Shown here: one piece after another, positions 1 through 64,000 of the stretch
Numbering within the stretch: the stretch's first letter is position 1
How the letters are laid out: the number at the start of each line of letters is the position of its first letter
From: Vulcanisaeta sp. JCM 14467
GTDB lineage: Archaea; Thermoproteota; Thermoprotei; Thermoproteales; Thermocladiaceae
NCBI RefSeq assembly: GCF_001316245.1
Contig: NZ_BBDM01000007.1
Location: forward strand, 1 to 64,000
DNA: 64,000 nt
Reading direction: 5' to 3'
The notes under the pieces: model-generated
Databases searched by the model: none
What the model was told of the DNA's origin: nothing
The model's input: only the letters and a program-made list of their open reading frames with translations
Translations under genes and position numbers: made by a program

Positions 1-135
1 TAAGAAATTCGCCGTGGACATGTCAATCCTTGTGTACACGGACTTTCAATATTCTATTGAAATCTTCCAACATAAAACGGTTGAACGGTTCCGCATCTAC
101 GGCAGACCAGCTTTCAATATTCTATTGAAATCTTC
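1..135 (-). CRISPR. CRISPR array, leader-proximal end (two repeats, one full spacer)
   Basis: Two identical 25-base repeats lie at 43-67 and 111-135, separated by a 43-base spacer (68-110). Bases 1-42 are part of a further spacer, so the array continues off the left edge. On the minus strand the repeat ends in ATTGAAAG, the usual 3' end of crenarchaeal type I-A repeats and the future 5' handle of the crRNA. It also contains perfect 8-base inverted arms (TTTCAATA/TATTGAAA) around a GAA loop. This orientation puts the leader at higher coordinates, next to the cas genes, so spacer 68-110 should be the newest acquisition. Confidence 0.93.
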
Positions 136-337
136 TGTTTCGTTTGTTTATTTGCCCCTTTATAAGTCTTTCTTCCTTCGTGTTTTGCTTCCGTTGGAAC
201 ATCTTTCTACTCCTAATCTTTACGGTTCGTGCTTGTTCTCACGGTCTGCATTAGGAATTGAATTCTTGTTCCCACGGAATTTCAACCCCTAAACACCGAG
301 CCTGTTCCAATGGTACTTTATCCATTGTAAAATGGAG
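136..337 (-). promoter_or_regulatory. CRISPR leader and array promoter
   Basis: This is AT-rich, non-coding sequence flanking the first repeat. Read on the minus strand, a TATA-like box CTTATAAAG lies at 158-166. Its centre is about 27 bases before the repeat edge at 135, so transcription should begin at or just inside the first repeat. A short inverted repeat caatgg/ccattg spans 308-327. The stretch 145-160 recurs exactly at 457-472, at the start of csa1. I see no credible gene here. Confidence 0.7.
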
Positions 338-361
338 AAAGTGCATGGTACCATGCACTTT
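338..361. promoter_or_regulatory. 24-base perfect palindrome, candidate Csa3 operator
   Basis: The sequence is a perfect 24-base palindrome with core GCATGGTACCATGC at 343-356. Related palindromes lie at 412-425 (GTATGGTACCGTGC, one mismatched pair) and 3775-3788 (GCACAGTACTGTGC). Together they fit GYAYRGTACYRTGC. All three sit in the control regions of the leader/csa1 or csa3. Csa3 proteins are dimeric CARF-wHTH regulators that bind palindromic sites, so binding by the Csa3 encoded here is a reasonable inference. Confidence 0.6.
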
Positions 362-398
362 ACACGACCAATGATGCTTTCAATTACACAAGGAAACA

Positions 399-425
399 CT
401 TAAAATAGTGTGTATGGTACCGTGC
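399..425 (+). promoter_or_regulatory. csa1-cas1-cas2-cas4 promoter with overlapping palindrome
   Basis: A TATA-like box cttaaaat lies at 399-406 and the palindrome GTATGGTACCGTGC at 412-425. The palindrome occupies the space between TATA box and expected transcription start (about 428-432), so a bound protein would block or redirect initiation. Candidate starts downstream are GTG 456 and GTG 489. Confidence 0.55.
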
Positions 426-455
426 CTGGGGCATTGTGCCTTGTGCACCGTGTGA

Positions 456-1309
456 GTGTTTATTTGCCCCTTGGTTTGTTTCTTCTCCGTGCTTGGTAGG
501 GTTCTTGATAGGGTTAGGGTGTTTGGTGTTGGGGATTTGCCCGTTGAGCTTCGTGGTTGGTCTAGGGAGGTTGGGGAGGTGGATTTTGAGTACCTGCACT
601 GTTTCCGAGGCCTTCAGCCGTGCCCCACCCATAGGGATGTTTATGTGAGGAGGGTTCTTGGTCTTCAGCCGAGGGTTAATGAGTCATTGAGCATTGGTAG
701 GGCGCTTCATGAGTTGTTCCTCGCACCGCTCAGGTTGGTTAATAGGGTTAGTGCCGGGGACGTTATTGAGGAGTTGAGCAGCCTGAAGACCCAGTTACTG
801 AGTGACCTGCCCAGGGACCTGGTTGGGTTTGGTAAGGTCGTGTTTGAGGCATCGTCCAGGATCTTGATGGACCTGGTCTATGATGGTTACCCAATACCCG
901 TGGCCGTGGAGCCGAGCCTGGAGGGCACGGTAATCGGCTTCTCAGACGTGATCAGGCCCGACCTGGTCATCGGCTCCGTGCCCGTGGAGGTCGTGGTCTC
1001 AGACAACCCGGATTACCTGGCTAGGAAGGAGCTAGCGCTGGCTGTCTATGGCATGGCCGTGGAGGCCCACCTGAGTAATCCCGTTAATTATGGGGTCCTG
1101 GTCGTGATCAACCCCAGGGTTCAAACCATGCAGTTTAGGCACGTGGTATTAAGCGACTCGCTTAGGCGTGAGGCTATTAAGGAGAGGAATGAGGTGGCCA
1201 GGATCGTGTCGCGTAGGGATGACCCTGGCCCAGCCCCTAAGTGCCTGACTCATGCCCGCTTAAGGATGTTTGTAGGGGTGTTGGTAATGTCGAGGTTAAT
1301 AGTGTCTAA
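456..1309 (+). CDS. csa1: CRISPR adaptation protein Csa1 (Cas4-family), frame broken near 1245
   Basis: Csa1 is a type I-A Cas4-like iron-sulfur nuclease family protein that assists spacer acquisition. The family signature VELRGW, the motif THRDVYVRRVLG and the run ALHELFLAPL are visible in the first third. As sequenced, the frame runs on into cas1 as one 596-codon ORF. One extra C at the cc of 1244-1245 restores a C-terminal cysteine cluster (KCPDSCPLKDVC) and a stop at 1307-1309. The repaired length is 855 bases, a whole number of codons, so I treat the fusion as a sequence error. The start is GTG 456 or GTG 489. The N-terminus is poorly conserved. Confidence 0.85.
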
Positions 1310-2246
1310 GCCCTCGAGAATATACGTTAGGAGGGGCGTGGTTAGGGTTAGGAGTGCTGATGGTGAGGAGTTGGTCGTGGACTCTACGGTAGACTCCATC
1401 CTCGTGGTTTCGTCTAGGGTCTCAATAACGTCAATGGCCATTAGGGCGTTGAGCAACATGGGCGTTGACGTGGTCTTCCTTGCCAGGAATGGGGAGCCCG
1501 TGGCCAGGGTCTACCCACCCATCATTAATAAGACGGTTATGACTAGGAGGGCTCAGTACGAGGCCCTACTGAACGGTAAGGGGTTGTACGTGGCAAAGGT
1601 GATTACTAGGGCTAAGATCATGAATCAGGCAAACCTGCTCAGGTACATTGGCAGGAGTAGGAGGATTGATTCTTTGAGGGATGAGGCCGTGAAGCTCGAT
1701 GAATTGGCCATGGGCCTGGAGAGGGCCGGCGAGGCCTCCAGTATCATGGAGGTTGAGGCCCAGGCCGCTAGGCATTACTGGCAGTCCATTGCCCAGGTGG
1801 CGCCCCCTGAGTATGGGTTTAAGGGTAGGGACCAGGACGGTAAGGACCCACTCAACCTAATGCTCAACTACGGCTACGGCGTGCTAAGGTACATAGTTGA
1901 GAAGGCCCTGCTAATCCACGGCTTCGATCCATACGCAGGCTTCCTACACGCGGATAAGAGCGGTAAGCCGAGCCTAACCCTCGACATTATGGAGCCCTTC
2001 AGGCCCATTGTCGATAAGGCCCTGGTCTTCGCCGGGCTTAGGGTCGATGTGGTTAGTGGCTTCCTCAGTTATGAGTCGAGGGCATCGATTATAAAGACCG
2101 TTACGGAGGAGTTTCAGGGCAGGGTTTACCTGGGCGCTAGGTCGACGACGCCGCTTAAGGTCCTTAATAACTTCATTGAGGGTTTGGCTTCGTACCTAAG
2201 GGATGACGTTAATGACTTGGACCCACCCGTCATTAGGTGGGGTTGA
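1287..2246 (+). CDS. cas1: CRISPR integrase Cas1
   Basis: Cas1 is the metal-dependent integrase that inserts new spacers together with Cas2. With ATG 1287 it has 319 residues, normal for the family. The N-terminal beta domain (SRIYVRRGVVRVRSADGEE, MGVDVVFLARNGEPVA) is followed by the helical catalytic domain. Probable metal ligands are the Glu in VEAQAARHYW, the His in GFLHADKSGKPS and the Asp in LTLDIMEPFRP. Its start overlaps the repaired csa1 end by 23 bases and its stop overlaps the cas2 start, so the genes are translationally coupled. A natural Csa1-Cas1 fusion is the less likely alternative. Confidence 0.93.
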   Translation: MSRLIVSKPSRIYVRRGVVRVRSADGEELVVDSTVDSILVVSSRVSITSMAIRALSNMGVDVVFLARNGEPVARVYPPIINKTVMTRRAQYEALLNGKGLYVAKVITRAKIMNQANLLRYIGRSRRIDSLRDEAVKLDELAMGLERAGEASSIMEVEAQAARHYWQSIAQVAPPEYGFKGRDQDGKDPLNLMLNYGYGVLRYIVEKALLIHGFDPYAGFLHADKSGKPSLTLDIMEPFRPIVDKALVFAGLRVDVVSGFLSYESRASIIKTVTEEFQGRVYLGARSTTPLKVLNNFIEGLASYLRDDVNDLDPPVIRWG

Positions 2247-2527
2247 TGACTTACGTGGTTGTGTTCTACGACATATCGGATAATAGGGCTAGGCAGATTA
2301 TCGCCGATAAACTACTTAGTAAGGGGTTGACTAGGATCCAGAGGAGCGTATTCGTGGGTAGGGGCGGGCACGCGCTCGCTAAGGACTTGGCGCGTTACCT
2401 CAGTAGGTTTGTTGGCATTGGTGATAGCCTGGTGATCATGGTCGTTGGTGAGGAGTCCATTAGGTCCATGATAATGGTGGGTAGGGGTGGCGCCATTGCC
2501 AATGCCTCAAGCGTTAAAATCGTCTAG
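2246..2527 (+). CDS. cas2: CRISPR adaptation protein Cas2
   Basis: Cas2 forms the structural core of the Cas1-Cas2 integration complex. The 93-residue product has the expected ferredoxin-like start TYVVVFYDISDNRARQ, with the conserved Asp after the first strand, followed by LTRIQRSVFVGRGG. Its ATG shares one base with the cas1 stop (tgATG). A longer version starting at 2237 is possible but would overlap cas1 further. Cas2 is a separate gene here, unlike the Cas1-Cas2 fusion reported from Thermoproteus tenax. Confidence 0.93.
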   Translation: MTYVVVFYDISDNRARQIIADKLLSKGLTRIQRSVFVGRGGHALAKDLARYLSRFVGIGDSLVIMVVGEESIRSMIMVGRGGAIANASSVKIV

Positions 2528-3098
2528 CCCGCAAATACCCATTGCCCTGATCAAGGAGTTCACTTACTGCCCACGCTATGCATACTACCTAGTGTTTATG
2601 AGAGGTATTAACTACGTGACCGAGTCAATGGAGGCCGCATTGGAGGGCAATGCGGACCTGGACAAGGCAGTGAGGGAGTTGTGCGGTGGAGCTAGTAATG
2701 TGCTTAGGGAGTACCCGGTCTACTCACGGTCCCTCGGAATATACGGTAGGATAGACTACGTATGCCTTTACCATGACCACGCAGTCCCAATTGAGGTTAA
2801 GTGGTTGAGTAGGGTCTCGAGGAGGTCCCTACTCAGTAGGCATAGGCATTACCTCATGCAGGCCGTCGCATACTCAATGGCTGTTGAGGAGACCCTGAGG
2901 ACCGTGGTTAAGCACTTCGTAATACTAACGTCGGGCGGCCACCTAATTATTGAGTTAACGCCGGCCCTCAAGTCCGCATTAGCAAGTTTAGTAAAGGAGT
3001 TGAGACTCATGATAGCCAATGAGAGATTGCCCAAGGGAGTTAATGACCCACGCAAATGCAACTACTGCGCCTTCCGACGACTCTGCAGGTTGGCGTAG
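2502..3098 (+). CDS. cas4: CRISPR-associated exonuclease Cas4
   Basis: Cas4 is a RecB-like iron-sulfur exonuclease that processes and orients new spacers. The cysteine pattern expected for the cluster is present: one Cys early (FTYCPRYAYY) and three near the end (KCNYCAFRRLC). The nuclease core shows GRIDYVCLY, then VPIEVKW, with Asp and the Glu-x-Lys pair, then HYLMQAVAYSMAVEE. I prefer ATG 2502. An in-frame GTG at 2487 lies inside cas2. The 3' end overlaps the convergent csa3 gene by 37 bases. Confidence 0.93.
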   Translation: MPQALKSSSPQIPIALIKEFTYCPRYAYYLVFMRGINYVTESMEAALEGNADLDKAVRELCGGASNVLREYPVYSRSLGIYGRIDYVCLYHDHAVPIEVKWLSRVSRRSLLSRHRHYLMQAVAYSMAVEETLRTVVKHFVILTSGGHLIIELTPALKSALASLVKELRLMIANERLPKGVNDPRKCNYCAFRRLCRLA

Positions 3099-3778
3099 AG
3101 CCTCGCCAATATCCTGCCTGGGCCCGTTAGGGAGAAGCACCTATGTCTCGAGCCGCCCGAGCCTGCCACTAATTTCATGTCCTCGAGGTCGTACAATTGC
3201 CTCCTGACTGTTGAGGAATCCTTACCGAGCCTATCAGCCACCTCATCAATACTAACGCATCTGCCCAATCCACCAACATCCTGGATCGCCATTAGCACTT
3301 CGATCAAACCCTCACTCGGCTCCACCACCTCAAAGGCGTACAACGCCTCCGTTAGGTCCAGGTAGTCCGTCAGGTTTTCGGAAACCACGAATAGCCTGAC
3401 CTCCTTATTAATCGCCTTCCTAAGCATGGCAGCCACCAGCGGTGAGGCGGCTGAGAATGCCCTGACACCGCCGGTTATTGCTATTATCACGGAATCATAA
3501 TCATTGACGTGCCTCATAACCGCGTCGAAAATCCCGATCACCAGGTTTGTTGGGTCCCCGGTATTGACGTACTCGGGAATCACTCTCAACTCCCCAATCC
3601 TCCTCAGGAAATCCCCAAGATCCCTCAACGCCTTCTCGGACCTAGCCCTCTCATCACCGCTGGACTGCTCCGGAATCAACGCCAGGACTGCATCACCACC
3701 GCCAATACCCACCCTAACTAGGAACCTCACCACGTAATCCACCTGGAAGCCCAGTGGGATTACGTATAGCTTATGCAC
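3062..3778 (-). CDS. csa3: CRISPR transcriptional regulator Csa3 (CARF + winged helix)
   Basis: Csa3 regulators sense cyclic oligoadenylate-type ligands through an N-terminal CARF domain and bind DNA through a C-terminal winged helix. The CARF domain covers about residues 1-130 (start MHKLYVIPLGFQVDYVVRFL; loop IIAITGGVRAFSAAS). The helix-turn-helix is about residues 170-215 (SIDEVADRLGKDSSTVRRQL). The GTG start at 3776-3778 lies within palindrome 3775-3788, which suggests autoregulation. A TATA-like stretch lies on the minus strand around 3796-3808. The gene runs opposite to the adaptation genes and away from the interference operon. Confidence 0.92.
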   Translation of the reverse strand: MHKLYVIPLGFQVDYVVRFLVRVGIGGGDAVLALIPEQSSGDERARSEKALRDLGDFLRRIGELRVIPEYVNTGDPTNLVIGIFDAVMRHVNDYDSVIIAITGGVRAFSAASPLVAAMLRKAINKEVRLFVVSENLTDYLDLTEALYAFEVVEPSEGLIEVLMAIQDVGGLGRCVSIDEVADRLGKDSSTVRRQLYDLEDMKLVAGSGGSRHRCFSLTGPGRILARLYANLQSRRKAQ

Positions 3779-3788
3779 AGTACTGTGC
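3775..3788. promoter_or_regulatory. GTAC-core palindrome over the csa3 start
   Basis: GCACAGTACTGTGC is a perfect 14-base palindrome that covers the csa3 start codon. It shares the pattern of 343-356 and 412-425. If the csa3 transcript is leaderless, this is the transcription start site. Confidence 0.6.
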
Positions 3789-3953
3789 GCATTAACTAGT
3801 TAAAATGCATTGTTTCATGCACACAGCACGTAACATCACGACCACGTAACATCGAGATTTACCCAACGTCCTCTGTGCATGATAACGTGAACACAGCATA
3901 GAGTTCTCTTCACGATGGCTATGTTTAAATAATGGGCCTAGAGACGGTTAGTA
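3789..3953 (+). promoter_or_regulatory. Divergent csa3 / interference-operon control region
   Basis: The region separates csa3 from csa5. An 11-base direct repeat cacgtaacatc occurs at 3827-3837 and 3843-3853. An inverted repeat ctgtg...cacag spans 3873-3896. A TATA box tttaaata lies at 3924-3931, centred about 26 bases before the csa5 ATG, which points to a leaderless interference transcript. The repeats are candidate binding sites for Csa3 or another regulator. Confidence 0.6.
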
Positions 3954-4378
3954 ATGGCTGAGACGCAATCAGTGGACTTACGTAGTAGGTTCCCGGGAGT
4001 CATAAGCCTACTCAGGTTCTTCAGGGCCGCCAATCAGCTATACATGATTGATAGGTTCGCAAATGCCCCAGACCCTCACACGGCGCTTGAGGTGTTGCGT
4101 GAGATGGAGAGCATTGTCCTAAGGTTGACTCCGGAAACGATTAAGGTGGATAATAGGCAGGTCAGGGCATGCCTCCATGACAGGATTAGGGAAAGTGAGA
4201 CTGAGCTGTATAGCGATTAGGTGCCATAGTGGGTAGGAACGAACGTAATGAACTAATATTCGCCGTGAGGTGCCCTAAATTGCCCACTGATAGAGAGCTT
4301 GACGAGTTGAGGAGGGCCCTGGACAGTTATGAGTTGAGGCCGGCAGAGTTAGCGGCGTTAGATGGCGTGGAGAGTTAA
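3954..4378 (+). CDS. csa5: Type I-A small subunit Csa5 (Cas11a), frame broken near 4217
   Basis: Csa5 is the small helical subunit of the type I-A effector. As sequenced there is an 88-residue ORF ending at 4220 (motif LYMIDRFANAPDPHTALEVL), then an open stretch 4229-4378 in another frame. One inserted base near 4217 joins them into 426 bases, or 141 residues, close to usual Csa5 length. Its position as first gene before cas7 is typical. The unbroken alternative, an 88-residue Csa5 plus a separate 49-residue peptide, is less likely. Confidence 0.72.
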
Positions 4379-4384
4379 AGGGTG

Positions 4385-5479
4385 ATGGGCATGGGCGTTT
4401 ACGTAAGCTTCTCCTTCAGGGTGTTGGTGAATGCCGAGGCTATGAATGCCGTTGAGTCCCTGGGCAACATAATAAGGCATAGGAAGGCCACAGTAATAGT
4501 ACCCAGGGGTAATAGTCACCAGGTAGTCACGGTACCCGTGGTTTCAGGCGAGGCAATTAGGCACGGCTATCAATTCGAGCTGGCTAAGTTAGCTAAGGTT
4601 AGGGGCATTAAAGTGTGTAAGCTTTGTGAGCAAGGCGAATTTGTTAAGCATGGGATTGAGGATCTCATAAGCAAGCTTGAGCCTGACCTTTATAAGACAC
4701 TGAGCAGCGATGATGTTAATCTTCGTGACAAGGAGTACGCAATTATCGAGTCATGCGCCGTTGAGGATATCGCCGGCTTCCTGGTGCCCATGAGGAACGT
4801 CCAAATAAAAAGGACGAGCAGAGTCGAGGTCAGCTACATGATACCTGCAATTGACGGCCTTAAGTACGGCCTGGATACACAGTTCCACGTTAGGCACGCA
4901 CCACAGGCGCAGCAGGCGCTTGGTCAGCAGGGACAGGCGGCTCAACCTCAGTCGATATACTACATTGAGTCGGCGAGCGCTATATACACGTTCACGGTAA
5001 ACATTGACCTGACGGGTATTGGGCAGGTCTCGAACTGCATATACAGGGAGGGCAATGATATTAAGATAGACTGCAATAAGGCACTAGACCCCAGCGAGAG
5101 GGTTAGGCGTGTTGAGTTGGCCCTGGACGCGTTGGCCGAGTTAATTAAGCGTGGGCCCATAGGTGGGCACCACAGTAGTTATAGCCCGCATTGGCTGCCT
5201 GGGAGTGCTGTGGCGTTGATAACCAGGCCAATACCCACGGTGGCCTATCCAGGGCATTACACGAACTTCATAATCAAGACCCGCGACTTGGCTGAGGGCA
5301 ATAGGGCGTTGCTGGGAGGTAATTACGCCTACGTGTTGGTGGCCTTTAAGGATGATAAGGTTGACCCAGGCGTGGATGTTCAGGGTATCAGTGAGGCTAA
5401 GTACTCCATACCGGAGTTCTTCATGGCTGTTAAGGAGATTGCGTTGAATTGGGTTAGGGAGGAGTTTGGCGTTAAGTGA
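4385..5479 (+). CDS. cas7: Type I-A backbone protein Cas7 (Csa2)
   Basis: Cas7 polymerises along the crRNA to form the helical backbone of the interference complex. The start GMGVYVSFSFRVLVNAEAMN and the segment VPVVSGEAIRHGYQFELAK are typical of the Csa2/DevR family. The last third contains GGHHSSYSPHWLPGSAVALI. Length is about 364 residues, slightly long because of a Gln- and Ala-rich loop around residue 180 (QAQQALGQQGQAAQPQ). The gene follows csa5 directly and its frame is intact. Confidence 0.9.
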   Translation: MGMGVYVSFSFRVLVNAEAMNAVESLGNIIRHRKATVIVPRGNSHQVVTVPVVSGEAIRHGYQFELAKLAKVRGIKVCKLCEQGEFVKHGIEDLISKLEPDLYKTLSSDDVNLRDKEYAIIESCAVEDIAGFLVPMRNVQIKRTSRVEVSYMIPAIDGLKYGLDTQFHVRHAPQAQQALGQQGQAAQPQSIYYIESASAIYTFTVNIDLTGIGQVSNCIYREGNDIKIDCNKALDPSERVRRVELALDALAELIKRGPIGGHHSSYSPHWLPGSAVALITRPIPTVAYPGHYTNFIIKTRDLAEGNRALLGGNYAYVLVAFKDDKVDPGVDVQGISEAKYSIPEFFMAVKEIALNWVREEFGVK

Positions 5480-5493
5480 GGGTGACGCCTCTA

Positions 5494-6368
5494 ATGACCC
5501 TTAAAATGGCCATTGCAATATGACACTTCACTGGGGTTATTGGGTCAGGTACCCATACGCCAGTGCTAGGCAGGATACCTACGTATTGCCCCAGCCATCG
5601 ACACTCGTCGGCATGCTGGTTAGTGGCCTGTCAAGGGCGTTAAGTGGGCTGTGTGGGTTGAGGACTCCCGAGGTCGTTAAGACGGGCGGCGGTTACCTGG
5701 TGCCCATGGTTAAGGTGTTCCTACCCTCGATTAGGCAGGTCTACTTCAGGGTTGTTGAGGGCTGGGGGTTCAGGGTGATGGACATCACGAGGCATTTCCA
5801 GGGGCCGTACATAAGGAATGAAAACCTTGGGGATGTGAGTCAGTGGTTTGCGGTTAGGGTTACCGGCAAGGTCTATGCGCCGTCCATGAGTGTTGAGACC
5901 GCATACCTAGTGGACATTGATGAATTCGGTAAGGCACTAAGTGCGTTAGGGTGTAATGTGGATCCGCACATAGCCCTAGTGGCTGGGTTGCTCTCGGTAA
6001 CGAGGATTGGGCCTGTCGAGGGGTTGGTGACGGTCAATAGCGTTAGGGTGGCCGATGTTGAGGAGTCTAGTAAGTTAATGAACGAGCCATGCCCATACTT
6101 CGAGGTCTCCGAGGAATACGCGAGTAAGTTAAGCGGTTTTAATGAGGCGACCATCGCCAGGTTCTGGGACTGGAGGAGCGTTGAATTCTGGACAGATAGG
6201 AGAGAGCCCGCTAAAACCATAACCTATGTGATACCACTTAGGAGGAGCTACACGGATGGCGGCTTAATATTACCATTCACGAGGTGCACCCTCTTAAGGA
6301 ACGTAGTCACCAGGACATACCTGGTCAGGGTTGATGGCCATGAGCACACCTACCCTAAGGCTCGATGA
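5494..6368 (+). CDS. cas5: Type I-A effector protein Cas5, probable break near 5518
   Basis: Cas5 caps the 5' handle of the crRNA. The conserved start HWGYWVRYPYASARQD and the stretch QPSTLVGMLVSGLSRAL identify a Cas5a. The clean ORF begins at ATG 5520, immediately at the conserved strand, so it lacks the usual first few residues. One inserted base near 5518 would join it to ATG 5494 (MTLKMAIAI...) and give 876 bases, a whole number of codons. The 3' end overlaps cas8a. Confidence 0.85.
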
Positions 6369-7533
6369 TCTACCGCCAGCATTTGCAAGTAAGTTACTCT
6401 ACTCATTATTCAGTCACTTCCTAGGTGAGGGCATTGAGTATGATGAGGTAACAAACACCGTAAAATGCACGGACTGCAACAAATTCATGAACGAATTGAA
6501 AAATTACGTGGGGTCGCAGGGATTTAATAACGTAATGTCCAGGTATTTTCAATTAATTGATGGCATGAGCGCTGGTAAGTGCTTGGGGACTCGAATAGGT
6601 AAGGTTCAGGACCTCGTTAAGGGTATCCTCAATAACATGAGACCGCGTGATGTGTTTGCGGAATTGAGCGCCGTAAATATACAGGCGGGTTCAACCTACG
6701 TTAAGATCACGTGGGGTACAGGCAATTTTATTGGCTTCAACCTGACGCCACCCATAATGGCTAGTGTGGATTACATGGAGGCCCTGAAGAGGTTCATGCC
6801 GGAACTCCTCACTGTAAAGAGGGATCGAGTTAGAGATTTGTCTAAAGACGTTGTTAGTGGGTCGTATAAGGCAGTTGAGGTGAGTTGCTTAGTGTATGCG
6901 TTGGTTGCAATTGGGTATTCACTATCCGTAATCACACGTTTTGAAGATACCTATGCATTTATAATACCGCTAACGTTCGATAGGGAGCTCATTGAACGTA
7001 TGAGAGCGGGCAATGTTAGGGAGAGACTCGAAAAAGGGTTGGCGAGGGTAAACATAAATACCGTGGAGGATCACTTGATAAATTTACTCTTGGTCTCTGC
7101 GATTAGGTCGAGGAGTGGTGCTGTTGAATTGGCATTGCTCGAGCGTGGTGGTGGTAGAAATTTGATGACTAAGGCTGAGTTTGTCATTGATTTATCCATG
7201 TATAGGCCGTTGGTGGAGGCGTTGATGGCTTATGATACAGGGAATTCATTTACAGAACTTGTGGCCGCAGTGATTAGGGATGAGCAGTCCAGCGAGCCGG
7301 ATAAGAGGGATGTGGCTGGTAAGTTCTCGGATGTCTTGAGGAAATTACTGTTCATAGCGTCTAATGTGGGTAACGCCGAGACTCACGCGTATGAGGCCCT
7401 GAGGGTCCTTGACTCCATAAATCCCAGTGACCTCGATAGAATAAGTGGCGGCGGTACGTATAGGTGGGGCCTCACGAAATTGCCTGAAATAATAATGGAT
7501 ACCCTCGAATTAAGTAAGGCAATGTTCTCCTAG
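6334..7533 (+). CDS. cas8a: Type I-A large subunit Cas8a
   Basis: Cas8a is the large subunit that contributes to target recognition. The 399-residue product has a CxxC pair (KCTDCNKF) near residue 45, which may bind zinc, and few other recognisable motifs, as usual for this fast-evolving family. The call rests mainly on operon position between cas5 and cas3', on length and on the N-terminal CxxC. It overlaps cas5 by 35 bases. ATG 6340 is an equally good start. Confidence 0.78.
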   Translation: MAMSTPTLRLDDLPPAFASKLLYSLFSHFLGEGIEYDEVTNTVKCTDCNKFMNELKNYVGSQGFNNVMSRYFQLIDGMSAGKCLGTRIGKVQDLVKGILNNMRPRDVFAELSAVNIQAGSTYVKITWGTGNFIGFNLTPPIMASVDYMEALKRFMPELLTVKRDRVRDLSKDVVSGSYKAVEVSCLVYALVAIGYSLSVITRFEDTYAFIIPLTFDRELIERMRAGNVRERLEKGLARVNINTVEDHLINLLLVSAIRSRSGAVELALLERGGGRNLMTKAEFVIDLSMYRPLVEALMAYDTGNSFTELVAAVIRDEQSSEPDKRDVAGKFSDVLRKLLFIASNVGNAETHAYEALRVLDSINPSDLDRISGGGTYRWGLTKLPEIIMDTLELSKAMFS

Positions 7534-7543
7534 GTGGTTGTTG

Positions 7544-9463
7544 ATGGCGTTCCGCGACCACGTTCTTAAGAGTATGAGGGAGGTTTACGGCAGTGTAAGG
7601 CCTGGCATAGTTAAGTTAGTGGAGGGTGTTGAAGAAATGCTTGATGGTGGGCTGCTGATAGTTAGGCTGCCCACCGGTTACGGTAAGTCAACGGTGACTA
7701 GGTTTATTGCGCCGGTCATTAAGAGTGTCGGTAGTGAGTATGGCATTAGTAGGGTCATCCATGTACTACCTCTAAGGAGCATTATCGAGGATGTGTATGT
7801 TAAGACGGTCAACGATTATGATAGGTATGGGGACAAATTAGGCGTTTCCAGGGATGATGTTGCCTATCAGGCTTCGATTATGATCGATGAGGGGCGTAAG
7901 GACGAGTTATTCCTATCCCCATTGATCTACACGACGCTGGACAGCTACATGCTGAACTTCGCGAAGGTTACGCCGTATAGGACTAGGTACGCGTCCTTCG
8001 AGGCTGCGAGGGCGGCCATATACACGGCCATCACCTTCTTCGATGAGGCTCACCTATTCGCTGAGGTTGATGAGGCCAGAGCCTACACGTCGCTGGTGAC
8101 CGCGATCAATAGCTTGCTGGAGGCCAGGCTGCCCGTGGTCGTGATGACGGCCACCGTACCCGACGACTTGGTGGCTAGGTTAATAAACGATATGAACCCA
8201 TTGAGGTGCATGGTGTTGACGATGGACAAGGCCTCCAAGGGCCCTGACAACATCATGGGCTGTAAGAACGTGGTATTCTTCGACAGCGGTTATCAAGCCG
8301 GGTGGGTAGATACGGAGGTTGTGAATGTTAAGGGTGATGGTACCGACAAGGTGGTTGACTTAGTCAACGGGTTGGTTAATGAGGGTAAGAGGGTTTTGGT
8401 GGTTAGGAATACCGTTAGGCTGGCCATAAGGACCTACATGGAGCTCAGGAAGAAACTACCCAAGGAGGTCAGCATGGGCCTGCTTCACGGCAGGTTAACC
8501 CATGGAGATAGGGAGAGGGTAATAAACATGTTAAAGAACTTGAGGGTCCTCGTCGCAACGCAGGTGGTTGAGGCTGGGGTTGACCTGGATTACGATGCCT
8601 TAATAACTGATGCCGCACCCCTCGCCCAATTAGTCCAGAGGGTTGGGAGGATCTGTAGAAAGCGCTTGGAGTGTAGTGGTAAAGCGTATATATTGAATGG
8701 TGATGACGAGTACTATGTTAAGGCCGTTAAGGGTGTCTATGACGTAAATCTAGTTAAGAAGACGGTAGAGACCATAAGCGAGGTCAGGAAGGTTGATTGG
8801 AAGGTGCCGGACTCGACGAGTAGGGAGTCGTACTTTAAGTTGCTCAACGAGGTCTATAGTGAGTACTATAGTAATTTGAAAGTAGACCATGACCTGAGGG
8901 ATGCGTTGAAGGCGCTGGATGGCGTAGTGACCATGCATAGGTCGGACGCCGAGGCCGTGCTGAATAAGTTATGTAGCTTCGTGAGGGAGGGCCAAATGGT
9001 GACGCTGATAATTAATTATCAAGAGTGCATGAAACAGGACAGCGACGCTATAGGTATTATGCGCTGCCTTGAGGAGAACTCCATAAACCTAGACCTGGAC
9101 TACCTAAATAGGAGCGTGGATAAGAAGCATATTCATGAGGAGGTGCTCGACATAGAATACGGCAATGTTGAGGTTTTGGCTATGGTGGGCACGACCACTA
9201 AGGCAGAGACGAATGCTAAAAAGGAGGGGTTGATTAAGCCCATCATTGAGGAAGTATCAATACCTCTGAGTCAATTAACCCGTAATAATGAGTTAAGCTG
9301 CAGTAAATTGAATAGGCTTGACCGCATCCTCTACGTGAGGGTTAAGGAGAGTGGGTTAACTGACATCGAGGACGCAATCATCCGCGTGGTAGCCCTTGGA
9401 ATTAAGGCGAGACCCGATGCATACTACAAAGAGTTAGGTCTCAGCACTGACGTTGGTGATTAG
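7544..9463 (+). CDS. cas3': CRISPR helicase Cas3'
   Basis: This is the superfamily 2 helicase half of Cas3, which unwinds target DNA for the separate HD nuclease. Visible motifs are Walker A PTGYGKST (residues 43-50), the DEAH box FFDEAHLF, motif III VVMTATVPDD, the motif V region VATQVVEAGVDLDYD, and motif VI LVQRVGRICRK. There is no HD domain, consistent with the split Cas3 of type I-A. The stop overlaps the alternative starts of cas3''. Confidence 0.95.
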   Translation: MAFRDHVLKSMREVYGSVRPGIVKLVEGVEEMLDGGLLIVRLPTGYGKSTVTRFIAPVIKSVGSEYGISRVIHVLPLRSIIEDVYVKTVNDYDRYGDKLGVSRDDVAYQASIMIDEGRKDELFLSPLIYTTLDSYMLNFAKVTPYRTRYASFEAARAAIYTAITFFDEAHLFAEVDEARAYTSLVTAINSLLEARLPVVVMTATVPDDLVARLINDMNPLRCMVLTMDKASKGPDNIMGCKNVVFFDSGYQAGWVDTEVVNVKGDGTDKVVDLVNGLVNEGKRVLVVRNTVRLAIRTYMELRKKLPKEVSMGLLHGRLTHGDRERVINMLKNLRVLVATQVVEAGVDLDYDALITDAAPLAQLVQRVGRICRKRLECSGKAYILNGDDEYYVKAVKGVYDVNLVKKTVETISEVRKVDWKVPDSTSRESYFKLLNEVYSEYYSNLKVDHDLRDALKALDGVVTMHRSDAEAVLNKLCSFVREGQMVTLIINYQECMKQDSDAIGIMRCLEENSINLDLDYLNRSVDKKHIHEEVLDIEYGNVEVLAMVGTTTKAETNAKKEGLIKPIIEEVSIPLSQLTRNNELSCSKLNRLDRILYVRVKESGLTDIEDAIIRVVALGIKARPDAYYKELGLSTDVGD

Positions 9464-9464
9464 G

Positions 9465-10199
9465 ATGCTTGCCTGGTGCGGCCATGACCTAACCCAACAC
9501 CTCAGGAATACATACACGCTGGTGGTGGATCCGAGCAATTACGAGTATAGGAATAGGGTGAACCTTGACTCGCTTAAGAGGGAGATTGACACGGTAGTCT
9601 CGCGTTTATCCAGGATATTGGGCATGGATGGAGAATTCGTTAAGGAGGCGCTCGCCGTATCCGCCTACCTACATGACATCGGTAAGGCAATAAGGTATTA
9701 CCAGGGCGTCCTGCAGAATAAATGCAGTAAGGATGAGGAGAGGATATCGTTGAAGGGCCATGAATTAGTGTCAATGTGGGTCGCATACCACGTCTTTAAC
9801 GCCCTAAACGTTAAACTTAAGGAGCCATTCCTGGCAGGCATAGCCCTACACCATAGTGCGAGGAGAAGCCTTGATGAAGCCTACATAGGTTTGATGAAGA
9901 ACTTAACCATAACGCACAGCGATGTGGATAATATAATCGCCATACTTAAAGAATTAAATAGGTTAGGTAAGGCCTGGCTTGACATTGATTATATTGCCGC
10001 ATGGCTTCATCAAGACATAGACCAAATCGTTAAGTTGAAAATAAATGATTACATAAGAGAGTTAGTGAATAGTGGCGTGAGTAAATACGGTGAGTTGGTA
10101 ACCTACGTAATTTCTATTGTCGATGACGTAGATTCATACATTAACCGTAAAGGATTCACACCAGTAATTATACGCAAATTCTTTGTTTCTATTTCATAA
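9465..10199 (+). CDS. cas3'': CRISPR HD nuclease Cas3''
   Basis: The HD-type nuclease degrades the target strand exposed by Cas3'. The HD motif is SAYLHDIGKAIRYYQ (His70, Asp71 from ATG 9465). Further metal ligands are likely in KGHELVSMW and ALHHSARR. In-frame upstream starts at 9453 and 9456 would overlap cas3'. It is the last gene of the interference operon, and its end overlaps the convergent 81-residue ORF by 11 bases. Confidence 0.93.
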   Translation: MLAWCGHDLTQHLRNTYTLVVDPSNYEYRNRVNLDSLKREIDTVVSRLSRILGMDGEFVKEALAVSAYLHDIGKAIRYYQGVLQNKCSKDEERISLKGHELVSMWVAYHVFNALNVKLKEPFLAGIALHHSARRSLDEAYIGLMKNLTITHSDVDNIIAILKELNRLGKAWLDIDYIAAWLHQDIDQIVKLKINDYIRELVNSGVSKYGELVTYVISIVDDVDSYINRKGFTPVIIRKFFVSIS

Positions 10200-10434
10200 A
10201 ATATTTCCTTTTAATTTTTGAGAATATAGGTATTTTTGAAAGTATTTTCGTAAAGTCTTTAAATCGACTCGAAACAATATCCTTAGCCTTATGTGCGCAT
10301 TCGTTAACGAGTTTGGTGAAGTCATCACAATTATCGGCACAGATTATAACCTTACCACCTATTAAAGGGGAGCCTACACTTAACTCACCGCATACTCTTT
10401 GGCTCCTATCCTCATTAATTGACATCTGCATCAC
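10189..10434 (-). CDS. Small hypothetical protein coupled to the ATPase gene
   Basis: I do not recognise this 81-residue protein. It has three to four cysteines (RVCGEL, IICADNCDDF, NECAHKAKDI) and a strongly basic tail ending KIKRKYFMK, which could contact nucleic acid or membrane. Its GTG start follows directly on the TAG stop of the upstream ATPase gene, so the two are likely cotranslated partners. It meets cas3'' tail to tail. Confidence 0.55.
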   Translation of the reverse strand: MMQMSINEDRSQRVCGELSVGSPLIGGKVIICADNCDDFTKLVNECAHKAKDIVSSRFKDFTKILSKIPIFSKIKRKYFMK

Positions 10435-11600
10435 CTAGAATTCGTCGTATACCATATTCCGCGTTTCATCATCAAGCCTTCCTGCACTTATTAATTCAAG
10501 CCTATGGTTTATACCGTGTTTTGCATACCTCGTTAATTCCTCCAACTGATATGTGGCTATGTATGTTGTGACGTATTTCTCAATGAAGTCTTTGGCCCTT
10601 TCATCCTGTGGATTCCGTATTATTGCCTCGGGCCTATACGTGGTTATGATTATTGCCGAGTACTTCAACGCCTCGCTCAGTGTTTCGATTAGGAATCCCG
10701 AGTATTTAGATGGGATGCCGTCGAACCCATCATCAATGAGTACTAATGGCCTTACCGAGTACTCCTCATATAGGGCCTTCACTAATGCTTTAGAGGATTT
10801 AAGTATGAACATGCTTAACTCACCAAGGCTTAGCTTAAGCAGCGTCTCCTCCCTGCCCTGCTCGAGGTGAGTTTCAATTGGTATGCCCTCGCTCAATTCC
10901 AACTCTCCTGAAATGTTGTACTCCTCATGCGCTATTGGCGGTATCCTAGTCTTTAGCAGTATTGATATTGGCCTGAGCAGTGGGCACTCGCTCTCCCTGG
11001 GCCATTTGCTAACTAATTCATGGAGTTTCTCGATTTGCTTAAGAGTTATTGAGTATAGGAGTTCCCTCAGGCCGTGAGGCCACGCCACTATGGCCGACAC
11101 CCACATGGTTAAGCCCGGAATCAAGCCCTTAGCCTGGTCCAGCGTTAATGTCTCCAACCTGCCGCTCCTAAGTATTAATTCAACGCCAATACTACCATTC
11201 ACATTAACTAGGCATGCGTAGTCCACGCTGCCTGGGTCGTAGCCAATGTTCCTTAATCCATCATAGACTTGGCTGCCCTCAACGCATACCTTAACCATGG
11301 ACTTATTATGTAACTCAACGTAATTCCTGAACCCTGCGTTATGTAGGATTTCGCTAAACACTTCTTCAAATTTATTGATAATGTTCTCATTTTTATTATT
11401 AATAATAATTTCCTTGCACTTTACAGGTAAACTCTGCTCATATGCTTTCCTGTACGCGTCTAGGATCATTAGGACAGGCTCCACGTAAAGTGCCCAGGCC
11501 AGCATGGTTTTCCCTGAGCCTGGCATCCCAATTAGGAAGTTTAGCCCGTTGGGTTCCCAGTACGGGCTTCCATCCACTATTAGGCTGGTGATGATGCCAT
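10435..11600 (-). CDS. ABC/RecF-type P-loop ATPase next to the CRISPR locus
   Basis: Walker A is GMPGSGKT (residues 25-32), an ABC-like signature LSLGELS comes late, and Walker B is RPLVLIDDGFDGIP about 40 residues after it. A possible H-loop follows at IIITTYRPEA. This order is that of SMC/RecF/OLD-like ATPases, but no long coiled coil is evident. The uninterrupted frame starts at GTG 11577. One inserted C at the gcc near 11586 joins it to ATG 11600 (MASSPALIVDG) and gives 388 residues. No specific function can be assigned. The location suggests a defence or CRISPR-accessory role. Confidence 0.7.
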
Positions 11601-11782
11601 AGCCTGAAGCTCAAACCTCACATCAATGATTATGCTAAGCCAATTTAAAAACTTCAGATCAATACAGTACGTTATTTCCGGCAATCTCAAGCACAGTAAT
11701 TTAATATTGCGTCACACATCCTTTACGGCTCTGCTTTCCTGGTGCGTTTAATTGTTAACATCTTAGTAAACTTTAGTAAAAA

Positions 11783-11812
11783 CTATAAATGTTTACAGTT
11801 ATGTATTACCAT
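11783..11812 (+). promoter_or_regulatory. vapB promoter with flanking inverted repeat
   Basis: A TATA box ctataaa at 11783-11789 lies about 27 bases before GTG 11813. Inverted hexamers gtaaac (11767-11772) and gtttac (11791-11796) flank it and are a plausible autoregulatory site for the antitoxin. Confidence 0.5.
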
Positions 11813-12049
11813 GTGACGAGTGCTGTAATATCGATTAGGGTGGATGAGGAGTTGAAGAGGGAGTTGGAGGAGCTTGGGATTGACTATGCAGACTTGGTGA
11901 GGAGGTGCCTGGAGGAGGTTGTGAGGAGGGAGAAACTGAGGAGGGAGGTTGAGAGGGCGGATAGGATTAGGGAGGGGTTGTTGAGGGTTCACGGTGTTTT
12001 TCCGTCCCTGGCTGAGTTGGTTAGGGAGGATAGGGATGATGATCATTGA
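11813..12049 (+). CDS. vapB: VapB-type antitoxin
   Basis: The N-terminus (SAVISIRVDEELKRELEELG) is a ribbon-helix-helix-like DNA-binding segment typical of crenarchaeal VapB antitoxins. A charged helical tail follows and would wrap the toxin. GTG 11813 is chosen because a TATA box lies 27 bases upstream. The frame also opens at 11789. The partner toxin gene overlaps its end but is truncated, so this antitoxin looks orphaned. Confidence 0.75.
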   Translation: MTSAVISIRVDEELKRELEELGIDYADLVRRCLEEVVRREKLRREVERADRIREGLLRVHGVFPSLAELVREDRDDDH

Positions 12050-12130
12050 TACGCCAGCTCTCCTGGCTATCTACGTTCCAGGGGTTGAGCGGCTTTATTG
12101 GCTTTAATGATTGAGCGTGGGTGGTTATAA
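12039..12130 (+). pseudogene. vapC: Truncated VapC (PIN-domain) toxin
   Basis: ATG 12039 opens a reading frame beginning MIIDTPALLAIYVPG, the canonical VapC start with the first catalytic Asp. The frame stops at 12105-12107. An adjacent frame continues AALLALMIERGWL and stops at 12128-12130, which resembles the end of a PIN domain. The whole middle, with the remaining acidic residues, is absent. This is an internal deletion, not a simple frameshift. Confidence 0.7.
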
Positions 12131-12216
12131 CTTCATATTAGGAGTATTATTCTTATTTTACGATACGAAAGGTATTGAATTCCTGGGCTTACGGGGTTGT
12201 TGGGTGGTGGGTGGGT

Positions 12217-12513
12217 TTAGGTCTCTATTTTGTCTTGCCACTTGCTTATTAGTTCGTTTATTTTCCTGGCCATCTCCAGATCCAGTTGCGTTATCCCTCC
12301 CTCGTCGTGGGTCGTGAGTTTTAGTGTTAGGTGTTTCCACACGATGACCATGTCTGGGTGGTGTTCCTCCCTTTCGGCTAGTTGGGCTAGTTCGTTTATG
12401 AAGGCTATGCAGTCCATGAATGTTTTGAACTCGAGCTCCCTAACGATGTAATTGCCCTCAAGCCTCCAGCCCTGGGGCAGTGACTTGAGTATTTCCTCCC
12501 TGGTGAGCCTCAC
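12217..12513 (-). CDS. Pterin-4a-carbinolamine dehydratase
   Basis: The enzyme dehydrates 4a-hydroxytetrahydropterin. The active-site signature EEHHPDMVIVWKHL followed by LTTHDEGG is clear. Length (98 residues) and the start MRLTREEILKSLPQGW are normal. The gene stands alone, and its 5' neighbour is divergent. Archaeal members may act on other pterins such as those of molybdenum cofactor metabolism; the sequence does not decide this. Confidence 0.92.
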   Translation of the reverse strand: MRLTREEILKSLPQGWRLEGNYIVRELEFKTFMDCIAFINELAQLAEREEHHPDMVIVWKHLTLKLTTHDEGGITQLDLEMARKINELISKWQDKIET

Positions 12514-12615
12514 GGTTCCTGCTGAGTAACTGACTATTAAGTGCTGTGCCTTTATTCGGCGATTTTTAACGTCCGTGGCGGTGGGTTTTTATTTACTGCC
12601 TGGCGTTTTTAGTGG

Positions 12616-13047
12616 ATGTCTATTGGGGATAAGTCGCTTAGGGAGGACGAGGTAGACCTATCGGAGGTTTCTGAGCTTGTGGATTTCCTGATTATGCAAG
12701 ACATTAAGCGCTATCTTCCTGCCTGGGTTAGGGAGGCTTTGGGTGTGAATGTTGATAAGCTTGGGAGGAGGGTTGTTGAGGGTGTCGGTGAGTTTGATGG
12801 TTATGCGGAGTTCGGTGATAAAGTTATTGTGGCTAAAATCATGGTAACGCTCAGGCTCAGGGATGTGAGGGACTTCGTAGAGAAGGTCAACAGGCTAAGG
12901 CAAAGCATGGCAGGTAAGGAAGTCATCGCCATAATAGCCCACGTATTCAAGGGAAGGGGCTTCAACAAGGCTGTGGAATTAGCCAAAGCAAACGGCATTA
13001 AAATAATCAAACACTACGGCGAGGAAGACTTTGAAGAAATTACGTAG
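12616..13047 (+). CDS. PD-(D/E)XK nuclease-like protein, probably inactive
   Basis: The 143-residue protein has a helical N-terminus and then a restriction-endonuclease-like core. EFDGYAEFGDKVIVAKIM matches the Asp-bearing strand, but the expected Glu-x-Lys is replaced by Ala-Lys-Ile. Further on come KEVIAIIAHVFKGRGFNKA and ANGIKIIKHYG, matching the later strands of archaeal DUF3782-like proteins. The missing acidic residue suggests a structural or DNA-binding role. Confidence in the fold is moderate. Confidence 0.5.
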   Translation: MSIGDKSLREDEVDLSEVSELVDFLIMQDIKRYLPAWVREALGVNVDKLGRRVVEGVGEFDGYAEFGDKVIVAKIMVTLRLRDVRDFVEKVNRLRQSMAGKEVIAIIAHVFKGRGFNKAVELAKANGIKIIKHYGEEDFEEIT

Positions 13048-13067
13048 ATTTTAATCGTGCCCCTACA

Positions 13068-14183
13068 TCATTCCTCGGGCAAAAATCTCTTAATTACTGC
13101 GTAATAGAGAGTTATTGAGAAGATGGCTGTGAAGGCTAGAGTTGATAGTAGCATTGTGTAGATGGCGATTGGTGGTATTGGTATTAGTGTGTTTGTGAAT
13201 TGTGTTATTGGTAGGCCCGTGTTGCCGTTTATGAATAGGTATGGGTACCTGGATCCGTCGTTTACGTACTCCATGAGTATGAGTATTGCCTCTGCGAGTA
13301 TGCCTGTGCTCATTGTGGCTGGCCTGGTGACTTTGCCCTGTAGTGTTGTGTAGAAGGCATATATGGCTGTGGTGGCTAGGGCTATGGTTAGGGCTATGGC
13401 CATGTAGAAGGCTGGGTAGAACATTGCCGTGGTTGGGTCGTAACCGAGTAGTGGGCCTGCGATGTTCCTGGCTATGTATGGGTCGTACCTCTGGAGCACC
13501 GTGTAGTAGTAGGCTCCGGCTATTGCCTGTGGGACGAGTAATAGTAGGCCTGTGCCTAGGGCTATCTTGATGCCCCTAATGTTTAGGTTCCTCCTTGTGG
13601 CGAGTACCGTGGCTGTTACGAAGGCCCCGATGTCCATGGCGCCAATCAGCGTGTGGGCTATGAGAGGTGGGTATACTGGGTTTGAGAGTGCGGTGAGTGG
13701 GTTAAGGCCGTTGGTCGTGTATTGCATGTAGTCTAGGCCCGCGAAGAGGTATCTGAAGCCTATTGGGACTAGGAGTACGGATATGGCCATTGGTATTCCG
13801 ATTAGGCTGTGGGTCCTTGGGCTTACCCTGCCCCATAGGTGCCAGTAAATGGCTATGAGTGGTATGCTGATGAGTATTCCCGTCAGGCTATGGCCACTGG
13901 GTAGAAGTAGGTCCTCATGAATATGGCCGTCATTGATGGGAATAGGCCGGCCATGAACACGGTAAGTATCGTGCCCCAGACACCGCCGAAGAGCTCTGAC
14001 ACAACCATTAGCCTAAACATGTCCCTAGCCGTGGTCTCCAGCCCCGCGTCGTTGCGCCTGTACGCTAGGTACCTGGTTATCACTGTTAGTACCGTAGCCC
14101 CAATTATCACGTTAACGAAGACCAGGTGCATCTCCAGGGCGAAGCGAGGACGGCGAATGAGAGTAGGCTAGGTAGTCACTCAT
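13068..14183 (-). CDS. Cytochrome bd-type oxidase, second CydA-like subunit (frame breaks)
   Basis: This is a multi-spanning membrane protein resembling a shortened CydA: MHLVFVNVIIGATVLTVITRY with a possible haem-ligand His, then VSELFGGVWGTILTVFMAG, which mirrors the GTxxEF region of CydA. It is probably the partner subunit of the upstream oxidase gene. One missing C near 13886 (minus gcctgac for gccctgac) joins two frames. Another discontinuity lies between ATG 14183 and 14131. ATG 14183 overlaps the upstream stop. Subunit II (CydB) identity is not supported by motifs. Confidence 0.75.
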
Positions 14184-15832
14184 GGCCGCCCACCCCAACC
14201 AATTCTCTTACCCTGTCCAGTAGGCTTGGCCTTGTGGCTACGTAGTACATTGCCAGGGCACCAACAATGGCTATGGCAAGTAGGATAATGACTACGAAGG
14301 CCACGAAGCCGGGCGTTATGGGGTCGCTTGTCACGACTTCGTTCGTGGTTATTAGGCCGTAGACTGTCCAGGGCTGCCTACCAATCTCCCTCGCTGCCCA
14401 GCCGGCTGTTGCCGCTATGGCTGATAGCACCGCCATTGCCGAGGCTAGGAAGGGCATCACGTTGTCGGCGCCTATCAGTACGCCGAGTATTTCGTTGTTT
14501 ATGAAGTCCGTTATCGCGGATAGCACGGGCACCCTGACCAGGTAGGTGAATAGTACCAGCACTGCGGCTATGGCAAGTAGTATGCCGGCGCCAATCATTG
14601 TGTAGTAGAAGGTACTAACCAACGGAGCCAACGGCTCTAGGGCTAGGACAGCCGCCTCGCAGTTCTGGGCTAGCGTCACGTTGGCCATTGGGCCGAGGTA
14701 GCTGAGCATCCTTGGGTCCAGCTCGCTGTATAGTTGGCTGAAGGTTGTGTTGCCTAGGGCCTGGCATTGGACTAGGTAGTACTTGAAGCCGTATAGTGGG
14801 TGGCTTGGGTTTCCGTAGGCGAACAACGCCTCTATTGGGTCGTAATACTCATACCCATAGACCCCTGGCCCACCGGTCAAGGTGGTCAGTGCCGTGAACT
14901 TGGGTGGTTGGTAGGCGACCACGTCATCACCCATGAAGTGGCCGAGGACTATCGGCTCGATGAGGAGGACTATGGCTAGTACCCAGAGTAGTGGCTTCAG
15001 TAGCTTGATGTACCTGCTGTCGTGGGTCCTGAAGAACCTTATTGATAGGGCTAGGGCCACGGCGCCAACACCGATTGCGTAGGCCGCGAGTAATGTGTGG
15101 AGTGTGGTCACTATTGCGTCTGGGTTTACCATGGGTAGCCATGGGTTTGTGAAGTAAGTACCGACCATTGAGGTGAAGTTGGCGTTGGTTAGGGCCACCG
15201 AGCCAGCGCCATCTATTGTGTAGTGCAGTAGTAGGGCTGCGAGGTTTAGTGTTGCGGTTAGGTTTGCGGCGTTTGGTCCGTAGGTTGGTAGGAATGGGTA
15301 TAGGTCGTGTGGTATGTCGCCCATTCCCCAGGGCACGTTCATCCAGCATTTGCCGTTAGTATGAAGTAGCCTGAGAGTGAGCCGAGGAGCCACGCGGCTA
15401 TGAGTATGCTGAGGGTGTACTTGGCACTCCACCTGCCTATGGCGATTATGAAGAGGACTACGAGCACTGCCTCGCCTATGAAGCTATGGTTGCCTCGTAG
15501 AGTAGTGGTATGAAGGCTGAGGAGGAGAAGAGTAGTATGCTCGTCGGCCAAATGTCCAACAAACCAAACTCTACTATGGTCCCCGTGACTGCGCCTAGAG
15601 CGAAGTTCACGGCCCAGACCATGGTCAGGGTCTTGGAGTAGTTCAGGAATAATTCGTCCCCGGTCCTGTACCACTTAATGAGCCATGCGAGTATGGCTAG
15701 TGGGAAGCCTAGGGTGAAGGATACGAAGACTGCGTGTAGGTAAATACCGACTATTGTCATCACCATGGCGTTGCTGACATTGGTACTATGCACGTAGACC
15801 TCACCGAGTGGCCCCAGGGCCGTGTAATCCAT
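14176..15832 (-). CDS. cydA: Cytochrome bd-type ubiquinol/menaquinol oxidase subunit I (frame breaks)
   Basis: CydA carries the haems and quinol site of bd-type terminal oxidases. Family regions visible after repair are ALGAVTGTIVEFG, LYEATIAFIGEAVLVVLF, SGYFILTANAWMNVP and VTTLHTLLAAYAIG. Two single-base losses interrupt the gene near 15483 and 15346, each fixed by one C in GCC on the coding strand. The repaired length is 1659 bases, 552 residues plus stop. It is followed with overlap by the second subunit gene. It implies a bd-type terminal oxidase with oxygen as the probable acceptor. Confidence 0.85.
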
Positions 15833-16026
15833 TCCTGGTCGCGCAGTTGATTTGGCTACTACTTAAAATGTCTGGTGTATTGATTAATTATCATAATTAA
15901 TGATTCACTGCTAAATTTGCTGAAGCTGGTGCTTGGATTTATTTATTATTTAATTGCATTCAATTGAATAATTGCGTGGTGAGACCTCGGCAAAAGTTTT
16001 TCTCTGGTTTTTGCAGAGTATTACCT

Positions 16027-16954
16027 GTGAATTATTGGCTAATCATTGTTAGGGAGAGGACATTCATGGACATTGCCGAGAAGGGGTTCTTCGGCTGTAG
16101 GGACCTGAGTGCGGGCTATTGATGACTAGGGTTAGGCCTGGCACTAGGCTTGTGGTTTTCGTGAGTGGCTTCGGCTGTAAGTCCTACTGTAAGTCCTTTG
16201 TTGGTGTTCTTGAGGTTGTTGGGGATTGGGTTAAGGCTAGCAGCAAGATTGGTGATTGGTCACACGTTGTTGAGGTCAAGCCAATAGCCCTGGGTAGGGT
16301 TGAGCTTGGTGCCGTGGCTGGCAAGCTGTCCTTCATCAGGGATAGGAGGAGTGTTACCGAGGCCCTGCACTCCGTCGATCCGGCTAACCCCAAGGCCATG
16401 CCCATGCCACCTGAGGATGCCGAGTTAATAATGAACGAATTAAGGAGACAATCAACGCCGAGGCCGGCTGTCGAGACCCTGGCACAGGTGCTGGTGAGAC
16501 CAAGCCTGCCGTGGCCAGGGCGGTTGCCGAGACTCAGGGTGTTGGGTCTACTGACGCCATTGGGTTGTTGGTTGAGGTTGCCCAGTTGCTTGGTTATTAC
16601 CCTGTGAGGGATGTTGAGGTTGGTGGTTATAGGCTTGGGCTTGCCTGGTGGGGTGATGAGGATGAGTATAGGGATGGCTTGGCGCCGCTGGCCGTGTTTG
16701 AGGTCGTGGAGAGCCCCGAGCAGGTCCTGGCGAGGCTTAAGCATGCGAGGGATCGTTGGAGAGGCGTTAGGCTATACGCCATCGTCGCTGATGAGAAGGC
16801 TAAGCGTAGCCTTGAGGCGGCCCTGAGGGGTTCGTTTCATGAGCTTAAGAGGAGGGTTAAGGTCATAATGCTTAACGAACTCCAGGGCCTTGTCCAGGAC
16901 CTCAGGAAGCACGGTGACCTAGTCAGGGAGTTCGTGATGTTGGGTAGGGATTGA
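16027..16954 (+). CDS. EVE-domain protein fused to a restriction-endonuclease-like domain (frame breaks)
   Basis: The N-terminal 130 residues (MNYWLIIVRERTFMDIAEKG ... TRVRPGTRLVVFVSG ... FVGVLEVVGDW) match the EVE/PUA-like fold, which reads modified bases. After a linker, the C-terminal half has LAPLAVFEVVESPEQVLARL and RLYAIVADEKAKRSLEAAL, a PD-(D/E)XK-like arrangement lacking a canonical Glu-x-Lys. Two single-base losses, near 16104 (gacctgag) and 16483 (ggcaca), break the frame. Repaired length is 930 bases. Modification-dependent restriction is inferred, not shown. Confidence 0.68.
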
Positions 16955-17177
16955 GTCTCATGGTGTTAAGAAAACCTATTATGTCCTGATGGCATGATGT
17001 GGTTAGGTAGAGGGTCTAATTAAAGGATCTATATTAGGAGGATACCCGGACTTACCCTTTATGGCCGATGTCCCAACCCAGTACTTGTATTGACCATGGC
17101 CCTGACCTTTATCACATTGACGTTTTAATTAATAACACGATATAATACTTAAGTATATGGCTCATTAACAATGCCTA

Positions 17178-18217
17178 ATGAGTAATGCACTCATTGACAT
17201 TTGCCATAGACTTGATGAGTGCCTAGGCAGGGCTAGGGACCTTGGTGGTTTAACGCTGTTTGATGCCGCGTCTGGTTTTATTGACTATGACGGCCTATCA
17301 TACGCGCTTAATTACCTGAGTGGTGTGGGCGATATTAGGGTTGTGGTTGGCGACCTTGGCTCAGTGCCGAGGGTTGTCTATGAGAGGTGGCGTGACGTGA
17401 TCAGGGTTTACCCTGACCTCCACGCTAAGCTTTACCTGCTCGGTAACGGGCTCGCCATTGTTGGTAGTGCCAATTTAACGAGAGGTGGTCTTTATGGTAA
17501 TGTTGAACTGAACGTTATGATAAGGGATGGGGAGCTTTATGAACGATTAATGAATTATTTCGATGAGCTTTGGCGAGCAGCCAAGCCGCTCACTGAGGAT
17601 TACGTGGAGGATGTTGAGGAGGTTGAGGTTAGGAGCGCCAAGCATAGTGTGGCTGAGTTCGTTAATAGGGTTAATAAGGCATTGGCAAGTATCCTCGGCA
17701 TTAACGAGAAATGCCTAACCACGTTTAACCAGGTACAATGCTCGATTATCGTGGCCGAAGCCATCAACAGGAGGTTCCGTGACTGTAGTGATTTACCGGA
17801 GAACTGCGTTGTAGAGACAGTGGCTGAGGTTTTGAATCTTGAGGTTAGGGAGTTGGCTAGGCGGTTAATGAGGGAACCTGGCTCGGCCATTGTGGCTGGG
17901 CACCACCTATGTTGGGTTAGAACCTTCATTAACCTGCTGAGGACTGGGCGCGTGGATGTTGATGAACTTAGCAGCGGCATTAAGATTTATAAGGCCATGG
18001 TTAGGGCAGCATCGCGGGAATGCCCTGAAAGGCCGGTAAGGCGGCCAACGAGGAGCTTGAGAGGCTTAAAGATGAGCGTTACAGGGATAATTATGTTAGG
18101 TGGAAGATACCGTACAGACTACTGCCGCTGGCCCTCGTACTCCCAATCACCAATTGCAGACTAGTTGGTACACGCAGGAAGGGTGGTAGTATGTTGAGGA
18201 AACTGGTTTGCGAGTAA
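17178..18217 (+). CDS. Phospholipase D-family nuclease-like protein (frame break near 18030)
   Basis: One HKD-type motif is seen: HAKLYLLGNGLAIVGSANLT (His82, Lys84, Ser97, Asn99). A single motif implies a dimer, as in PLD-type nucleases. A cysteine-containing helical C-terminal half follows. One missing A in the gaaa run at 18028-18030 switches frame; repair gives the tail KAANEELERLKDERYRDNY and a stop at 18215-18217 (346 residues). A TATA-like acttaagta lies about 27 bases before ATG 17178. The substrate is unknown. Confidence 0.7.
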
Positions 18218-18253
18218 TGAGGAATAAAATCATCCATACCTAATCGGGGACTT

Positions 18254-18674
18254 CTAGGCCCAGGGCCTTAGCACGGCCTTCATAATCTCCACGGCTCTCC
18301 TGGCCATGTTTAGTGAATTCTCGCATCCTGCTACCATAAATATCCCACGGCGTTAAACCACGCTCGGGTTCCCCGTAGGTGCTCCTACCATGCTCTGGAG
18401 CTAATCTCCTGGCTATTGCGGCAAGCTCACGGGCTAGGTCGGTTAAGTCCCTCGGTAGGTTGTTAATTATTGATTCGAGCTCGCCCGATGGGTCGTGGCT
18501 CCAGTTCGGTATTCTGTAAACCGCTATTACAGCCTTGGTGGCGTTCTCTGCAGTTAGTTGGGCGTTGGCTACCGTGCCCCTCCAGTCGCCTCAGTTGAGT
18601 GCTTCATTGGCTTCCCTTAGGTAATTAATGGCTAGTTTATACCTATAGTTGACCTCATCGATCGGGTCGTACAT
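18254..18674 (-). pseudogene. HEPN-domain protein, partner of MNT, interrupted
   Basis: The frame from ATG 18674 reads YRYKLAINYLREANEALN, meets TGA at 18591-18593, and continues in the same frame as GDWRGTVANAQLTAENATKA, a clear HEPN domain. RLAPEH fits the RX4-6H RNase motif. Near 18314 a one-base excess (or two-base loss) shifts to a frame ending ENSLNMARRAVEIMKAV. HEPN/MNT pairs are toxin-antitoxin modules. The two lesions may be sequence errors or real inactivation. Confidence 0.65.
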
Positions 18675-19131
18675 CAGTCCTCACCGACTTGATCATTGGC
18701 TTTCCGTTGGCCCTCATCCACCCGTACTTCCCATCCCTGGTCCTGTACCTGATTAGGCCTTCGCTCTCAATGAACCTAGTGACTGATTCCTTGAATTGCC
18801 TTAGGTCACCGTTTTTATCGCAAATTATTATGCCGTCCCAAGCCATGTTTATCGCCAATGCTGTTAACCTACCCCTGAGTTCGTTCCTTCTCATATCTAT
18901 TAGTGTTATGTCACGCTTTATGAATCGCTTGAGTACCTCATAGGCCCTTGCCCTGACCTCCAGTCCCCTCAGTGTGTTGAAGAGGATGAGTAGGTCAACG
19001 TCACTATCCTCACGGGCTTCGCCCCTGGCCCAACTGCCGAAGAGCATGAGTCCTAGGAATTCATTGCCGAACTCGGCCTCAAGGTCCCTACACGCCATCC
19101 TCAGCAGGTTAATTAGCTCATTGATGTCCAT
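18655..19131 (-). CDS. MNT-type nucleotidyltransferase (HEPN partner)
   Basis: The minimal nucleotidyltransferase signature GSWARGEAREDSDVDLLI (Gly-Ser and paired Asp) is intact. MNT antitoxins are known to silence HEPN RNases by adenylylating them. At 158 residues it carries a longer C-terminus than minimal MNTs (IRYRTRDGKYGWMRANGKP). Its stop overlaps the start of the HEPN gene by 20 bases, the usual coupled order. Confidence 0.85.
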   Translation of the reverse strand: MDINELINLLRMACRDLEAEFGNEFLGLMLFGSWARGEAREDSDVDLLILFNTLRGLEVRARAYEVLKRFIKRDITLIDMRRNELRGRLTALAINMAWDGIIICDKNGDLRQFKESVTRFIESEGLIRYRTRDGKYGWMRANGKPMIKSVRTDVRPDR

Positions 19132-19377
19132 GGGTTCTAAGCCAAATTAATTACATTAGATCAGATCCTTATATTAACTTACTCACGGGGTCTCCGTGCA
19201 ATGCGGTGATTTAAATGAGGATGCTTAAGCCCGTGCTTCGGGCGTATACGTAATGGCGTGGCTGCATTTATTATGCATCATATAATTAATGCCTGGCGTG
19301 AGTTGCCCTTTATTCTGCTCGGTTCATTTTATCTGAACACCCGAGGTTCTAAAAAAAAGGTCCGTGGTTTTGCTTAG

Positions 19378-20211
19378 TTGGTGGGTATGGTCTCCAAGTC
19401 AAAGGCGCTGCTAATTGCTGCCGTGGTGGTGATTGCCGTTGTTGTGTTGTTTGTGGTTTGGTATTTCGTGACACTTGAGAGTCTCCGCCCACTGCCGTAC
19501 GTAATACCTGAGGTCATTAATTACGGCTTCCTGCAGTGTGATAACCGCCTCATAATCATTCCAGGAAACTCGATGGTCATACTCCGCTATCACGTGCATG
19601 GTAATGTGACCATTAACGGCGTGGTCATCTACATGGCATTTCCGGCGAGCATAATCAATGAGACCCTGACCGCATTCTCAAAGCTACCAAACCAAAATGA
19701 TGCATTGATAGTGGGTATTTACGTGAATGGCAGGTTGATCGCGAGCAATAATTACCCAGGACCGATCCTCGGCCTAAAATTCGCATTAAATAATACTGTC
19801 GGTCCAATCTCCGCGGCCTACACGGATGATGGCGTAGGCTTCCCAACGATTAAGCTCACACAAAGTGATACCTTGACTGTCGTGATTTACTCTGCCGTGC
19901 CATATGCACTGCCCTCCTGTGCGGTGGCCAATGAGGGTGAGGAGGTTAAGCTGATGGTTGAGGAGCACCTAATTGGGTTGATTGGTGTTTACGGTGTGGC
20001 CAATGTCACGCCCACGGCTGAGCAACTCTACGAGGAGGGCAGGTACATAACCGAGGAGCCAGTCATATACATAATAAACGTCACAAGCCCAATAAGCCAA
20101 CTACCGCAGGAATTAACGCCAGGACCACTCGCTGAAGCGAGACCACTAGCCACAGGATACGCGCCATCATTTGCAATGGGGCAATCACTACCACCAAAGA
20201 GTAGCGGGTAA
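19378..20211 (+). CDS. Membrane-anchored extracellular protein, unknown function
   Basis: A single N-terminal membrane segment (LLIAAVVVIAVVVLFVVWYF, about residues 10-30) is followed by about 240 extracellular-type residues rich in beta-prone and Asn-x-Ser/Thr sites (HGNVTINGVV, INETLTAF). Two cysteines (FLQCDN, LPSCAV) could pair. I recognise no family. It precedes two related surface proteins, which suggests a cell-envelope gene group. No signal peptidase site is evident, so the segment is probably an uncleaved anchor. Confidence 0.7.
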   Translation: MVGMVSKSKALLIAAVVVIAVVVLFVVWYFVTLESLRPLPYVIPEVINYGFLQCDNRLIIIPGNSMVILRYHVHGNVTINGVVIYMAFPASIINETLTAFSKLPNQNDALIVGIYVNGRLIASNNYPGPILGLKFALNNTVGPISAAYTDDGVGFPTIKLTQSDTLTVVIYSAVPYALPSCAVANEGEEVKLMVEEHLIGLIGVYGVANVTPTAEQLYEEGRYITEEPVIYIINVTSPISQLPQELTPGPLAEARPLATGYAPSFAMGQSLPPKSSG

Positions 20212-20295
20212 TGGGTATGGCAGGTATGTTTAAGGGCTGTATTAATCCCTGTCTTTGAGGGTCATGAATAATGCTCGTCCTACTGAATTCGTTTT

Positions 20296-21982
20296 ATGGG
20301 CGCATGGGTTATTAGGGTGTCCGTAATTTGGTGTTGGGTTGGTGGTTATGGGTTTTGGATCGCGGTTGTTGGCGCTTGCCTCGTGATCGTGGTCATCATC
20401 GTTGTTGCGGCTGCAGCCCTACTCATTACCTACCTGCCTAGGGTCCTCATTAACCATGGGCCCACCGTTGAGGTGAGTGGCGTTACTTATCAGGGTGTTA
20501 TCAACCGTCATTGGCTGGCTTGAGTGTGTCTATCTATGTTGTTGGCTCGTCAGTGCTTGTGCAGAGGTTGGTTGGTTTGGGTATTAATCAGTCCCTAATT
20601 AAATTCGTAACGATTAGCGAACTTCCCAGTCTCCCCAATGGTAGTGTGGTCGTTATTGATTGGTCCTTGATTAGCCCCGGCTTAATCATTAATAGGAGCG
20701 GCACTATTTACGTGAATACGAGCTCGGCAAACTTCAGGCTGGTTAGTGGGTTGATTGGTCGTGGGGATTTCCTGATTGTCCATGGTAATGCCAGTGATGT
20801 ACCGGCCATTGAGCTTGTCTTGACCACTGCCTGGTCTAGGGCGTTTAATACGAGTGTTGCGGCCATGCCCGTGCCCAGGTCCTTGAGTGGGCTTGGTTAC
20901 GTGGTTGCCTACGGGAACAGCCACGCCCTAATCATAGGGCCGCACTCATTGGGTGTGGCGTTAGGTATAGCGTTAACCATGAAGGAGCCAACAATGGATC
21001 CAACTGGTGGGGACCTCTGCATGGAGCTTGCCACATCGATTTTTAATCAACCGTCTAGGATTAGTAGTACTGAGTATGTAATTGCCTATGGTCCGCAGTC
21101 CTACGGTGATTCATTTGGAATTTTCATAGTTGATTTCTGTACTGTATGGTCAACAGTGCTCACCAATGACCTTAATGGAGCTTCAGCCGGCTATGCTGAG
21201 TTTTACAACTACATTAATTACATACCAAACTTTGATACTCAAATTGAGTACTTAAAGACATTCCAGGACGGTTATGCGTCATACGTGGTTTATGAGTATG
21301 GGCTCGGCAAGGTTGGTGAATCACAACTGCCTGGCGACGCCCAATACATAGCAGGGAGCGGTGAAGACTACAAACAGGTTACTGGACAAATACCGCTGGC
21401 TTTGAGCCTAGGGGTGTTTCGTGTACACCATCAACGACGTACACAATTAACTTAGCAACTGGTTCCTCAGCAACCTCGTCAAGCATAACGGTTTCAAGCT
21501 CCACTAGCCAGACATACTCATGCCAAGAATACACGATATCGGTGTATGGAAATCCTGGTACAGTAACGACGATGAAAATTGGTACAGTTAATCAAACCTG
21601 GATATTCACACCACAAGCCACGCAATACGCGGAGGAGGAGCAGGCCTACGGTGTCGAGAGCCAGGGCTACACATACATGGGCCCTGCCTATAATCCACAG
21701 CCCACGGCATACACAATACCTGTAGGCGCCTTGGTAATTGTTAATAATACGAGTATTCCATGTAGGTATTACCTGCTCGGTTTCATACCGATTAGTGGTG
21801 CTACGGTTGAGTACGTGGCTTACGGCGTTGATTGGGATGTCTGGGTTAATGTGAATGGTTGGGTAGGTGGCTTAACGGGCTTTGGCCCTGGCCTATACGT
21901 AAGGCCATCCACGTACGGCCCTGCCCTGAACTCGACAAGTGGCTTCTACCACGTGACCTATTGCCGGGTAGGTTTTGGTTGA
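20296..21982 (+). CDS. Membrane-anchored surface protein, paralogue A (frame breaks)
   Basis: An N-terminal membrane segment (WIAVVGACLVIVVIIVVAAA) anchors an extracellular domain with SVVVIDWSLI, GRGDFLIVHGNA and GYVVAYGNSHALIIGP. The C-terminal part is rich in Ser, Thr and Tyr. Single-base losses near 20506 and 21418 split it into three frames; repair gives 1689 bases (562 residues plus stop). The middle domain matches the protein at 23118-24746. Function is unknown. The IDW-x(n)-GRGD-L pattern resembles no enzyme I can name. Confidence 0.65.
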
Positions 21983-22319
21983 GTAAATTGGGTGTGGTTA
22001 TGTTCGTGATTTATCATTGTTAGGTAGTTTCCTTATCATTGAATGTACTATTTTATAAAGTAAATTATCCTTAGACCTTAATCAGTGCATTGCCCCATGT
22101 ATGAATTGGTGAATTGACCAATTATTTAAGGATGTTTATGAGTGCGTTTAATTACTCTTCTATCTAGAAGCGCACTGAGTTGATGACTCACTGTCAGTTA
22201 TGAACTTTATACCGTACCGGGAACTTCCCGGTACCGGGTAGAAATACCTTTTGCGAGTATGCGTGATTAATGCGGTATTCTCTTTGGTTGTGTAGTAATT
22301 ATTATCAAATAGTTGGTTT
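21983..22319. other. Intergenic region with a 19-base palindrome
   Basis: No gene is visible. An odd palindrome TACCGGGAAcTTCCCGGTA occupies 22215-22233, bordered on the right by a further taccggg copy (22232-22238) and on the left by taccg. It could be a transcription terminator stem or a protein-binding site. Flanks are AT-rich. Confidence 0.45.
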
Positions 22320-22826
22320 TTGAGTGGCGTGATTGTCATGGGTGGGTTTAGGGAGGAGTTTGGTGGTATTGCTAGGTTGATTGGTTTGGCGTTGATTGTG
22401 CAGGTTATTTCCATGGTTATTGGCGTAACTGCCCTTTACCTGATGCATTATTTGATTATTTATGTGCCGTTAATGGCGTTGTCGATGATCCTCCTGTCGA
22501 TAGCGTTGATGATCCTGCTTAGGGTTCTCGGTAGGGTTAAGGAGCTTTACTTAACGAGGATTAGGGATGCGGTGCATGGTCATAGGACTGCCTTTGATGT
22601 GGATAGGGAGAGTAGGGAGTTGTGGATCGATGCGCGGCCCTTGGTAATCACCCTGCTCATTATTGTTGCCGCATCGCTATGCCTATGGTTGTACCTACTG
22701 GTTAAGTCGTTAAGCCTAGTGTTGCCTTATAATTTATTAATGTGGGCTGACCTCGCCGTGTTGATGATGCTTTCGTTAGTGGAGGTTTACGTGATTGCCA
22801 GGTTAGATTGTGCAGTGTGGATTTAG
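22320..22826 (+). CDS. Four-helix integral membrane protein, unknown function
   Basis: The 168-residue product has four likely membrane helices: IGLALIVQVISMVIGVTALY, VPLMALSMILLSIALMILLR, VITLLIIVAASLCLWLYLLV, and one from LMWADLAVLMMLSLVEVYVI. A charged loop of about 40 residues separates helices two and three (RVKELYLTRIRDAVHGHRTA). No family is recognised. It lies between the two paralogous surface proteins and may belong to the same system. Confidence 0.65.
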   Translation: MSGVIVMGGFREEFGGIARLIGLALIVQVISMVIGVTALYLMHYLIIYVPLMALSMILLSIALMILLRVLGRVKELYLTRIRDAVHGHRTAFDVDRESRELWIDARPLVITLLIIVAASLCLWLYLLVKSLSLVLPYNLLMWADLAVLMMLSLVEVYVIARLDCAVWI

Positions 22827-22873
22827 GGGATGTGAGGTTGTTGCGTAACCATCCTAGGTTGGGATTGAGGATT

Positions 22874-22972
22874 TGGTGGGGCCGCCGGGATTCGAACCCG
22901 GGATCACTCGGGCTCGCGTCCGTTGTCGTGGATCCCGAGCCGAGCATCCTAGCCAGGCTAGACTACGGCCCC
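22874..22972 (-). tRNA. tRNA-Pro (CGG) with a 21-base intron
   Basis: On the minus strand the acceptor arms GGGGCCG (22966-22972) and CGGCCCC (22878-22884) pair, followed by A73 and an encoded CCA (22874-22876). The T arm CCGGG-TTCGAAT-CCCGG is standard. The anticodon stem CTCGG/CCGAG closes a loop with anticodon CGG at 22937-22935. An insertion of 21 bases (22933-22913) sits at the canonical 37/38 site, where archaeal splicing endonuclease cuts a bulge-helix-bulge. Confidence 0.9.
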
Positions 22973-23117
22973 AATAACACCTAATCCATGGTGAGTTTTA
23001 AACTTTTCATTCACGGCGATCTTGCCATCCTCTACGTGGCCCGTAGATCAATTTCGTAGATAGAATATAGTGGCTATGCAAGAATTCTTTTAAGGTCATA
23101 AGTAGTGTTTTGAGTTA

Positions 23118-24746
23118 GTGATTATGGCTTCGAGACCTAAGTGGTCACTCATTGCATCGGTGGTGGCCCTTATAATTTTAGATGCATTACTTATTGCGGC
23201 GGTTCTAAGCCCCTCGGTGATGTCCTCGGCGTCGTCCTTAATGGTTAAGGGCACCAATATGTTAAGTGGTGCGTTGAATACTGTGTTAAATATTGCCTAT
23301 AGGCTTGGGCTTATGAAGCGTGTAGTCGCCAGGTTATCACCAATGCCCACAAAGCCGCAGCCACTTGCGCTACCCGCCACCGCCTATGTAGTTGGTCCTG
23401 GCCAATTCATTAGTGGGTTGGTTAGTGCTGGTGCTCCTGAGTCCATGATTAAGCCAATAACCCTTGGCGACCTAGCCTCTGTGCCTAATGACTCGATTAT
23501 AATCATTGATTGGGACTACGTAAATGAGACAATGCATGTGAACATAAACCAACTGGCCAAGCTATTGGGGAATGTGATTAGCCGTGGTGACCTGCTAATC
23601 CTCTACGCAGAAAGCCCGAGGTGGGTCCTGCCGCTTGAGGATGCGGTAGCCGTGGCCTGGGGTAATTATTTCCACAGTATCGTGATTGGTTACCCAGTGG
23701 TGGCTGTGAACGCATCAACGTACCTGGTCGCCTTCGGAGGGAGGAATTACCTGGTCGTGAACCCGGTGCAGGTTGGTTATGATTACACGGCGGCAATAAA
23801 TGAATTGATGAGGTATTGGTTAGTCGTCGGTGAGGTGCGGTTGGTAGTGCGTATTTAATGAGCCCAGGCTCAACAGTGACGCTGTACGACCAGGATGCAT
23901 GCCCCATAGTGCTGGAGCAGGTAAAGGCCTATAACCTAAGTGAGTGGGTCTTCACGACGGGGCCTACGCCGGAGTATGGTAACCTAACTGGTGATGAGTA
24001 CGTATATGATTACTGCATAACCGGTATCTACCCATCAGCTAGAATCGTGACCTCATCTATTCCTGTTGAGTACCTGGGCTTCAATAATTTGGAGGCTGGG
24101 AGTAGTGGTGGTGATTGGGTTGATTACGTGGTTGGTGTTAACATGACCACCGCATACCACATAGACCAGGAGAGAGGCTATAACTCGTACATGGCATGGG
24201 TCCTGGGTGGTGGTGCACAGCCTTATAGTACTAGTTGTAAATGGTTTATGTTATCCGCACCTCAGATGTCTGTATTAATTGGTCAGGAGGTCCTGCAATT
24301 AATTTATTATGCGAAATCAATGCTCAACTCTACGAGCAGTATACTCATTGGCTCCATCGTTAATAATTACAAGCCCTGGACCTGAGGGGGCCGCGAACCT
24401 CATTTGGTCCATAGGCGTTAAGAACCAGAACTGGTTCTGCATGCCTGTCCCGACACAAGCTGGTTATGAGTACCCAGTGGGCTTTGGCGTGACCGACGCG
24501 CAGGGCGCGTGGTACTTAAATCCGAGTAGGGTGAATACGGCGGCGTCGCCAGTACTCTACGGCGAAGGCACCATATGCTACCCACCAACCAGCGGTTACA
24601 TAGTTGAGGATTTCTTTAGTGAGGTCTACTTCATCATCCAATACAACCCAAGCGCCACCTACACCATTAACCCGCAGAGCTACGAACCTGGCCCTGGCAC
24701 TTACATAACCAACCTATACTCACCCACGTGCCCCAATTATTCATGA
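23118..24746 (+). CDS. Membrane-anchored surface protein, paralogue B (frame breaks)
   Basis: An N-terminal hydrophobic helix (ASVVALIILDALLIAAVL) is followed by an extracellular region with SIIIIDWDYV, SRGDLLILYAES and TYLVAFGGRNYLVVNP, matching the 20296-21982 protein segment by segment. One missing G near 23834 joins the first two frames. A second shift lies between 24309 and 24385 and needs a gain of two bases or loss of one. Asn-x-Thr sites (NMTTAYH, LNSTSSI) suggest glycosylation. Function is unknown. Confidence 0.65.
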
Positions 24747-24842
24747 CCGTGAAACTAAAGGTAATGATCATATGCACTCACCATTAATCACCATTTTAGT
24801 TAAGTGGTTGATGGCGTGGCAGAGCCCTAGCGAATAAGTGTC

Positions 24843-26378
24843 TCAACCTATTGAGCGCCTTATGATCGCCATCTCCGTCATGTACCTGGCCGCGTCATCC
24901 TTCCTACCCTCGACCAGCGAGTTAATGAGCAGTTGGGCGAGTAACTCGTGCTTCCTACTCTCATAATCACTGGGCCCTGCCCTAATGCCTAACTCCTCAA
25001 TTGCCTTAACATCCCTCCTAACCATGTCAATGACCTCCCCACCGACCCCAAAGACCTTGCTGAACCTGGTGATCATGTCTAGGCATTCGTGACACACGTA
25101 CTTGGCTGCCGCCTCCAGGTCGTGCCTCATGTTTATGTAGGTCTCACTCAATGCCGTGTACTCCCTGTCACTTAATTCGTTAATGACCGAGGCGCCCAGG
25201 ATCTCCGGCGGTATTCCGAGGGAGTAGAGCGTGGCCACGAAGGTTATTGCCCTGGGCAGGACGACACCCCTAAAGCCCCTGCTATAGCCGAAGAGGCCTA
25301 TGTGGAGTTTCCTGGCCCTCCTCCTCGGCACGTAGTTGGAGACTAGGTTAATTGCGTTTGCTAATCCCTCGATCTCCCTCTGGTAATGATCCACGTACCT
25401 GCCTATCACGCCCATGAGTAGTTCATGGTCCTGGATCGGGCATTCAGTGCTTGGTGACCTATTGTTTAGCCTTGCCACGGCGTTGATCACTTCATTCTCT
25501 GGGTAATCATACCTGAAGGCTGATTGCACGGTGAAGGTGCGTACGCATGGGTATTCCTTAACGACGTTGTCCACGTTGTATGGCGTTAGGTGTCCCCTGA
25601 ATGGTGTTGGGCCGACACCAATTATTGGGTAGACCTCTAGCTCAAGTTCCCTGCCCAGGTTTAGCGCTTTGCTAAGGGCTATCTTTGCCATTAGTACTGC
25701 GGGTATTAGCCCGTAATTCATGGCTGGGTCTGACCTGGCTATGAAAACCCTGAGGTATTTCGGCCTAATGGCTTTCCAATAACCAATGATTATCCTGCTT
25801 ATGCCCAGCATCGAGTTTAGGTCCTCAATGAGTGGTATTACGTCTATCGTGCTCGGCCTAACACTGCCAAGGACATCCATGACCCTGACGCCAGGTAATA
25901 ACTCTAGGAATGCCTTACCTGCGACGACCCTCTCGTAGTACCTATAGGTGAATATTAACTCCTCGGCCCTGGAGGTTAGTGGTAGTATTACCTGGAAAAC
26001 CCCGTTTATGTTGTCATCACCATAGAACTCCCTGGCAATGTCATAAGCCGTGGGTATCAACTCCAGGGCCTGGGAGAACAACTTTCTCTCTGCGGTCTCA
26101 GCCCAGGGGTTGGGCAACCTGAGCGTTAGATAAATGTCCCTACCAATCACGTGATCCCTAAAGTACTCGGGATACCTGGTGAGTAGTTTCCTAATTACGT
26201 AAATATCAACGTCCTTACCCTCGAAATCCCACATAACCTCCCGACAGCCATAGAGGCTGTATGCTAGGTATGCCTCGTGAACCTCATCATCGCCCTGGAT
26301 CACCTCGTCCCTGGACCACGTGGGTACCCTGGCATTGTCTGGGTGTTGGGTGCACATGGTCGTTGGTACGTGATCCAT
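24843..26378 (-). CDS. ppcA: Archaeal-type phosphoenolpyruvate carboxylase
   Basis: This enzyme carboxylates PEP to oxaloacetate and feeds the aspartate family made by genes further right. The archaeal-type start TMCTQHPDNARVPTW, the motif LPLTSRAEELI and the stretch FIARSDPAMNYGLIPA are diagnostic. Length (511 residues) is standard and the frame is intact. Upstream on the minus strand an AT-rich promoter with a cttattaag box lies about 29 bases before the ATG. Confidence 0.95.
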   Translation of the reverse strand: MDHVPTTMCTQHPDNARVPTWSRDEVIQGDDEVHEAYLAYSLYGCREVMWDFEGKDVDIYVIRKLLTRYPEYFRDHVIGRDIYLTLRLPNPWAETAERKLFSQALELIPTAYDIAREFYGDDNINGVFQVILPLTSRAEELIFTYRYYERVVAGKAFLELLPGVRVMDVLGSVRPSTIDVIPLIEDLNSMLGISRIIIGYWKAIRPKYLRVFIARSDPAMNYGLIPAVLMAKIALSKALNLGRELELEVYPIIGVGPTPFRGHLTPYNVDNVVKEYPCVRTFTVQSAFRYDYPENEVINAVARLNNRSPSTECPIQDHELLMGVIGRYVDHYQREIEGLANAINLVSNYVPRRRARKLHIGLFGYSRGFRGVVLPRAITFVATLYSLGIPPEILGASVINELSDREYTALSETYINMRHDLEAAAKYVCHECLDMITRFSKVFGVGGEVIDMVRRDVKAIEELGIRAGPSDYESRKHELLAQLLINSLVEGRKDDAARYMTEMAIIRRSIG

Positions 26379-26461
26379 GATTGAGTATATGGTAAATAGG
26401 GGCTTAATAAGTTATACTTATTTTATATAAATTCGACTGATACATATATAGGATTCGTCAG

Positions 26462-27434
26462 TTAATAAAGCCGTGCAATTGAATAACTACCTAGTACCTT
26501 TACGTACGTTGCCACCCCACGCAATTCATTGAATGCCCTTAAGCAGGTTTCATCGCTTAATTGGCACTCGGTCTCTAGTAGGAAGTCGTAGCCCCAGGGA
26601 CTGCCCCTATTCGGCCTTGAGTATATCATTGACAGGTTTATCCCCAACTCTGCGAAGGGCCTTAGGGCGTTGAATAGGGAGCCTGGCCTGTTGGGTACTG
26701 AGAATATGGCCATCGTCCTATCCCCGGACCTGCCCATGTGCCTGGTTATCACCAGGAACCTTGTGTAGTTTGGGTTATCCTCAATACCACAGATGATTGG
26801 CTTTAAGCATAGAGCTCCGCACCAGCCCTGGAGGCTATGGCCGCCCTATGCCCGTGGCCCACCACCATCCTCAGGGCTTCAGAGGTTGATTGTGTGTAGT
26901 TTATTGATACGTTCAACTTCGATATGAAGTTCATGGCCTCATTAATGGCGTGTGGGTGTGAGTAGACCTCCCTGATGTCCTCGATAGTGGCGCCATCATT
27001 TACCGCTAGGCATAGTGTGACCCTATAGTCAACTGCGTAATTAACATGGACGTCCCACCTGAGTAGTGACTCCATGGACTCACCAACTACACCCGCCTGG
27101 TTATTCTCGATGGGTATTACGCCGAAGCCATACTCACCCTGGTAAACACCCTTAACAACCTCACTAATTGACTTAAGCGGTATGAGGAGTGCCCTGCCGA
27201 ATAATTGAAGTGCAACCTCATGGCTGTAACTACCCTCAGGGCCCAGGTAAGCAACCCTCTCATTGCCCATTAATACCTCATTCACGAACCTGAGGATGAG
27301 TGGTTCATGTATTGACTGCATGATGTCCGTAACCCTCAAACCACCATACCTAGTCAGTAAATCCCTCAACCTACCCAGCTCCTTCTCAGCACTGGTTATT
27401 GCGTTTATTAACTCTGAAATTCCTGGTTGTTCAC
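26462..27434 (-). CDS. pheA: Prephenate dehydratase (frame breaks)
   Basis: The enzyme converts prephenate to phenylpyruvate for phenylalanine. The catalytic domain shows RVAYLGPEGSYSHEVALQLF and GVIPIENNQAGVVGES. A C-terminal ACT domain shows SVPNRPGSLFNALRPFAELG and binds Phe. A missing C near 26807 (tatgctta for tatgcctta) separates the domains, and another base is lost near 27417. GTG 27434 is favoured because a TATA box (gtttataaa, 27455-27463) lies about 26 bases upstream on the minus strand. Repaired length is 975 bases. Confidence 0.88.
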
Positions 27435-27505
27435 GTTATTTAGGACCATCTACAGTTTATAAATATTACCATAACGCAAACTACCTAGTATATTTTTAGC
27501 GTAAA

Positions 27506-29745
27506 TCACCTATAGAGTACGTCCTCACCTGCAAGCTTCACCGTAAGCATGTCCCCAACCCTACCACTTAATGCCCTAAGGAGTTCCCTATTGCCAATAA
27601 TAGATTGTAATGAGTATATGCCCGCAGCACCGAGTAGTTGGGCTATCTCCCTCCTAATGCCCGTCAGAAACCTCATTAGCCTAAGCCTAAAGTCCTCAAT
27701 ACCCGTGTAACCATGCATCGCCCTCTCCACGAAGTCGCTGATTATCACGCGTCCGCGCCAAGGGCTATTAACTTAACAATGTCCCCACTGCTTCTGACGC
27801 TGGGCATGTCAATTATTATGTCGAAATCATCCCTAACACCCCTCCTCCTTAACTCCACGTCAAGCCTAACCAGGTGAGTCTCAGGGTAATCATCATTGAC
27901 CCCCAGTATGATGCCATTAACCCAATCATTACTCCTCAATAATGCACTAACCAAGTCACTAATCTCGCCAGCACTCGATACCCTTATGTACGTGGGTACA
28001 TCGAGGTCGGGCTTAGAAACCCCGAAATGCGTCACCACGAGCACGCCAAGCCCATCCACATACCTGTCCCACATCACCCTCACTAGGTGTTTCTCATCCA
28101 CTATGTCCAGCCCCTCGAGGTCTATCATTACCGAGTTTGCCCTAGCAATGAATTTAGCAGCCCTTATTAATGCGTCGTTCCAGGTCCTCGGTGGCTTAAT
28201 GATTACCGGCATTGATAGCCAAAGCCTACCCCTGGCCAGAGTCGTTGATACGTCTATGTCCTCCCTATATGGGTCTATGGCGGGCTTCGTCACCTGGGCA
28301 CCGTCAAATCTCAACCAATCAATTAACCTCTTTGGTGGCTCGACCTCGGGAGGCCCTGTGCTACCCATGCTGACTATGACAACGTCGCCAGTCCTCACGA
28401 GTTGCGTGGCGTATATTGAGTAATCGGGCGTCCAGACACTGCCCTGGACAGCGAGCTGGTCATTACCTGTCTCACACTCAACATCCTTAATGCCCAGCAC
28501 CCTTGCCGTGACCTCATCGATACAGCGGCCCTTGAGTAGGTCCCTCCTCCCAACGAGCTTCCTGACGTCATCAATGCCGAGGTGGTCGAGTATTAGCCTT
28601 AGCTCCTCCATGAAGGCGACGAGGAAGTTCCTGGAGGACCTCAGGGCGAAGTCATGATCCACAATCACTGATTCATCGGCTATCTTACTCGTTATCCCAG
28701 CTGGGCAGTTGCCCCTGTGGCATGTCCTAGCCATTGCGCAGCCCATGGAGATGAGCAAGGCCGTGCCTAGGGAGACTGCGTCGGCCCCGAGGGCCAGGAG
28801 CTTGGCGGCGTCGTCGGCCGTGGACACCCTGCCAGCCGCTATCAACGTGACCCTATCCCTAAGGCCCTCCTCCCTAAGCATCTTGTCGGCCGAGGCTATT
28901 GCCAACTCAATGGGTATGCCAATGTTGTCCCTAACCACGAGTGGTGTTGCCCCCGTGCCTGCGCCGTGGCCGTCAATTATTATCCCATCAGCCCCCATCC
29001 TGGCTATGCCGGTCACTATGTATGGTACGTAGTTCGTGGCCGCCACCTTAACGAAGACGGGCTTCCCAGTGGCCTCCTTCAGCGCATCAATCCTCTGCTT
29101 CAGGTCCTCGATGGAGTATATGTCGTGGTGGGGTGCCGGTGATAACGCATCAACGCCCACTGGTATCCTCCTGACCTGGGATATCACCTGGGTTACCTTC
29201 GAGCCCGGCAAATGCCCTCCAATGCCTGGCTTGGCGCCCTGCCCAATCTTAATGACCACGCCCATGCCAGCCATCAGGGTGTTTATGTCGACCCCAAACC
29301 TCGCCGAGGCCCACTGAACGAATATCCTCCTATGCCTAGCAACCTCGGGATGCAGTCCACCCTCGCCTGTGCCGCTTATGAGCATTAACTCATCAGCCAA
29401 CTCAGCCTCCACTATGTTCGGCACGCCGGCCAAAGCCCCAAAGGACATGTCGGCCAGGTATATCGGTGCAGAGACCTCGATACCGCCTATGTACGAGGTA
29501 AGGCTAGCCGCACCCTTCTCACTGCCTGAGAGCTTTATCTCGTTAATGCCGAAACCAACATTATCGAGGATCCTAAACCTCCTAACGCCTCTCCTAAATA
29601 TTCTAACGGGCTTACCATACCTAGCCATTTCCCTAATCTCATCAATAACCTCGCCATACCAGAAGTCACTCGTGGGTCCCTTAACCGTTGACCTAATGAA
29701 GTCCCTAATCACCTGCCTAGGCCTTATATTGATTACATATTTCAT
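27506..29745 (-). CDS. gltB: Glutamate synthase, FMN-binding synthase subunit (frame break near 27749)
   Basis: This is the central domain that makes glutamate from 2-oxoglutarate and ammonia. The FMN-barrel motifs KIGQGAKPGIGGHLPGSK, DGHGAGTGATPLVVRDN and the cluster cysteines in CHRGNCPAGI are clear. About 250 residues follow the core, which is longer than a minimal synthase domain. One missing C near 27749 (gacgcgtg for gacgccgtg) cuts off the last 80 residues (VIISDFVERAMHGYTG). A divergent promoter is not needed because the glutaminase gene lies upstream on the same strand. Confidence 0.92.
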
Positions 29746-29818
29746 TCGAGATATAATAGGTTAATTATTTATAAGCATTATCATTATCTATAGTATATAT
29801 TGTTCAATCATTAAGTTA

Positions 29819-31787
29819 TTACTCGGCTGTTACCACGGTATACTTAGAGCTAAGTAAATAATTAATTACTGAGTCACTTATATTGAATTCATGAGCAAAT
29901 CTACGTAGTATGGGTTCTAACTCCCTAACTTCATCCTCACTCAACTCCCTATACTCAACCCTATTCCTCCTAACATGCTCCGAGTGGTTAGTACGTTGAG
30001 CAGCTTATCAATCTCGTCTTGCCCCAGGCCCTCATCCCTAGCGGCTTCAAGGAGTTCCTTAAGCTCGGTGTTGGATATGGTTAAACCAACCCTGTTCTCG
30101 AGAACCTTACCTCTGATGTATATCCTGCCACCAACCATGCCACTGCCCACGTGCTTACCGACCAATTGGACATTACATTTATTTAATGAGTCAATGCCCA
30201 AGACCATTATTACACCGCCAGCCATGTACTCGCCCAGGTAATCATCAACCTACCGCCAATTATTAAGTACGGCCTCCTATCGCGGTACTCACGCATTTGT
30301 ATACCGACCCTATTGCCGGCGTTGCCTCTAACGAAGACCTCACCACCCTGTAATGCCTGGCCGAGCACATCCCTGGCATCGCCGTGTATCACCACCCTGC
30401 CTCCATGCATTGTGTCAGCCACATCATCCTGGGCATTACCGTAAACCACGAACTCAACACCATTGTTTAGGTTGGCCAGGGAGTTGCCTGGCGTGCCGTA
30501 TATCTCAACCCTAACGTCCCTGATCCCATGCCTCGGTAGGTTAACGCCTATGAACCTCTGACCCCTGACATTAATCACCCTAACAATCCTCTCCCCACTC
30601 AGTATCCTCCTTAGTATCTCTTCATTCAACTCCTTATAATCAAGGCCCTCAGCATTTATTACATCCTTACCGACATAAGTTGGGAAGGACCTATGCGGGA
30701 AGAAGACCTCAACCTCCTCCCTAGCCCTACCCCACGAAACAATGCCACGCCTAAACGAGGCGATGAAGTAACCACCTGGCTCCAGGTCCATACCCTGGCG
30801 TCTGGTGAAACTGCCCTGATAGCAGCCTCCTCACTTGCTACGTAGTAATAATTATCATCCATCCCAATAACCAGTGGCCTAAGCTTGAACCTATCGGCCA
30901 TGGCAATTAGGTAAACATCGCCGTTGTAGTATACACCCATGACTATTGCGAATGGGCCATCGAGCATCGCCCACCTAAACCGCCTAATTAACCGCAGCGA
31001 CTCGCCATCACCTGCGTACTTGGGGGATTCCCCAATCAATACCCTAACCGCATCCTCAATGCCAAGCCCATGTGCATGCAATAGGTAATTCATTAGGTAT
31101 GCCACGATCTCGCTGTCCGTGCCGACAAATGAGGCAAGACCGTAGCCGTGGTATAGGGCATTCACGTGACTTCCATAACTACTCAACTCACCGTTGTGGA
31201 CTATGGCTATGTCATTTACCGAGAATGGGTGCGACCAATAGGCAGGTAACCAGGTGAATTAGTTGGGAACCTGGTGTGGGCTATCCATAAATCGGCGCTG
31301 TACTTATCGACCTCGTACGTCGACGCTATATCGCCCGGGTAACCAACGCCCTTAAACACATTGACGTGCTCACCCCAGTAATAGACCCTGCCGTTCCTAT
31401 CCTCCCACAGTAGGTCATTGATTGAGTTAATGACCTCGGTGACCCTGGAATTAGGTGTATTATCATTTAGTACCCTGACTTCAAGGTCCACCATAGGCCC
31501 AAGCTTATTCCTAACCCTAACATCTACCTGCCCAAGGCCGTTATCTCTCATTAACGACTCAATAATATCCACGGCATCCTTCATGAAACCCTCCCTACGA
31601 AAACCCCATCCTAAGTCCCATGTTCATGATTAAGCAAGGCGAACCCCGAACCAAGCCCAGCACCCCTGTACCTAATTGTCTCCATGGCCTTAACAACCAG
31701 ATCACCACTTACCTTATCCGAATCATTACCACGTCTCATTACACCGAAGATTCCGCAGTCCGCCGGGTATTTAATGAGGGGTCTCAT
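29819..31787 (-). CDS. gltB: Glutamate synthase glutaminase and GXGXG domains in one gene (five breaks)
   Basis: The N-terminal nucleophile cysteine is in [12 protein letters not shown], followed by [10 protein letters not shown] and [10 protein letters not shown], a class II glutamine amidotransferase. The C-terminal half has the GXGXG repeats ([44 protein letters not shown]). Five missing bases near 31618, 31241, 30797, 30240 and 29977 split it; three are C in GCC/GCCC. Repaired length is exactly 658 codons. It supplies ammonia to the synthase subunit encoded just downstream. Confidence 0.88.
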
Positions 31788-31953
31788 GTATATTGTCAAT
31801 AAATAAACTTATGTAAAGAATATTTAAGCTTTATATTCCATAGACAATGATGTAAATAAGCCATTGCTTCTCCACGGGAAATTATATATTAAATATTACC
31901 GTAAGACCACAAACACCACATTCAATAAATTTCTATTTATTACGTAGTATTAA

Positions 31954-32959
31954 CTAAATTAATTTAATTATTGCCAAGGTAAAGGATTCCGTGGTATAAC
32001 TGCCGCCTAGGTCAGGCGTATGTATGCCCTGACTTAGGGCGTTGATAACGGCGTTATCAATGGCAATGCCCGCAGTCACATAGTTACTACTCCCAGTCTT
32101 CTCACCATACCACCTGAGCATCCATGCTGCGCTCAGTATCATCGCTGTTGGGTTTGCAATACCCTTACCAGCTATGTCAAAGCTGCGCCGTGTATTGGCT
32201 CGAATAATGCCTTCTCATCACCCATGTTTGCTGATGGCGCGAGCCCTATGCTGCCGGTTACGTAGGCCGCCAAATCACTTAGTATGTCGCCGTATAGGTT
32301 CGTGGTAACTATTACGTCGAATTCCTGGGGTCTCCTGACGAGGTCCATAACGGCAGCATCTATGTACATTTCATTAACAGTTACGCCTGGGTACTCCCTG
32401 GCGACAGCCTTAACCACGTCCCTGAATAGACCGTCAGATACCGTGAGTACGTTTGCCTTGTGGACTATCGTTACCCTCCCACGCCTTGACCTGGCCATGT
32501 TCAAGGCTACCCTGGCAATTCGCTCACTAGCCCTCCTGGTAATTACCCTAAGGGCTATTGCGGTGTCGCTATTTAGCATGTACTCAGCCCTGACATACAC
32601 GTCCTCGGTATTCTCACGGACGATTACGAGGTCCACGCCATCCCTAACAGCCTTAACCCCTGGGTAATTCCTGGCAGGCCTAATGTTCGCGTATAGGTCG
32701 AGACCCCTCCTCAACTTAACAACAACCTCACCCGCACTCTCACCCACGGGTCCCTTTAATATTGCGTCAGAGCCCTCTATAACCCGCCAATACCTGCCGG
32801 GCAACGCCTCGCCGTATTTCCTCAATGCATCATCCCAGCCTCGACATACTCGAACTCAATGTTCAGGCCGAACTTCGTGGCAGCTGCCTTAAGGACCTCT
32901 AGTGCCGCCCTCGTGACCTCAGGTCCTATTCCATCACCCTCAATTACGGCTACCCTCAT
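31954..32959 (-). CDS. leuB: Isopropylmalate/homoisocitrate dehydrogenase family (frame breaks)
   Basis: This is an NAD-dependent beta-decarboxylating dehydrogenase. [15 protein letters not shown] binds NAD and substrate. [29 protein letters not shown] and [10 protein letters not shown] carry the metal and substrate residues. Bases are missing near 32833 (G in gctgggat) and 32185 (C in gcagcttt). Repaired length is 1008 bases. Both leucine and lysine branches are encoded nearby, so it may serve isopropylmalate, homoisocitrate or both. Confidence 0.88.
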
Positions 32960-33052
32960 TGAGCATTAATTACATAGCCTATTTTTATGCATTAGCAGGG
33001 CTATAGAGGTTATAATAATGACTTAAATACTCCCTGCCAACCACCCTTATTA

Positions 33053-33369
33053 ATGGCACTACTCAAGTATGGGCTGGTGATTGGGAGAGACTTGGGGAGT
33101 TAATTTATAGGAAGCACCTACATGGGTCCAGGGTAACGGTTGCTCAATTCAAGTTATTAAAGGGCTCCGTGGTTAAGCCCCATGCGCATGTTCATGAGCA
33201 GGTATCCATAGTGGTTATGGGCAGGCTTAAGTTCGTTGTTGATAATGAAACCTACATAGCCGAGCCAGGCGATGTTGTCCATATACCACCCAATACCACA
33301 CACAGCGTTGAAGCCCTGGAGGACTCGCTTGTCATTGATGTATACTCGCCTGTCAGGATGATTGGTTAA
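33053..33369 (+). CDS. Small cupin-domain protein (frame break near 33073)
   Basis: A single cupin barrel: KPHAHVHEQVSIVVMGRLKF provides the metal-binding His pair and Glu, and EPGDVVHIPPNTTHSVEAL the second motif. One missing base near 33073 separates MALLKY from the rest; repaired length is 318 bases. A TATA box cttaaata at 33022-33029 lies about 27 bases before ATG 33053. Ligand or reaction is unknown. It is divergent from leuB. Confidence 0.8.
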
Positions 33370-33449
33370 GAGGTGAGGATAAATACTTAAGGGAGTGATA
33401 GTGTGACGCGATTTAATTAACGAATTAAAATTATACTACTAATAATAAG

Positions 33450-34625
33450 TCACTCAAAACCGCCACTGGTTATGACCTCCATAACTATGCGCCTAATATC
33501 CTCCTCGGAAACCCTAACGCCAATATCGCCCAATTCCTTAATTTTCTTGAGGACTGCATTTACGATATCGTCACGTGGCTCAATGCCCATGTACCTGAGC
33601 ACATATACTATCGAGTGCTTACCACTGTGCTTCCCAACCACAATCCTCCTACTCATGCCCACGGTCCCTGGGTCAATGGCTCGTAAGTTATTGGGTTGGA
33701 CAGGACTCCATGCACGTGGATTCCCGACTCATGCGAGAAGGCGTTGGCTCCGACAATGGCCTTGTTAGGTGGCACGGGTATTCCGAAGAGCTTGGAGACC
33801 AGGTCCGAAACCTCCTTAATCCTCCCGAACCTAATACCCACATCATAATTAAGCAGGAACTTCACCGCAGCTGCAATCTCCTCAAGCGCCGCGTTACCCG
33901 CCCTCTCACCAACGCCATTTATCGTCCCATGAGCCTGATCCGCACCAGCCTCTATTGCGGCCACGCTGTTGGCCACAGCCATCCCAAAGTCGTCATGGCA
34001 ATGCACACTCAGTAGGTAGTTGCCCCTGACATTCTCCTTAACGAACTTCACCAGCCACGCCATCTTACTCGGCCACATGACACCGACGGTATCGGCTATG
34101 TCTAGCCTATCAGCACCGGCATTAACGATTTCCTGGAAGACCTTAACGAGGAAATCTGGGTCACTCCTGGTGGCGTCCTCGGCACTGAACTCCACAGTTA
34201 ACCCGTGGGATTTTGCGTAACTAACGGCATTCACGGCAGCGTCCAGGACTTCCTCCCTACTCATCCTTAGTTTATACTTCATGTGTATGTCCGAGGTGGC
34301 TATGAATATGTGAATGGCGTCGGCATCCGCATCAATGACCTTGTCAATGTCCTCCCTCCTTGTCCTGGCTAGGGCAATTACCTCGGAATTACTCACCTCC
34401 TTCGCAATGGCCTTAACAGCCTGAACTCACCATCACTGACCACTGGGAAGCCAGCCTCTATAGAGTCAACACCCAACTCCTCGAGCTTCAACGCAATTAG
34501 CAACTTATCCTCAGGCTTGAGGCAACGCCAGGTGTTTGCTCACCATCCCTAAGTGTGGTATCTAATAACCTTACGTACCTCCTACCCGAGACCCCAACTA
34601 CGTCTCCCTGAGCAATCTAACCCAC
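33450..34625 (-). CDS. leuA: 2-Isopropylmalate synthase (frame breaks)
   Basis: DRE-TIM synthase: [17 protein letters not shown] carries the metal and catalytic residues, [16 protein letters not shown] the His-x-His pair, [18 protein letters not shown] the conserved loop, and [16 protein letters not shown] the later His motif. Missing bases near 34521 (gcctc), 34420 (cagcctga) and 33671 (cccaggg) split it. GTG 34625 sits about 26 bases after a TATA box but the third codon is TAG, so the true start is uncertain. Only a short C-terminal part follows the barrel, hence the regulatory domain is reduced. Confidence 0.85.
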
Positions 34626-34858
34626 CGTACTTTTGGGAAAAATACTTTATTTAAGTATTTCCCTAGGATATAAAGCATCCGTAAATCAATGAGCATCCAC
34701 ATTATACTAGTTATATGGCGGAAAAACTTAAATATTTTATAAATTGACCTATATCTGATGAGGTGCTTTATTCTTTACGTATGATGGGGACAAAAATGGC
34801 ATGTTGAACCCGCGGTTAAATGAGACTGTGGCGAGGTCTGAGGTGATTACGTTGGGTG

Positions 34859-36593
34859 ATGGTAATGCCTAGGGCTGTTGATTTGCTAGTTAGGGAGATG
34901 GAGGGCATGGGTGTTAGGGAGGTCTTTGGGATTATTGGTGGGCAGATAATGCCGTTCTTCGATGCGTTATATAATTCTAATATTAAGGTTTATATGTTTA
35001 GGCACGAGCAGGGCGCAATACATGCGGCTGACGCCTATGGCCGTGTAATGAAAAGACCCATGACCGTTGTCGTCACCTCAGGCCCTGGCGCCACTAATTT
35101 GCTGACTGGGCTTGCGAATGCGATGATGGACTCATCACCATTGATTGCAATAACGGGTCAAGTTCCAACCATGTTCTTCGGTAGGGATGCGTTTCAGGAG
35201 ACTGACATAGTGGGTGCAACTATGCCGGTGACTAAGCATACATTCATGGTTAGGAAACCGGAGGATCTAATACCTGCCTACAAGGCTGCCCATGAGATAG
35301 CCGTGGATGGTAGGCCTGGCCCGTGCTCATAGACCTGCCTAGGGATGTGCAGTTAATGGATGTTGACCCATCAATAGTTAGTAAGAGGACCATTAGGATA
35401 GCCAGGAAGCCAGTACCAGAGCCCGACCCATCAATGGTTGCCTACGCACTTAAGCTGCTCCTAAATGCCGAGAGACCCGTGATGCTTATTGGCGGCGGTG
35501 TCTGTTGGAGTGGTGCCACGAATGAGGTATTAACCCTGGCCGAGTTGATCGGCATGCCCATAGTCACGACACTCCCAGGCAAGAATTGTGTGCCGAGTAA
35601 TCACCCACTGGTAATGGGCCATCGGGAATGCACGGTAGGCTTGAGGCTGATGCGGCGATTATAAATGCGGACGTAATACTCGCCGTGGGGACGAGGTTCA
35701 GTGATAGGACTGTGGGCAACTTCAACGAGTTTAGGAGGGGTAGGAGGGTGATTCACATAGACATTGATAGGAGTGAGATTGGTAAGAACGTTAAGCCTGA
35801 GGTGGGCATTGTCGGTGATGCTAAGGTCGTGTTATCAATGATGATTAAGCTCGTGCCCAAGGCATTGGAGAGGAGGCATGAGGCGTTCATTAGGTGGTTG
35901 AGGAGTATCAAGGAGAGTTATGAGGAGTATAGGAGGAGGGTTGACATCAATGGGTTTGCGCCATGGAAGGTGCTGAAGGTGCTTAGGGAGGTCATGCCGC
36001 CACACTCAATAACCACCACGGGCGTTGGTAGTCATCAAATGTGGTGTGAACTGCATTGGGACGTTTACGTACCCGGCACATTCATAACCAGCGCTGGCCT
36101 GGGCACGATGGGCTTTGGCCTACCTGCAGCCTTAGGCGCTAAGATCGCTAGGCCCGATGTGCCTGTCCTGGACATTGATGGTGATGGTTCATTCCAAATG
36201 ACAATGCAAAACCTAGCCCTAGTCCGTGAGTATAACCTACCCGTTATAGTGGCTATATTCGACAACTCCACACTAATGCTCGTTAGGCATTGGCAGGTGA
36301 TGCTGTATAGCAGGAGGATAATTGCCGTGGACTTCGGCGTGAACCCCGACTTCATGAAGATAGCTGAGGCCTATGGAATAGAGGGTGTTAGGCCGAGTAA
36401 CTATGATGAGTTGAGGAGTGCCATTGCCAGGGCTATTAGGAATAATGAGGCGTTGATCGTGGATATAACTATTGATAAGGAGAGAGACTTCGTACTACCC
36501 TTCGTGCCGTCAGGTAAGTGGCTTGAGGAGGTAATACTACCCGAGGGCTTTAAGGTTGACCTGAGGTATCCGGGTGATGGTTATGGAGGGTGA
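34859..36593 (+). CDS. ilvB: Acetolactate synthase large subunit (frame breaks)
   Basis: This TPP enzyme makes acetolactate and acetohydroxybutyrate. The catalytic Glu is in FRHEQGAIHAADAYGR. TPP and magnesium bind at DIDGDGSFQMTMQNL. Missing C near 35321 (ggcccgtg) and 35619 (gggccatc, which should read MGPSGMHGR) splits the gene into three frames. Repaired, it is one gene of usual length. It is followed by ilvN and ilvC with overlapping ends, forming an operon. Confidence 0.92.
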
Positions 36594-36864
36594 TTACTCG
36601 ATAGAAGTTGTGATGAGTAATGAGGTTAACCCGCTGGACGCGGTGGTTAGGGCTATGAACATTATTAGGAGGGGTAAGGTGACTGTTAAGCACATCATAA
36701 TTGACATGAACGATTCGGTGATCAAGGCCTTGATCAGGGTTAGGGGTGAGGAGGATGAGGTTAGGTGGGTTTGTAATAAGCTTGATAAACTCTACGATAT
36801 AGTAAATGTTAAATATATGCCGGAAGAAGTACACGTGAATAAGGTGGTGATTAGTAATGGCTAG
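36577..36864 (+). CDS. ilvN: Acetolactate synthase small (ACT) subunit
   Basis: A single ACT domain (MEGDYSIEVVMSNEVNPLDAV, then VKHIIIDMNDSVIKALIRV) binds valine-type effectors. At about 95 residues it is the short archaeal form. It overlaps ilvB by 17 bases and ilvC by 8, so the three genes are coupled. Its frame is intact. Confidence 0.85.
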   Translation: MVMEGDYSIEVVMSNEVNPLDAVVRAMNIIRRGKVTVKHIIIDMNDSVIKALIRVRGEEDEVRWVCNKLDKLYDIVNVKYMPEEVHVNKVVISNG

Positions 36865-37840
36865 GATATACAAAGACAATGATGCGGACCTATCGGTAAT
36901 TAAGGGTAAGGTGGTTGCGGTACTGGGCTATGGGATTCAGGGCAGGGCGTGGGCCCTTAACATGAGGGATAGTGGCGTTAAGGTAATAGTTGGTGTGAGG
37001 CCGGGTAAGAGCTTTGACCTGGCTAGGCAGGAGGGCTTTGAGGTATACTCCGTGGGCGATGCCGTTAAGAGGGCCGACATAATAGCCGTATTACTCCCCG
37101 ACATGGTTCAGCCAAGTGTTTGGGAGAGCGAGATAGCGCCTAACCTTAGGCGTGGGATGACCGTGGTCTTTGCCCACGGCTTCAATATTAGGTTCGGCCT
37201 AATTAAGCCTCCGAGCGATGTGGACGTGGTCTTAATAGCACCCAAGGCGCCTGGTAAAGCCGTTAGGGATGAGTTCGTGAGGGGTTGGGGAGTGCCGGCG
37301 CTGGTGGCTGTTCACCAGGATTTCACGGGCAGTGCCCTAAGGACCGCGTTGGCCATTGCCAAGGCCAATGGATTCACTAGGGTGGGTGTCATAGAGACGA
37401 CATTCGCCGAGGAGACCGAGACAGACCTAATAGGTGAGCAGAACGTGCTCGTAGGCGGATTACTGCAGTTGCTTAGGTACGGCTTTGAGGTTATGGTGGA
37501 GCTTGGTTACCAACCCGAGGTTGCTTACTTCGAGGCTATCAATGAGGCTAAATTAATCATGGACCTAATATGGGAAAGGGGCCTAACCGGTATGCTGCTT
37601 GGTGTTAGTGAGACGGCTAGGTACGGAGGATTGACCGTGGGTCCCTACGTGATTAATGAGGACGTTAAGAGGAGGATGAAGGAAGCTGCTGAGAGGGTTA
37701 GGAGAGGTGAGTTCGCTAAGGAGTGGGTTGCCGAATACCAGAGGGGTGCGCCGAGGCTTAGGGAGCTGCTTGAGCAGGTTAGGGAGAGCCAGGTTGAGAA
37801 GGTTGGTGAATTCCTAAGGCAGCTTATGAGGAGTAAGTAG
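36857..37840 (+). CDS. ilvC: Ketol-acid reductoisomerase
   Basis: It isomerises and reduces acetohydroxyacids. The dinucleotide motif is VVAVLGYGIQGRAWALNMRD with VGVRPGKS as the coenzyme loop. LIAPKAPGKAVRDEF and TFAEETETDLIGEQ carry the magnesium-binding acids. At 327 residues it is the single-knot class I form. The frame is intact. Confidence 0.95.
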   Translation: MARIYKDNDADLSVIKGKVVAVLGYGIQGRAWALNMRDSGVKVIVGVRPGKSFDLARQEGFEVYSVGDAVKRADIIAVLLPDMVQPSVWESEIAPNLRRGMTVVFAHGFNIRFGLIKPPSDVDVVLIAPKAPGKAVRDEFVRGWGVPALVAVHQDFTGSALRTALAIAKANGFTRVGVIETTFAEETETDLIGEQNVLVGGLLQLLRYGFEVMVELGYQPEVAYFEAINEAKLIMDLIWERGLTGMLLGVSETARYGGLTVGPYVINEDVKRRMKEAAERVRRGEFAKEWVAEYQRGAPRLRELLEQVRESQVEKVGEFLRQLMRSK

Positions 37841-38128
37841 TAACGTGATCCGAGCATAGTTAATATAAGCCTTCATATATAAAATTGATATAAATAAGCA
37901 ATAAGTAAAAAGATTATAATTAGTAAATAGAATAAGTATTAATTCTCACTGTGTAGTCTATATGGGTATACCTATATTAAGGCTCTATTTTACTGGGCGA
38001 TTATAATTATAAATTATGATTATGCTTTATGAATAATTTTTAATAATTTAGAGATTAGTCTACTGGCTTATTAATCATTTATTATTGACTTAGGCAAAAT
38101 TTTTAATTCACGACGCAACTCATTAGTC
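37841..38128 (+). promoter_or_regulatory. AT-rich intergenic region with hdrA promoter
   Basis: No gene is visible in these 288 very AT-rich bases. A TATA-like tttttaatt at 38099-38107 is about 27 bases before GTG 38129, consistent with a leaderless hdrA transcript. Confidence 0.5.
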
Positions 38129-41100
38129 GTGAGTTATAGGGCGTTGGACGCTGATCGCGTCAAGAGACCATTGGGTAGGCTTAAGATAACGCCTGAGATG
38201 TGTATTGGCGATGAATTATGCGTCAAGAGGTGTCCAGTGAATATACTTGAGTTGTCCGAGGACACTAACCCCAGGGGTTACCACTACGTTAGGGTTAAGC
38301 CAGGTAGGGAGTTGGACTGCATGGCCTGCGGCATATGCGAGAGGGTCTGCCCGACGAACGCCATTTACGTTGAACGTGAGGAGGAAATAACGATTAGGGA
38401 CTACATGGCGAAGATTGGCGAGACCAAGGCGTTGCAGGAGGGCCCGGCGAGTAATAGGGTCCTGGTGATTGGCGGTGGTATTGCTGGTATTGAGGCTGCC
38501 TTGGCTTTGGCTAACATGGGTTATAGGGTTACATTGGTTGAGAAGTCCCCGGCCATTGGCGGTAAGATGACGATGCTTGATAAGACATTCCCAACACTCG
38601 ACTGCTCAATATGCATAGAAGGACCGCTAATGAGTGACACCTCGAATAATAAGAACATTGAAGTGCTCACGCTAGCTGAGGTAATGGAGTTGACAGGGAG
38701 CCCAGGGCATTATAAGACCAAGATCCTGATTAAGCCTAGGTACGTGACTGACGAGTGCACGAAATGCGGGCTTTGCGAAGAGGTTTGTCCCGTGGTGGCC
38801 GCGAGTGAGTATAATGCTGGTATTGGACTTAGGAAAGCCATATACCTACCCTTCCCACAGGCTGAGCCAGGAATATACGCCATAGACCCGAACCTATGCC
38901 TAAACAAGCCGCCGGAGAACATAGTCTGCAATAGGTGCGTTAGTGTCTGTGAGCCTAGGACAATACTATTCACCATGATGCCACGAATAATAGAGAGGGG
39001 GGTGGCCGCGGTCATCGTTGCCACGGGCTATGAGCTCGAGGGTACCGAGGTACTGGGTAGGTATGGCTATGGTAAGCACCCCGACGTATTGACGGCCATG
39101 GAGTTCGAGAGACTTGTTAACGCCACAGGGCCTTCGCTGGGTGAGGTCATTAAGCTGAGTAACCACAACCACCCAAGGAAGGTCCTCTTTATATCCTGCA
39201 TTGGCTCGAGGACAAATAAGGCAAACCCGTATTGCTCAAAGGTCTGCTGCGAGTACCTACTTAAGCAGGCCATCTATGCGAAGAATCACGGTATTGAGGA
39301 CGTAACCATACTATACATGAATGACGTGAGGACTTACGGCAAGGGCTTCGAAAACCTATACCAAAGGGCTGTTGAGAGGGGTGTTAGGATAGTCCATGGT
39401 AGGCCTATCGTGATAAGCCCTGTCAATGGCTCAATAAGGATTAAGTACGAGGACACTAGGAGTAGGGAGGTTAAGGTTGAGGACTACGATATGGTAGTCC
39501 TGGCGCCTACAATCAAACCACCAAGTGACTTAAGGAAATTGGCGAATATACTAAGTCTTGAACTCGATAAGTACGGCTTCATAAAGACGAACCCGGCAAA
39601 CCCCGTTGAGACTAATTTACCCGGCATATTCGCTGCAGGTAGCGCAACCGGGCCGACGGATATTACCGAGTCCGTGCTCATGGGCCTCGCAGCCGCCGCG
39701 CAGGCGGCTAGTTTCATGGGTAGATCAACCATCGAGGTTGAGGAGTTCAGTGAGACCATAGAGACTGAGAAGCTAGGATTGGCGTGTTCGTTTGCCACTG
39801 CGGGAGTAACATAGCAGGTGTGGCCGATGTTAAGGAGTTGGTTAGGTTCTCCGGTGGTTTGCCTGGCGTGGTTTGTGCCGAGGACATACCCTTCGCATGC
39901 TCAAAGGCGGGCCTTGACAGGATTGCCGAGGTAATAAAGACGAATAACCTAAATAGGGTCGTAGTCGCCGCCTGTTCCCCGGCGACGCACCTAAGGTTCT
40001 TCCAGGACGCAGCTAGGAGGGCTGGGCTTAACCCGTACCTCGTGGAAATGGCTAACATTAGGAACCTCGACACGTGGGTCCACAACGATAAGGTCGTGGC
40101 TACCGAGAAGGCTAAGGACATGATTAAGATGGCCGTGGCCAAGGCACCATTGATGAGACCCTTTAGGCCTGAGAAGCTTGGCATAGTAAAGAGAGCCCTA
40201 ATCATTGGCTGCGGCCCAGCGGGCCTTGCCGCAGCCAATACCTTAGCCAATGCAGGCGTTGAGACGATAATCGTTGAGTTAGGCGATAAGTGCGGTGGTA
40301 ATTACCTAAATAGCTTCATGATTAATTACCTACCTGAGGGCGCCAGGGTTAGGGATACCATGGACAGGCTACTCAAGGTCCTCGACAACCCCAGGGTCAG
40401 GGTGTACTACGGAACGACGATTAAGGAAGTCACAGGGTTCACGGGTAACTTCCACGTAACCCTGACTAATGGTGTGGAGTTGGACGTAGGCACCATAATA
40501 GTGGCCACGGGCGCTAAGCCGAGCGATGCCGTGAAGCAGGTCATTAGTGATGGCTTAAACGTAATGACGCTACACGACCTGGTTAGTAAGGGCTTGAGCG
40601 TGGGTAATGACGTATTATTCATAGACCTGTGCGGTAAGCCCTATTGCCAAGCCGTTATGTTCAATGCCGCGCTGGCGCTTAGGAGGGCGGGTAGGAATGT
40701 CTATGTCGTGGTTAGGGATGTGATGATGGTTGGGACCCAATACGAGGACCTATACAGGGAGGTTAGGAGGGCTGGCGTCGTGATACTTAGGGTCCCGAGG
40801 GATGGGGACGCCATGAACCACGTGGCCCTGAACCACGACACTGCCGTAATTAGGGATGTGGAGGTTGGCGGTGAAGTCTCGATACACGTGGACTCAGTCG
40901 TATTGAACATACCCATGAGACCAAACTCAGACGAGGTGTCTAAGGTCCTGAGACTCTCTAGGGATCAGGAGGGCTTCTTGATGGAGGCTCACCCGAAGCT
41001 TGGTCCCGTGGACACCATGACCCCTGGAATATTCATAGCGGGTGCGGTTAGGGCTCATAGGGGCTTTGGCGAGGCCGTGCTAGAGGCTATGCGTCGGCTG

Positions 41101-41803
41101 CCAGGGCATTGACGCTACTGAGCCGTGACTACATAATTAAGGAGGTCTCAGTGCCCAAGGTGGACCCAAGCAAGTGCGTTGGTTGCCTACTATGCGTTAA
41201 GGCTTGTCCATACGGCGCCATTAGGGGCGAGCCTAGAAAGCCGGTGACCATAGACCCTGCGGCGTGCCAGGGCTGTGGTGCGTGCGTTGGTGAGTGTCCA
41301 TATGGTGCCCTGGACATGGATATACTAAGTGATGATGCTATTATGGCTCAGGTTGAGGCTGCTTTGGCTGAGGAGCCTGAGAAGAAGGTGATTATGTTCA
41401 CCTGCGCCTACTGCTCATACTATGCCGCCGACAACACAGGAATACTTAAGCTCCAGTACCCACCACATGTTAGGATAATTAGGCTACAATGCAGCTCAAG
41501 GCTTAATTGGAAACACGTCAAACGTGCCTTTGAGCTTGGTGCTGCCGGCGTATTCGTGACGGGTTGTAGCTTGGTGACTGCCACTACATAACCGCAAACC
41601 ACAACACGGTTAGAAGGTTTGAGAATTGGAGGAAGAGGTTGAAGAACATAGGCGTTAGGGAAGATAGGTTCCAGCTTAGGTTATTTGGTGCGCCGGACGT
41701 TAAGGACTTCATAGAGGCTGCTAACGAGGCTAAGAGGATTGTGGAGTCGGTGACTAAGGAGGAGATCGAAATGACAAAGCAAAGAATCAAACAACTAAGG
41801 TGA
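38129..41803 (+). CDS. hdrA: HdrA-HdrA-MvhD fusion (electron-transfer flavoprotein; frame breaks)
   Basis: After three repairs (near 39778, 41090, 41570) this is one protein of 1225 residues. Part one has two ferredoxin motifs (CVKRCPVNI, CMACGICERVCP), an FAD motif VLVIGGGIAGIEAALAL and the cysteine-rich CSKVCCEYLLKQA. Part two restarts with FVCHCGSNIAGVADV, the canonical HdrA start, plus a second FAD motif ALIIGCGPAGLAAANTL. Two further 4Fe-4S motifs (CVGCLLCVKACP, CQGCGACVGECP) lead into an MvhD-like domain (FTCAYCSYYAAD, GCSLGDCHYITA). Such modules pass electrons between NAD(P)H, ferredoxin and disulfide or other acceptors. The stop overlaps hdrC. Confidence 0.85.
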
Positions 41804-42105
41804 TGGGCATGGCTATGGCAAACCCGGCATTGAGGGAGGAGTTGCTTAAATTCGAGCCAACTGCATCACTGTGTTACCAATGCGGTACCTGCACCACCGT
41901 GTGTCCAATGACGGACTACGGACTAAACACCAGGTTGGTCATGAAGTTAGTCAACCTGGGAATAATGAATGACTGGGTGCGTAAAGTCATTTGGCTATGT
42001 ACGGGCTGCGGTCTATGCCAGGAGAATTGCCCAAATGAGATTAGGATACCCAATGTTATTAGGTTCATTAGGTTGAGGGTAATAAATGAATCACGTAAGA
42101 AATAA
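41803..42105 (+). CDS. hdrC: HdrC-like iron-sulfur subunit
   Basis: Two CxxCxxCxxxCP clusters (CYQCGTCTTVCPMTD and CTGCGLCQENCPNE) in a protein of about 100 residues are typical of HdrC. Its ATG overlaps the stop of the HdrA-MvhD gene. No hdrB gene follows; instead there is a decayed citrate synthase. The electron acceptor of the complex therefore cannot be told from this window. Confidence 0.88.
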   Translation: MGMAMANPALREELLKFEPTASLCYQCGTCTTVCPMTDYGLNTRLVMKLVNLGIMNDWVRKVIWLCTGCGLCQENCPNEIRIPNVIRFIRLRVINESRKK

Positions 42106-42218
42106 GTAATTACCCAAACTTTAATAATTTTATTATTCTAATAGAATAAATTTTATTAAAAGTATTTTATATTCTATATAGAGAATATTACAGAAACCCG
42201 AAATCAAATGAGTCCTTG

Positions 42219-42882
42219 ATGGCGTTTACGTTAAGGAGAGACACATGCCTAATAGACCTTGATAACGCCAAGATCTATTACAGGGGTTACGAGCTCGGTG
42301 AATTCGCCCTTAAGTCTACGTTTAAGTAGGCGGTACTTAAGGAGTTACCCAGCAGTTTAAGGCTTATTGACGTGCTTAGGCTGAGCATTGATTACCTGGG
42401 CACACTCAATAAGGAGGCAGTGGCTAAAGGACTTAATGAGGAGGGTAAGGCCATTAGATTAATAGCCATAGTGCCAACGATAGTTACCGCAACCGCAGAC
42501 TAATCCTGGTGGATCTGTGCCGAAGCCCAGGCATGAGCTGAACCATGTCGCCAATTACTTCTACATGTTCTTTGATGGGGAACCTAGTGATGGGGAGCTC
42601 AGGACCTTAGAGTATGCTGCTGAGAGACACCTCAGCCATAAGGGCGTCCACGCAAATACTGACCTTTATGCATCGTTGGTTTATTATACGTTGGGCTTCC
42701 CAATGGAGTATAACCCAGTGAACTTCGCGTTAGTGAGGATTGTTGGCCGGATTGCCCCACGTGCTTGAGTACTGGGGATGGGTGGGAAATTGATAAGGCC
42801 CATGGAGCATTATGTGAGTTCGCATGGCTTGAGGTATATACCCATTGATGAGGGGTTGAACCCTTATTTATGGGCTTTATAG
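42219..42882 (+). pseudogene. Decayed citrate synthase gene
   Basis: Fragments in several frames match citrate synthase in order: TCLIDLDNAKIYYRGYELGE, then SLRLIDVLRLSIDYLG, then NYFYMFFDGEPSDGELRTLE, then HANTDLYASLVYYTLGFP, and finally EYWGWVG plus LIRPMEHYVSSHGLRYIPID. In-frame stops, frame changes and the loss of the His-bearing central region show real decay, unlike the single-base breaks elsewhere in the window. It lies between hdrC and the Por operon. Confidence 0.8.
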
Positions 42883-42985
42883 CATAGTGTATATGTGGTT
42901 TTCTACAGTAGGCGAATTTTATTATTATGAATCCCTAAAAATCCATAAAATTGTTTATAACTATAGGTAAAACGATAGAACCTAC

Positions 42986-43546
42986 ATGGCAGGTGAGGGT
43001 TATGAAATAGTATTCTTTGGGAGGGGTGGGCAGGGCGCTGTGACTGCGGCGCAGATAATGGCCCTAGCTGCGGTGAGTAAGGGCCTGTATGCTCTCGCAT
43101 ATCCTGAGTTTGGGCCTGAAAGGAGGGGTGCGCCTGTTAGGTCGTATTTAGTGATTTCCACTGAGCCAATAGAGGTTAGGGAGCCAATAGAGGAGCCTAA
43201 CATATCCGTTGTCTTTGGCCCGGACCTGCTTAGGGTTAATCCTGAGATACCCGAGAGGACTCGGGATTACATTATCGTGAACTCAAGGCGCTTTGAGACC
43301 GTTGAGCCATACCTAAGGGGATTTAGGGGCGGTGTAATCCACATAAATGCCTATGACCTATCAACGAAGTACCTGGGCAAGGCAATAGTTAACACGGCAA
43401 TGCTAGGCGCGTTGCTAAGGGCCTTTGATGCATTGACTGTTGATGACTTAGCCCAGGCAACGATAAAGGTTTTCGGCGGTAGGTTAGGTAAGGTGAATGC
43501 GGAGTTGATAAGGATTGCGTATAATGAGGCTAGGGTGATAAGATGA
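42986..43546 (+). CDS. porG: 2-Oxoacid (pyruvate):ferredoxin oxidoreductase gamma subunit
   Basis: The start YEIVFFGRGGQGAVTAAQIM and the segment AYPEFGPERRGAPVRSYLVI are diagnostic of the gamma subunit. Length (186 residues) is normal. It opens a coupled gamma-delta-alpha-beta operon with 4- to 11-base overlaps, the order used by pyruvate-type enzymes. Confidence 0.94.
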   Translation: MAGEGYEIVFFGRGGQGAVTAAQIMALAAVSKGLYALAYPEFGPERRGAPVRSYLVISTEPIEVREPIEEPNISVVFGPDLLRVNPEIPERTRDYIIVNSRRFETVEPYLRGFRGGVIHINAYDLSTKYLGKAIVNTAMLGALLRAFDALTVDDLAQATIKVFGGRLGKVNAELIRIAYNEARVIR

Positions 43547-43896
43547 GTAGTGGTGCCTGGGCACCAAAGACGACAAAACCGCTGGGTTGGAGGGAGTTAC
43601 CGGCGATTGGTGGTTATGTTATTGAGCCCATGAGCACGGCAAAGAATAACACCGGCTCCTGGAGGACTGAGAGACCCGTAATTAACCAGGACGCATGCAT
43701 TAGGTGTAGGACCTGCTGGATATACTGCCCAGAGCCCGCAATACTAGAGCTAGACAAACCCTACGTGACTAAGGACGGTAGGAGGTATGAATTAACCTAC
43801 GAGATTGATTACGACCACTGCAAGGGCTGCGGAATATGCGCACACGAATGCCCAACCAAGGCAATAACAATGGTACCCGAGGGTGCTGAGGAATGA
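43543..43896 (+). CDS. porD: 2-Oxoacid (pyruvate):ferredoxin oxidoreductase delta subunit
   Basis: Two 4Fe-4S motifs ([14 protein letters not shown] and [14 protein letters not shown]) relay electrons from the beta subunit to ferredoxin. Length is 117 residues. It overlaps both neighbours by four bases. Trp in place of Leu in CRTCWIYCP is typical of Por delta subunits. Confidence 0.94.
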
Positions 43897-45121
43897 GCCA
43901 GGCAGTTATTGAGCAAAGGGTTAGGAAGGGAGTGGTTAGGGATAGGGTTGCCGTGACCTCAAACCATGCCGCTGCCTACGCGGCTAGGGATTCCGAGGTT
44001 GATGTAGTGGCTGCATACCCAATAACGCCCCAGACGCCGGCCGTTGAGAAGATAGCCGAGTTCATAGCGAATGGCGAGATGAGTGCTGAATACATACCCG
44101 TGGAGTCTGAACATAGTGCATTATCAGCATTAATAGGTGCTTCAGCCGCAGGTGCCAGGACATTCACGGCAACCTCAAGCCAGGGACTATTCTACATGTA
44201 CGAACTACTCTACATAGCCTCGGGCCTGAGACTCCCAATAGTCATGGCCCTGGCCACAAGGCTGCCTCAGCGCCGATATGCATCCACGGTGACTACCAGG
44301 ACCTGGCATCCGTCAGAGATGCTGGTTGGGTTGTAATGATTGCGTCTAGTGCTCAGGAGGTTTATGACTCAATAATCATGGCCTACAGGATTGCGGAGGA
44401 CAATAGGGTGCTGCTACCCGTAATGGTCTCCTACGACGGATTCCTAATGAGCCACACAACAGAACCCGTGGAACTCTATGATCTGGAGCTGATAAGGAGG
44501 TTTGCGCCAAAGAGGATTGATAGGCCTATACTAGACAGTAAGAGACCAATTACCATGGGCGTGATGGCAATACCTGATTGGTACTACGAAATTAAGTACC
44601 AACTGATCGATGCAATGCATAATTCAATGAGTGTGATTAAGGAGGTCCATGATGAGTTTAATAAGACCTTTGGCAGGAACTATAGGCTTATTGAGGAGTA
44701 TAGGCTCGAAGATGCGGACTATGTAGTGCTAGCCTACGGCGGTATTTGGGGAAATGTCAAAAAGGCCGTTGACGCGGCTAGGAGGATTGGCATAGGGGCT
44801 GGGGCCTTAAGGCTTAGGCTGTTTAGGCCGTTCCCAACGGAGGAGTTGGTTAAGGCTGTTGAGGGCGTTAAGGCCGTGGCCGTTGTTGATAGGGCAGTGA
44901 GTCCAGGGGCTCCAATAGAAGGCCCGGTGGCTATTGAGGTTGCCACGGCATTAAAGTCTAGGGGATTGAATACGCCGGTGATCTCGGTGGTCCATGGGCT
45001 TGGACAGAGGACCGTGTTCTCAAGGGACATTGCTGAGTTAATAAGGATGTTAAGTACGTCGGAACCCATGGAAATGGCGAGGAGCACCATATACATGGGG
45101 GTGAGGGAGTATGGCGGTTAA
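43893..45121 (+). CDS. porA: 2-Oxoacid (pyruvate):ferredoxin oxidoreductase alpha subunit (frame break near 44266)
   Basis: The start region [20 protein letters not shown] and [20 protein letters not shown] are conserved substrate-binding elements. A missing C at 44265-44266 (ctgcctcagc for ctgccctcagc) shifts the frame; after repair the sequence reads [20 protein letters not shown]. Repaired length is 1230 bases, 409 residues plus stop. It overlaps porB by 11 bases. Confidence 0.92.
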
Positions 45122-46085
45122 GGTTAAGCTTGCTAAGTCCTTCTTCGACATACCGAGGGAAGAGTACTTCGCGCCAGGCCACACTGCATGCCCCGCATGC
45201 GGTGCTACCCTGGCGGCTAGGCTAATACTCAAGGCCTCTGGCCCCGACGTTATAATAGTTAATCCCACGGGATGCTTGGAGGTCACAACAACGATATACC
45301 CATACACCGCGTGGGGCGTGCCCTACATACACGTGGCCTTTGAGAACGCGGGCGCCGTTGCCGCAGGCATTGAGGCTGCCATAAAGGCGTTAAATAAGAA
45401 TGGGTTGCTGAGGAGGAACACCAAGGTCATTGCTATCGCAGGTGATGGTGGTACTTATGATATTGGTTTGCAGTCGTTGAGTGGTATGCTTGAGCGTGGT
45501 CACGGAGTGCTCTACGTACTCTACGACAATGAGGCATACATGAACACAGGAATACAAAGAAGCGGTGGCACTCCCAGGTTCGCAAGGACGACCACAATGC
45601 CGGCTGGCACAGTCATTAGGGGTAAGATTGAGAAGAAGAAGGACATAATGAGTATTGTGATTGCGCACCACATACCATACGCGGCAACGGCTAATGTTGC
45701 TTACCCAATTGACCTCGTGAATAAGGTTAGGAAGGCCCTGTCGTACCTCGATGAAGGCCCGGCATTCCTACACGTACTAGCTCCATGCCCACCTGGTTGG
45801 GGATTCCCTGATGAGAAGATGATAGAGATAGCCAGACTAGCCACGGAGACGGGCTACTTCCCACTATACGAGTGGGACCACGGTAGGTTAATCATAAACC
45901 CACCGAGTGACGTGTACATGGATAAGAAGTTACGTAAACCACTTAGGGAGTTCGTTAAGGCCCAGTCCAGGTGGTCCCACGTGACTGATAACGAGATTAA
46001 GGAGCTCGAGAAGGACATTGATGAATTCCTGGACTATCTATGGCAGTTATCAATGAGCTCAGGAGTCCCAGCACCATACAAGTGA
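45111..46085 (+). CDS. porB: 2-Oxoacid (pyruvate):ferredoxin oxidoreductase beta subunit
   Basis: This is the TPP and 4Fe-4S subunit. CPACGATLAARLIL and PTGCLEVTTTIYPY carry cluster cysteines. AGDGGTYDIGLQSLSGMLER is the TPP-binding motif and YDNEAYMNTGIQRSGGTP its extension. The frame is intact at 324 residues. Confidence 0.95.
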   Translation: MAVKVKLAKSFFDIPREEYFAPGHTACPACGATLAARLILKASGPDVIIVNPTGCLEVTTTIYPYTAWGVPYIHVAFENAGAVAAGIEAAIKALNKNGLLRRNTKVIAIAGDGGTYDIGLQSLSGMLERGHGVLYVLYDNEAYMNTGIQRSGGTPRFARTTTMPAGTVIRGKIEKKKDIMSIVIAHHIPYAATANVAYPIDLVNKVRKALSYLDEGPAFLHVLAPCPPGWGFPDEKMIEIARLATETGYFPLYEWDHGRLIINPPSDVYMDKKLRKPLREFVKAQSRWSHVTDNEIKELEKDIDEFLDYLWQLSMSSGVPAPYK

Positions 46086-46177
46086 TGATATTATTGTGAT
46101 TACTCAATCAATAAACGTATTCATAACCTCTGTATCCTAGGATAAACCATATAAATACTATATATTAAGATGTGCCA

Positions 46178-47427
46178 ATGGGCCTAACACTGACAGAGAA
46201 AATACTCAACAGGGCCTCAGGCAAGTCGGTAAGCCCTGGCGATGTTGTCGAGATTAACGTAGACCTAGCCGCCTTCCACGACCTCACTGGTTACCACGTT
46301 GTTGAGGTCATGGAGAAGATGGGTACTGTCAAGGTCTGGGATGTTAATAAGTTCGTCCTAGCCTTCGACCACCTGGCACCACCACCCACGGAGAGGGCTG
46401 CCGAGATACAGGTTGGGCTTAGGAAGTTCGCTAAGGCGGCTGGCGTTAAGTTCTTCCATGACGTCGGCGACGGCATACTCCACCAACTACTCCTTGATTA
46501 CTACGCACTGCCTGGCCAGGTGGTTATGGCCGCTGATAGTCACACAACCACGGTAGGTGCCGTGGGCGCCTTCGCCCAGGGACTTGGGGCGAGTGATATA
46601 GCCGCGATAGTCATTACTGGCAAGACCTGGCTAGTGGCGCCCGAGCCATTTAGGGTTAGGATACTTGGCAAGCCAGGCCCTGGGGTTTATGGTAAGGACG
46701 TGGCACTTCACTTACTCGGTGTGTTTAGGGCTGAGGGATTGAACGGTAAATCCGCAGAGTTCATAGTAGAGAACCCAGGGGCATTCCCAATGGATTACAG
46801 AGCTACGGTATCGAACATGGGCATTGAACTCGGTCTCGACGCAGCCATGTTCGTGCCAGACTCCGAGACCATAAACTACATCAGGGAGAGGAGAGGTATT
46901 GAGGTTAAGCCTGTGACGCCGGATCCAGATGCGAGGTATGTGGATGGCTATGACGTGGAGCTAAATAGGCTTGAGCCGCTTGTGGCCGCGCCGCACAGTG
47001 TTGATAATGTTAAGTCCATAAGTGAGGTTGAGGGTTTGGAGGTTGACTACGTGTTTATAGGTTCATGCACTAACGGTAGGCTCAGTGATATTGAGGTTGC
47101 GGCGAAAATACTGAGGAATGGTAAGGTAAGGAGTAGGTGCGTTGCAATACCAGCCTCAAGGGACATTTACATAAAGGCCTCGGAGCTAGGCTACATAGAC
47201 ACCTTGGTTAGGGCAGGCTGTGTGGTGACTTACGGGACCTGTGGACCTGCCTAGGTGGGCACTTCGGACTCGTGGGCCCTGGGGAGGTGGCTATATCCAC
47301 GGGTAGTAGGAACTTCAGGGGTAGGATGGGCTCGCCAGAGGGTAGGGTTTACCTGGCGAACGCCGCCGTGGCCGCGGCAGCCGCGTTGAATGGTAAATTC
47401 GTAGACCCTAGGAAGTACCTGACGTGA
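46178..47427 (+). CDS. leuC: 3-Isopropylmalate/homoaconitate dehydratase large subunit (frame break near 47246)
   Basis: Aconitase-family enzyme: [35 protein letters not shown] and [16 protein letters not shown] carry substrate residues and the three cluster cysteines. A missing C at 47246-47247 stops the frame just inside the last motif. Repair extends it to TGA 47425-47427, giving about 417 residues. The start is ATG 46178, about 25 bases after a tataaatact box. leuD lies 1.7 kb downstream on the opposite strand. Confidence 0.92.
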
Positions 47428-47542
47428 GGACTAGGACTTATTAATACCTTAAATACTAATATTAATATGAGTAAGTCAAGGATTAAGGGCAGGATTGGGC
47501 ATATATACATTATTAGGCGTAGGATTGGGCATATTTGGGTGA

Positions 47543-47974
47543 TTGGTCGTGGCGGTGAGGGTAAGGGTGAGGTTGAGGACGGGAGGGAAGGAGGTAGTAA
47601 CGACGGCGCTGGTTAACACGGGCTTCGAGACGGAAAGACCGCAGGTACTAATACCACTCAACCTGGCCAGGGCATTGTCACTATGGCCACCGCCGGAAAA
47701 TGCTTACCTAATTGAGCTCGGCACGGCTGGCGGTCCAGTTAGGGAGTACGTGGTGCCCGATGCCGTGCGCATAGCTGTGGTGACTAACGATAGGGAGACC
47801 AGCGAGGTTATCTGCGACGCAGTAATATCGCATATCGAGGAGGAGGTAATCATAAACGATAAACTATCCGAGGAACTGGGCATTGTCATTCTGGCGGCAG
47901 GCAGTGGTAAGTGGAGGTTCATTAATGATGACACTAATCTTATTAGGCTCTCAGAGACTCCGCAGTATTGGTGA
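47543..47974 (+). CDS. Retropepsin-like aspartic protease-fold protein
   Basis: The 143-residue protein has TTALVNTGFETERPQVLIPL, which resembles the clan AA hallmark with Asn replacing the catalytic Asp (LVNTG instead of LVDTG). The rest (EYVVPDAVRIAVV, EEVIINDKLSEELGIVILAA) fits one retropepsin-like lobe. The Asp-to-Asn change would abolish protease activity unless it is an error. The role is unknown. Immediately downstream is a transposon relic. Confidence 0.6.
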   Translation: MVVAVRVRVRLRTGGKEVVTTALVNTGFETERPQVLIPLNLARALSLWPPPENAYLIELGTAGGPVREYVVPDAVRIAVVTNDRETSEVICDAVISHIEEEVIINDKLSEELGIVILAAGSGKWRFINDDTNLIRLSETPQYW

Positions 47975-47987
47975 TAACACAGGTGGC

Positions 47988-48245
47988 AAACCTCGCCTTT
48001 CTAGGGCAGGGTAAGGATTTTTTTAAACTAGATTAATTCTCCCTACTGTCCACTAGGTCACAGGCTGCACAGTGACTTGGACGGTGCATTAAATATACTA
48101 AGGAAAGCCACAGGGAAAATCATTAATAGTATAGGAAAACCCCTTTCCTTCATCGTTGATCACAACAGAGTAGTTCCCGTAAAAGGGGGTAACGCCCAAG
48201 ACCCAGGTAAAACCCCGCCCTTTAGGGCGGGGAGTGGGTCAGTTA
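47988..48245 (+). mobile_element. IS200/IS605-type relic with TnpB C-terminal fragment
   Basis: A short open stretch 48077-48262 reads LDGALNILRKATGKIINSIG, the C-terminal end of TnpB. Just upstream, YCPLGHRLHSD resembles a worn zinc-finger end. Downstream is a perfect stem-loop at 48213-48232 of the kind found at right ends. An imperfect cctcgcc...gggcagg stem at 47991-48010 may be a left end. The transposase gene and most of tnpB are gone, so this is a short non-autonomous remnant. Confidence 0.7.
48213..48232 (+). repeat. Perfect GC-rich hairpin at the element's right end
   Basis: ccccgccct and agggcgggg pair perfectly around a two-base loop. Such hairpins mark IS200/IS605 right ends and the 3' end of TnpB-associated omega RNA. 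It may now act as a terminator for both convergent neighbours. Confidence 0.75.
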
Positions 48246-49079
48246 ATTTAAGCCAACGGTGAAGAAGTCGTTACCTGGTTCATCATCCTCATCCCAATCA
48301 TCTAATTCAATGTCTTCCTCCTTATCTCTCAACTCCTCATCCTCATTAATGATGAATAATTCCCTACCGCCCAACGACTCCCTAATGCTGTTGATTATTG
48401 GGTCCCATAATGCCCTGGGTGCGCTTATGTGTATTGGCTGTGTAATAGTTTCATCAGTACCGAAGAGCTCATCGAGCACTATGGACCAGGTTGAGTCATT
48501 CACATCTATCGAGAAGCTAACATCGTGTAGCGCCTTGACACCGCTGAACATCGTTACCTCATTTATTGTAATCCTCCCATCGGTAAATACGTACTCCTCA
48601 GTACCTATGACTCCGCCTCCATACATACTCGTGGTTAGGTGCAGCGCCACAGCATCAGCGATGGAGTCCTTAATGATCTCCTTAACCATCTCCAATGAAT
48701 CCTCAAGGGAGTACCTGTATATGTTGGGTGAAGGCACATAACGCCTAATGACATTTAACGGCGCACTTAGGCTTATGAGGCTGTATTTACGGCCCTCACT
48801 ATGCATGAAGCTTATAATTACACCACTCAATTCCCTTAAATACTTAACAGGCGCCTTCACGTACACGTGAGCCTCGCCCTCCACAACCCTAGACCTAGAC
48901 CTCCCAGCCCTAATTAACAGCTTATGCCTCCCATACGACCAAGCCTCGCACTTGACACTCCTACCCCTACTAAGGTTTACGTGCACCTCCTTTACGCTCC
49001 TCTCCTCAATCCAATCGAGAACTTTACGCCACAGTTCCTGAGCCTTAACATTATTAGAAGTGCCCATACCAATACACAC
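48243..49079 (-). CDS. Hypothetical protein with acidic C-terminal tail
   Basis: I do not recognise this 278-residue protein. It has an N-terminal helix (LWRKVLDWIEERSVKEVHVN), a basic patch (AGRSRSRVVEG), a mixed central domain and a strongly acidic tail (DKEEDIELDDWDEDDEPGND). No membrane segment is seen. Its 3' end abuts the transposon relic, so the last residues could derive from the insertion. The long uninterrupted frame supports a real gene. Confidence 0.6.
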   Translation of the reverse strand: MCIGMGTSNNVKAQELWRKVLDWIEERSVKEVHVNLSRGRSVKCEAWSYGRHKLLIRAGRSRSRVVEGEAHVYVKAPVKYLRELSGVIISFMHSEGRKYSLISLSAPLNVIRRYVPSPNIYRYSLEDSLEMVKEIIKDSIADAVALHLTTSMYGGGVIGTEEYVFTDGRITINEVTMFSGVKALHDVSFSIDVNDSTWSIVLDELFGTDETITQPIHISAPRALWDPIINSIRESLGGRELFIINEDEELRDKEEDIELDDWDEDDEPGNDFFTVGLN

Positions 49080-49152
49080 CTTACACTATCAAATTTTGCA
49101 AACTAATTTATTAAGCACTCCCTGCGGCTTTACACGACATGAACAATGCACC

Positions 49153-49671
49153 CTACATTATTCGTGACCCATAGCGCGACTTAACATACTCAAGCAACCC
49201 ACCACTCATCAGTATCTCCAGGGCCATGCCAGTTATCGGCCTTGCCCTAAGCACCTTCTGGCCGTTATTTACTACTACCTCGCCAGTACCCACGTTGACC
49301 CTAACGAAGTCGCTATCATTAACCTCCCTACTAATGCCGGGCACCACGAGGACTGGCAATCCATTGTTAATGGCGTTCCTGTAGAATATCCTCGCGAAGG
49401 ACTCCGCAAGCACGGCCCTAACGCCGGCAGCCTTCAGGGCTATTGCTGCCTGCTCACGGCTTGAGCCCATGCCAAAGCCCCTACCAGCAACGAGTATCAC
49501 GCCCTTACTGGCCTTCTCGAAGAAGTTCGGTATTAATGGCTCCATGGCGTGTTTAGCAAGTATTGATGGGTCTGTGTACACGAGGTACCTGGCGGGTATT
49601 ATGACGTCAGTGTCTATGTTATCGCCAACCTTTATCACCAGACCCTCAACAATGAAGTCCCCAGACCCCAC
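49153..49671 (-). CDS. leuD: 3-Isopropylmalate/homoaconitate dehydratase small subunit
   Basis: The swivelling domain of the dehydratase: [20 protein letters not shown] and [20 protein letters not shown] are diagnostic. Length is 172 residues and the frame is intact. It pairs with leuC at 46178-47427. Confidence 0.94.
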
Positions 49672-49836
49672 GATGTATGTAATGCACGCTACTATTTAAG
49701 CTTTATATCCCTCGGGGCATTCATAATTAGATTACCTACTAACTGATGGCATGCCTTACCTGGTTACCGTAATCATCCTCAATATATTATTGTCAATAGG
49801 TAATGCTTATATATACCTACTATAGTTTAACTTAGT

Positions 49837-51406
49837 ATGGTCGGTCAGGGTGGTGTAGAAATCCGCCAGGGTTGAGGTACTGGACACGACACTTAGGGAT
49901 GGGTCGCAAATGACTGGTATCTCGTTCACACTCAATGATAAGGTAAGGATTGCCCTAATGCTTGATGACCTAGGTGTTGATTATATAGAGGGTGGTTGGC
50001 CAGGGAGTAATCCTAAGGATGCCGAGTTCTTTAGGGTAATGAGGAATTACTCCCTAAGTCATGCAAAACTCGCACCTTCGGCATGACTAGGAGGAAGGAT
50101 GTAAATACGAAGGATGATCCAAACCTCGCGGCCATATTGGATTCGGGCGTTGGCGTGGCTGTCCTCGTTGGTAAGTCCTGGATACTTCACGTTAGGGAAG
50201 TGCTTAGGGTTAGCCCTGAGGATAATCTGGACATGGTCTACGACAGTATTCGTTACCTAAGGGATCACGGGTTAAAGGTGATCTTTGATGCGGAGCACTT
50301 CTACCAGGGATTTAAGGAAGACCCTGATTATGCACTTAAGGTTGTTAAGACCGCCGAGGAGGCTGGGGCTGACACCGTGGTACTTGCCGACACTAATGGC
50401 GCCATGCTACCGCACGAAGTCTATGAAATAACAGGTAAGGTCGTTAAGGAGCTTAAAACAGTGGTTGGAGTCCACATGCATAATGACTCGGGCTGCGCTG
50501 TTGCTAACACGGTGATGGGTGTATTGGCTGGTGCGCGCCATGTGCAGGGTACGATTAATGGACTTGGTGAGAGGACAGGTAATGCTGACTTGGTTCAGGT
50601 AATACCAAACCTGGTGCTTAAGCTTGGCTTTAGGGTTCTCAGGGATGTTAATGGCCTAAAGAAGTTGAAAGCAGTATCCAGGTTCGTCTATGAGGCCGCG
50701 GGCCTAAGTCCAAACCCATACCAACCATACGTCGGTGATTACGCCTTCTCACATAAGGCTGGGCTTCACGTGGATGGGGTTTCCAAGGTTACGAGCTTAT
50801 GAACATGTGGACCCTGAACTCGTTGGTAATACCAGGAGGTTCGTGGTTTCCGAACTCGCGGGTTCCTCAAACATACTAGTACACCTAAGGGACTTAGGAA
50901 TCAACCTGAGTAAGGACGATCAAAGGCTCAAGCGGGCGCTGGAGAAGATAAAAGTCCTCGAGAATGAGGGTTACAGCTTCGACCTAGCGCCAGCCTCAGC
51001 AATACTCATCGTACTCAGGGAAATGGGCCTATTCAAGGACTTGCTCAAGGTCGATTACTGGAAGGTGGTTAGTGATGACGATATGCATGTGGCAATAGTC
51101 AAGGTTAATGGTGAGTTGGGCGTTGCTGAGGGTGTCGGTCCAGTGCACGCAATTGATAAGGCATTGAGGAGTGTCGTCTCGAGACTATTCCCTGAACTCA
51201 ATAATGTAGTGCTTACCGACTACAGGGTTATATTACCTGGCGAGGTTAAGAACACGGAGAGTGTCGTTAGGGTGCTCATGGAGTTCAGCGATGGTAAGTT
51301 GAGGTGGAGGACTGTGGGCGTTTCGAGGAGTATAATCGCTGCGAGTGTCGAGGCTTTAGTTGATGGGCTTAACTACATCCTAATGATTAATCATTATAAA
51401 AAGTAA
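49837..51406 (+). CDS. cimA: Citramalate synthase (frame breaks)
   Basis: It condenses acetyl-CoA and pyruvate on the threonine-independent isoleucine route. The barrel motifs are [51 protein letters not shown] and GTINGLGERTGNADLVQV. The Trp of GGWPGSNPKD and the C-terminal regulatory domain favour citramalate over isopropylmalate synthase. Breaks lie in the first 15 codons, near 50075, and near 50795, where two bases of a GGGC appear lost. ATG 49837 follows a TATA box (ttatatata) by about 25 bases. Confidence 0.82.
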
Positions 51407-51511
51407 ATTAGACAATAATAAATCCTTCATTGTATTAATTCTATATATTATTGTTGCTATTTATACTATGGCAATAGGTATATACTATACTCGAGATAGT
51501 AAATTTTAAAT

Positions 51512-52672
51512 ATGTGCTATGTTCGAGCCTATATAGAGGTGATCGGATGGAAATGGAAACCTGTACTAAAACGGGGGGTTAGGATCTCGAAGGTAGGTGG
51601 TTCGTTACTGACGAGCGGTAATGTCCTAAGCGTAATAGGTAGGGTCGTTGGTAGGGACTACGTTGGTAATAAGCTCATCCTCGTGGTCTCTGCGATGAAG
51701 GGTATCACGGACCTATTAATAAGGGCCTTTGACAATCATGACCCCAATGCGTTAGATGTAGTGGTCTCGATGTACGTAAATGAGGCTTTAAACCTCGGCC
51801 TTAATGACTTGGCATCATTCCTTGAGCTCATGCGTGAGGAGCTGCGCAGGTTCATAAACCTGGGCGAGCCCTGGGTCAGGGATCACGTTATCGTTCATGG
51901 CGAGTTATTCTCGGTGTTGCTCATTGAGAGGTTACTTAATGATGTACTTGGTCTGAGGGCTAAGGCCGTCTATGAACCTGGCATAGTCACTGACAGTAAC
52001 TGGGGCTTCGCATCAGTAAATCACGAGTTAAGTAATAGGTATGTTATTGAGAGGTTGGGTAACGTGCTTAGTAAGTACGATATTGTCGTAGTTCCTGGTT
52101 TCCTTGGTGTCACAAGTGATGGTAGGTACACATCACTTGGCAGGGGCGGTAGTGACTACACGGCATCATTACTGGCCAATTACCTAAATGTCTCACAATT
52201 AACCTTCTACACGGATAGTGGTGGATTATTAACGGGTGATCCAAGGATAGTAAGTGACCCAGTACTACTTAGGGAGGTGAGTTACGAGGAGGCATACATA
52301 GCATCAATGCTTGGTGCTAAGAAATTTCATCCAAGGACCTTCGAACCGCTACTCAAGAGTAGGGTCTTGACTGTAATAACGGATCCCTGGCATGATAGTG
52401 GCACATACGTGACGAACAACTGCGTGTCAATGCCAAAGCTGACCACGGTTAATGAGGCTGGTAACGACTTATTCAGGGTTTCCGTGGTTGGTTGTAGGAT
52501 TTCACAAATAGATGATTTGAGGAATGAGATTCACAAAGTGGTGCTGTCATACGACGTAAGCACTGTTAAGGATGAGGGACCTCACGCCGTATCGGCATTA
52601 TTAAAAGACCGAGATAACGCAATTTCATTGGCAAGGGACCTGCATAGGTGGGTGAGGTCATGGATCGCGTGA
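51512..52672 (+). CDS. Aspartate kinase
   Basis: It phosphorylates aspartate, the entry step to threonine, methionine and possibly lysine. [13 protein letters not shown] is the phosphate-binding start, [17 protein letters not shown] and [17 protein letters not shown] are family motifs. The C-terminal part holds at most a short ACT region, so feedback control may be weak. The start is uncertain: a G6 run at 51572-51577 precedes the conserved part, and ATG 51547 lies in another frame. The gene is coupled to asd. Confidence 0.9.
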
Positions 52673-53678
52673 GGGTCTCGATACTTGGGGCCACGGGATT
52701 GGTCGGCCAGTGGATGGTTAAGTTACTGACTAACCACCCATTCATTGAGTCGTCGGTTTATCAGCATCGCCTGGCAAGGTTGGTCGTAAGTATGGCGAGA
52801 CCGTCCACTGGTTCATACCTGGTGACATACCTGAGTATGCCAGGGACATAACACTGGTCTCCACGGACCCGAAGGACCACAAGTCAGCCGACGTGGTACT
52901 GTCGGCACTGCCCAACGAGGTTGCATGGCCCATTGAGGGTAAGTTGCTTGAGGCTGGGCTTAACGTTATATCTAACGCATCACCCGAGAGGATGAACCCG
53001 AGGATACCGCTGATAAACCCTGAGGTTAATTGGGAGCACCTGGGCATACTCAGGGAGGTTAAGGGTAATTGGATTGTTAAGAACCCGAACTGCACCGCGG
53101 CCATAATATCAATGCCCCTAAAGCCGATCCAGGACTTAATCGAGACACTGCACATAGTCACCCTGCAATCGGTCTCCGGAGCTGGTTACCTGGGCCTGTC
53201 CTACCTTGCCATTGATGGTAATGTGATACCGTTCATAAAGGGTGAGGAGGAGAAGATTGATGCAGAGCTGAATAAGATGCTCGGTAGGCAATACCCGGAT
53301 AAGTTCGAGCCCTGGGGTAAGTCAATATACGTAACCACGACTAGGGTCCCCGTTAAGTATGGGCACATGGCCGTAATACATGCGATCCTCAATAAGGACG
53401 TTGACGTGAACTACGTCATTAATAGATTGAGAAGCTTCAAATCCCTGCCTCAGGAGAGGGAGTTACCCACGGCGCCTAGGGAACCAATCAAGGTTATTAA
53501 TAGGGTAGACGCACCACAACCTGCCAGGGACTTGGACCCAATGGCTGTGAGTGTTGGTAGGGTTGCGATCAGGGACAGGGTGCTCAGGCTGGTTGCCCTG
53601 GGTGATAACCTGGTCCGTGGCGCAGCAGGGATTACCATACTCACGGTGGAGACTATGAAGGTATTAAACATACTCTAG
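52660..53678 (+). CDS. asd: Aspartate-semialdehyde dehydrogenase (frame break near 52758)
   Basis: [18 protein letters not shown] binds NADP, the active cysteine is in [16 protein letters not shown], and [17 protein letters not shown] is the archaeal-type His motif. One missing base near 52758 (tttatc) breaks the N-terminal domain; repaired length is 1020 bases. ATG 52660 overlaps the kinase stop by 13 bases. It meets the homoserine dehydrogenase gene tail to tail. Confidence 0.92.
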
Positions 53679-54646
53679 TATCCTCTATTAATTATGTATG
53701 CCAAGTCCGTTAATACCGCCTGGGCCGTCTCCATCGGGCCAGCCCCAGGCCCTATCACCATGATATCGCCCAACGTGTCAGTGCCGATTCTTAATGCATT
53801 CAGATTCTCATTTACGTGAGCCAATACATCACCCCTATCCAATGCCATAGGCTTCACGTAGGCCACGTCTTTATTCGCAAAGGCTATTAACTTAACTATC
53901 TTATCCCCAAAGGCCCTAATATCTATGTCACGTATTCCCCTGACCTCCATACCCTCGAGACTGTGCCTCCAACCAAGCACTCTCGATATTATAATAGCCT
54001 TAAGGGCTGCATCCCAACCATCAATATCAAGTGATGGATCAGCCTCAGCATAGCCCCTCTCCTGGGCTATCCTTAATGCCTCATTGAAGCTCATGCCCTC
54101 GTACATCCTGGTGAGTATGAAGTTTGTCGTGCCGTTTAGTATTCCCATGAAGTAATTAACGCTGGCCCCAGGAAGTAGTTCGAGTACGTTGAAAGATGGT
54201 GTACCAGCCATTACCGTGCCCTTAAACCTAACCAACCTATTATACCTCCTACTGAGTTCCATTAACTCATCGTAATGAAAAGCTATTGGGCCCTTGTTGG
54301 TGGTTATCACGTGCTTACCACTCCTAATCGCGGTTGATAAGTACGTGAACGCTGGTTCACCCCTATCCCTTATGTTTAGGTCAGTGAACTCACAGACGAT
54401 GTCCGCATCACTCTCCTCAATGAGTTGGGGAACCTCATCAATGTCTATTCTCCTCCCCAATAACCTGCCACTCCGTGCCTCATCAACCACGTTGGGTCCA
54501 GGGTTAATTATGTGCCCGCGCCTCCTATCAATTATCTCACTAACCTGGACATCTGCGTTAAACGCGTCCTTCTTCATACTCAATAGCCTAAAGAAGGCTT
54601 GGCCAACGTTTCCAAAGCCAATTATTAAAACCCTGTACCTCCTCAT
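53675..54646 (-). CDS. hom: Homoserine dehydrogenase
   Basis: It reduces aspartate semialdehyde to homoserine. YRVLIIGFGNVGQAFFRLL binds the cofactor, VITTNKGPIAFHYDELMEL and FLTRMYEG-type residues (NGTTNFILTRMYEGMSFNEA) are conserved, and YAEADPSLDIDGWDAALKA is the signature. At 323 residues it lacks the ACT domain of longer forms. The frame is intact. Confidence 0.95.
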   Translation of the reverse strand: MRRYRVLIIGFGNVGQAFFRLLSMKKDAFNADVQVSEIIDRRRGHIINPGPNVVDEARSGRLLGRRIDIDEVPQLIEESDADIVCEFTDLNIRDRGEPAFTYLSTAIRSGKHVITTNKGPIAFHYDELMELSRRYNRLVRFKGTVMAGTPSFNVLELLPGASVNYFMGILNGTTNFILTRMYEGMSFNEALRIAQERGYAEADPSLDIDGWDAALKAIIISRVLGWRHSLEGMEVRGIRDIDIRAFGDKIVKLIAFANKDVAYVKPMALDRGDVLAHVNENLNALRIGTDTLGDIMVIGPGAGPMETAQAVLTDLAYIINRGY

Positions 54647-54750
54647 CCCGCCAGCAATGTGCCTTTTATAATCTACTTAAGAGTATTACCATGAATCAAT
54701 GCCCTATTAATTTAATGGTAATGCTTAAATAACCTAAATAATTAGTGCTA

Positions 54751-55992
54751 ATGGGGATTGAAATGGAAACCTAGGCATGAGTTCTAGGGCATTAAGTAAA
54801 TACATACTAAAGTGCCCAAGATGCGGCTTTGAGGTTGAGGCAAACCCGTACGTAATGAGGTGCCCAAGGTGTGGCGAACTACTTGATGCGGTACTTATTG
54901 CTGATAGGGTTAGGATCAATTGGGGTAGTCTACGCGATAGGGGTGTGTGGAGGTATAGGGACCTACTGCCCGAGCCTGACAATGTTATTACCATGGGCGA
55001 GGCTCAACACCGCTGATCAGGTTGAGGGGTTACGGTAATGCATATGTTAAGTTTGAGGGTGCTAACCCAACGGGTTCGTTTAAGGATAGGGGAATGACCG
55101 TGGGCGTTTCGCTGGCGTCATCAATAGGTGTTAGGGGCGTCATAGTAGCTTCCACGGGTAACACGGCGGCATCCGCAGCGGCCTACGCTGCTAGGGCGGG
55201 CCTTGAATGCGTGGTTGTCCTGCCCAAAGGCGGTGTTGCCAGGGGTAAATTAGGCCAGGCCATGCTCCATGGCGCGAGGATTGTGGAGGTTCCCGGCACA
55301 TTTGATAATGCGCTTGAGTACGTACTAGAGACGGTGCTAAGTAATGGCCATGTCGAGGATGCCCATTATTACCCGCTGAACTCAATAAATCCGTGGAGGT
55401 TGGAGGGTCAGAAGACCATTGCCTTTGAAATTGTTGAGGAGATCGGCGTGCCTGACTACGTGTTTGTACCGGTGGGTAATGGTGGGAATATATACGCCAT
55501 TTGGAAGGGCTTTAGGGAGCTCATGGAGCTCGGCATTATTGACCGTGTGCCAAGGATGATCGGTGTTCAGGCTGAGGGCGCGGCGCCAATGGTTAGGTAC
55601 TGGAGGGGCTTGGGTGAGGCTAGGGTTGATAATCCGAGGACTGTGGCTTCAGCGATAAGGATTGGCAAGCCGGTTAATTGGTTTAGGGCTTATAGGGCCG
55701 CTAAGTATAGCGGTGGCATGTTCATTGAGGTTAGTGATGAGGAGATATTGACGGCCCAGAAGGTGCTTGGTAGGGAGGGTATCGGTGTCGAACCAGCCAG
55801 TGCAGCGTCGTTAGCGGGTTACATAAGGGCTCTGCGTGAGGGCTTGGTTGATGCCAGGGACAAGGTTGTGTTGATAGCCACTGGGCATGCCTGAAGGATC
55901 CAGATGCATTATTAGCGGGCAATGGTAATAATGCCATTAGCATCTCATCAATAGATGAGTTAAAGGCCCTGGTGATTAACGGGAAAATATAG
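54751..55992 (+). CDS. thrC: Threonine synthase (frame breaks)
   Basis: PLP enzyme making threonine from phosphohomoserine. An N-terminal zinc ribbon ([24 protein letters not shown]) precedes the fold. The PLP lysine is in [17 protein letters not shown] and [18 protein letters not shown] binds phosphate. Bases are missing near 54772 (acctagg), 55002 (gaggctc) and 55891 (gcatgcctga). All three repairs from leaderless ATG 54751, 26 bases after the TATA box cttaaata, give exactly 415 codons. Confidence 0.92.
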
Positions 55993-56085
55993 AGTCAATG
56001 ATAAATCCTCACAATGATAAATGGAGTATAAATATAAAATGGATAATGTTTAAATAGGTTATAATTATCGAGAGTTCTTGCGACT

Positions 56086-57338
56086 ATGAAGCTGGAACGG
56101 AAGTGAATAATTGGCGTAATGTTGTTGGTTCAATGCTAGGCTGGGGTTTGGATGCCTATGCCTTCGTTGCACCAATAATCGCCCAAGTCTTCTTTAGTCA
56201 ACTAGGTCGTTTGGGCTCGATGATTGCGACCCTCGCCGCCTTCAGCGTATCCCTAGCCGTTAGACCGCTTGGTGGTGTGTTCTTTGGTAATCTGGCTGAT
56301 AAGATCGGTAGGAGGTACGTACTATACATCACAATGATTGGCGCCGGTTTGTCAAGCTTCCTGATGGGCTTCCTACCAACCTACGCCCAGGTCGGGCTAA
56401 TCGCCGTCGCGCTCCTCGTACTCCTTAGGTTTGCGGTGGGCTTCTTCCTAGGTGGTGAGTACTCGTCGAGTGGTGTCATGGCCGTTGAGAGCGTGGTTAA
56501 ATACAGGGGGTTGGCGAGTGGCATTATGCAGGCTGGTTTTGACCTGGGTATATTTGGCGTAACCTTCACATACACGTTGGTGGCCACCTACCTGCCCGAG
56601 AATGCCATGTACACCATTGGCTGGAGGATTGTGTTCTGGAGTGGCATAGTCACCACGGTGATTGGTTGATTATTCAGGAGGAGACTACTGTCGGAAGCCC
56701 CTGAGTGGGAGGTTGCAGAGAAGGTGAGGAGTCCATATGAGGTATTATTCACTAGGTATTGGTTGCCCGTAATAACGATATTACTAGCCACAATGGGCTT
56801 CCTATACGAGTACTACGTAATGCTCGAACTCTCACCATTCATTCTACAGAACATACTCAACTACACACCAGCCCTTGCCGGCCTAATACTCACGGTGCTT
56901 TCAGCAAGCGACGCCGTTGGTAGTGTCTTTGGCGGTGTCCTTGTTGATTTGTTCAGGAGTTCGTCAAGGGCCCTGCTCACGACGGCATTGATAATAATTG
57001 CCCTCATATACCCAACGATGTACGCAATACTAATGCTAGGCAATGGCTGGTTAGTACTTCTGTGGGACTTCATAGCCGTATTGCCCGTGGGTGTTATGCA
57101 GGTCTACATAAGGGATTTACTACCGCCCAACGTCAGGGCCACAGGGGCAGGCCTTGCCTATAATGGCGGAACCTGGCTTGCGGCTTGGGCCGCAATAATA
57201 ACGACGTTGATGGCCGGGGCATCCAAGGAGCCAGGCCCCTGGCTAATGGCAATACCGGTAAACATGGCATGGAGCAGCGCATTAATGATCATAAGCTCGA
57301 TAATCGCCCTATACATCATGAAGCGCGCCAGCCATTAA
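56086..57338 (+). CDS. Major facilitator superfamily transporter (break near 56100, in-frame TGA)
   Basis: About 12 membrane helices. The MFS loop motif is GNLADKIGRRYVLYITMIG, and FFLGGEYSSSGVMAVE resembles sugar/organic acid transporters of the MHS type. TGA at 56667-56669 interrupts TTVIG and LFRRRLLSEAPEW in the same frame; Trp (TGG) would fit. A missing base near 56100 joins MKLERK to NNWRNVVGSMLG. Substrate is unknown; the position next to amino acid genes hints at a carboxylate or amino acid. Confidence 0.82.
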
Positions 57339-57464
57339 TTGAGAGACATAATCATTAACATCTATTAAAATCAAAGTTCTCTTATTTTGCTAAGACTTAT
57401 TGCTTTTGACGATATCCCTGACAAGCCTAATAAACATACCCCACATCCTCCTGACCTGCCCTGC

Positions 57465-57715
57465 TTAAGTCTCGCCAAGGTTTAGCGCCACCGCCAAGGC
57501 CTTAATGACCTCCTCAACCACCTTGTAGAGCTTCTCACTGGCCTGGACAGGATCTTTATTAACCAAGTCCATGTCCTCATTAAGAAACTTCTCAGCCAAC
57601 TCCAGGTGCGCCCTGGAGCGCCCAGTGGAGTCGAGGTTTAAAGCCCTGGATATTAAGTCGATGAGGTCTATACCTCTCTTTACGGCTTCGTTGATTATGC
57701 TCTCGGTATTGCCAT
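57465..57715 (-). CDS. PaREP1-family protein (break near 57712)
   Basis: The reading frame (INEAVKRGIDLIDLISRALN, then RAHLELAEKFLNEDMDLVNK and QASEKLYKVVEEVIKALAVA) matches the PaREP1 family found in multiple copies in Thermoproteales. One missing C at 57712 (atggcaat for atggccaat) separates the ATG from the rest; repaired length is 84 codons. A TATA-like actttatag lies about 28 bases upstream on the minus strand. The fold is HEPN-like helical. Its role is not established. Confidence 0.82.
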
Positions 57716-57802
57716 CGCGTATTTAATGTTGTTCGTGGGCTATAAAGTTTCGTAATTAATTTGAACAAATTAAAATGCTGTTTAATTACTTAACGTGCCC
57801 CA

Positions 57803-58875
<1,073 letters not shown>

Positions 58876-58923
58876 CTAACCACCCCACGATTGTACTCAC
58901 CACGCTGTTCACGGTATTCATTA

Positions 58924-59606
58924 TTAACTCAACCTTGGTTCAATGCCGAGGACCACATAGTCGCTGCCGTAGGCCCCAATGGTGTATGTGCACATTAGGC
59001 ACTTAATGTCCCTGGATAGTTTAAGGACCCAATTACCCAACTCACCACAGCCAATGCACTCATCACCAATTACCTGGGCGTTAATGAGCTATCGGGCGCC
59101 CTAATCACCATGTTAATCCTAGCCAGTGGGTTGGCCATGTACATCCTATGCTCAGCCACAGACTTACCACCCTCCCAAGTCGTCACTACACCATCCAGCC
59201 CAGGGCCGGTGTTGGCGTTGCCAGGTAGGCCCTACCAAGGCCCTTAATTAACTTACCAACCACGTTCGGATTAAGGGCAATACTAACCTCAGGCGTTGGG
59301 TAACCAAGCCTGGATAGCTCTCTGAAAAGTAACGCCCTATTAATAGCCATTATATAGGCATCGCGTGGGTTCAGAGTATCCTCGAACAACCCAGATATGA
59401 CGAAGGCCTCGAATGCATCGTCAAGGAGAAGGACGGCCTTACCACCCACATAACCAACCCCATCATCCCTAGTATTCACTAAGAATACCCTGAACCCTTT
59501 ACTCACTAATTCATTGTGTATCCTCTGCTCCACAGGCCCGTACTTACTGAGCACAAGTGAGAGGTCTTGTTTAACCGTGGTTCCCGCTTCAATGACGTCT
59601 CACCAA
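58924..59606 (-). CDS. LysX-like ATP-grasp-related protein with a cysteine cluster (frame breaks)
   Basis: I recognise only partial similarity. NRALLFRELSRLGYPTPEVS resembles the pre-ATP-grasp region of LysX/RimK ligases, and PLARINMVIRAPDSSLTP follows. The C-terminus carries two CxxC pairs (DECIGCGELGNW and IKCLMCTYTIG) that could bind zinc. Single-base losses near 59200 and 59073 interrupt it. The start is unresolved, probably TTG 59606 or GTG 59603, about 25 bases after the TATA box at 59626-59635. It is divergent from lysX. Confidence 0.55.
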
Positions 59607-59723
59607 TGCCTACATGGCAACGGGGCTTTTAAATATTTTCTTTACTAATTTCGGAGTTATAGGCATACTATTGTTTATTGGGGAAATATTTATATAGCGT
59701 ATTTAGAGCCGAAGCTTGGTAGT

Positions 59724-60557
59724 ATGGAACGGTTTCCATGCTATATGACACAATGAGGACCGAAGAAAAACTAATACTTAAGGAGTTTAGAGACTTCGGT
59801 GTTACCGTCTCCCTACTAAATATTGATGAATTATCCCTAGACCTAAACAGGGTGGTAATGACCTGGGCACGGTCCTTGTTAGACCCATGAGCCACTCAAA
59901 GGCGGGGATTATCGCCCGCATCCTGAATATTCATGGAGTGAGGACAATCAATAAGGGCCTGGCCATAGAGAATTCATGGAACAAGGCCATTGCGATATCG
60001 ACCCTGGTTAGGGCGGGCATACCCACGGTACCGACAAAGCTCCTATTCTCGGCGAGCGCCCAACATGATGGTATTAATTACCCAATCATTGTTAAGCCTA
60101 TACATGGTTCCTGGGGTAGGCTCGTGAGCCTGGCGGGTAGCACCGAGGACCTAACAATGCTGCTTAGGCATAAGGCCGTTGGCGAGACTTACATGAGGAT
60201 TTCCATGGTCCAGCCATTCATTGGTGATGGCACGGACTACAGGGTTTTCGTCATTGGTGAGGAGGCTGTGGCTTCAATGGTCAGGAGACCGAGCAACGAT
60301 GATTGGAGGAGTAACGTGGCTAGGGGTGGGGTTGCCCAGGCGGTTAGGCTTGGTGATGATGCGTATGAGATAGCGATCAAGCCGTGAAGGCCCTAGACCT
60401 TGATTATGCCGGTGTTGACCTGCTCCATAATGATGAGCGTGGTTACATGATTAATGAGGTTAACGCCATACCCGAGTTCAAGGGGTTAATGAGCGTTTCT
60501 GGCGTTAATATTGCGCGTAGGATAGTTGAATATGTTATAAACACCGCTAAGAGGTGA
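59724..60557 (+). CDS. lysX: LysW-aminoadipate/glutamate ligase (frame breaks)
   Basis: ATP-grasp ligase that attaches alpha-aminoadipate (or glutamate) to the LysW carrier. YPIIVKPIHGSWGRLVSL binds ATP, GDGTDYRVFVIGEEAVASMV follows, and the metal loop is INEVNAIPEFKGLM. Breaks near 59736 (ttccatg), 59857 (gtaatg) and 60381 (aagccgtg) give four frames; repaired length is 279 codons. ATG 59724 follows a tttatata box. No lysW gene was found in the window. Confidence 0.88.
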
Positions 60558-60564
60558 TTAGGTA

Positions 60565-61742
60565 ATGAGTAACGATCTACTCAGGTTTGAGGATGAGTAC
60601 CTGGCCAGGTACTACAGTAAGAAGCCCATAAACATTGTCAGGGGCTACATGCAGTACGTGTGGGACTCAGGCAATAATAAGTACCTCGACATGCACACGG
60701 GCTTTGGCGTTGCCTTCCTCGGACATAGGAACCCAAGGATTGTGAACGCCATTAAGGAGCAACTGGATAAAATAATAACCGTCCCACTGACATTCTACAA
60801 CGACGTTAGGGCTGAGTTCATTAGGGAATTCATGAGGGTAGTACCGAATAGCTTCGGCAAAGTATTCCTGCAGAACAGCGGTACTGAGGCCGTTGAGGTT
60901 GCCCTTAAGATTGCGAGGAAAATAAGTGGTAAAGCCGAGTTCCTGGCGTTCATGAACTCATTCCACGGAAGGACCATGGGCTCACTATCAGTGACCGGTA
61001 ACGAGAAATACAGGAAGGCCTTCGAACCACTGCCCTACAAGGTCAGGTTCGCACCATTCAACGCCGTTGACCAGGTGGATAAGTTGGTGACTGAGGATTT
61101 AGCCGCAGCAATTGTTGAGCCAATACAGGGCGAGGGCGGTGTTAACCCGGCTAAGCAGAATTCCTTAGGGCGCTTAGGCAGGTAACTAGGGAGAGGAATG
61201 TGCTCCTGATATTCGACGAGGTACAGACAGGCTTCGGCAGGACTGGGCGTGTCTGGGCCTTTGAGAATTACGGCGTTGAGCCCGACATATTCACGGCAGG
61301 TAAGTCCATAGCAGGCGGCTTACCAATAGGGGTCACTGTGGTGAGGAGGGAGTTTGGTGATGTCTTTGAGCCTGGGGAGCACGGCTCAACCTTCGCGGGT
61401 AATCCCCTGGTCATGGCCGCGGCTAAGGCCGGCGTTGAAGTATTACTAGGCGAGAATGTGCCAGAGAGGGTTAGGGCCGTGGGTGATAGGTTCATGAGGA
61501 TTCTCGAGGATGAACTCAACGGTTTAAAGGCGGTGCTTAGGGTCAAGGGCATGGGACTGATGCTGGGTGTGGAGCTTAGGAGGAGGGCTGACCCATACAT
61601 TGATAGGCTGATCAACATGGGGTTACTGACCAGCGTGGCCGGTGGGACTACAGTGAGGTTATTACCGCCGTACTGCATAACCGATGAGGACTTGGAAGCC
61701 GCTGTGAAGGCTCTTAAGGCAGTGTTTTCTGACTCCTCATGA
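60565..61742 (+). CDS. lysJ: LysW-lysine/ornithine aminotransferase (frame break near 61155)
   Basis: Class III PLP aminotransferase. VFLQNSGTEAVEVALKIARK and NSFHGRTMGSLSVTG bind the cofactor, FDEVQTGFGRTG holds its Asp, and the PLP lysine is in FTAGKSIAGGLPIGV. One G is missing at 61155 (ctaagcag for ctaaggcag); repaired length is 393 codons. It lies seven bases after lysX and overlaps the convergent homocitrate synthase-like gene. Confidence 0.93.
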
Positions 61743-63097
61743 CCTCGTTAAGAACCTCACTTAAATCCTCATTACTCAATGGCTCTCTCCTTAAACCCTC
61801 ATCGTACAACTGCATGATCCTCCTATACATGGCATCAACCAGGTCAGGTGATGGGTCCATACCATGAGCCTCAACCAATACTCTATCGATGATCTGCCTG
61901 AGTACGGGCCGATGACTATGTTAGCCCTGCGGCCAATTACCTCAGGATCCATTGATAGGTACGTCATTGGGTTCCTCAACTGGGCATCCACATGAATGCC
62001 CGCCGCTGTTGTGAAGGCATTCTCACCAACGATTGGTTGGTACCTGGGCACCTGGTAATTGAGACTCCTGAACTCCTCCGCAATTTTACTAATTACCTTA
62101 GGGTTCATACCATCAAATGAGCCCTGATCCTGGCATACCAAATGACCAGGGCCTCAATGGGTACATTGCCCGCCCTCTCGCCAATGCCGAGTAGTGTACC
62201 GTTGTTTACCGAGGCTCCGTAAAGCCAGGCAGCCACCGCGTTGGGTACTGCCATGTAGTAGTCACCGTGCCCATGAAATTCAAGTGACTCACTGGGTATG
62301 CCCAGGGCCTTCCTAAGGACCCAGACTAACTTGGGAATGCTGTAGGGTAGTGGTGCGAATGGGTATGGGACACCAACGCCCGTGGTGTCCGGCAGCTTAA
62401 TCGTGATCTCAACGCCATATCTCTCCCCAAGCCTTAGGAGCTTCTCCACGAATGGTATTACGAAGCCGATCACGTCGGACCTAGTCACATCCTCAAGGGA
62501 ACACCTAAGCCTAATACCCTCCTTGAGCGCGTACTCGGCGGTCTCGAGGTATTTACTCACGATTCTGTCCCTAGTGGAGTTGAACTTATACCTAATGTGT
62601 ATGTCCGATATGGACATGAGCATTACCATCTCATCAAGCCCAGCATCCCTAACTAACCTAACATCCTCAACCCTAGCCCTACCCCAACCAATGACCTTAG
62701 GCCACTCAAGGCCTAGGTCCCTAACGGCCTCAACCAACTCCCTATCTCTACGACTATATAGAAAGAACTCACTCCTAATGATGCGGCCGCTCCCATTGTC
62801 CAGGTCGGCCAACAACCTAAATAATCTAACGGCGTCATCGATTGAGTAATAAACATAGAATGCCTGCTGCCCATCCCTAAACGTAGTATCGGTAATAAAT
62901 AATCTCTCAGGCGGTTCAGGGTCTATGTTTATGCCGTCAGTCATTAACCTGGGAGGCAACGGCCACTGCTTAATAACGGCTTCATCCAGCTCTTCATAAT
63001 CAATACCCTCACGCCTTAATAGCTGCCTTAGTAATTCGTTTTCATTACCTCCCTGGAATCGTAGGGTCTGGTTAGTACCTGCTTCAATGGGAACCAC
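61714..63097 (-). CDS. Homocitrate/isopropylmalate synthase family protein (frame breaks)
   Basis: DRE-TIM synthase with RLFITDTTFRDGQQAFYVYY, SLEFHGHGDYYMAVPNAVAA and TLLGIGERAGNVPIEALVIW. An extension of about 65 residues precedes the barrel (LRQLLRREGIDYEELDEAVI). Breaks near 62132 (gccagg) and 61873 separate the end. GTG 63097 follows a TATA box by about 28 bases; repaired length is 462 codons. Position between lysJ and lysK suggests homocitrate synthase of the aminoadipate route, but the sequence alone does not exclude another acyl acceptor. Confidence 0.8.
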
Positions 63098-63166
63098 CCA
63101 GGTATTTCGTGAAGTAAATAATTTATAAATTTTACCCTTAATAATAAATAACAATTTAAATATTAC

Positions 63167-64000
63167 TTACCTATAAATACTCATAAATTCACTCACCGCA
63201 TGCTTATATACCTCAATGGCCTTGAGATAATCATCAATGAGTATGTACTCCTCGAGTGAGTGTGAGAATGTGCCGTCACCAGGTCCGTAGGCAACCATGT
63301 TCCTAGTTAACACAACCAGGTCATTCATGTCGCTTGTGCCCCACTTCCTAGCCAGCACGGGTCCCCTACCCAGTACCTTAATTATTGCCCTAGACACAGC
63401 CCTGGCGCTGGCGTTATTGACAGGGACCTCCACAGGCTCTGTGCACCACCTAACATTAATGCTTACGGAACCCCCATACCTACTAAGCACCTCATTAACC
63501 GCATTCTCAACATCCTCGCATGACCTGCCCGGCGGTATCCTAACGTCAAGTATTAACCTGCAGTTGCTCGGTATCATGTTCTCCGCCTCACCGCAGTTAA
63601 TCATTGTTGGCGTTACTAGGAAATTCTCATAGGACGTGCCGGCGCCCAGTGCATTCCATAGGTCCCTGTAAACATTCATTGCGATGAGTATTGAGTTTGA
63701 GTCCAGGTCTGGATTTGACGCATGCCCTCCCCTGGTCCTCACGTTAACCTCAATCTTAGTACCACCCCTGTACTTAGTGACCACCCTATCCACGCCGGTT
63801 GGCTCACCAACAATTATGCCGCTGGGCCTCGGCACGTGGTTACCAGTTATTAAATGCCTAGTGCCCAGGCTATCACCCTCCTCATGTACAACCGCTGCCA
63901 GCACGAGGGTTCCCCTGCTCAACTCGCTCTCCATGAAGGCTATCGTCATTGCCATTAACGGGCCCTTATCATCACTGGCACCCCTGCCAATGATTTTATC
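63167..64000 (-). CDS. lysK: LysW-lysine/ornithine hydrolase (partial, cut by window edge)
   Basis: M20-family metallopeptidase that releases lysine from LysW. GRGASDDKGPL holds a metal Asp, VVHEEGDSLGTRH the catalytic Glu pair, IVGEPTGVDRVVTKYRGG and RKWGTSDMNDLVVL are family motifs. The frame is open to base 64000, so the first 80 or so residues lie outside. No break is seen in the part present. Confidence 0.93.
   Translation of the reverse strand, partial: DKIIGRGASDDKGPLMAMTIAFMESELSRGTLVLAAVVHEEGDSLGTRHLITGNHVPRPSGIIVGEPTGVDRVVTKYRGGTKIEVNVRTRGGHASNPDLDSNSILIAMNVYRDLWNALGAGTSYENFLVTPTMINCGEAENMIPSNCRLILDVRIPPGRSCEDVENAVNEVLSRYGGSVSINVRWCTEPVEVPVNNASARAVSRAIIKVLGRGPVLARKWGTSDMNDLVVLTRNMVAYGPGDGTFSHSLEEYILIDDYLKAIEVYKHAVSEFMSIYR

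Follow-up and report, generated by a model that had tools for sequence, protein, structure and literature searches.

Broken reading frames in the window

The stretch of DNA analyzed here (the window, 64,000 nt of the draft genome of Vulcanisaeta sp. JCM 14467, G000) harbors 40 genes conserved in Vulcanisaeta distributa (G007), 24 of which are broken by frame changes, next to an apparent fusion of two cas genes and two long A/T runs (Table 1). For most window genes, the breaks are frameshift calls against the G007 proteins, and the family is that of the intact G007 orthologue in Pfam (cutoff, E 1e-8). Two of the six steps in the GXGXG-domain gene, at 31603 and 31622, lie close together and may reflect a single poorly aligned stretch.

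Table 1. Features of the window, with approximate positions of the frame changes
Feature	Position	Strand	Frame changes and remarks
Apparent Csa1(Cas4)-Cas1 fusion frame, 596 aa	456..2246	+	Frame change near 1245
Cytochrome bd oxidase subunit I-like	13071..14143	-	13888, 14145
Cytochrome bd oxidase subunit I	14179..15832	-	15347, 15484
No Pfam family at E 1e-8	16024..16951	+	16102, 16479
PLD-like domain gene	17190..18211	+	18027
HEPN-domain gene	18249..18674	-	18271, 18332
A run of 8	19351..19358		The other of the two A/T runs of at least 7 in the window
Prephenate dehydratase	26465..27378	-	26808
Glutamate synthase-like	27509..29745	-	27750
GXGXG-domain gene	29822..31799	-	Six steps: 29988, 30248, 30784, 31242, 31603, 31622
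Isocitrate/isopropylmalate dehydrogenase family	31978..32959	-	32183, 32836
Cupin	33076..33357	+	33071, 33355
HMGL-like with homocitrate synthase-type domain	33462..34574	-	33676, 34419, 34523
Thiamine diphosphate enzyme, N, M, and C domains (probably acetolactate synthase type)	34856..36590	+	35324, 35614
FlpD/Fer4/flavin oxidoreductase (probably HdrA-like)	38129..41800	+	39773, 41083, 41568
Citrate synthase C-terminal fragment	42601..42852	+	Gain 42748, loss 42779
2-Oxoacid:ferredoxin oxidoreductase subunit (POR_N)	43893..45118	+	44262
Aconitase family	46178..47424	+	47246
T run of 7	48018..48024	.	One of two A/T runs of at least 7 in the window
HMGL-like with LeuA dimer domain	49868..51394	+	50075, 50794
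Semialdehyde dehydrogenase family	52648..53675	+	52750
PALP family (pyridoxal phosphate)	54777..55977	+	54999, 55889
Semialdehyde dehydrogenase family	57806..58875	-	57933, 58112, 58626
No Pfam family at E 1e-8	58865..59533	-	58932, 59090, 59203
RimK/LysX ATP-grasp	59738..60554	+	Steps 59849, 60382
Class III aminotransferase	60565..61739	+	61156
HMGL-like	61726..63097	-	61868, 62125

Aligned with the V. distributa proteins, 40,817 bases of the window contained 49 frameshifting steps, namely, 42 of -1, five of -2, and one each of +1 and +2. The scan thus bears out an earlier note, made by a model from the letters alone, which had counted about fifty base losses in conserved genes, and 15 of the 17 distinct break points that it named (16 listed together, plus 16104) fall within 12 bases of an event called against G007. 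At another of its positions, 57712, no event was called; it borders a weakly aligned stretch (57366 to 57707, 57% identity). About 23 kb of the window lay outside this main scan, and the part from 1 to 12.5 kb was compared only with the proteins of three short cas loci. There, the 596-aa frame contains the Pfam domains Csa1 (aa 15 to 266) and Cas1 (aa 282 to 523), and the Csa1 proteins of three relatives (G007, G010, and G004) all switch frame at position 1245, where the earlier note had placed a break, with Cas1 as a separate frame. It is therefore the frame change near 1245 that gives rise to the apparent fusion.

The breaks are not peculiar to the window, as the rate of 1.2 per kb compares with 1.0 per kb elsewhere in the draft (201 frameshifting steps in 202,200 aligned bases). 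Gains were scarce in both sets (2 of 49 and 17 of 201 steps), and 3.9 units of the 14 one-base gains outside the window fell in A/T runs of at least 5.

Frameshift rates in relatives and control genomes

Comparison with close relatives, which the earlier note had called for, showed that breaks are nearly absent from finished or polished genomes, with 1, 0, and 2 frameshifting steps in 41,288, 19,374, and 42,200 aligned bases, respectively. Three sister Vulcanisaeta drafts had 44 steps in 34,621 bases (G002), 28 in 26,792 (G003), and 48 in 35,239 (G008), i.e., 1.05 to 1.36 per kb, and they too showed losses in C/G runs. Two of them, G002 and G003, match records BBDN01 and BBBI01 of the JCM collection. 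A poor draft from another genus (G066) gave 77 events in 40,261 bases against G068, and G068 gave none in 31,887 bases against G067.

Base, run length, and context of the losses

We then examined which bases had been lost. C/G runs of at least 2 accounted for 24.1 of 42 posterior units of the window losses, compared with 136.3 of 612 units as called for random in silico deletions (9.4 per 42; 13.0 per 42 by true positions, which indicates that the frameshift caller itself underreports runs). Any C or G accounted for 30.2 of 42 units in the window and 301.4 of 612 in the simulation. The bias toward C/G runs noted earlier is thus real, albeit weaker than first claimed. Runs of 2 to 3 account for 23.2 of 42 units, and the losses per 10,000 C/G runs amounted to 10.0 at length 2 and 27.2 at length 3, with 1.9 for single C/G.

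The earlier note had also pointed to five breaks that read CCTGA. As a motif we reject CCTGA: TG is the commonest pair after the lost run only in the window (5.1 units, versus 4.6 for TA), and in the larger sample from the rest of the draft it falls (7.5) below TA (17.6) and TC (12.6). The context enriched at the losses is AG(C)nT or its complement, with homopolymers collapsed. Its enrichment was 5.9-fold in the JCM 14467 draft (6.1 at run length 2 and 4.8 at 3 to 4) and 5.6-fold in the other three Vulcanisaeta drafts pooled. Counted without base inference, the context was found at 15 of 42 losses in the window, where it was first suggested, and the excess recurred in the other stretches of the draft (50 of 159, versus 10.0%; P = 9e-14) and in the sister drafts G002 (11 of 38) and G008 (10 of 25); G003 had the context at 3 of 9 losses. 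The excess was absent from the one other-genus draft tested, G066, which may stem from another platform (2 of 28); with base inference, G-CC-T made up 3.2 of 25 of its loss units when G068 was the reference and 1.7 of 20 when G067 was. Observed AG(C)nT strings with n of at least 3 (true run of at least 4) also showed no excess (4 of 201). By our own scaling with the aligned share, about 2 to 3% of the AG(C)nT sites are struck.

Among the further palindromes looked for around the breaks after homopolymer collapse, TGCA, ACGT, TCGA, GATC, CATG, and GTAC did not reach P < 0.05 in any of three sets, and CTAG was enriched 1.9-fold (P = 0.0015) in one of the three. The collapsed word AGCT is self-complementary, so that both strands present the identical base order. 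As a reference-free approach, counts of AGCCT/AGGCT showed no clear difference between the Vulcanisaeta drafts and finished genomes, as expected at an error rate of only about one per kb.

Long runs behave differently. The length spectrum of long A/T runs in the JCM 14467 draft is shifted upward, with two A/T runs of at least 7 in the 64-kb window compared with 2 in 800 kb of G007. Among 14 orthologous A/T runs of six bases in the reference, one reads seven in the draft and none reads six; as this direct test comprised only 14 runs, the lengthening (6 apparently written as 7 to 8) is read from the spectrum. Over-long C/G runs, with 4 written as 7, occur in G003, G008, and G066.

Origin of the breaks

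We propose, with a probability of roughly 0.8, that flow-based sequencing put the breaks into the consensus as errors, most likely because Ion Torrent PGM reads went into the assembly uncorrected. A flow machine registers a whole run of one base as a single signal, whose size is rounded to a length. At C/G runs of 2 to 3 flanked as A-G-run-T (or the complement), the signal would come out one too small in most reads, the assembly would then be one base short, and the frame would break; some long A/T runs would be rounded up instead, and the genes would be intact in the cell. The draft of Vulcanisaeta souniana, a sister JCM record (BBBK01), is stated to be from the Ion Torrent PGM (PMC9872577), and the JCM draft of Paenibacillus pini was produced with the PGM and Newbler 2.8 (PMC3961731). 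From these we infer that PGM is most likely also the platform of the JCM 14467 record; most reads would have carried the error. Less in line with this explanation are the over-long runs and the missing AG(C)nT excess in G066 and at strings with n of at least 3. Most likely, then, the breaks are an ordinary artefact of a known kind, neither damage to the organism nor a record of DNA modification.

The earlier note was right to suspect a systematic base-calling artefact. Its specific version, an unpolished long-read assembly with errors at a modified C, we regard as improbable. The C/G losses do sit in a recurrent short context, in the JCM 14467 draft and in G002 and G008, with a smaller count in G003 and none of the excess in the other-genus draft, which speaks for a feature of Vulcanisaeta DNA. 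This context is, however, the same at run lengths 2 and 3 and is therefore defined after homopolymer collapse, a pattern more in keeping with flow sequencing than with an enzyme that recognizes a site of fixed length. If a motif were fully modified, frequent hits would be expected rather than hits at a few percent of its sites, and the losses do not show a fixed-length motif with a high share of affected sites. The upward shift of the A/T runs argues in the same direction. Ion Torrent PGM reads clonally amplified copies, and such copies carry no modification; a sister draft of the JCM collection comes from that machine.

About as improbable is it that the reads came from a different flow machine (454) or that the assembler, and not the reads, was at fault. 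The over-long runs seen in G000, G003, G008, and G066 oppose the usual PGM direction and resemble a consensus-length fault. On the other hand, losses in C/G runs of 2 to 3 at about one per kb resemble the PGM data of Bragg, as far as the accessible part of that article goes (PMC3623719), and BBBK01 is a PGM record.

Real decay, in which the strain or an ancestor lost genes through one-base deletions, is less probable still. The breaks are present in the deposited sequence, and G002 and G003 have 6 in common versus 0.3 expected, which sequence-driven error could produce and inherited indels could as well. Yet the broken genes of the window are as constrained as the intact ones, with an amino acid identity of 0.853 in the 24 broken and 0.846 in the 16 intact genes and in-frame stops once in 9,869 and 3,698 codons, respectively. 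The number of genes hit is that expected at an even rate (24 observed, 25.4 expected), and decay would have removed several biosynthetic pathways at once. Outside the window, identity was likewise similar (0.819 in broken and 0.826 in intact genes), but in-frame stops occurred 5 times in the 41,707 codons of the broken genes and not once in the 25,416 of the intact ones, and the broken genes also had more whole-codon gaps. Real decay or misalignment may thus underlie a few of the breaks there. That programmed frameshifting or an insertion at the RNA level restores the proteins is very improbable in spite of the recurrent short context at the breaks, as each of these proteins has a single reading frame in the finished or polished relatives with no conserved frame change, few window breaks recur in other drafts (4 in G002, 1 in G003, and 1 in G008), and dozens of unrelated genes would be involved; on both real indels and RNA-level insertion, the doubts of the earlier note were justified.

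Under the flow-sequencer explanation, the JCM 14467 draft is unfit for inferring gene loss or gene fusion, the latter because it creates the apparent Csa1-Cas1 fusion. Its completeness, estimated at 81.6% for 2.44 Mb, is probably also lowered by the frameshifts, and four Vulcanisaeta drafts with such errors serve as species representatives in the genome search set. Knowing a sequence rule for the errors could be of use in flagging such genomes when no reference is available.

Comparison with known Ion Torrent PGM errors

According to the accessible parts of Bragg 2013 (PMC3623719), high-frequency PGM indels occur about once per 1000 to 2000 bases and are mostly A/T insertions or C/G deletions, and just 29% of them lie within homopolymers, a point against the PGM reading; in the strand-asymmetric class, 82% are in runs of two to three, with C and G deletions dominant. 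Most high-frequency PGM indels do not recur when the same DNA is run again. The window, at about one mostly one-base step per kb, is in keeping with this published rate, and its losses are likewise mainly of C and G. They also share the runs of 2 to 3 with the strand-asymmetric class, of which a consensus can show neither the strand asymmetry nor the read-level frequency. In contrast to the same data, A/T insertions are rare here.

The preferred context AG(C)nT also sets these losses apart from PGM errors as published. In the parts of these sources that we could consult, Bragg mentions a motif as possible and says nothing further (PMC3623719), and strand-specific errors are described as untied to a motif or as having none apparent (PMC3431227, PMC4719071). 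An AG(C)nT-type rule, i.e., collapsed AGCT around a C/G run of 2 to 3, was not stated in the portions of the PGM-error literature searched, and other papers may hold one. Tentatively, and with considerable doubt, the rule might point to a determinant of flow-sequencer deletions not described before or, as the other-genus draft lacks the excess, to some property of Vulcanisaeta DNA that is carried over into the reads.

The long runs differ as well: they appear over-called here and are under-called in PGM data and in flow-sequencer homopolymer miscalls, as far as the available parts of those reports tell (PMC3623719, PMC4719071). Like the homopolymer miscalls of flow-based sequencers, however, the errors here are changes in run length, and, in keeping with the JCM drafts made on the PGM (PMC9872577, PMC3961731), two sister drafts with the same kind of error match records of the JCM collection.

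Frameshifts in the window, in its genome, and in relatives

We aligned the proteins of Vulcanisaeta distributa IC-017 (G007) to the window with a custom-written frameshift-aware aligner. The main scan covered 40 genes and 40,817 aligned bases, with about 23 kb of the window lying outside it. Losses of one base numbered 42 and losses of two bases 5, and the only gains were one +1 event and one +2 event. With 24 of the 40 genes broken, the earlier note was right that one-base losses split conserved genes here. When other relatives served as reference, the window yielded 41 events in 38,715 bases (V. souniana IC-059, G010) and 24 events in 17,712 bases (G011, which fits V. thermophila CBA1501). 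By the same method, breaks were near-absent from these relatives themselves: 1 event in 41,288 bases of G010, 0 in 19,374 of G011, and 2 in 42,200 of G007 with G010 as reference.

We found a further 201 events in 202,200 bases outside the window in the same genome (G000; 2.44 Mb, 25 contigs, estimated completeness of 81.6%, the window being contig 7). They included 159 one-base losses and broke 130 of 247 genes, in a scan confined to those with homologues in the third of G007 that had been retrieved. Three other Vulcanisaeta drafts, G002, G003, and G008, had 44, 28, and 48 events, respectively, with gains equal to losses or nearly so in G003 and G008. Taken together, these counts greatly exceed the background expected from the method and the genus, and show that the breaks extend beyond the window and turn up in other drafts as well.

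Base, run length, and context of the losses

Every one-base loss was scored across all placements and bases under a codon substitution model. C/G runs of at least two received 24.1 units of the 42 window losses; among 800 simulated random deletions, of which 612 were called (405 exactly), they received 136.3 units of 612 as called, and their share by true position was 31%. When all 201 one-base losses of G000 were pooled (42 in the window and 159 elsewhere), we obtained 1.9, 10.0, and 27.2 losses per 10,000 C/G runs of length 1, 2, and 3 and a flat 2.3 to 4.1 per 10,000 A/T runs over the same lengths, where only the ratios are meaningful since every run in 664 kb was counted in the denominators.

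Among C/G-run losses of G000, the homopolymer-collapsed context AG[C]T was enriched 5.9-fold (6.1-fold at run length 2 and 4.8-fold at 3 to 4); the enrichment was 5.6-fold in G002, G003, and G008 pooled, against a background taken from G000. In an inference-free test, AG+C+T was sought at most 8 bases from each break and was found at 15 of 42 window breaks versus 11.9% of random coding positions, the window being the source of the hypothesis. The other stretches of G000 gave 50/159 versus 10.0% (P = 9e-14). The drafts gave 11/38 (G002), 10/25 (G008), and 3/9 (G003). As observed strings, AGCT and AGCCT/AGGCT were each ∼3.7-fold over random at G000 breaks, and observed runs of at least three within AG(C)nT strings were without excess (4/201). 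The context was not found in G066, a draft of another genus (2/28), so it may not be a trait of the platform.

Reference-free run-length spectra

A/T runs of at least seven occurred 75 times, and runs of six 25 times, in 664 kb of G000; the corresponding figures for 800 kb of G007 were 2 and 87. C/G runs of exactly seven numbered 234 to 310 per 100 kb in G003, G008, and G066 versus none in the stretches of G007, G010, and G011, and four-base C/G runs in the same three drafts were down to about a third. At orthologous places, 82 of 295 reference four-base runs were seven bases long in G003 and G008 together, and 0 of 191 in G010. These shifts look like homopolymer length errors. The change from four to seven C/G bases, which affects many runs in G003, G008, and G066, adds a whole codon and keeps the frame.

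Gene decay or artefact

A comparison of broken with intact genes spoke against gene decay in the window. There, broken and intact genes had amino acid identities to G007 of 0.853 and 0.846, third-position differences of 0.41 and 0.40, and a single in-frame stop per group (9,869 and 3,698 codons, respectively); 24 genes were hit versus 25.4 expected at an even rate. The broken genes encode, among others, glutamate synthase, prephenate dehydratase, an acetolactate synthase-type thiamine diphosphate enzyme, and LeuA- and LysX-domain enzymes. Outside the window, identities were 0.819 (broken) and 0.826 (intact), with 5 in-frame stops and 287 whole-codon gaps or insertions in 41,707 broken-gene codons and 0 and 45, respectively, in 25,416 intact-gene codons, so that a few of these broken genes may be truly decayed or misaligned. 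Window breaks were common to G002 in 4 cases (1.1 expected), to G003 in 1 (0.3), and to G008 in 1 (0.8); G002 and G003 had 6 in common versus 0.3 expected.

The Csa1-Cas1 frame and neighboring features

Features with coordinates in the window and on contig 4 of G000
Feature	Location	Coordinates	Size or remark
Repeat array	Window	41-139	Repeats of ∼24-29 bases
Apparent Csa1-Cas1 fusion frame	Window	456-2246	596 aa
tRNA-Pro (CGG) gene	Window	22874-22972	99 bases; length allows an intron
Second Cas1 match	Contig 4	6958-7708	Two pieces

Aligned to the window, Csa1 from G007, from G010, and from the single-contig relative G004 in each case switches frame at position 1245. Three single-contig relatives have separate csa1 and cas1 genes, and Cas1 frames span 317 to 364 aa in eight, one having an additional 440-aa copy and one a 163-aa partial match. 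On these sequence comparisons, the best reading of the fusion is an artefact of the break near 1245. The second Cas1 match was possibly split by the same type of error. The window begins within the repeat array, whose repeats have matches on contigs 2, 3, 5, 13, and 16 of G000; these are probably CRISPR arrays adjoining the cas genes. The window's ketol-acid reductoisomerase puts the genome in Vulcanisaeta, its top named matches (95% identity) being from V. distributa JCM 11216 and from Vulcanisaeta sp. JCM 16159.

Comparison with known PGM errors

The stated platform of a sister draft of V. souniana (BBBK01) is the Ion Torrent PGM (PMC9872577), and another JCM draft combined PGM with Newbler (PMC3961731); from these sister records, we infer that G000 was also sequenced on a PGM. 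Bragg et al. describe high-frequency PGM indels at ∼1 per 1,000 to 2,000 bases, most commonly A/T insertions or C/G deletions, the strand-asymmetric ones being mostly C and G deletions, with 82% in runs of two to three (PMC3623719). G000 departs from that account in that A/T insertions are rare, and further differences are their undercalled long runs and the share of only 29% of high-frequency indels that they place in homopolymers; in rate, base, and run length, however, the losses of G000 agree closely with the PGM errors described there.
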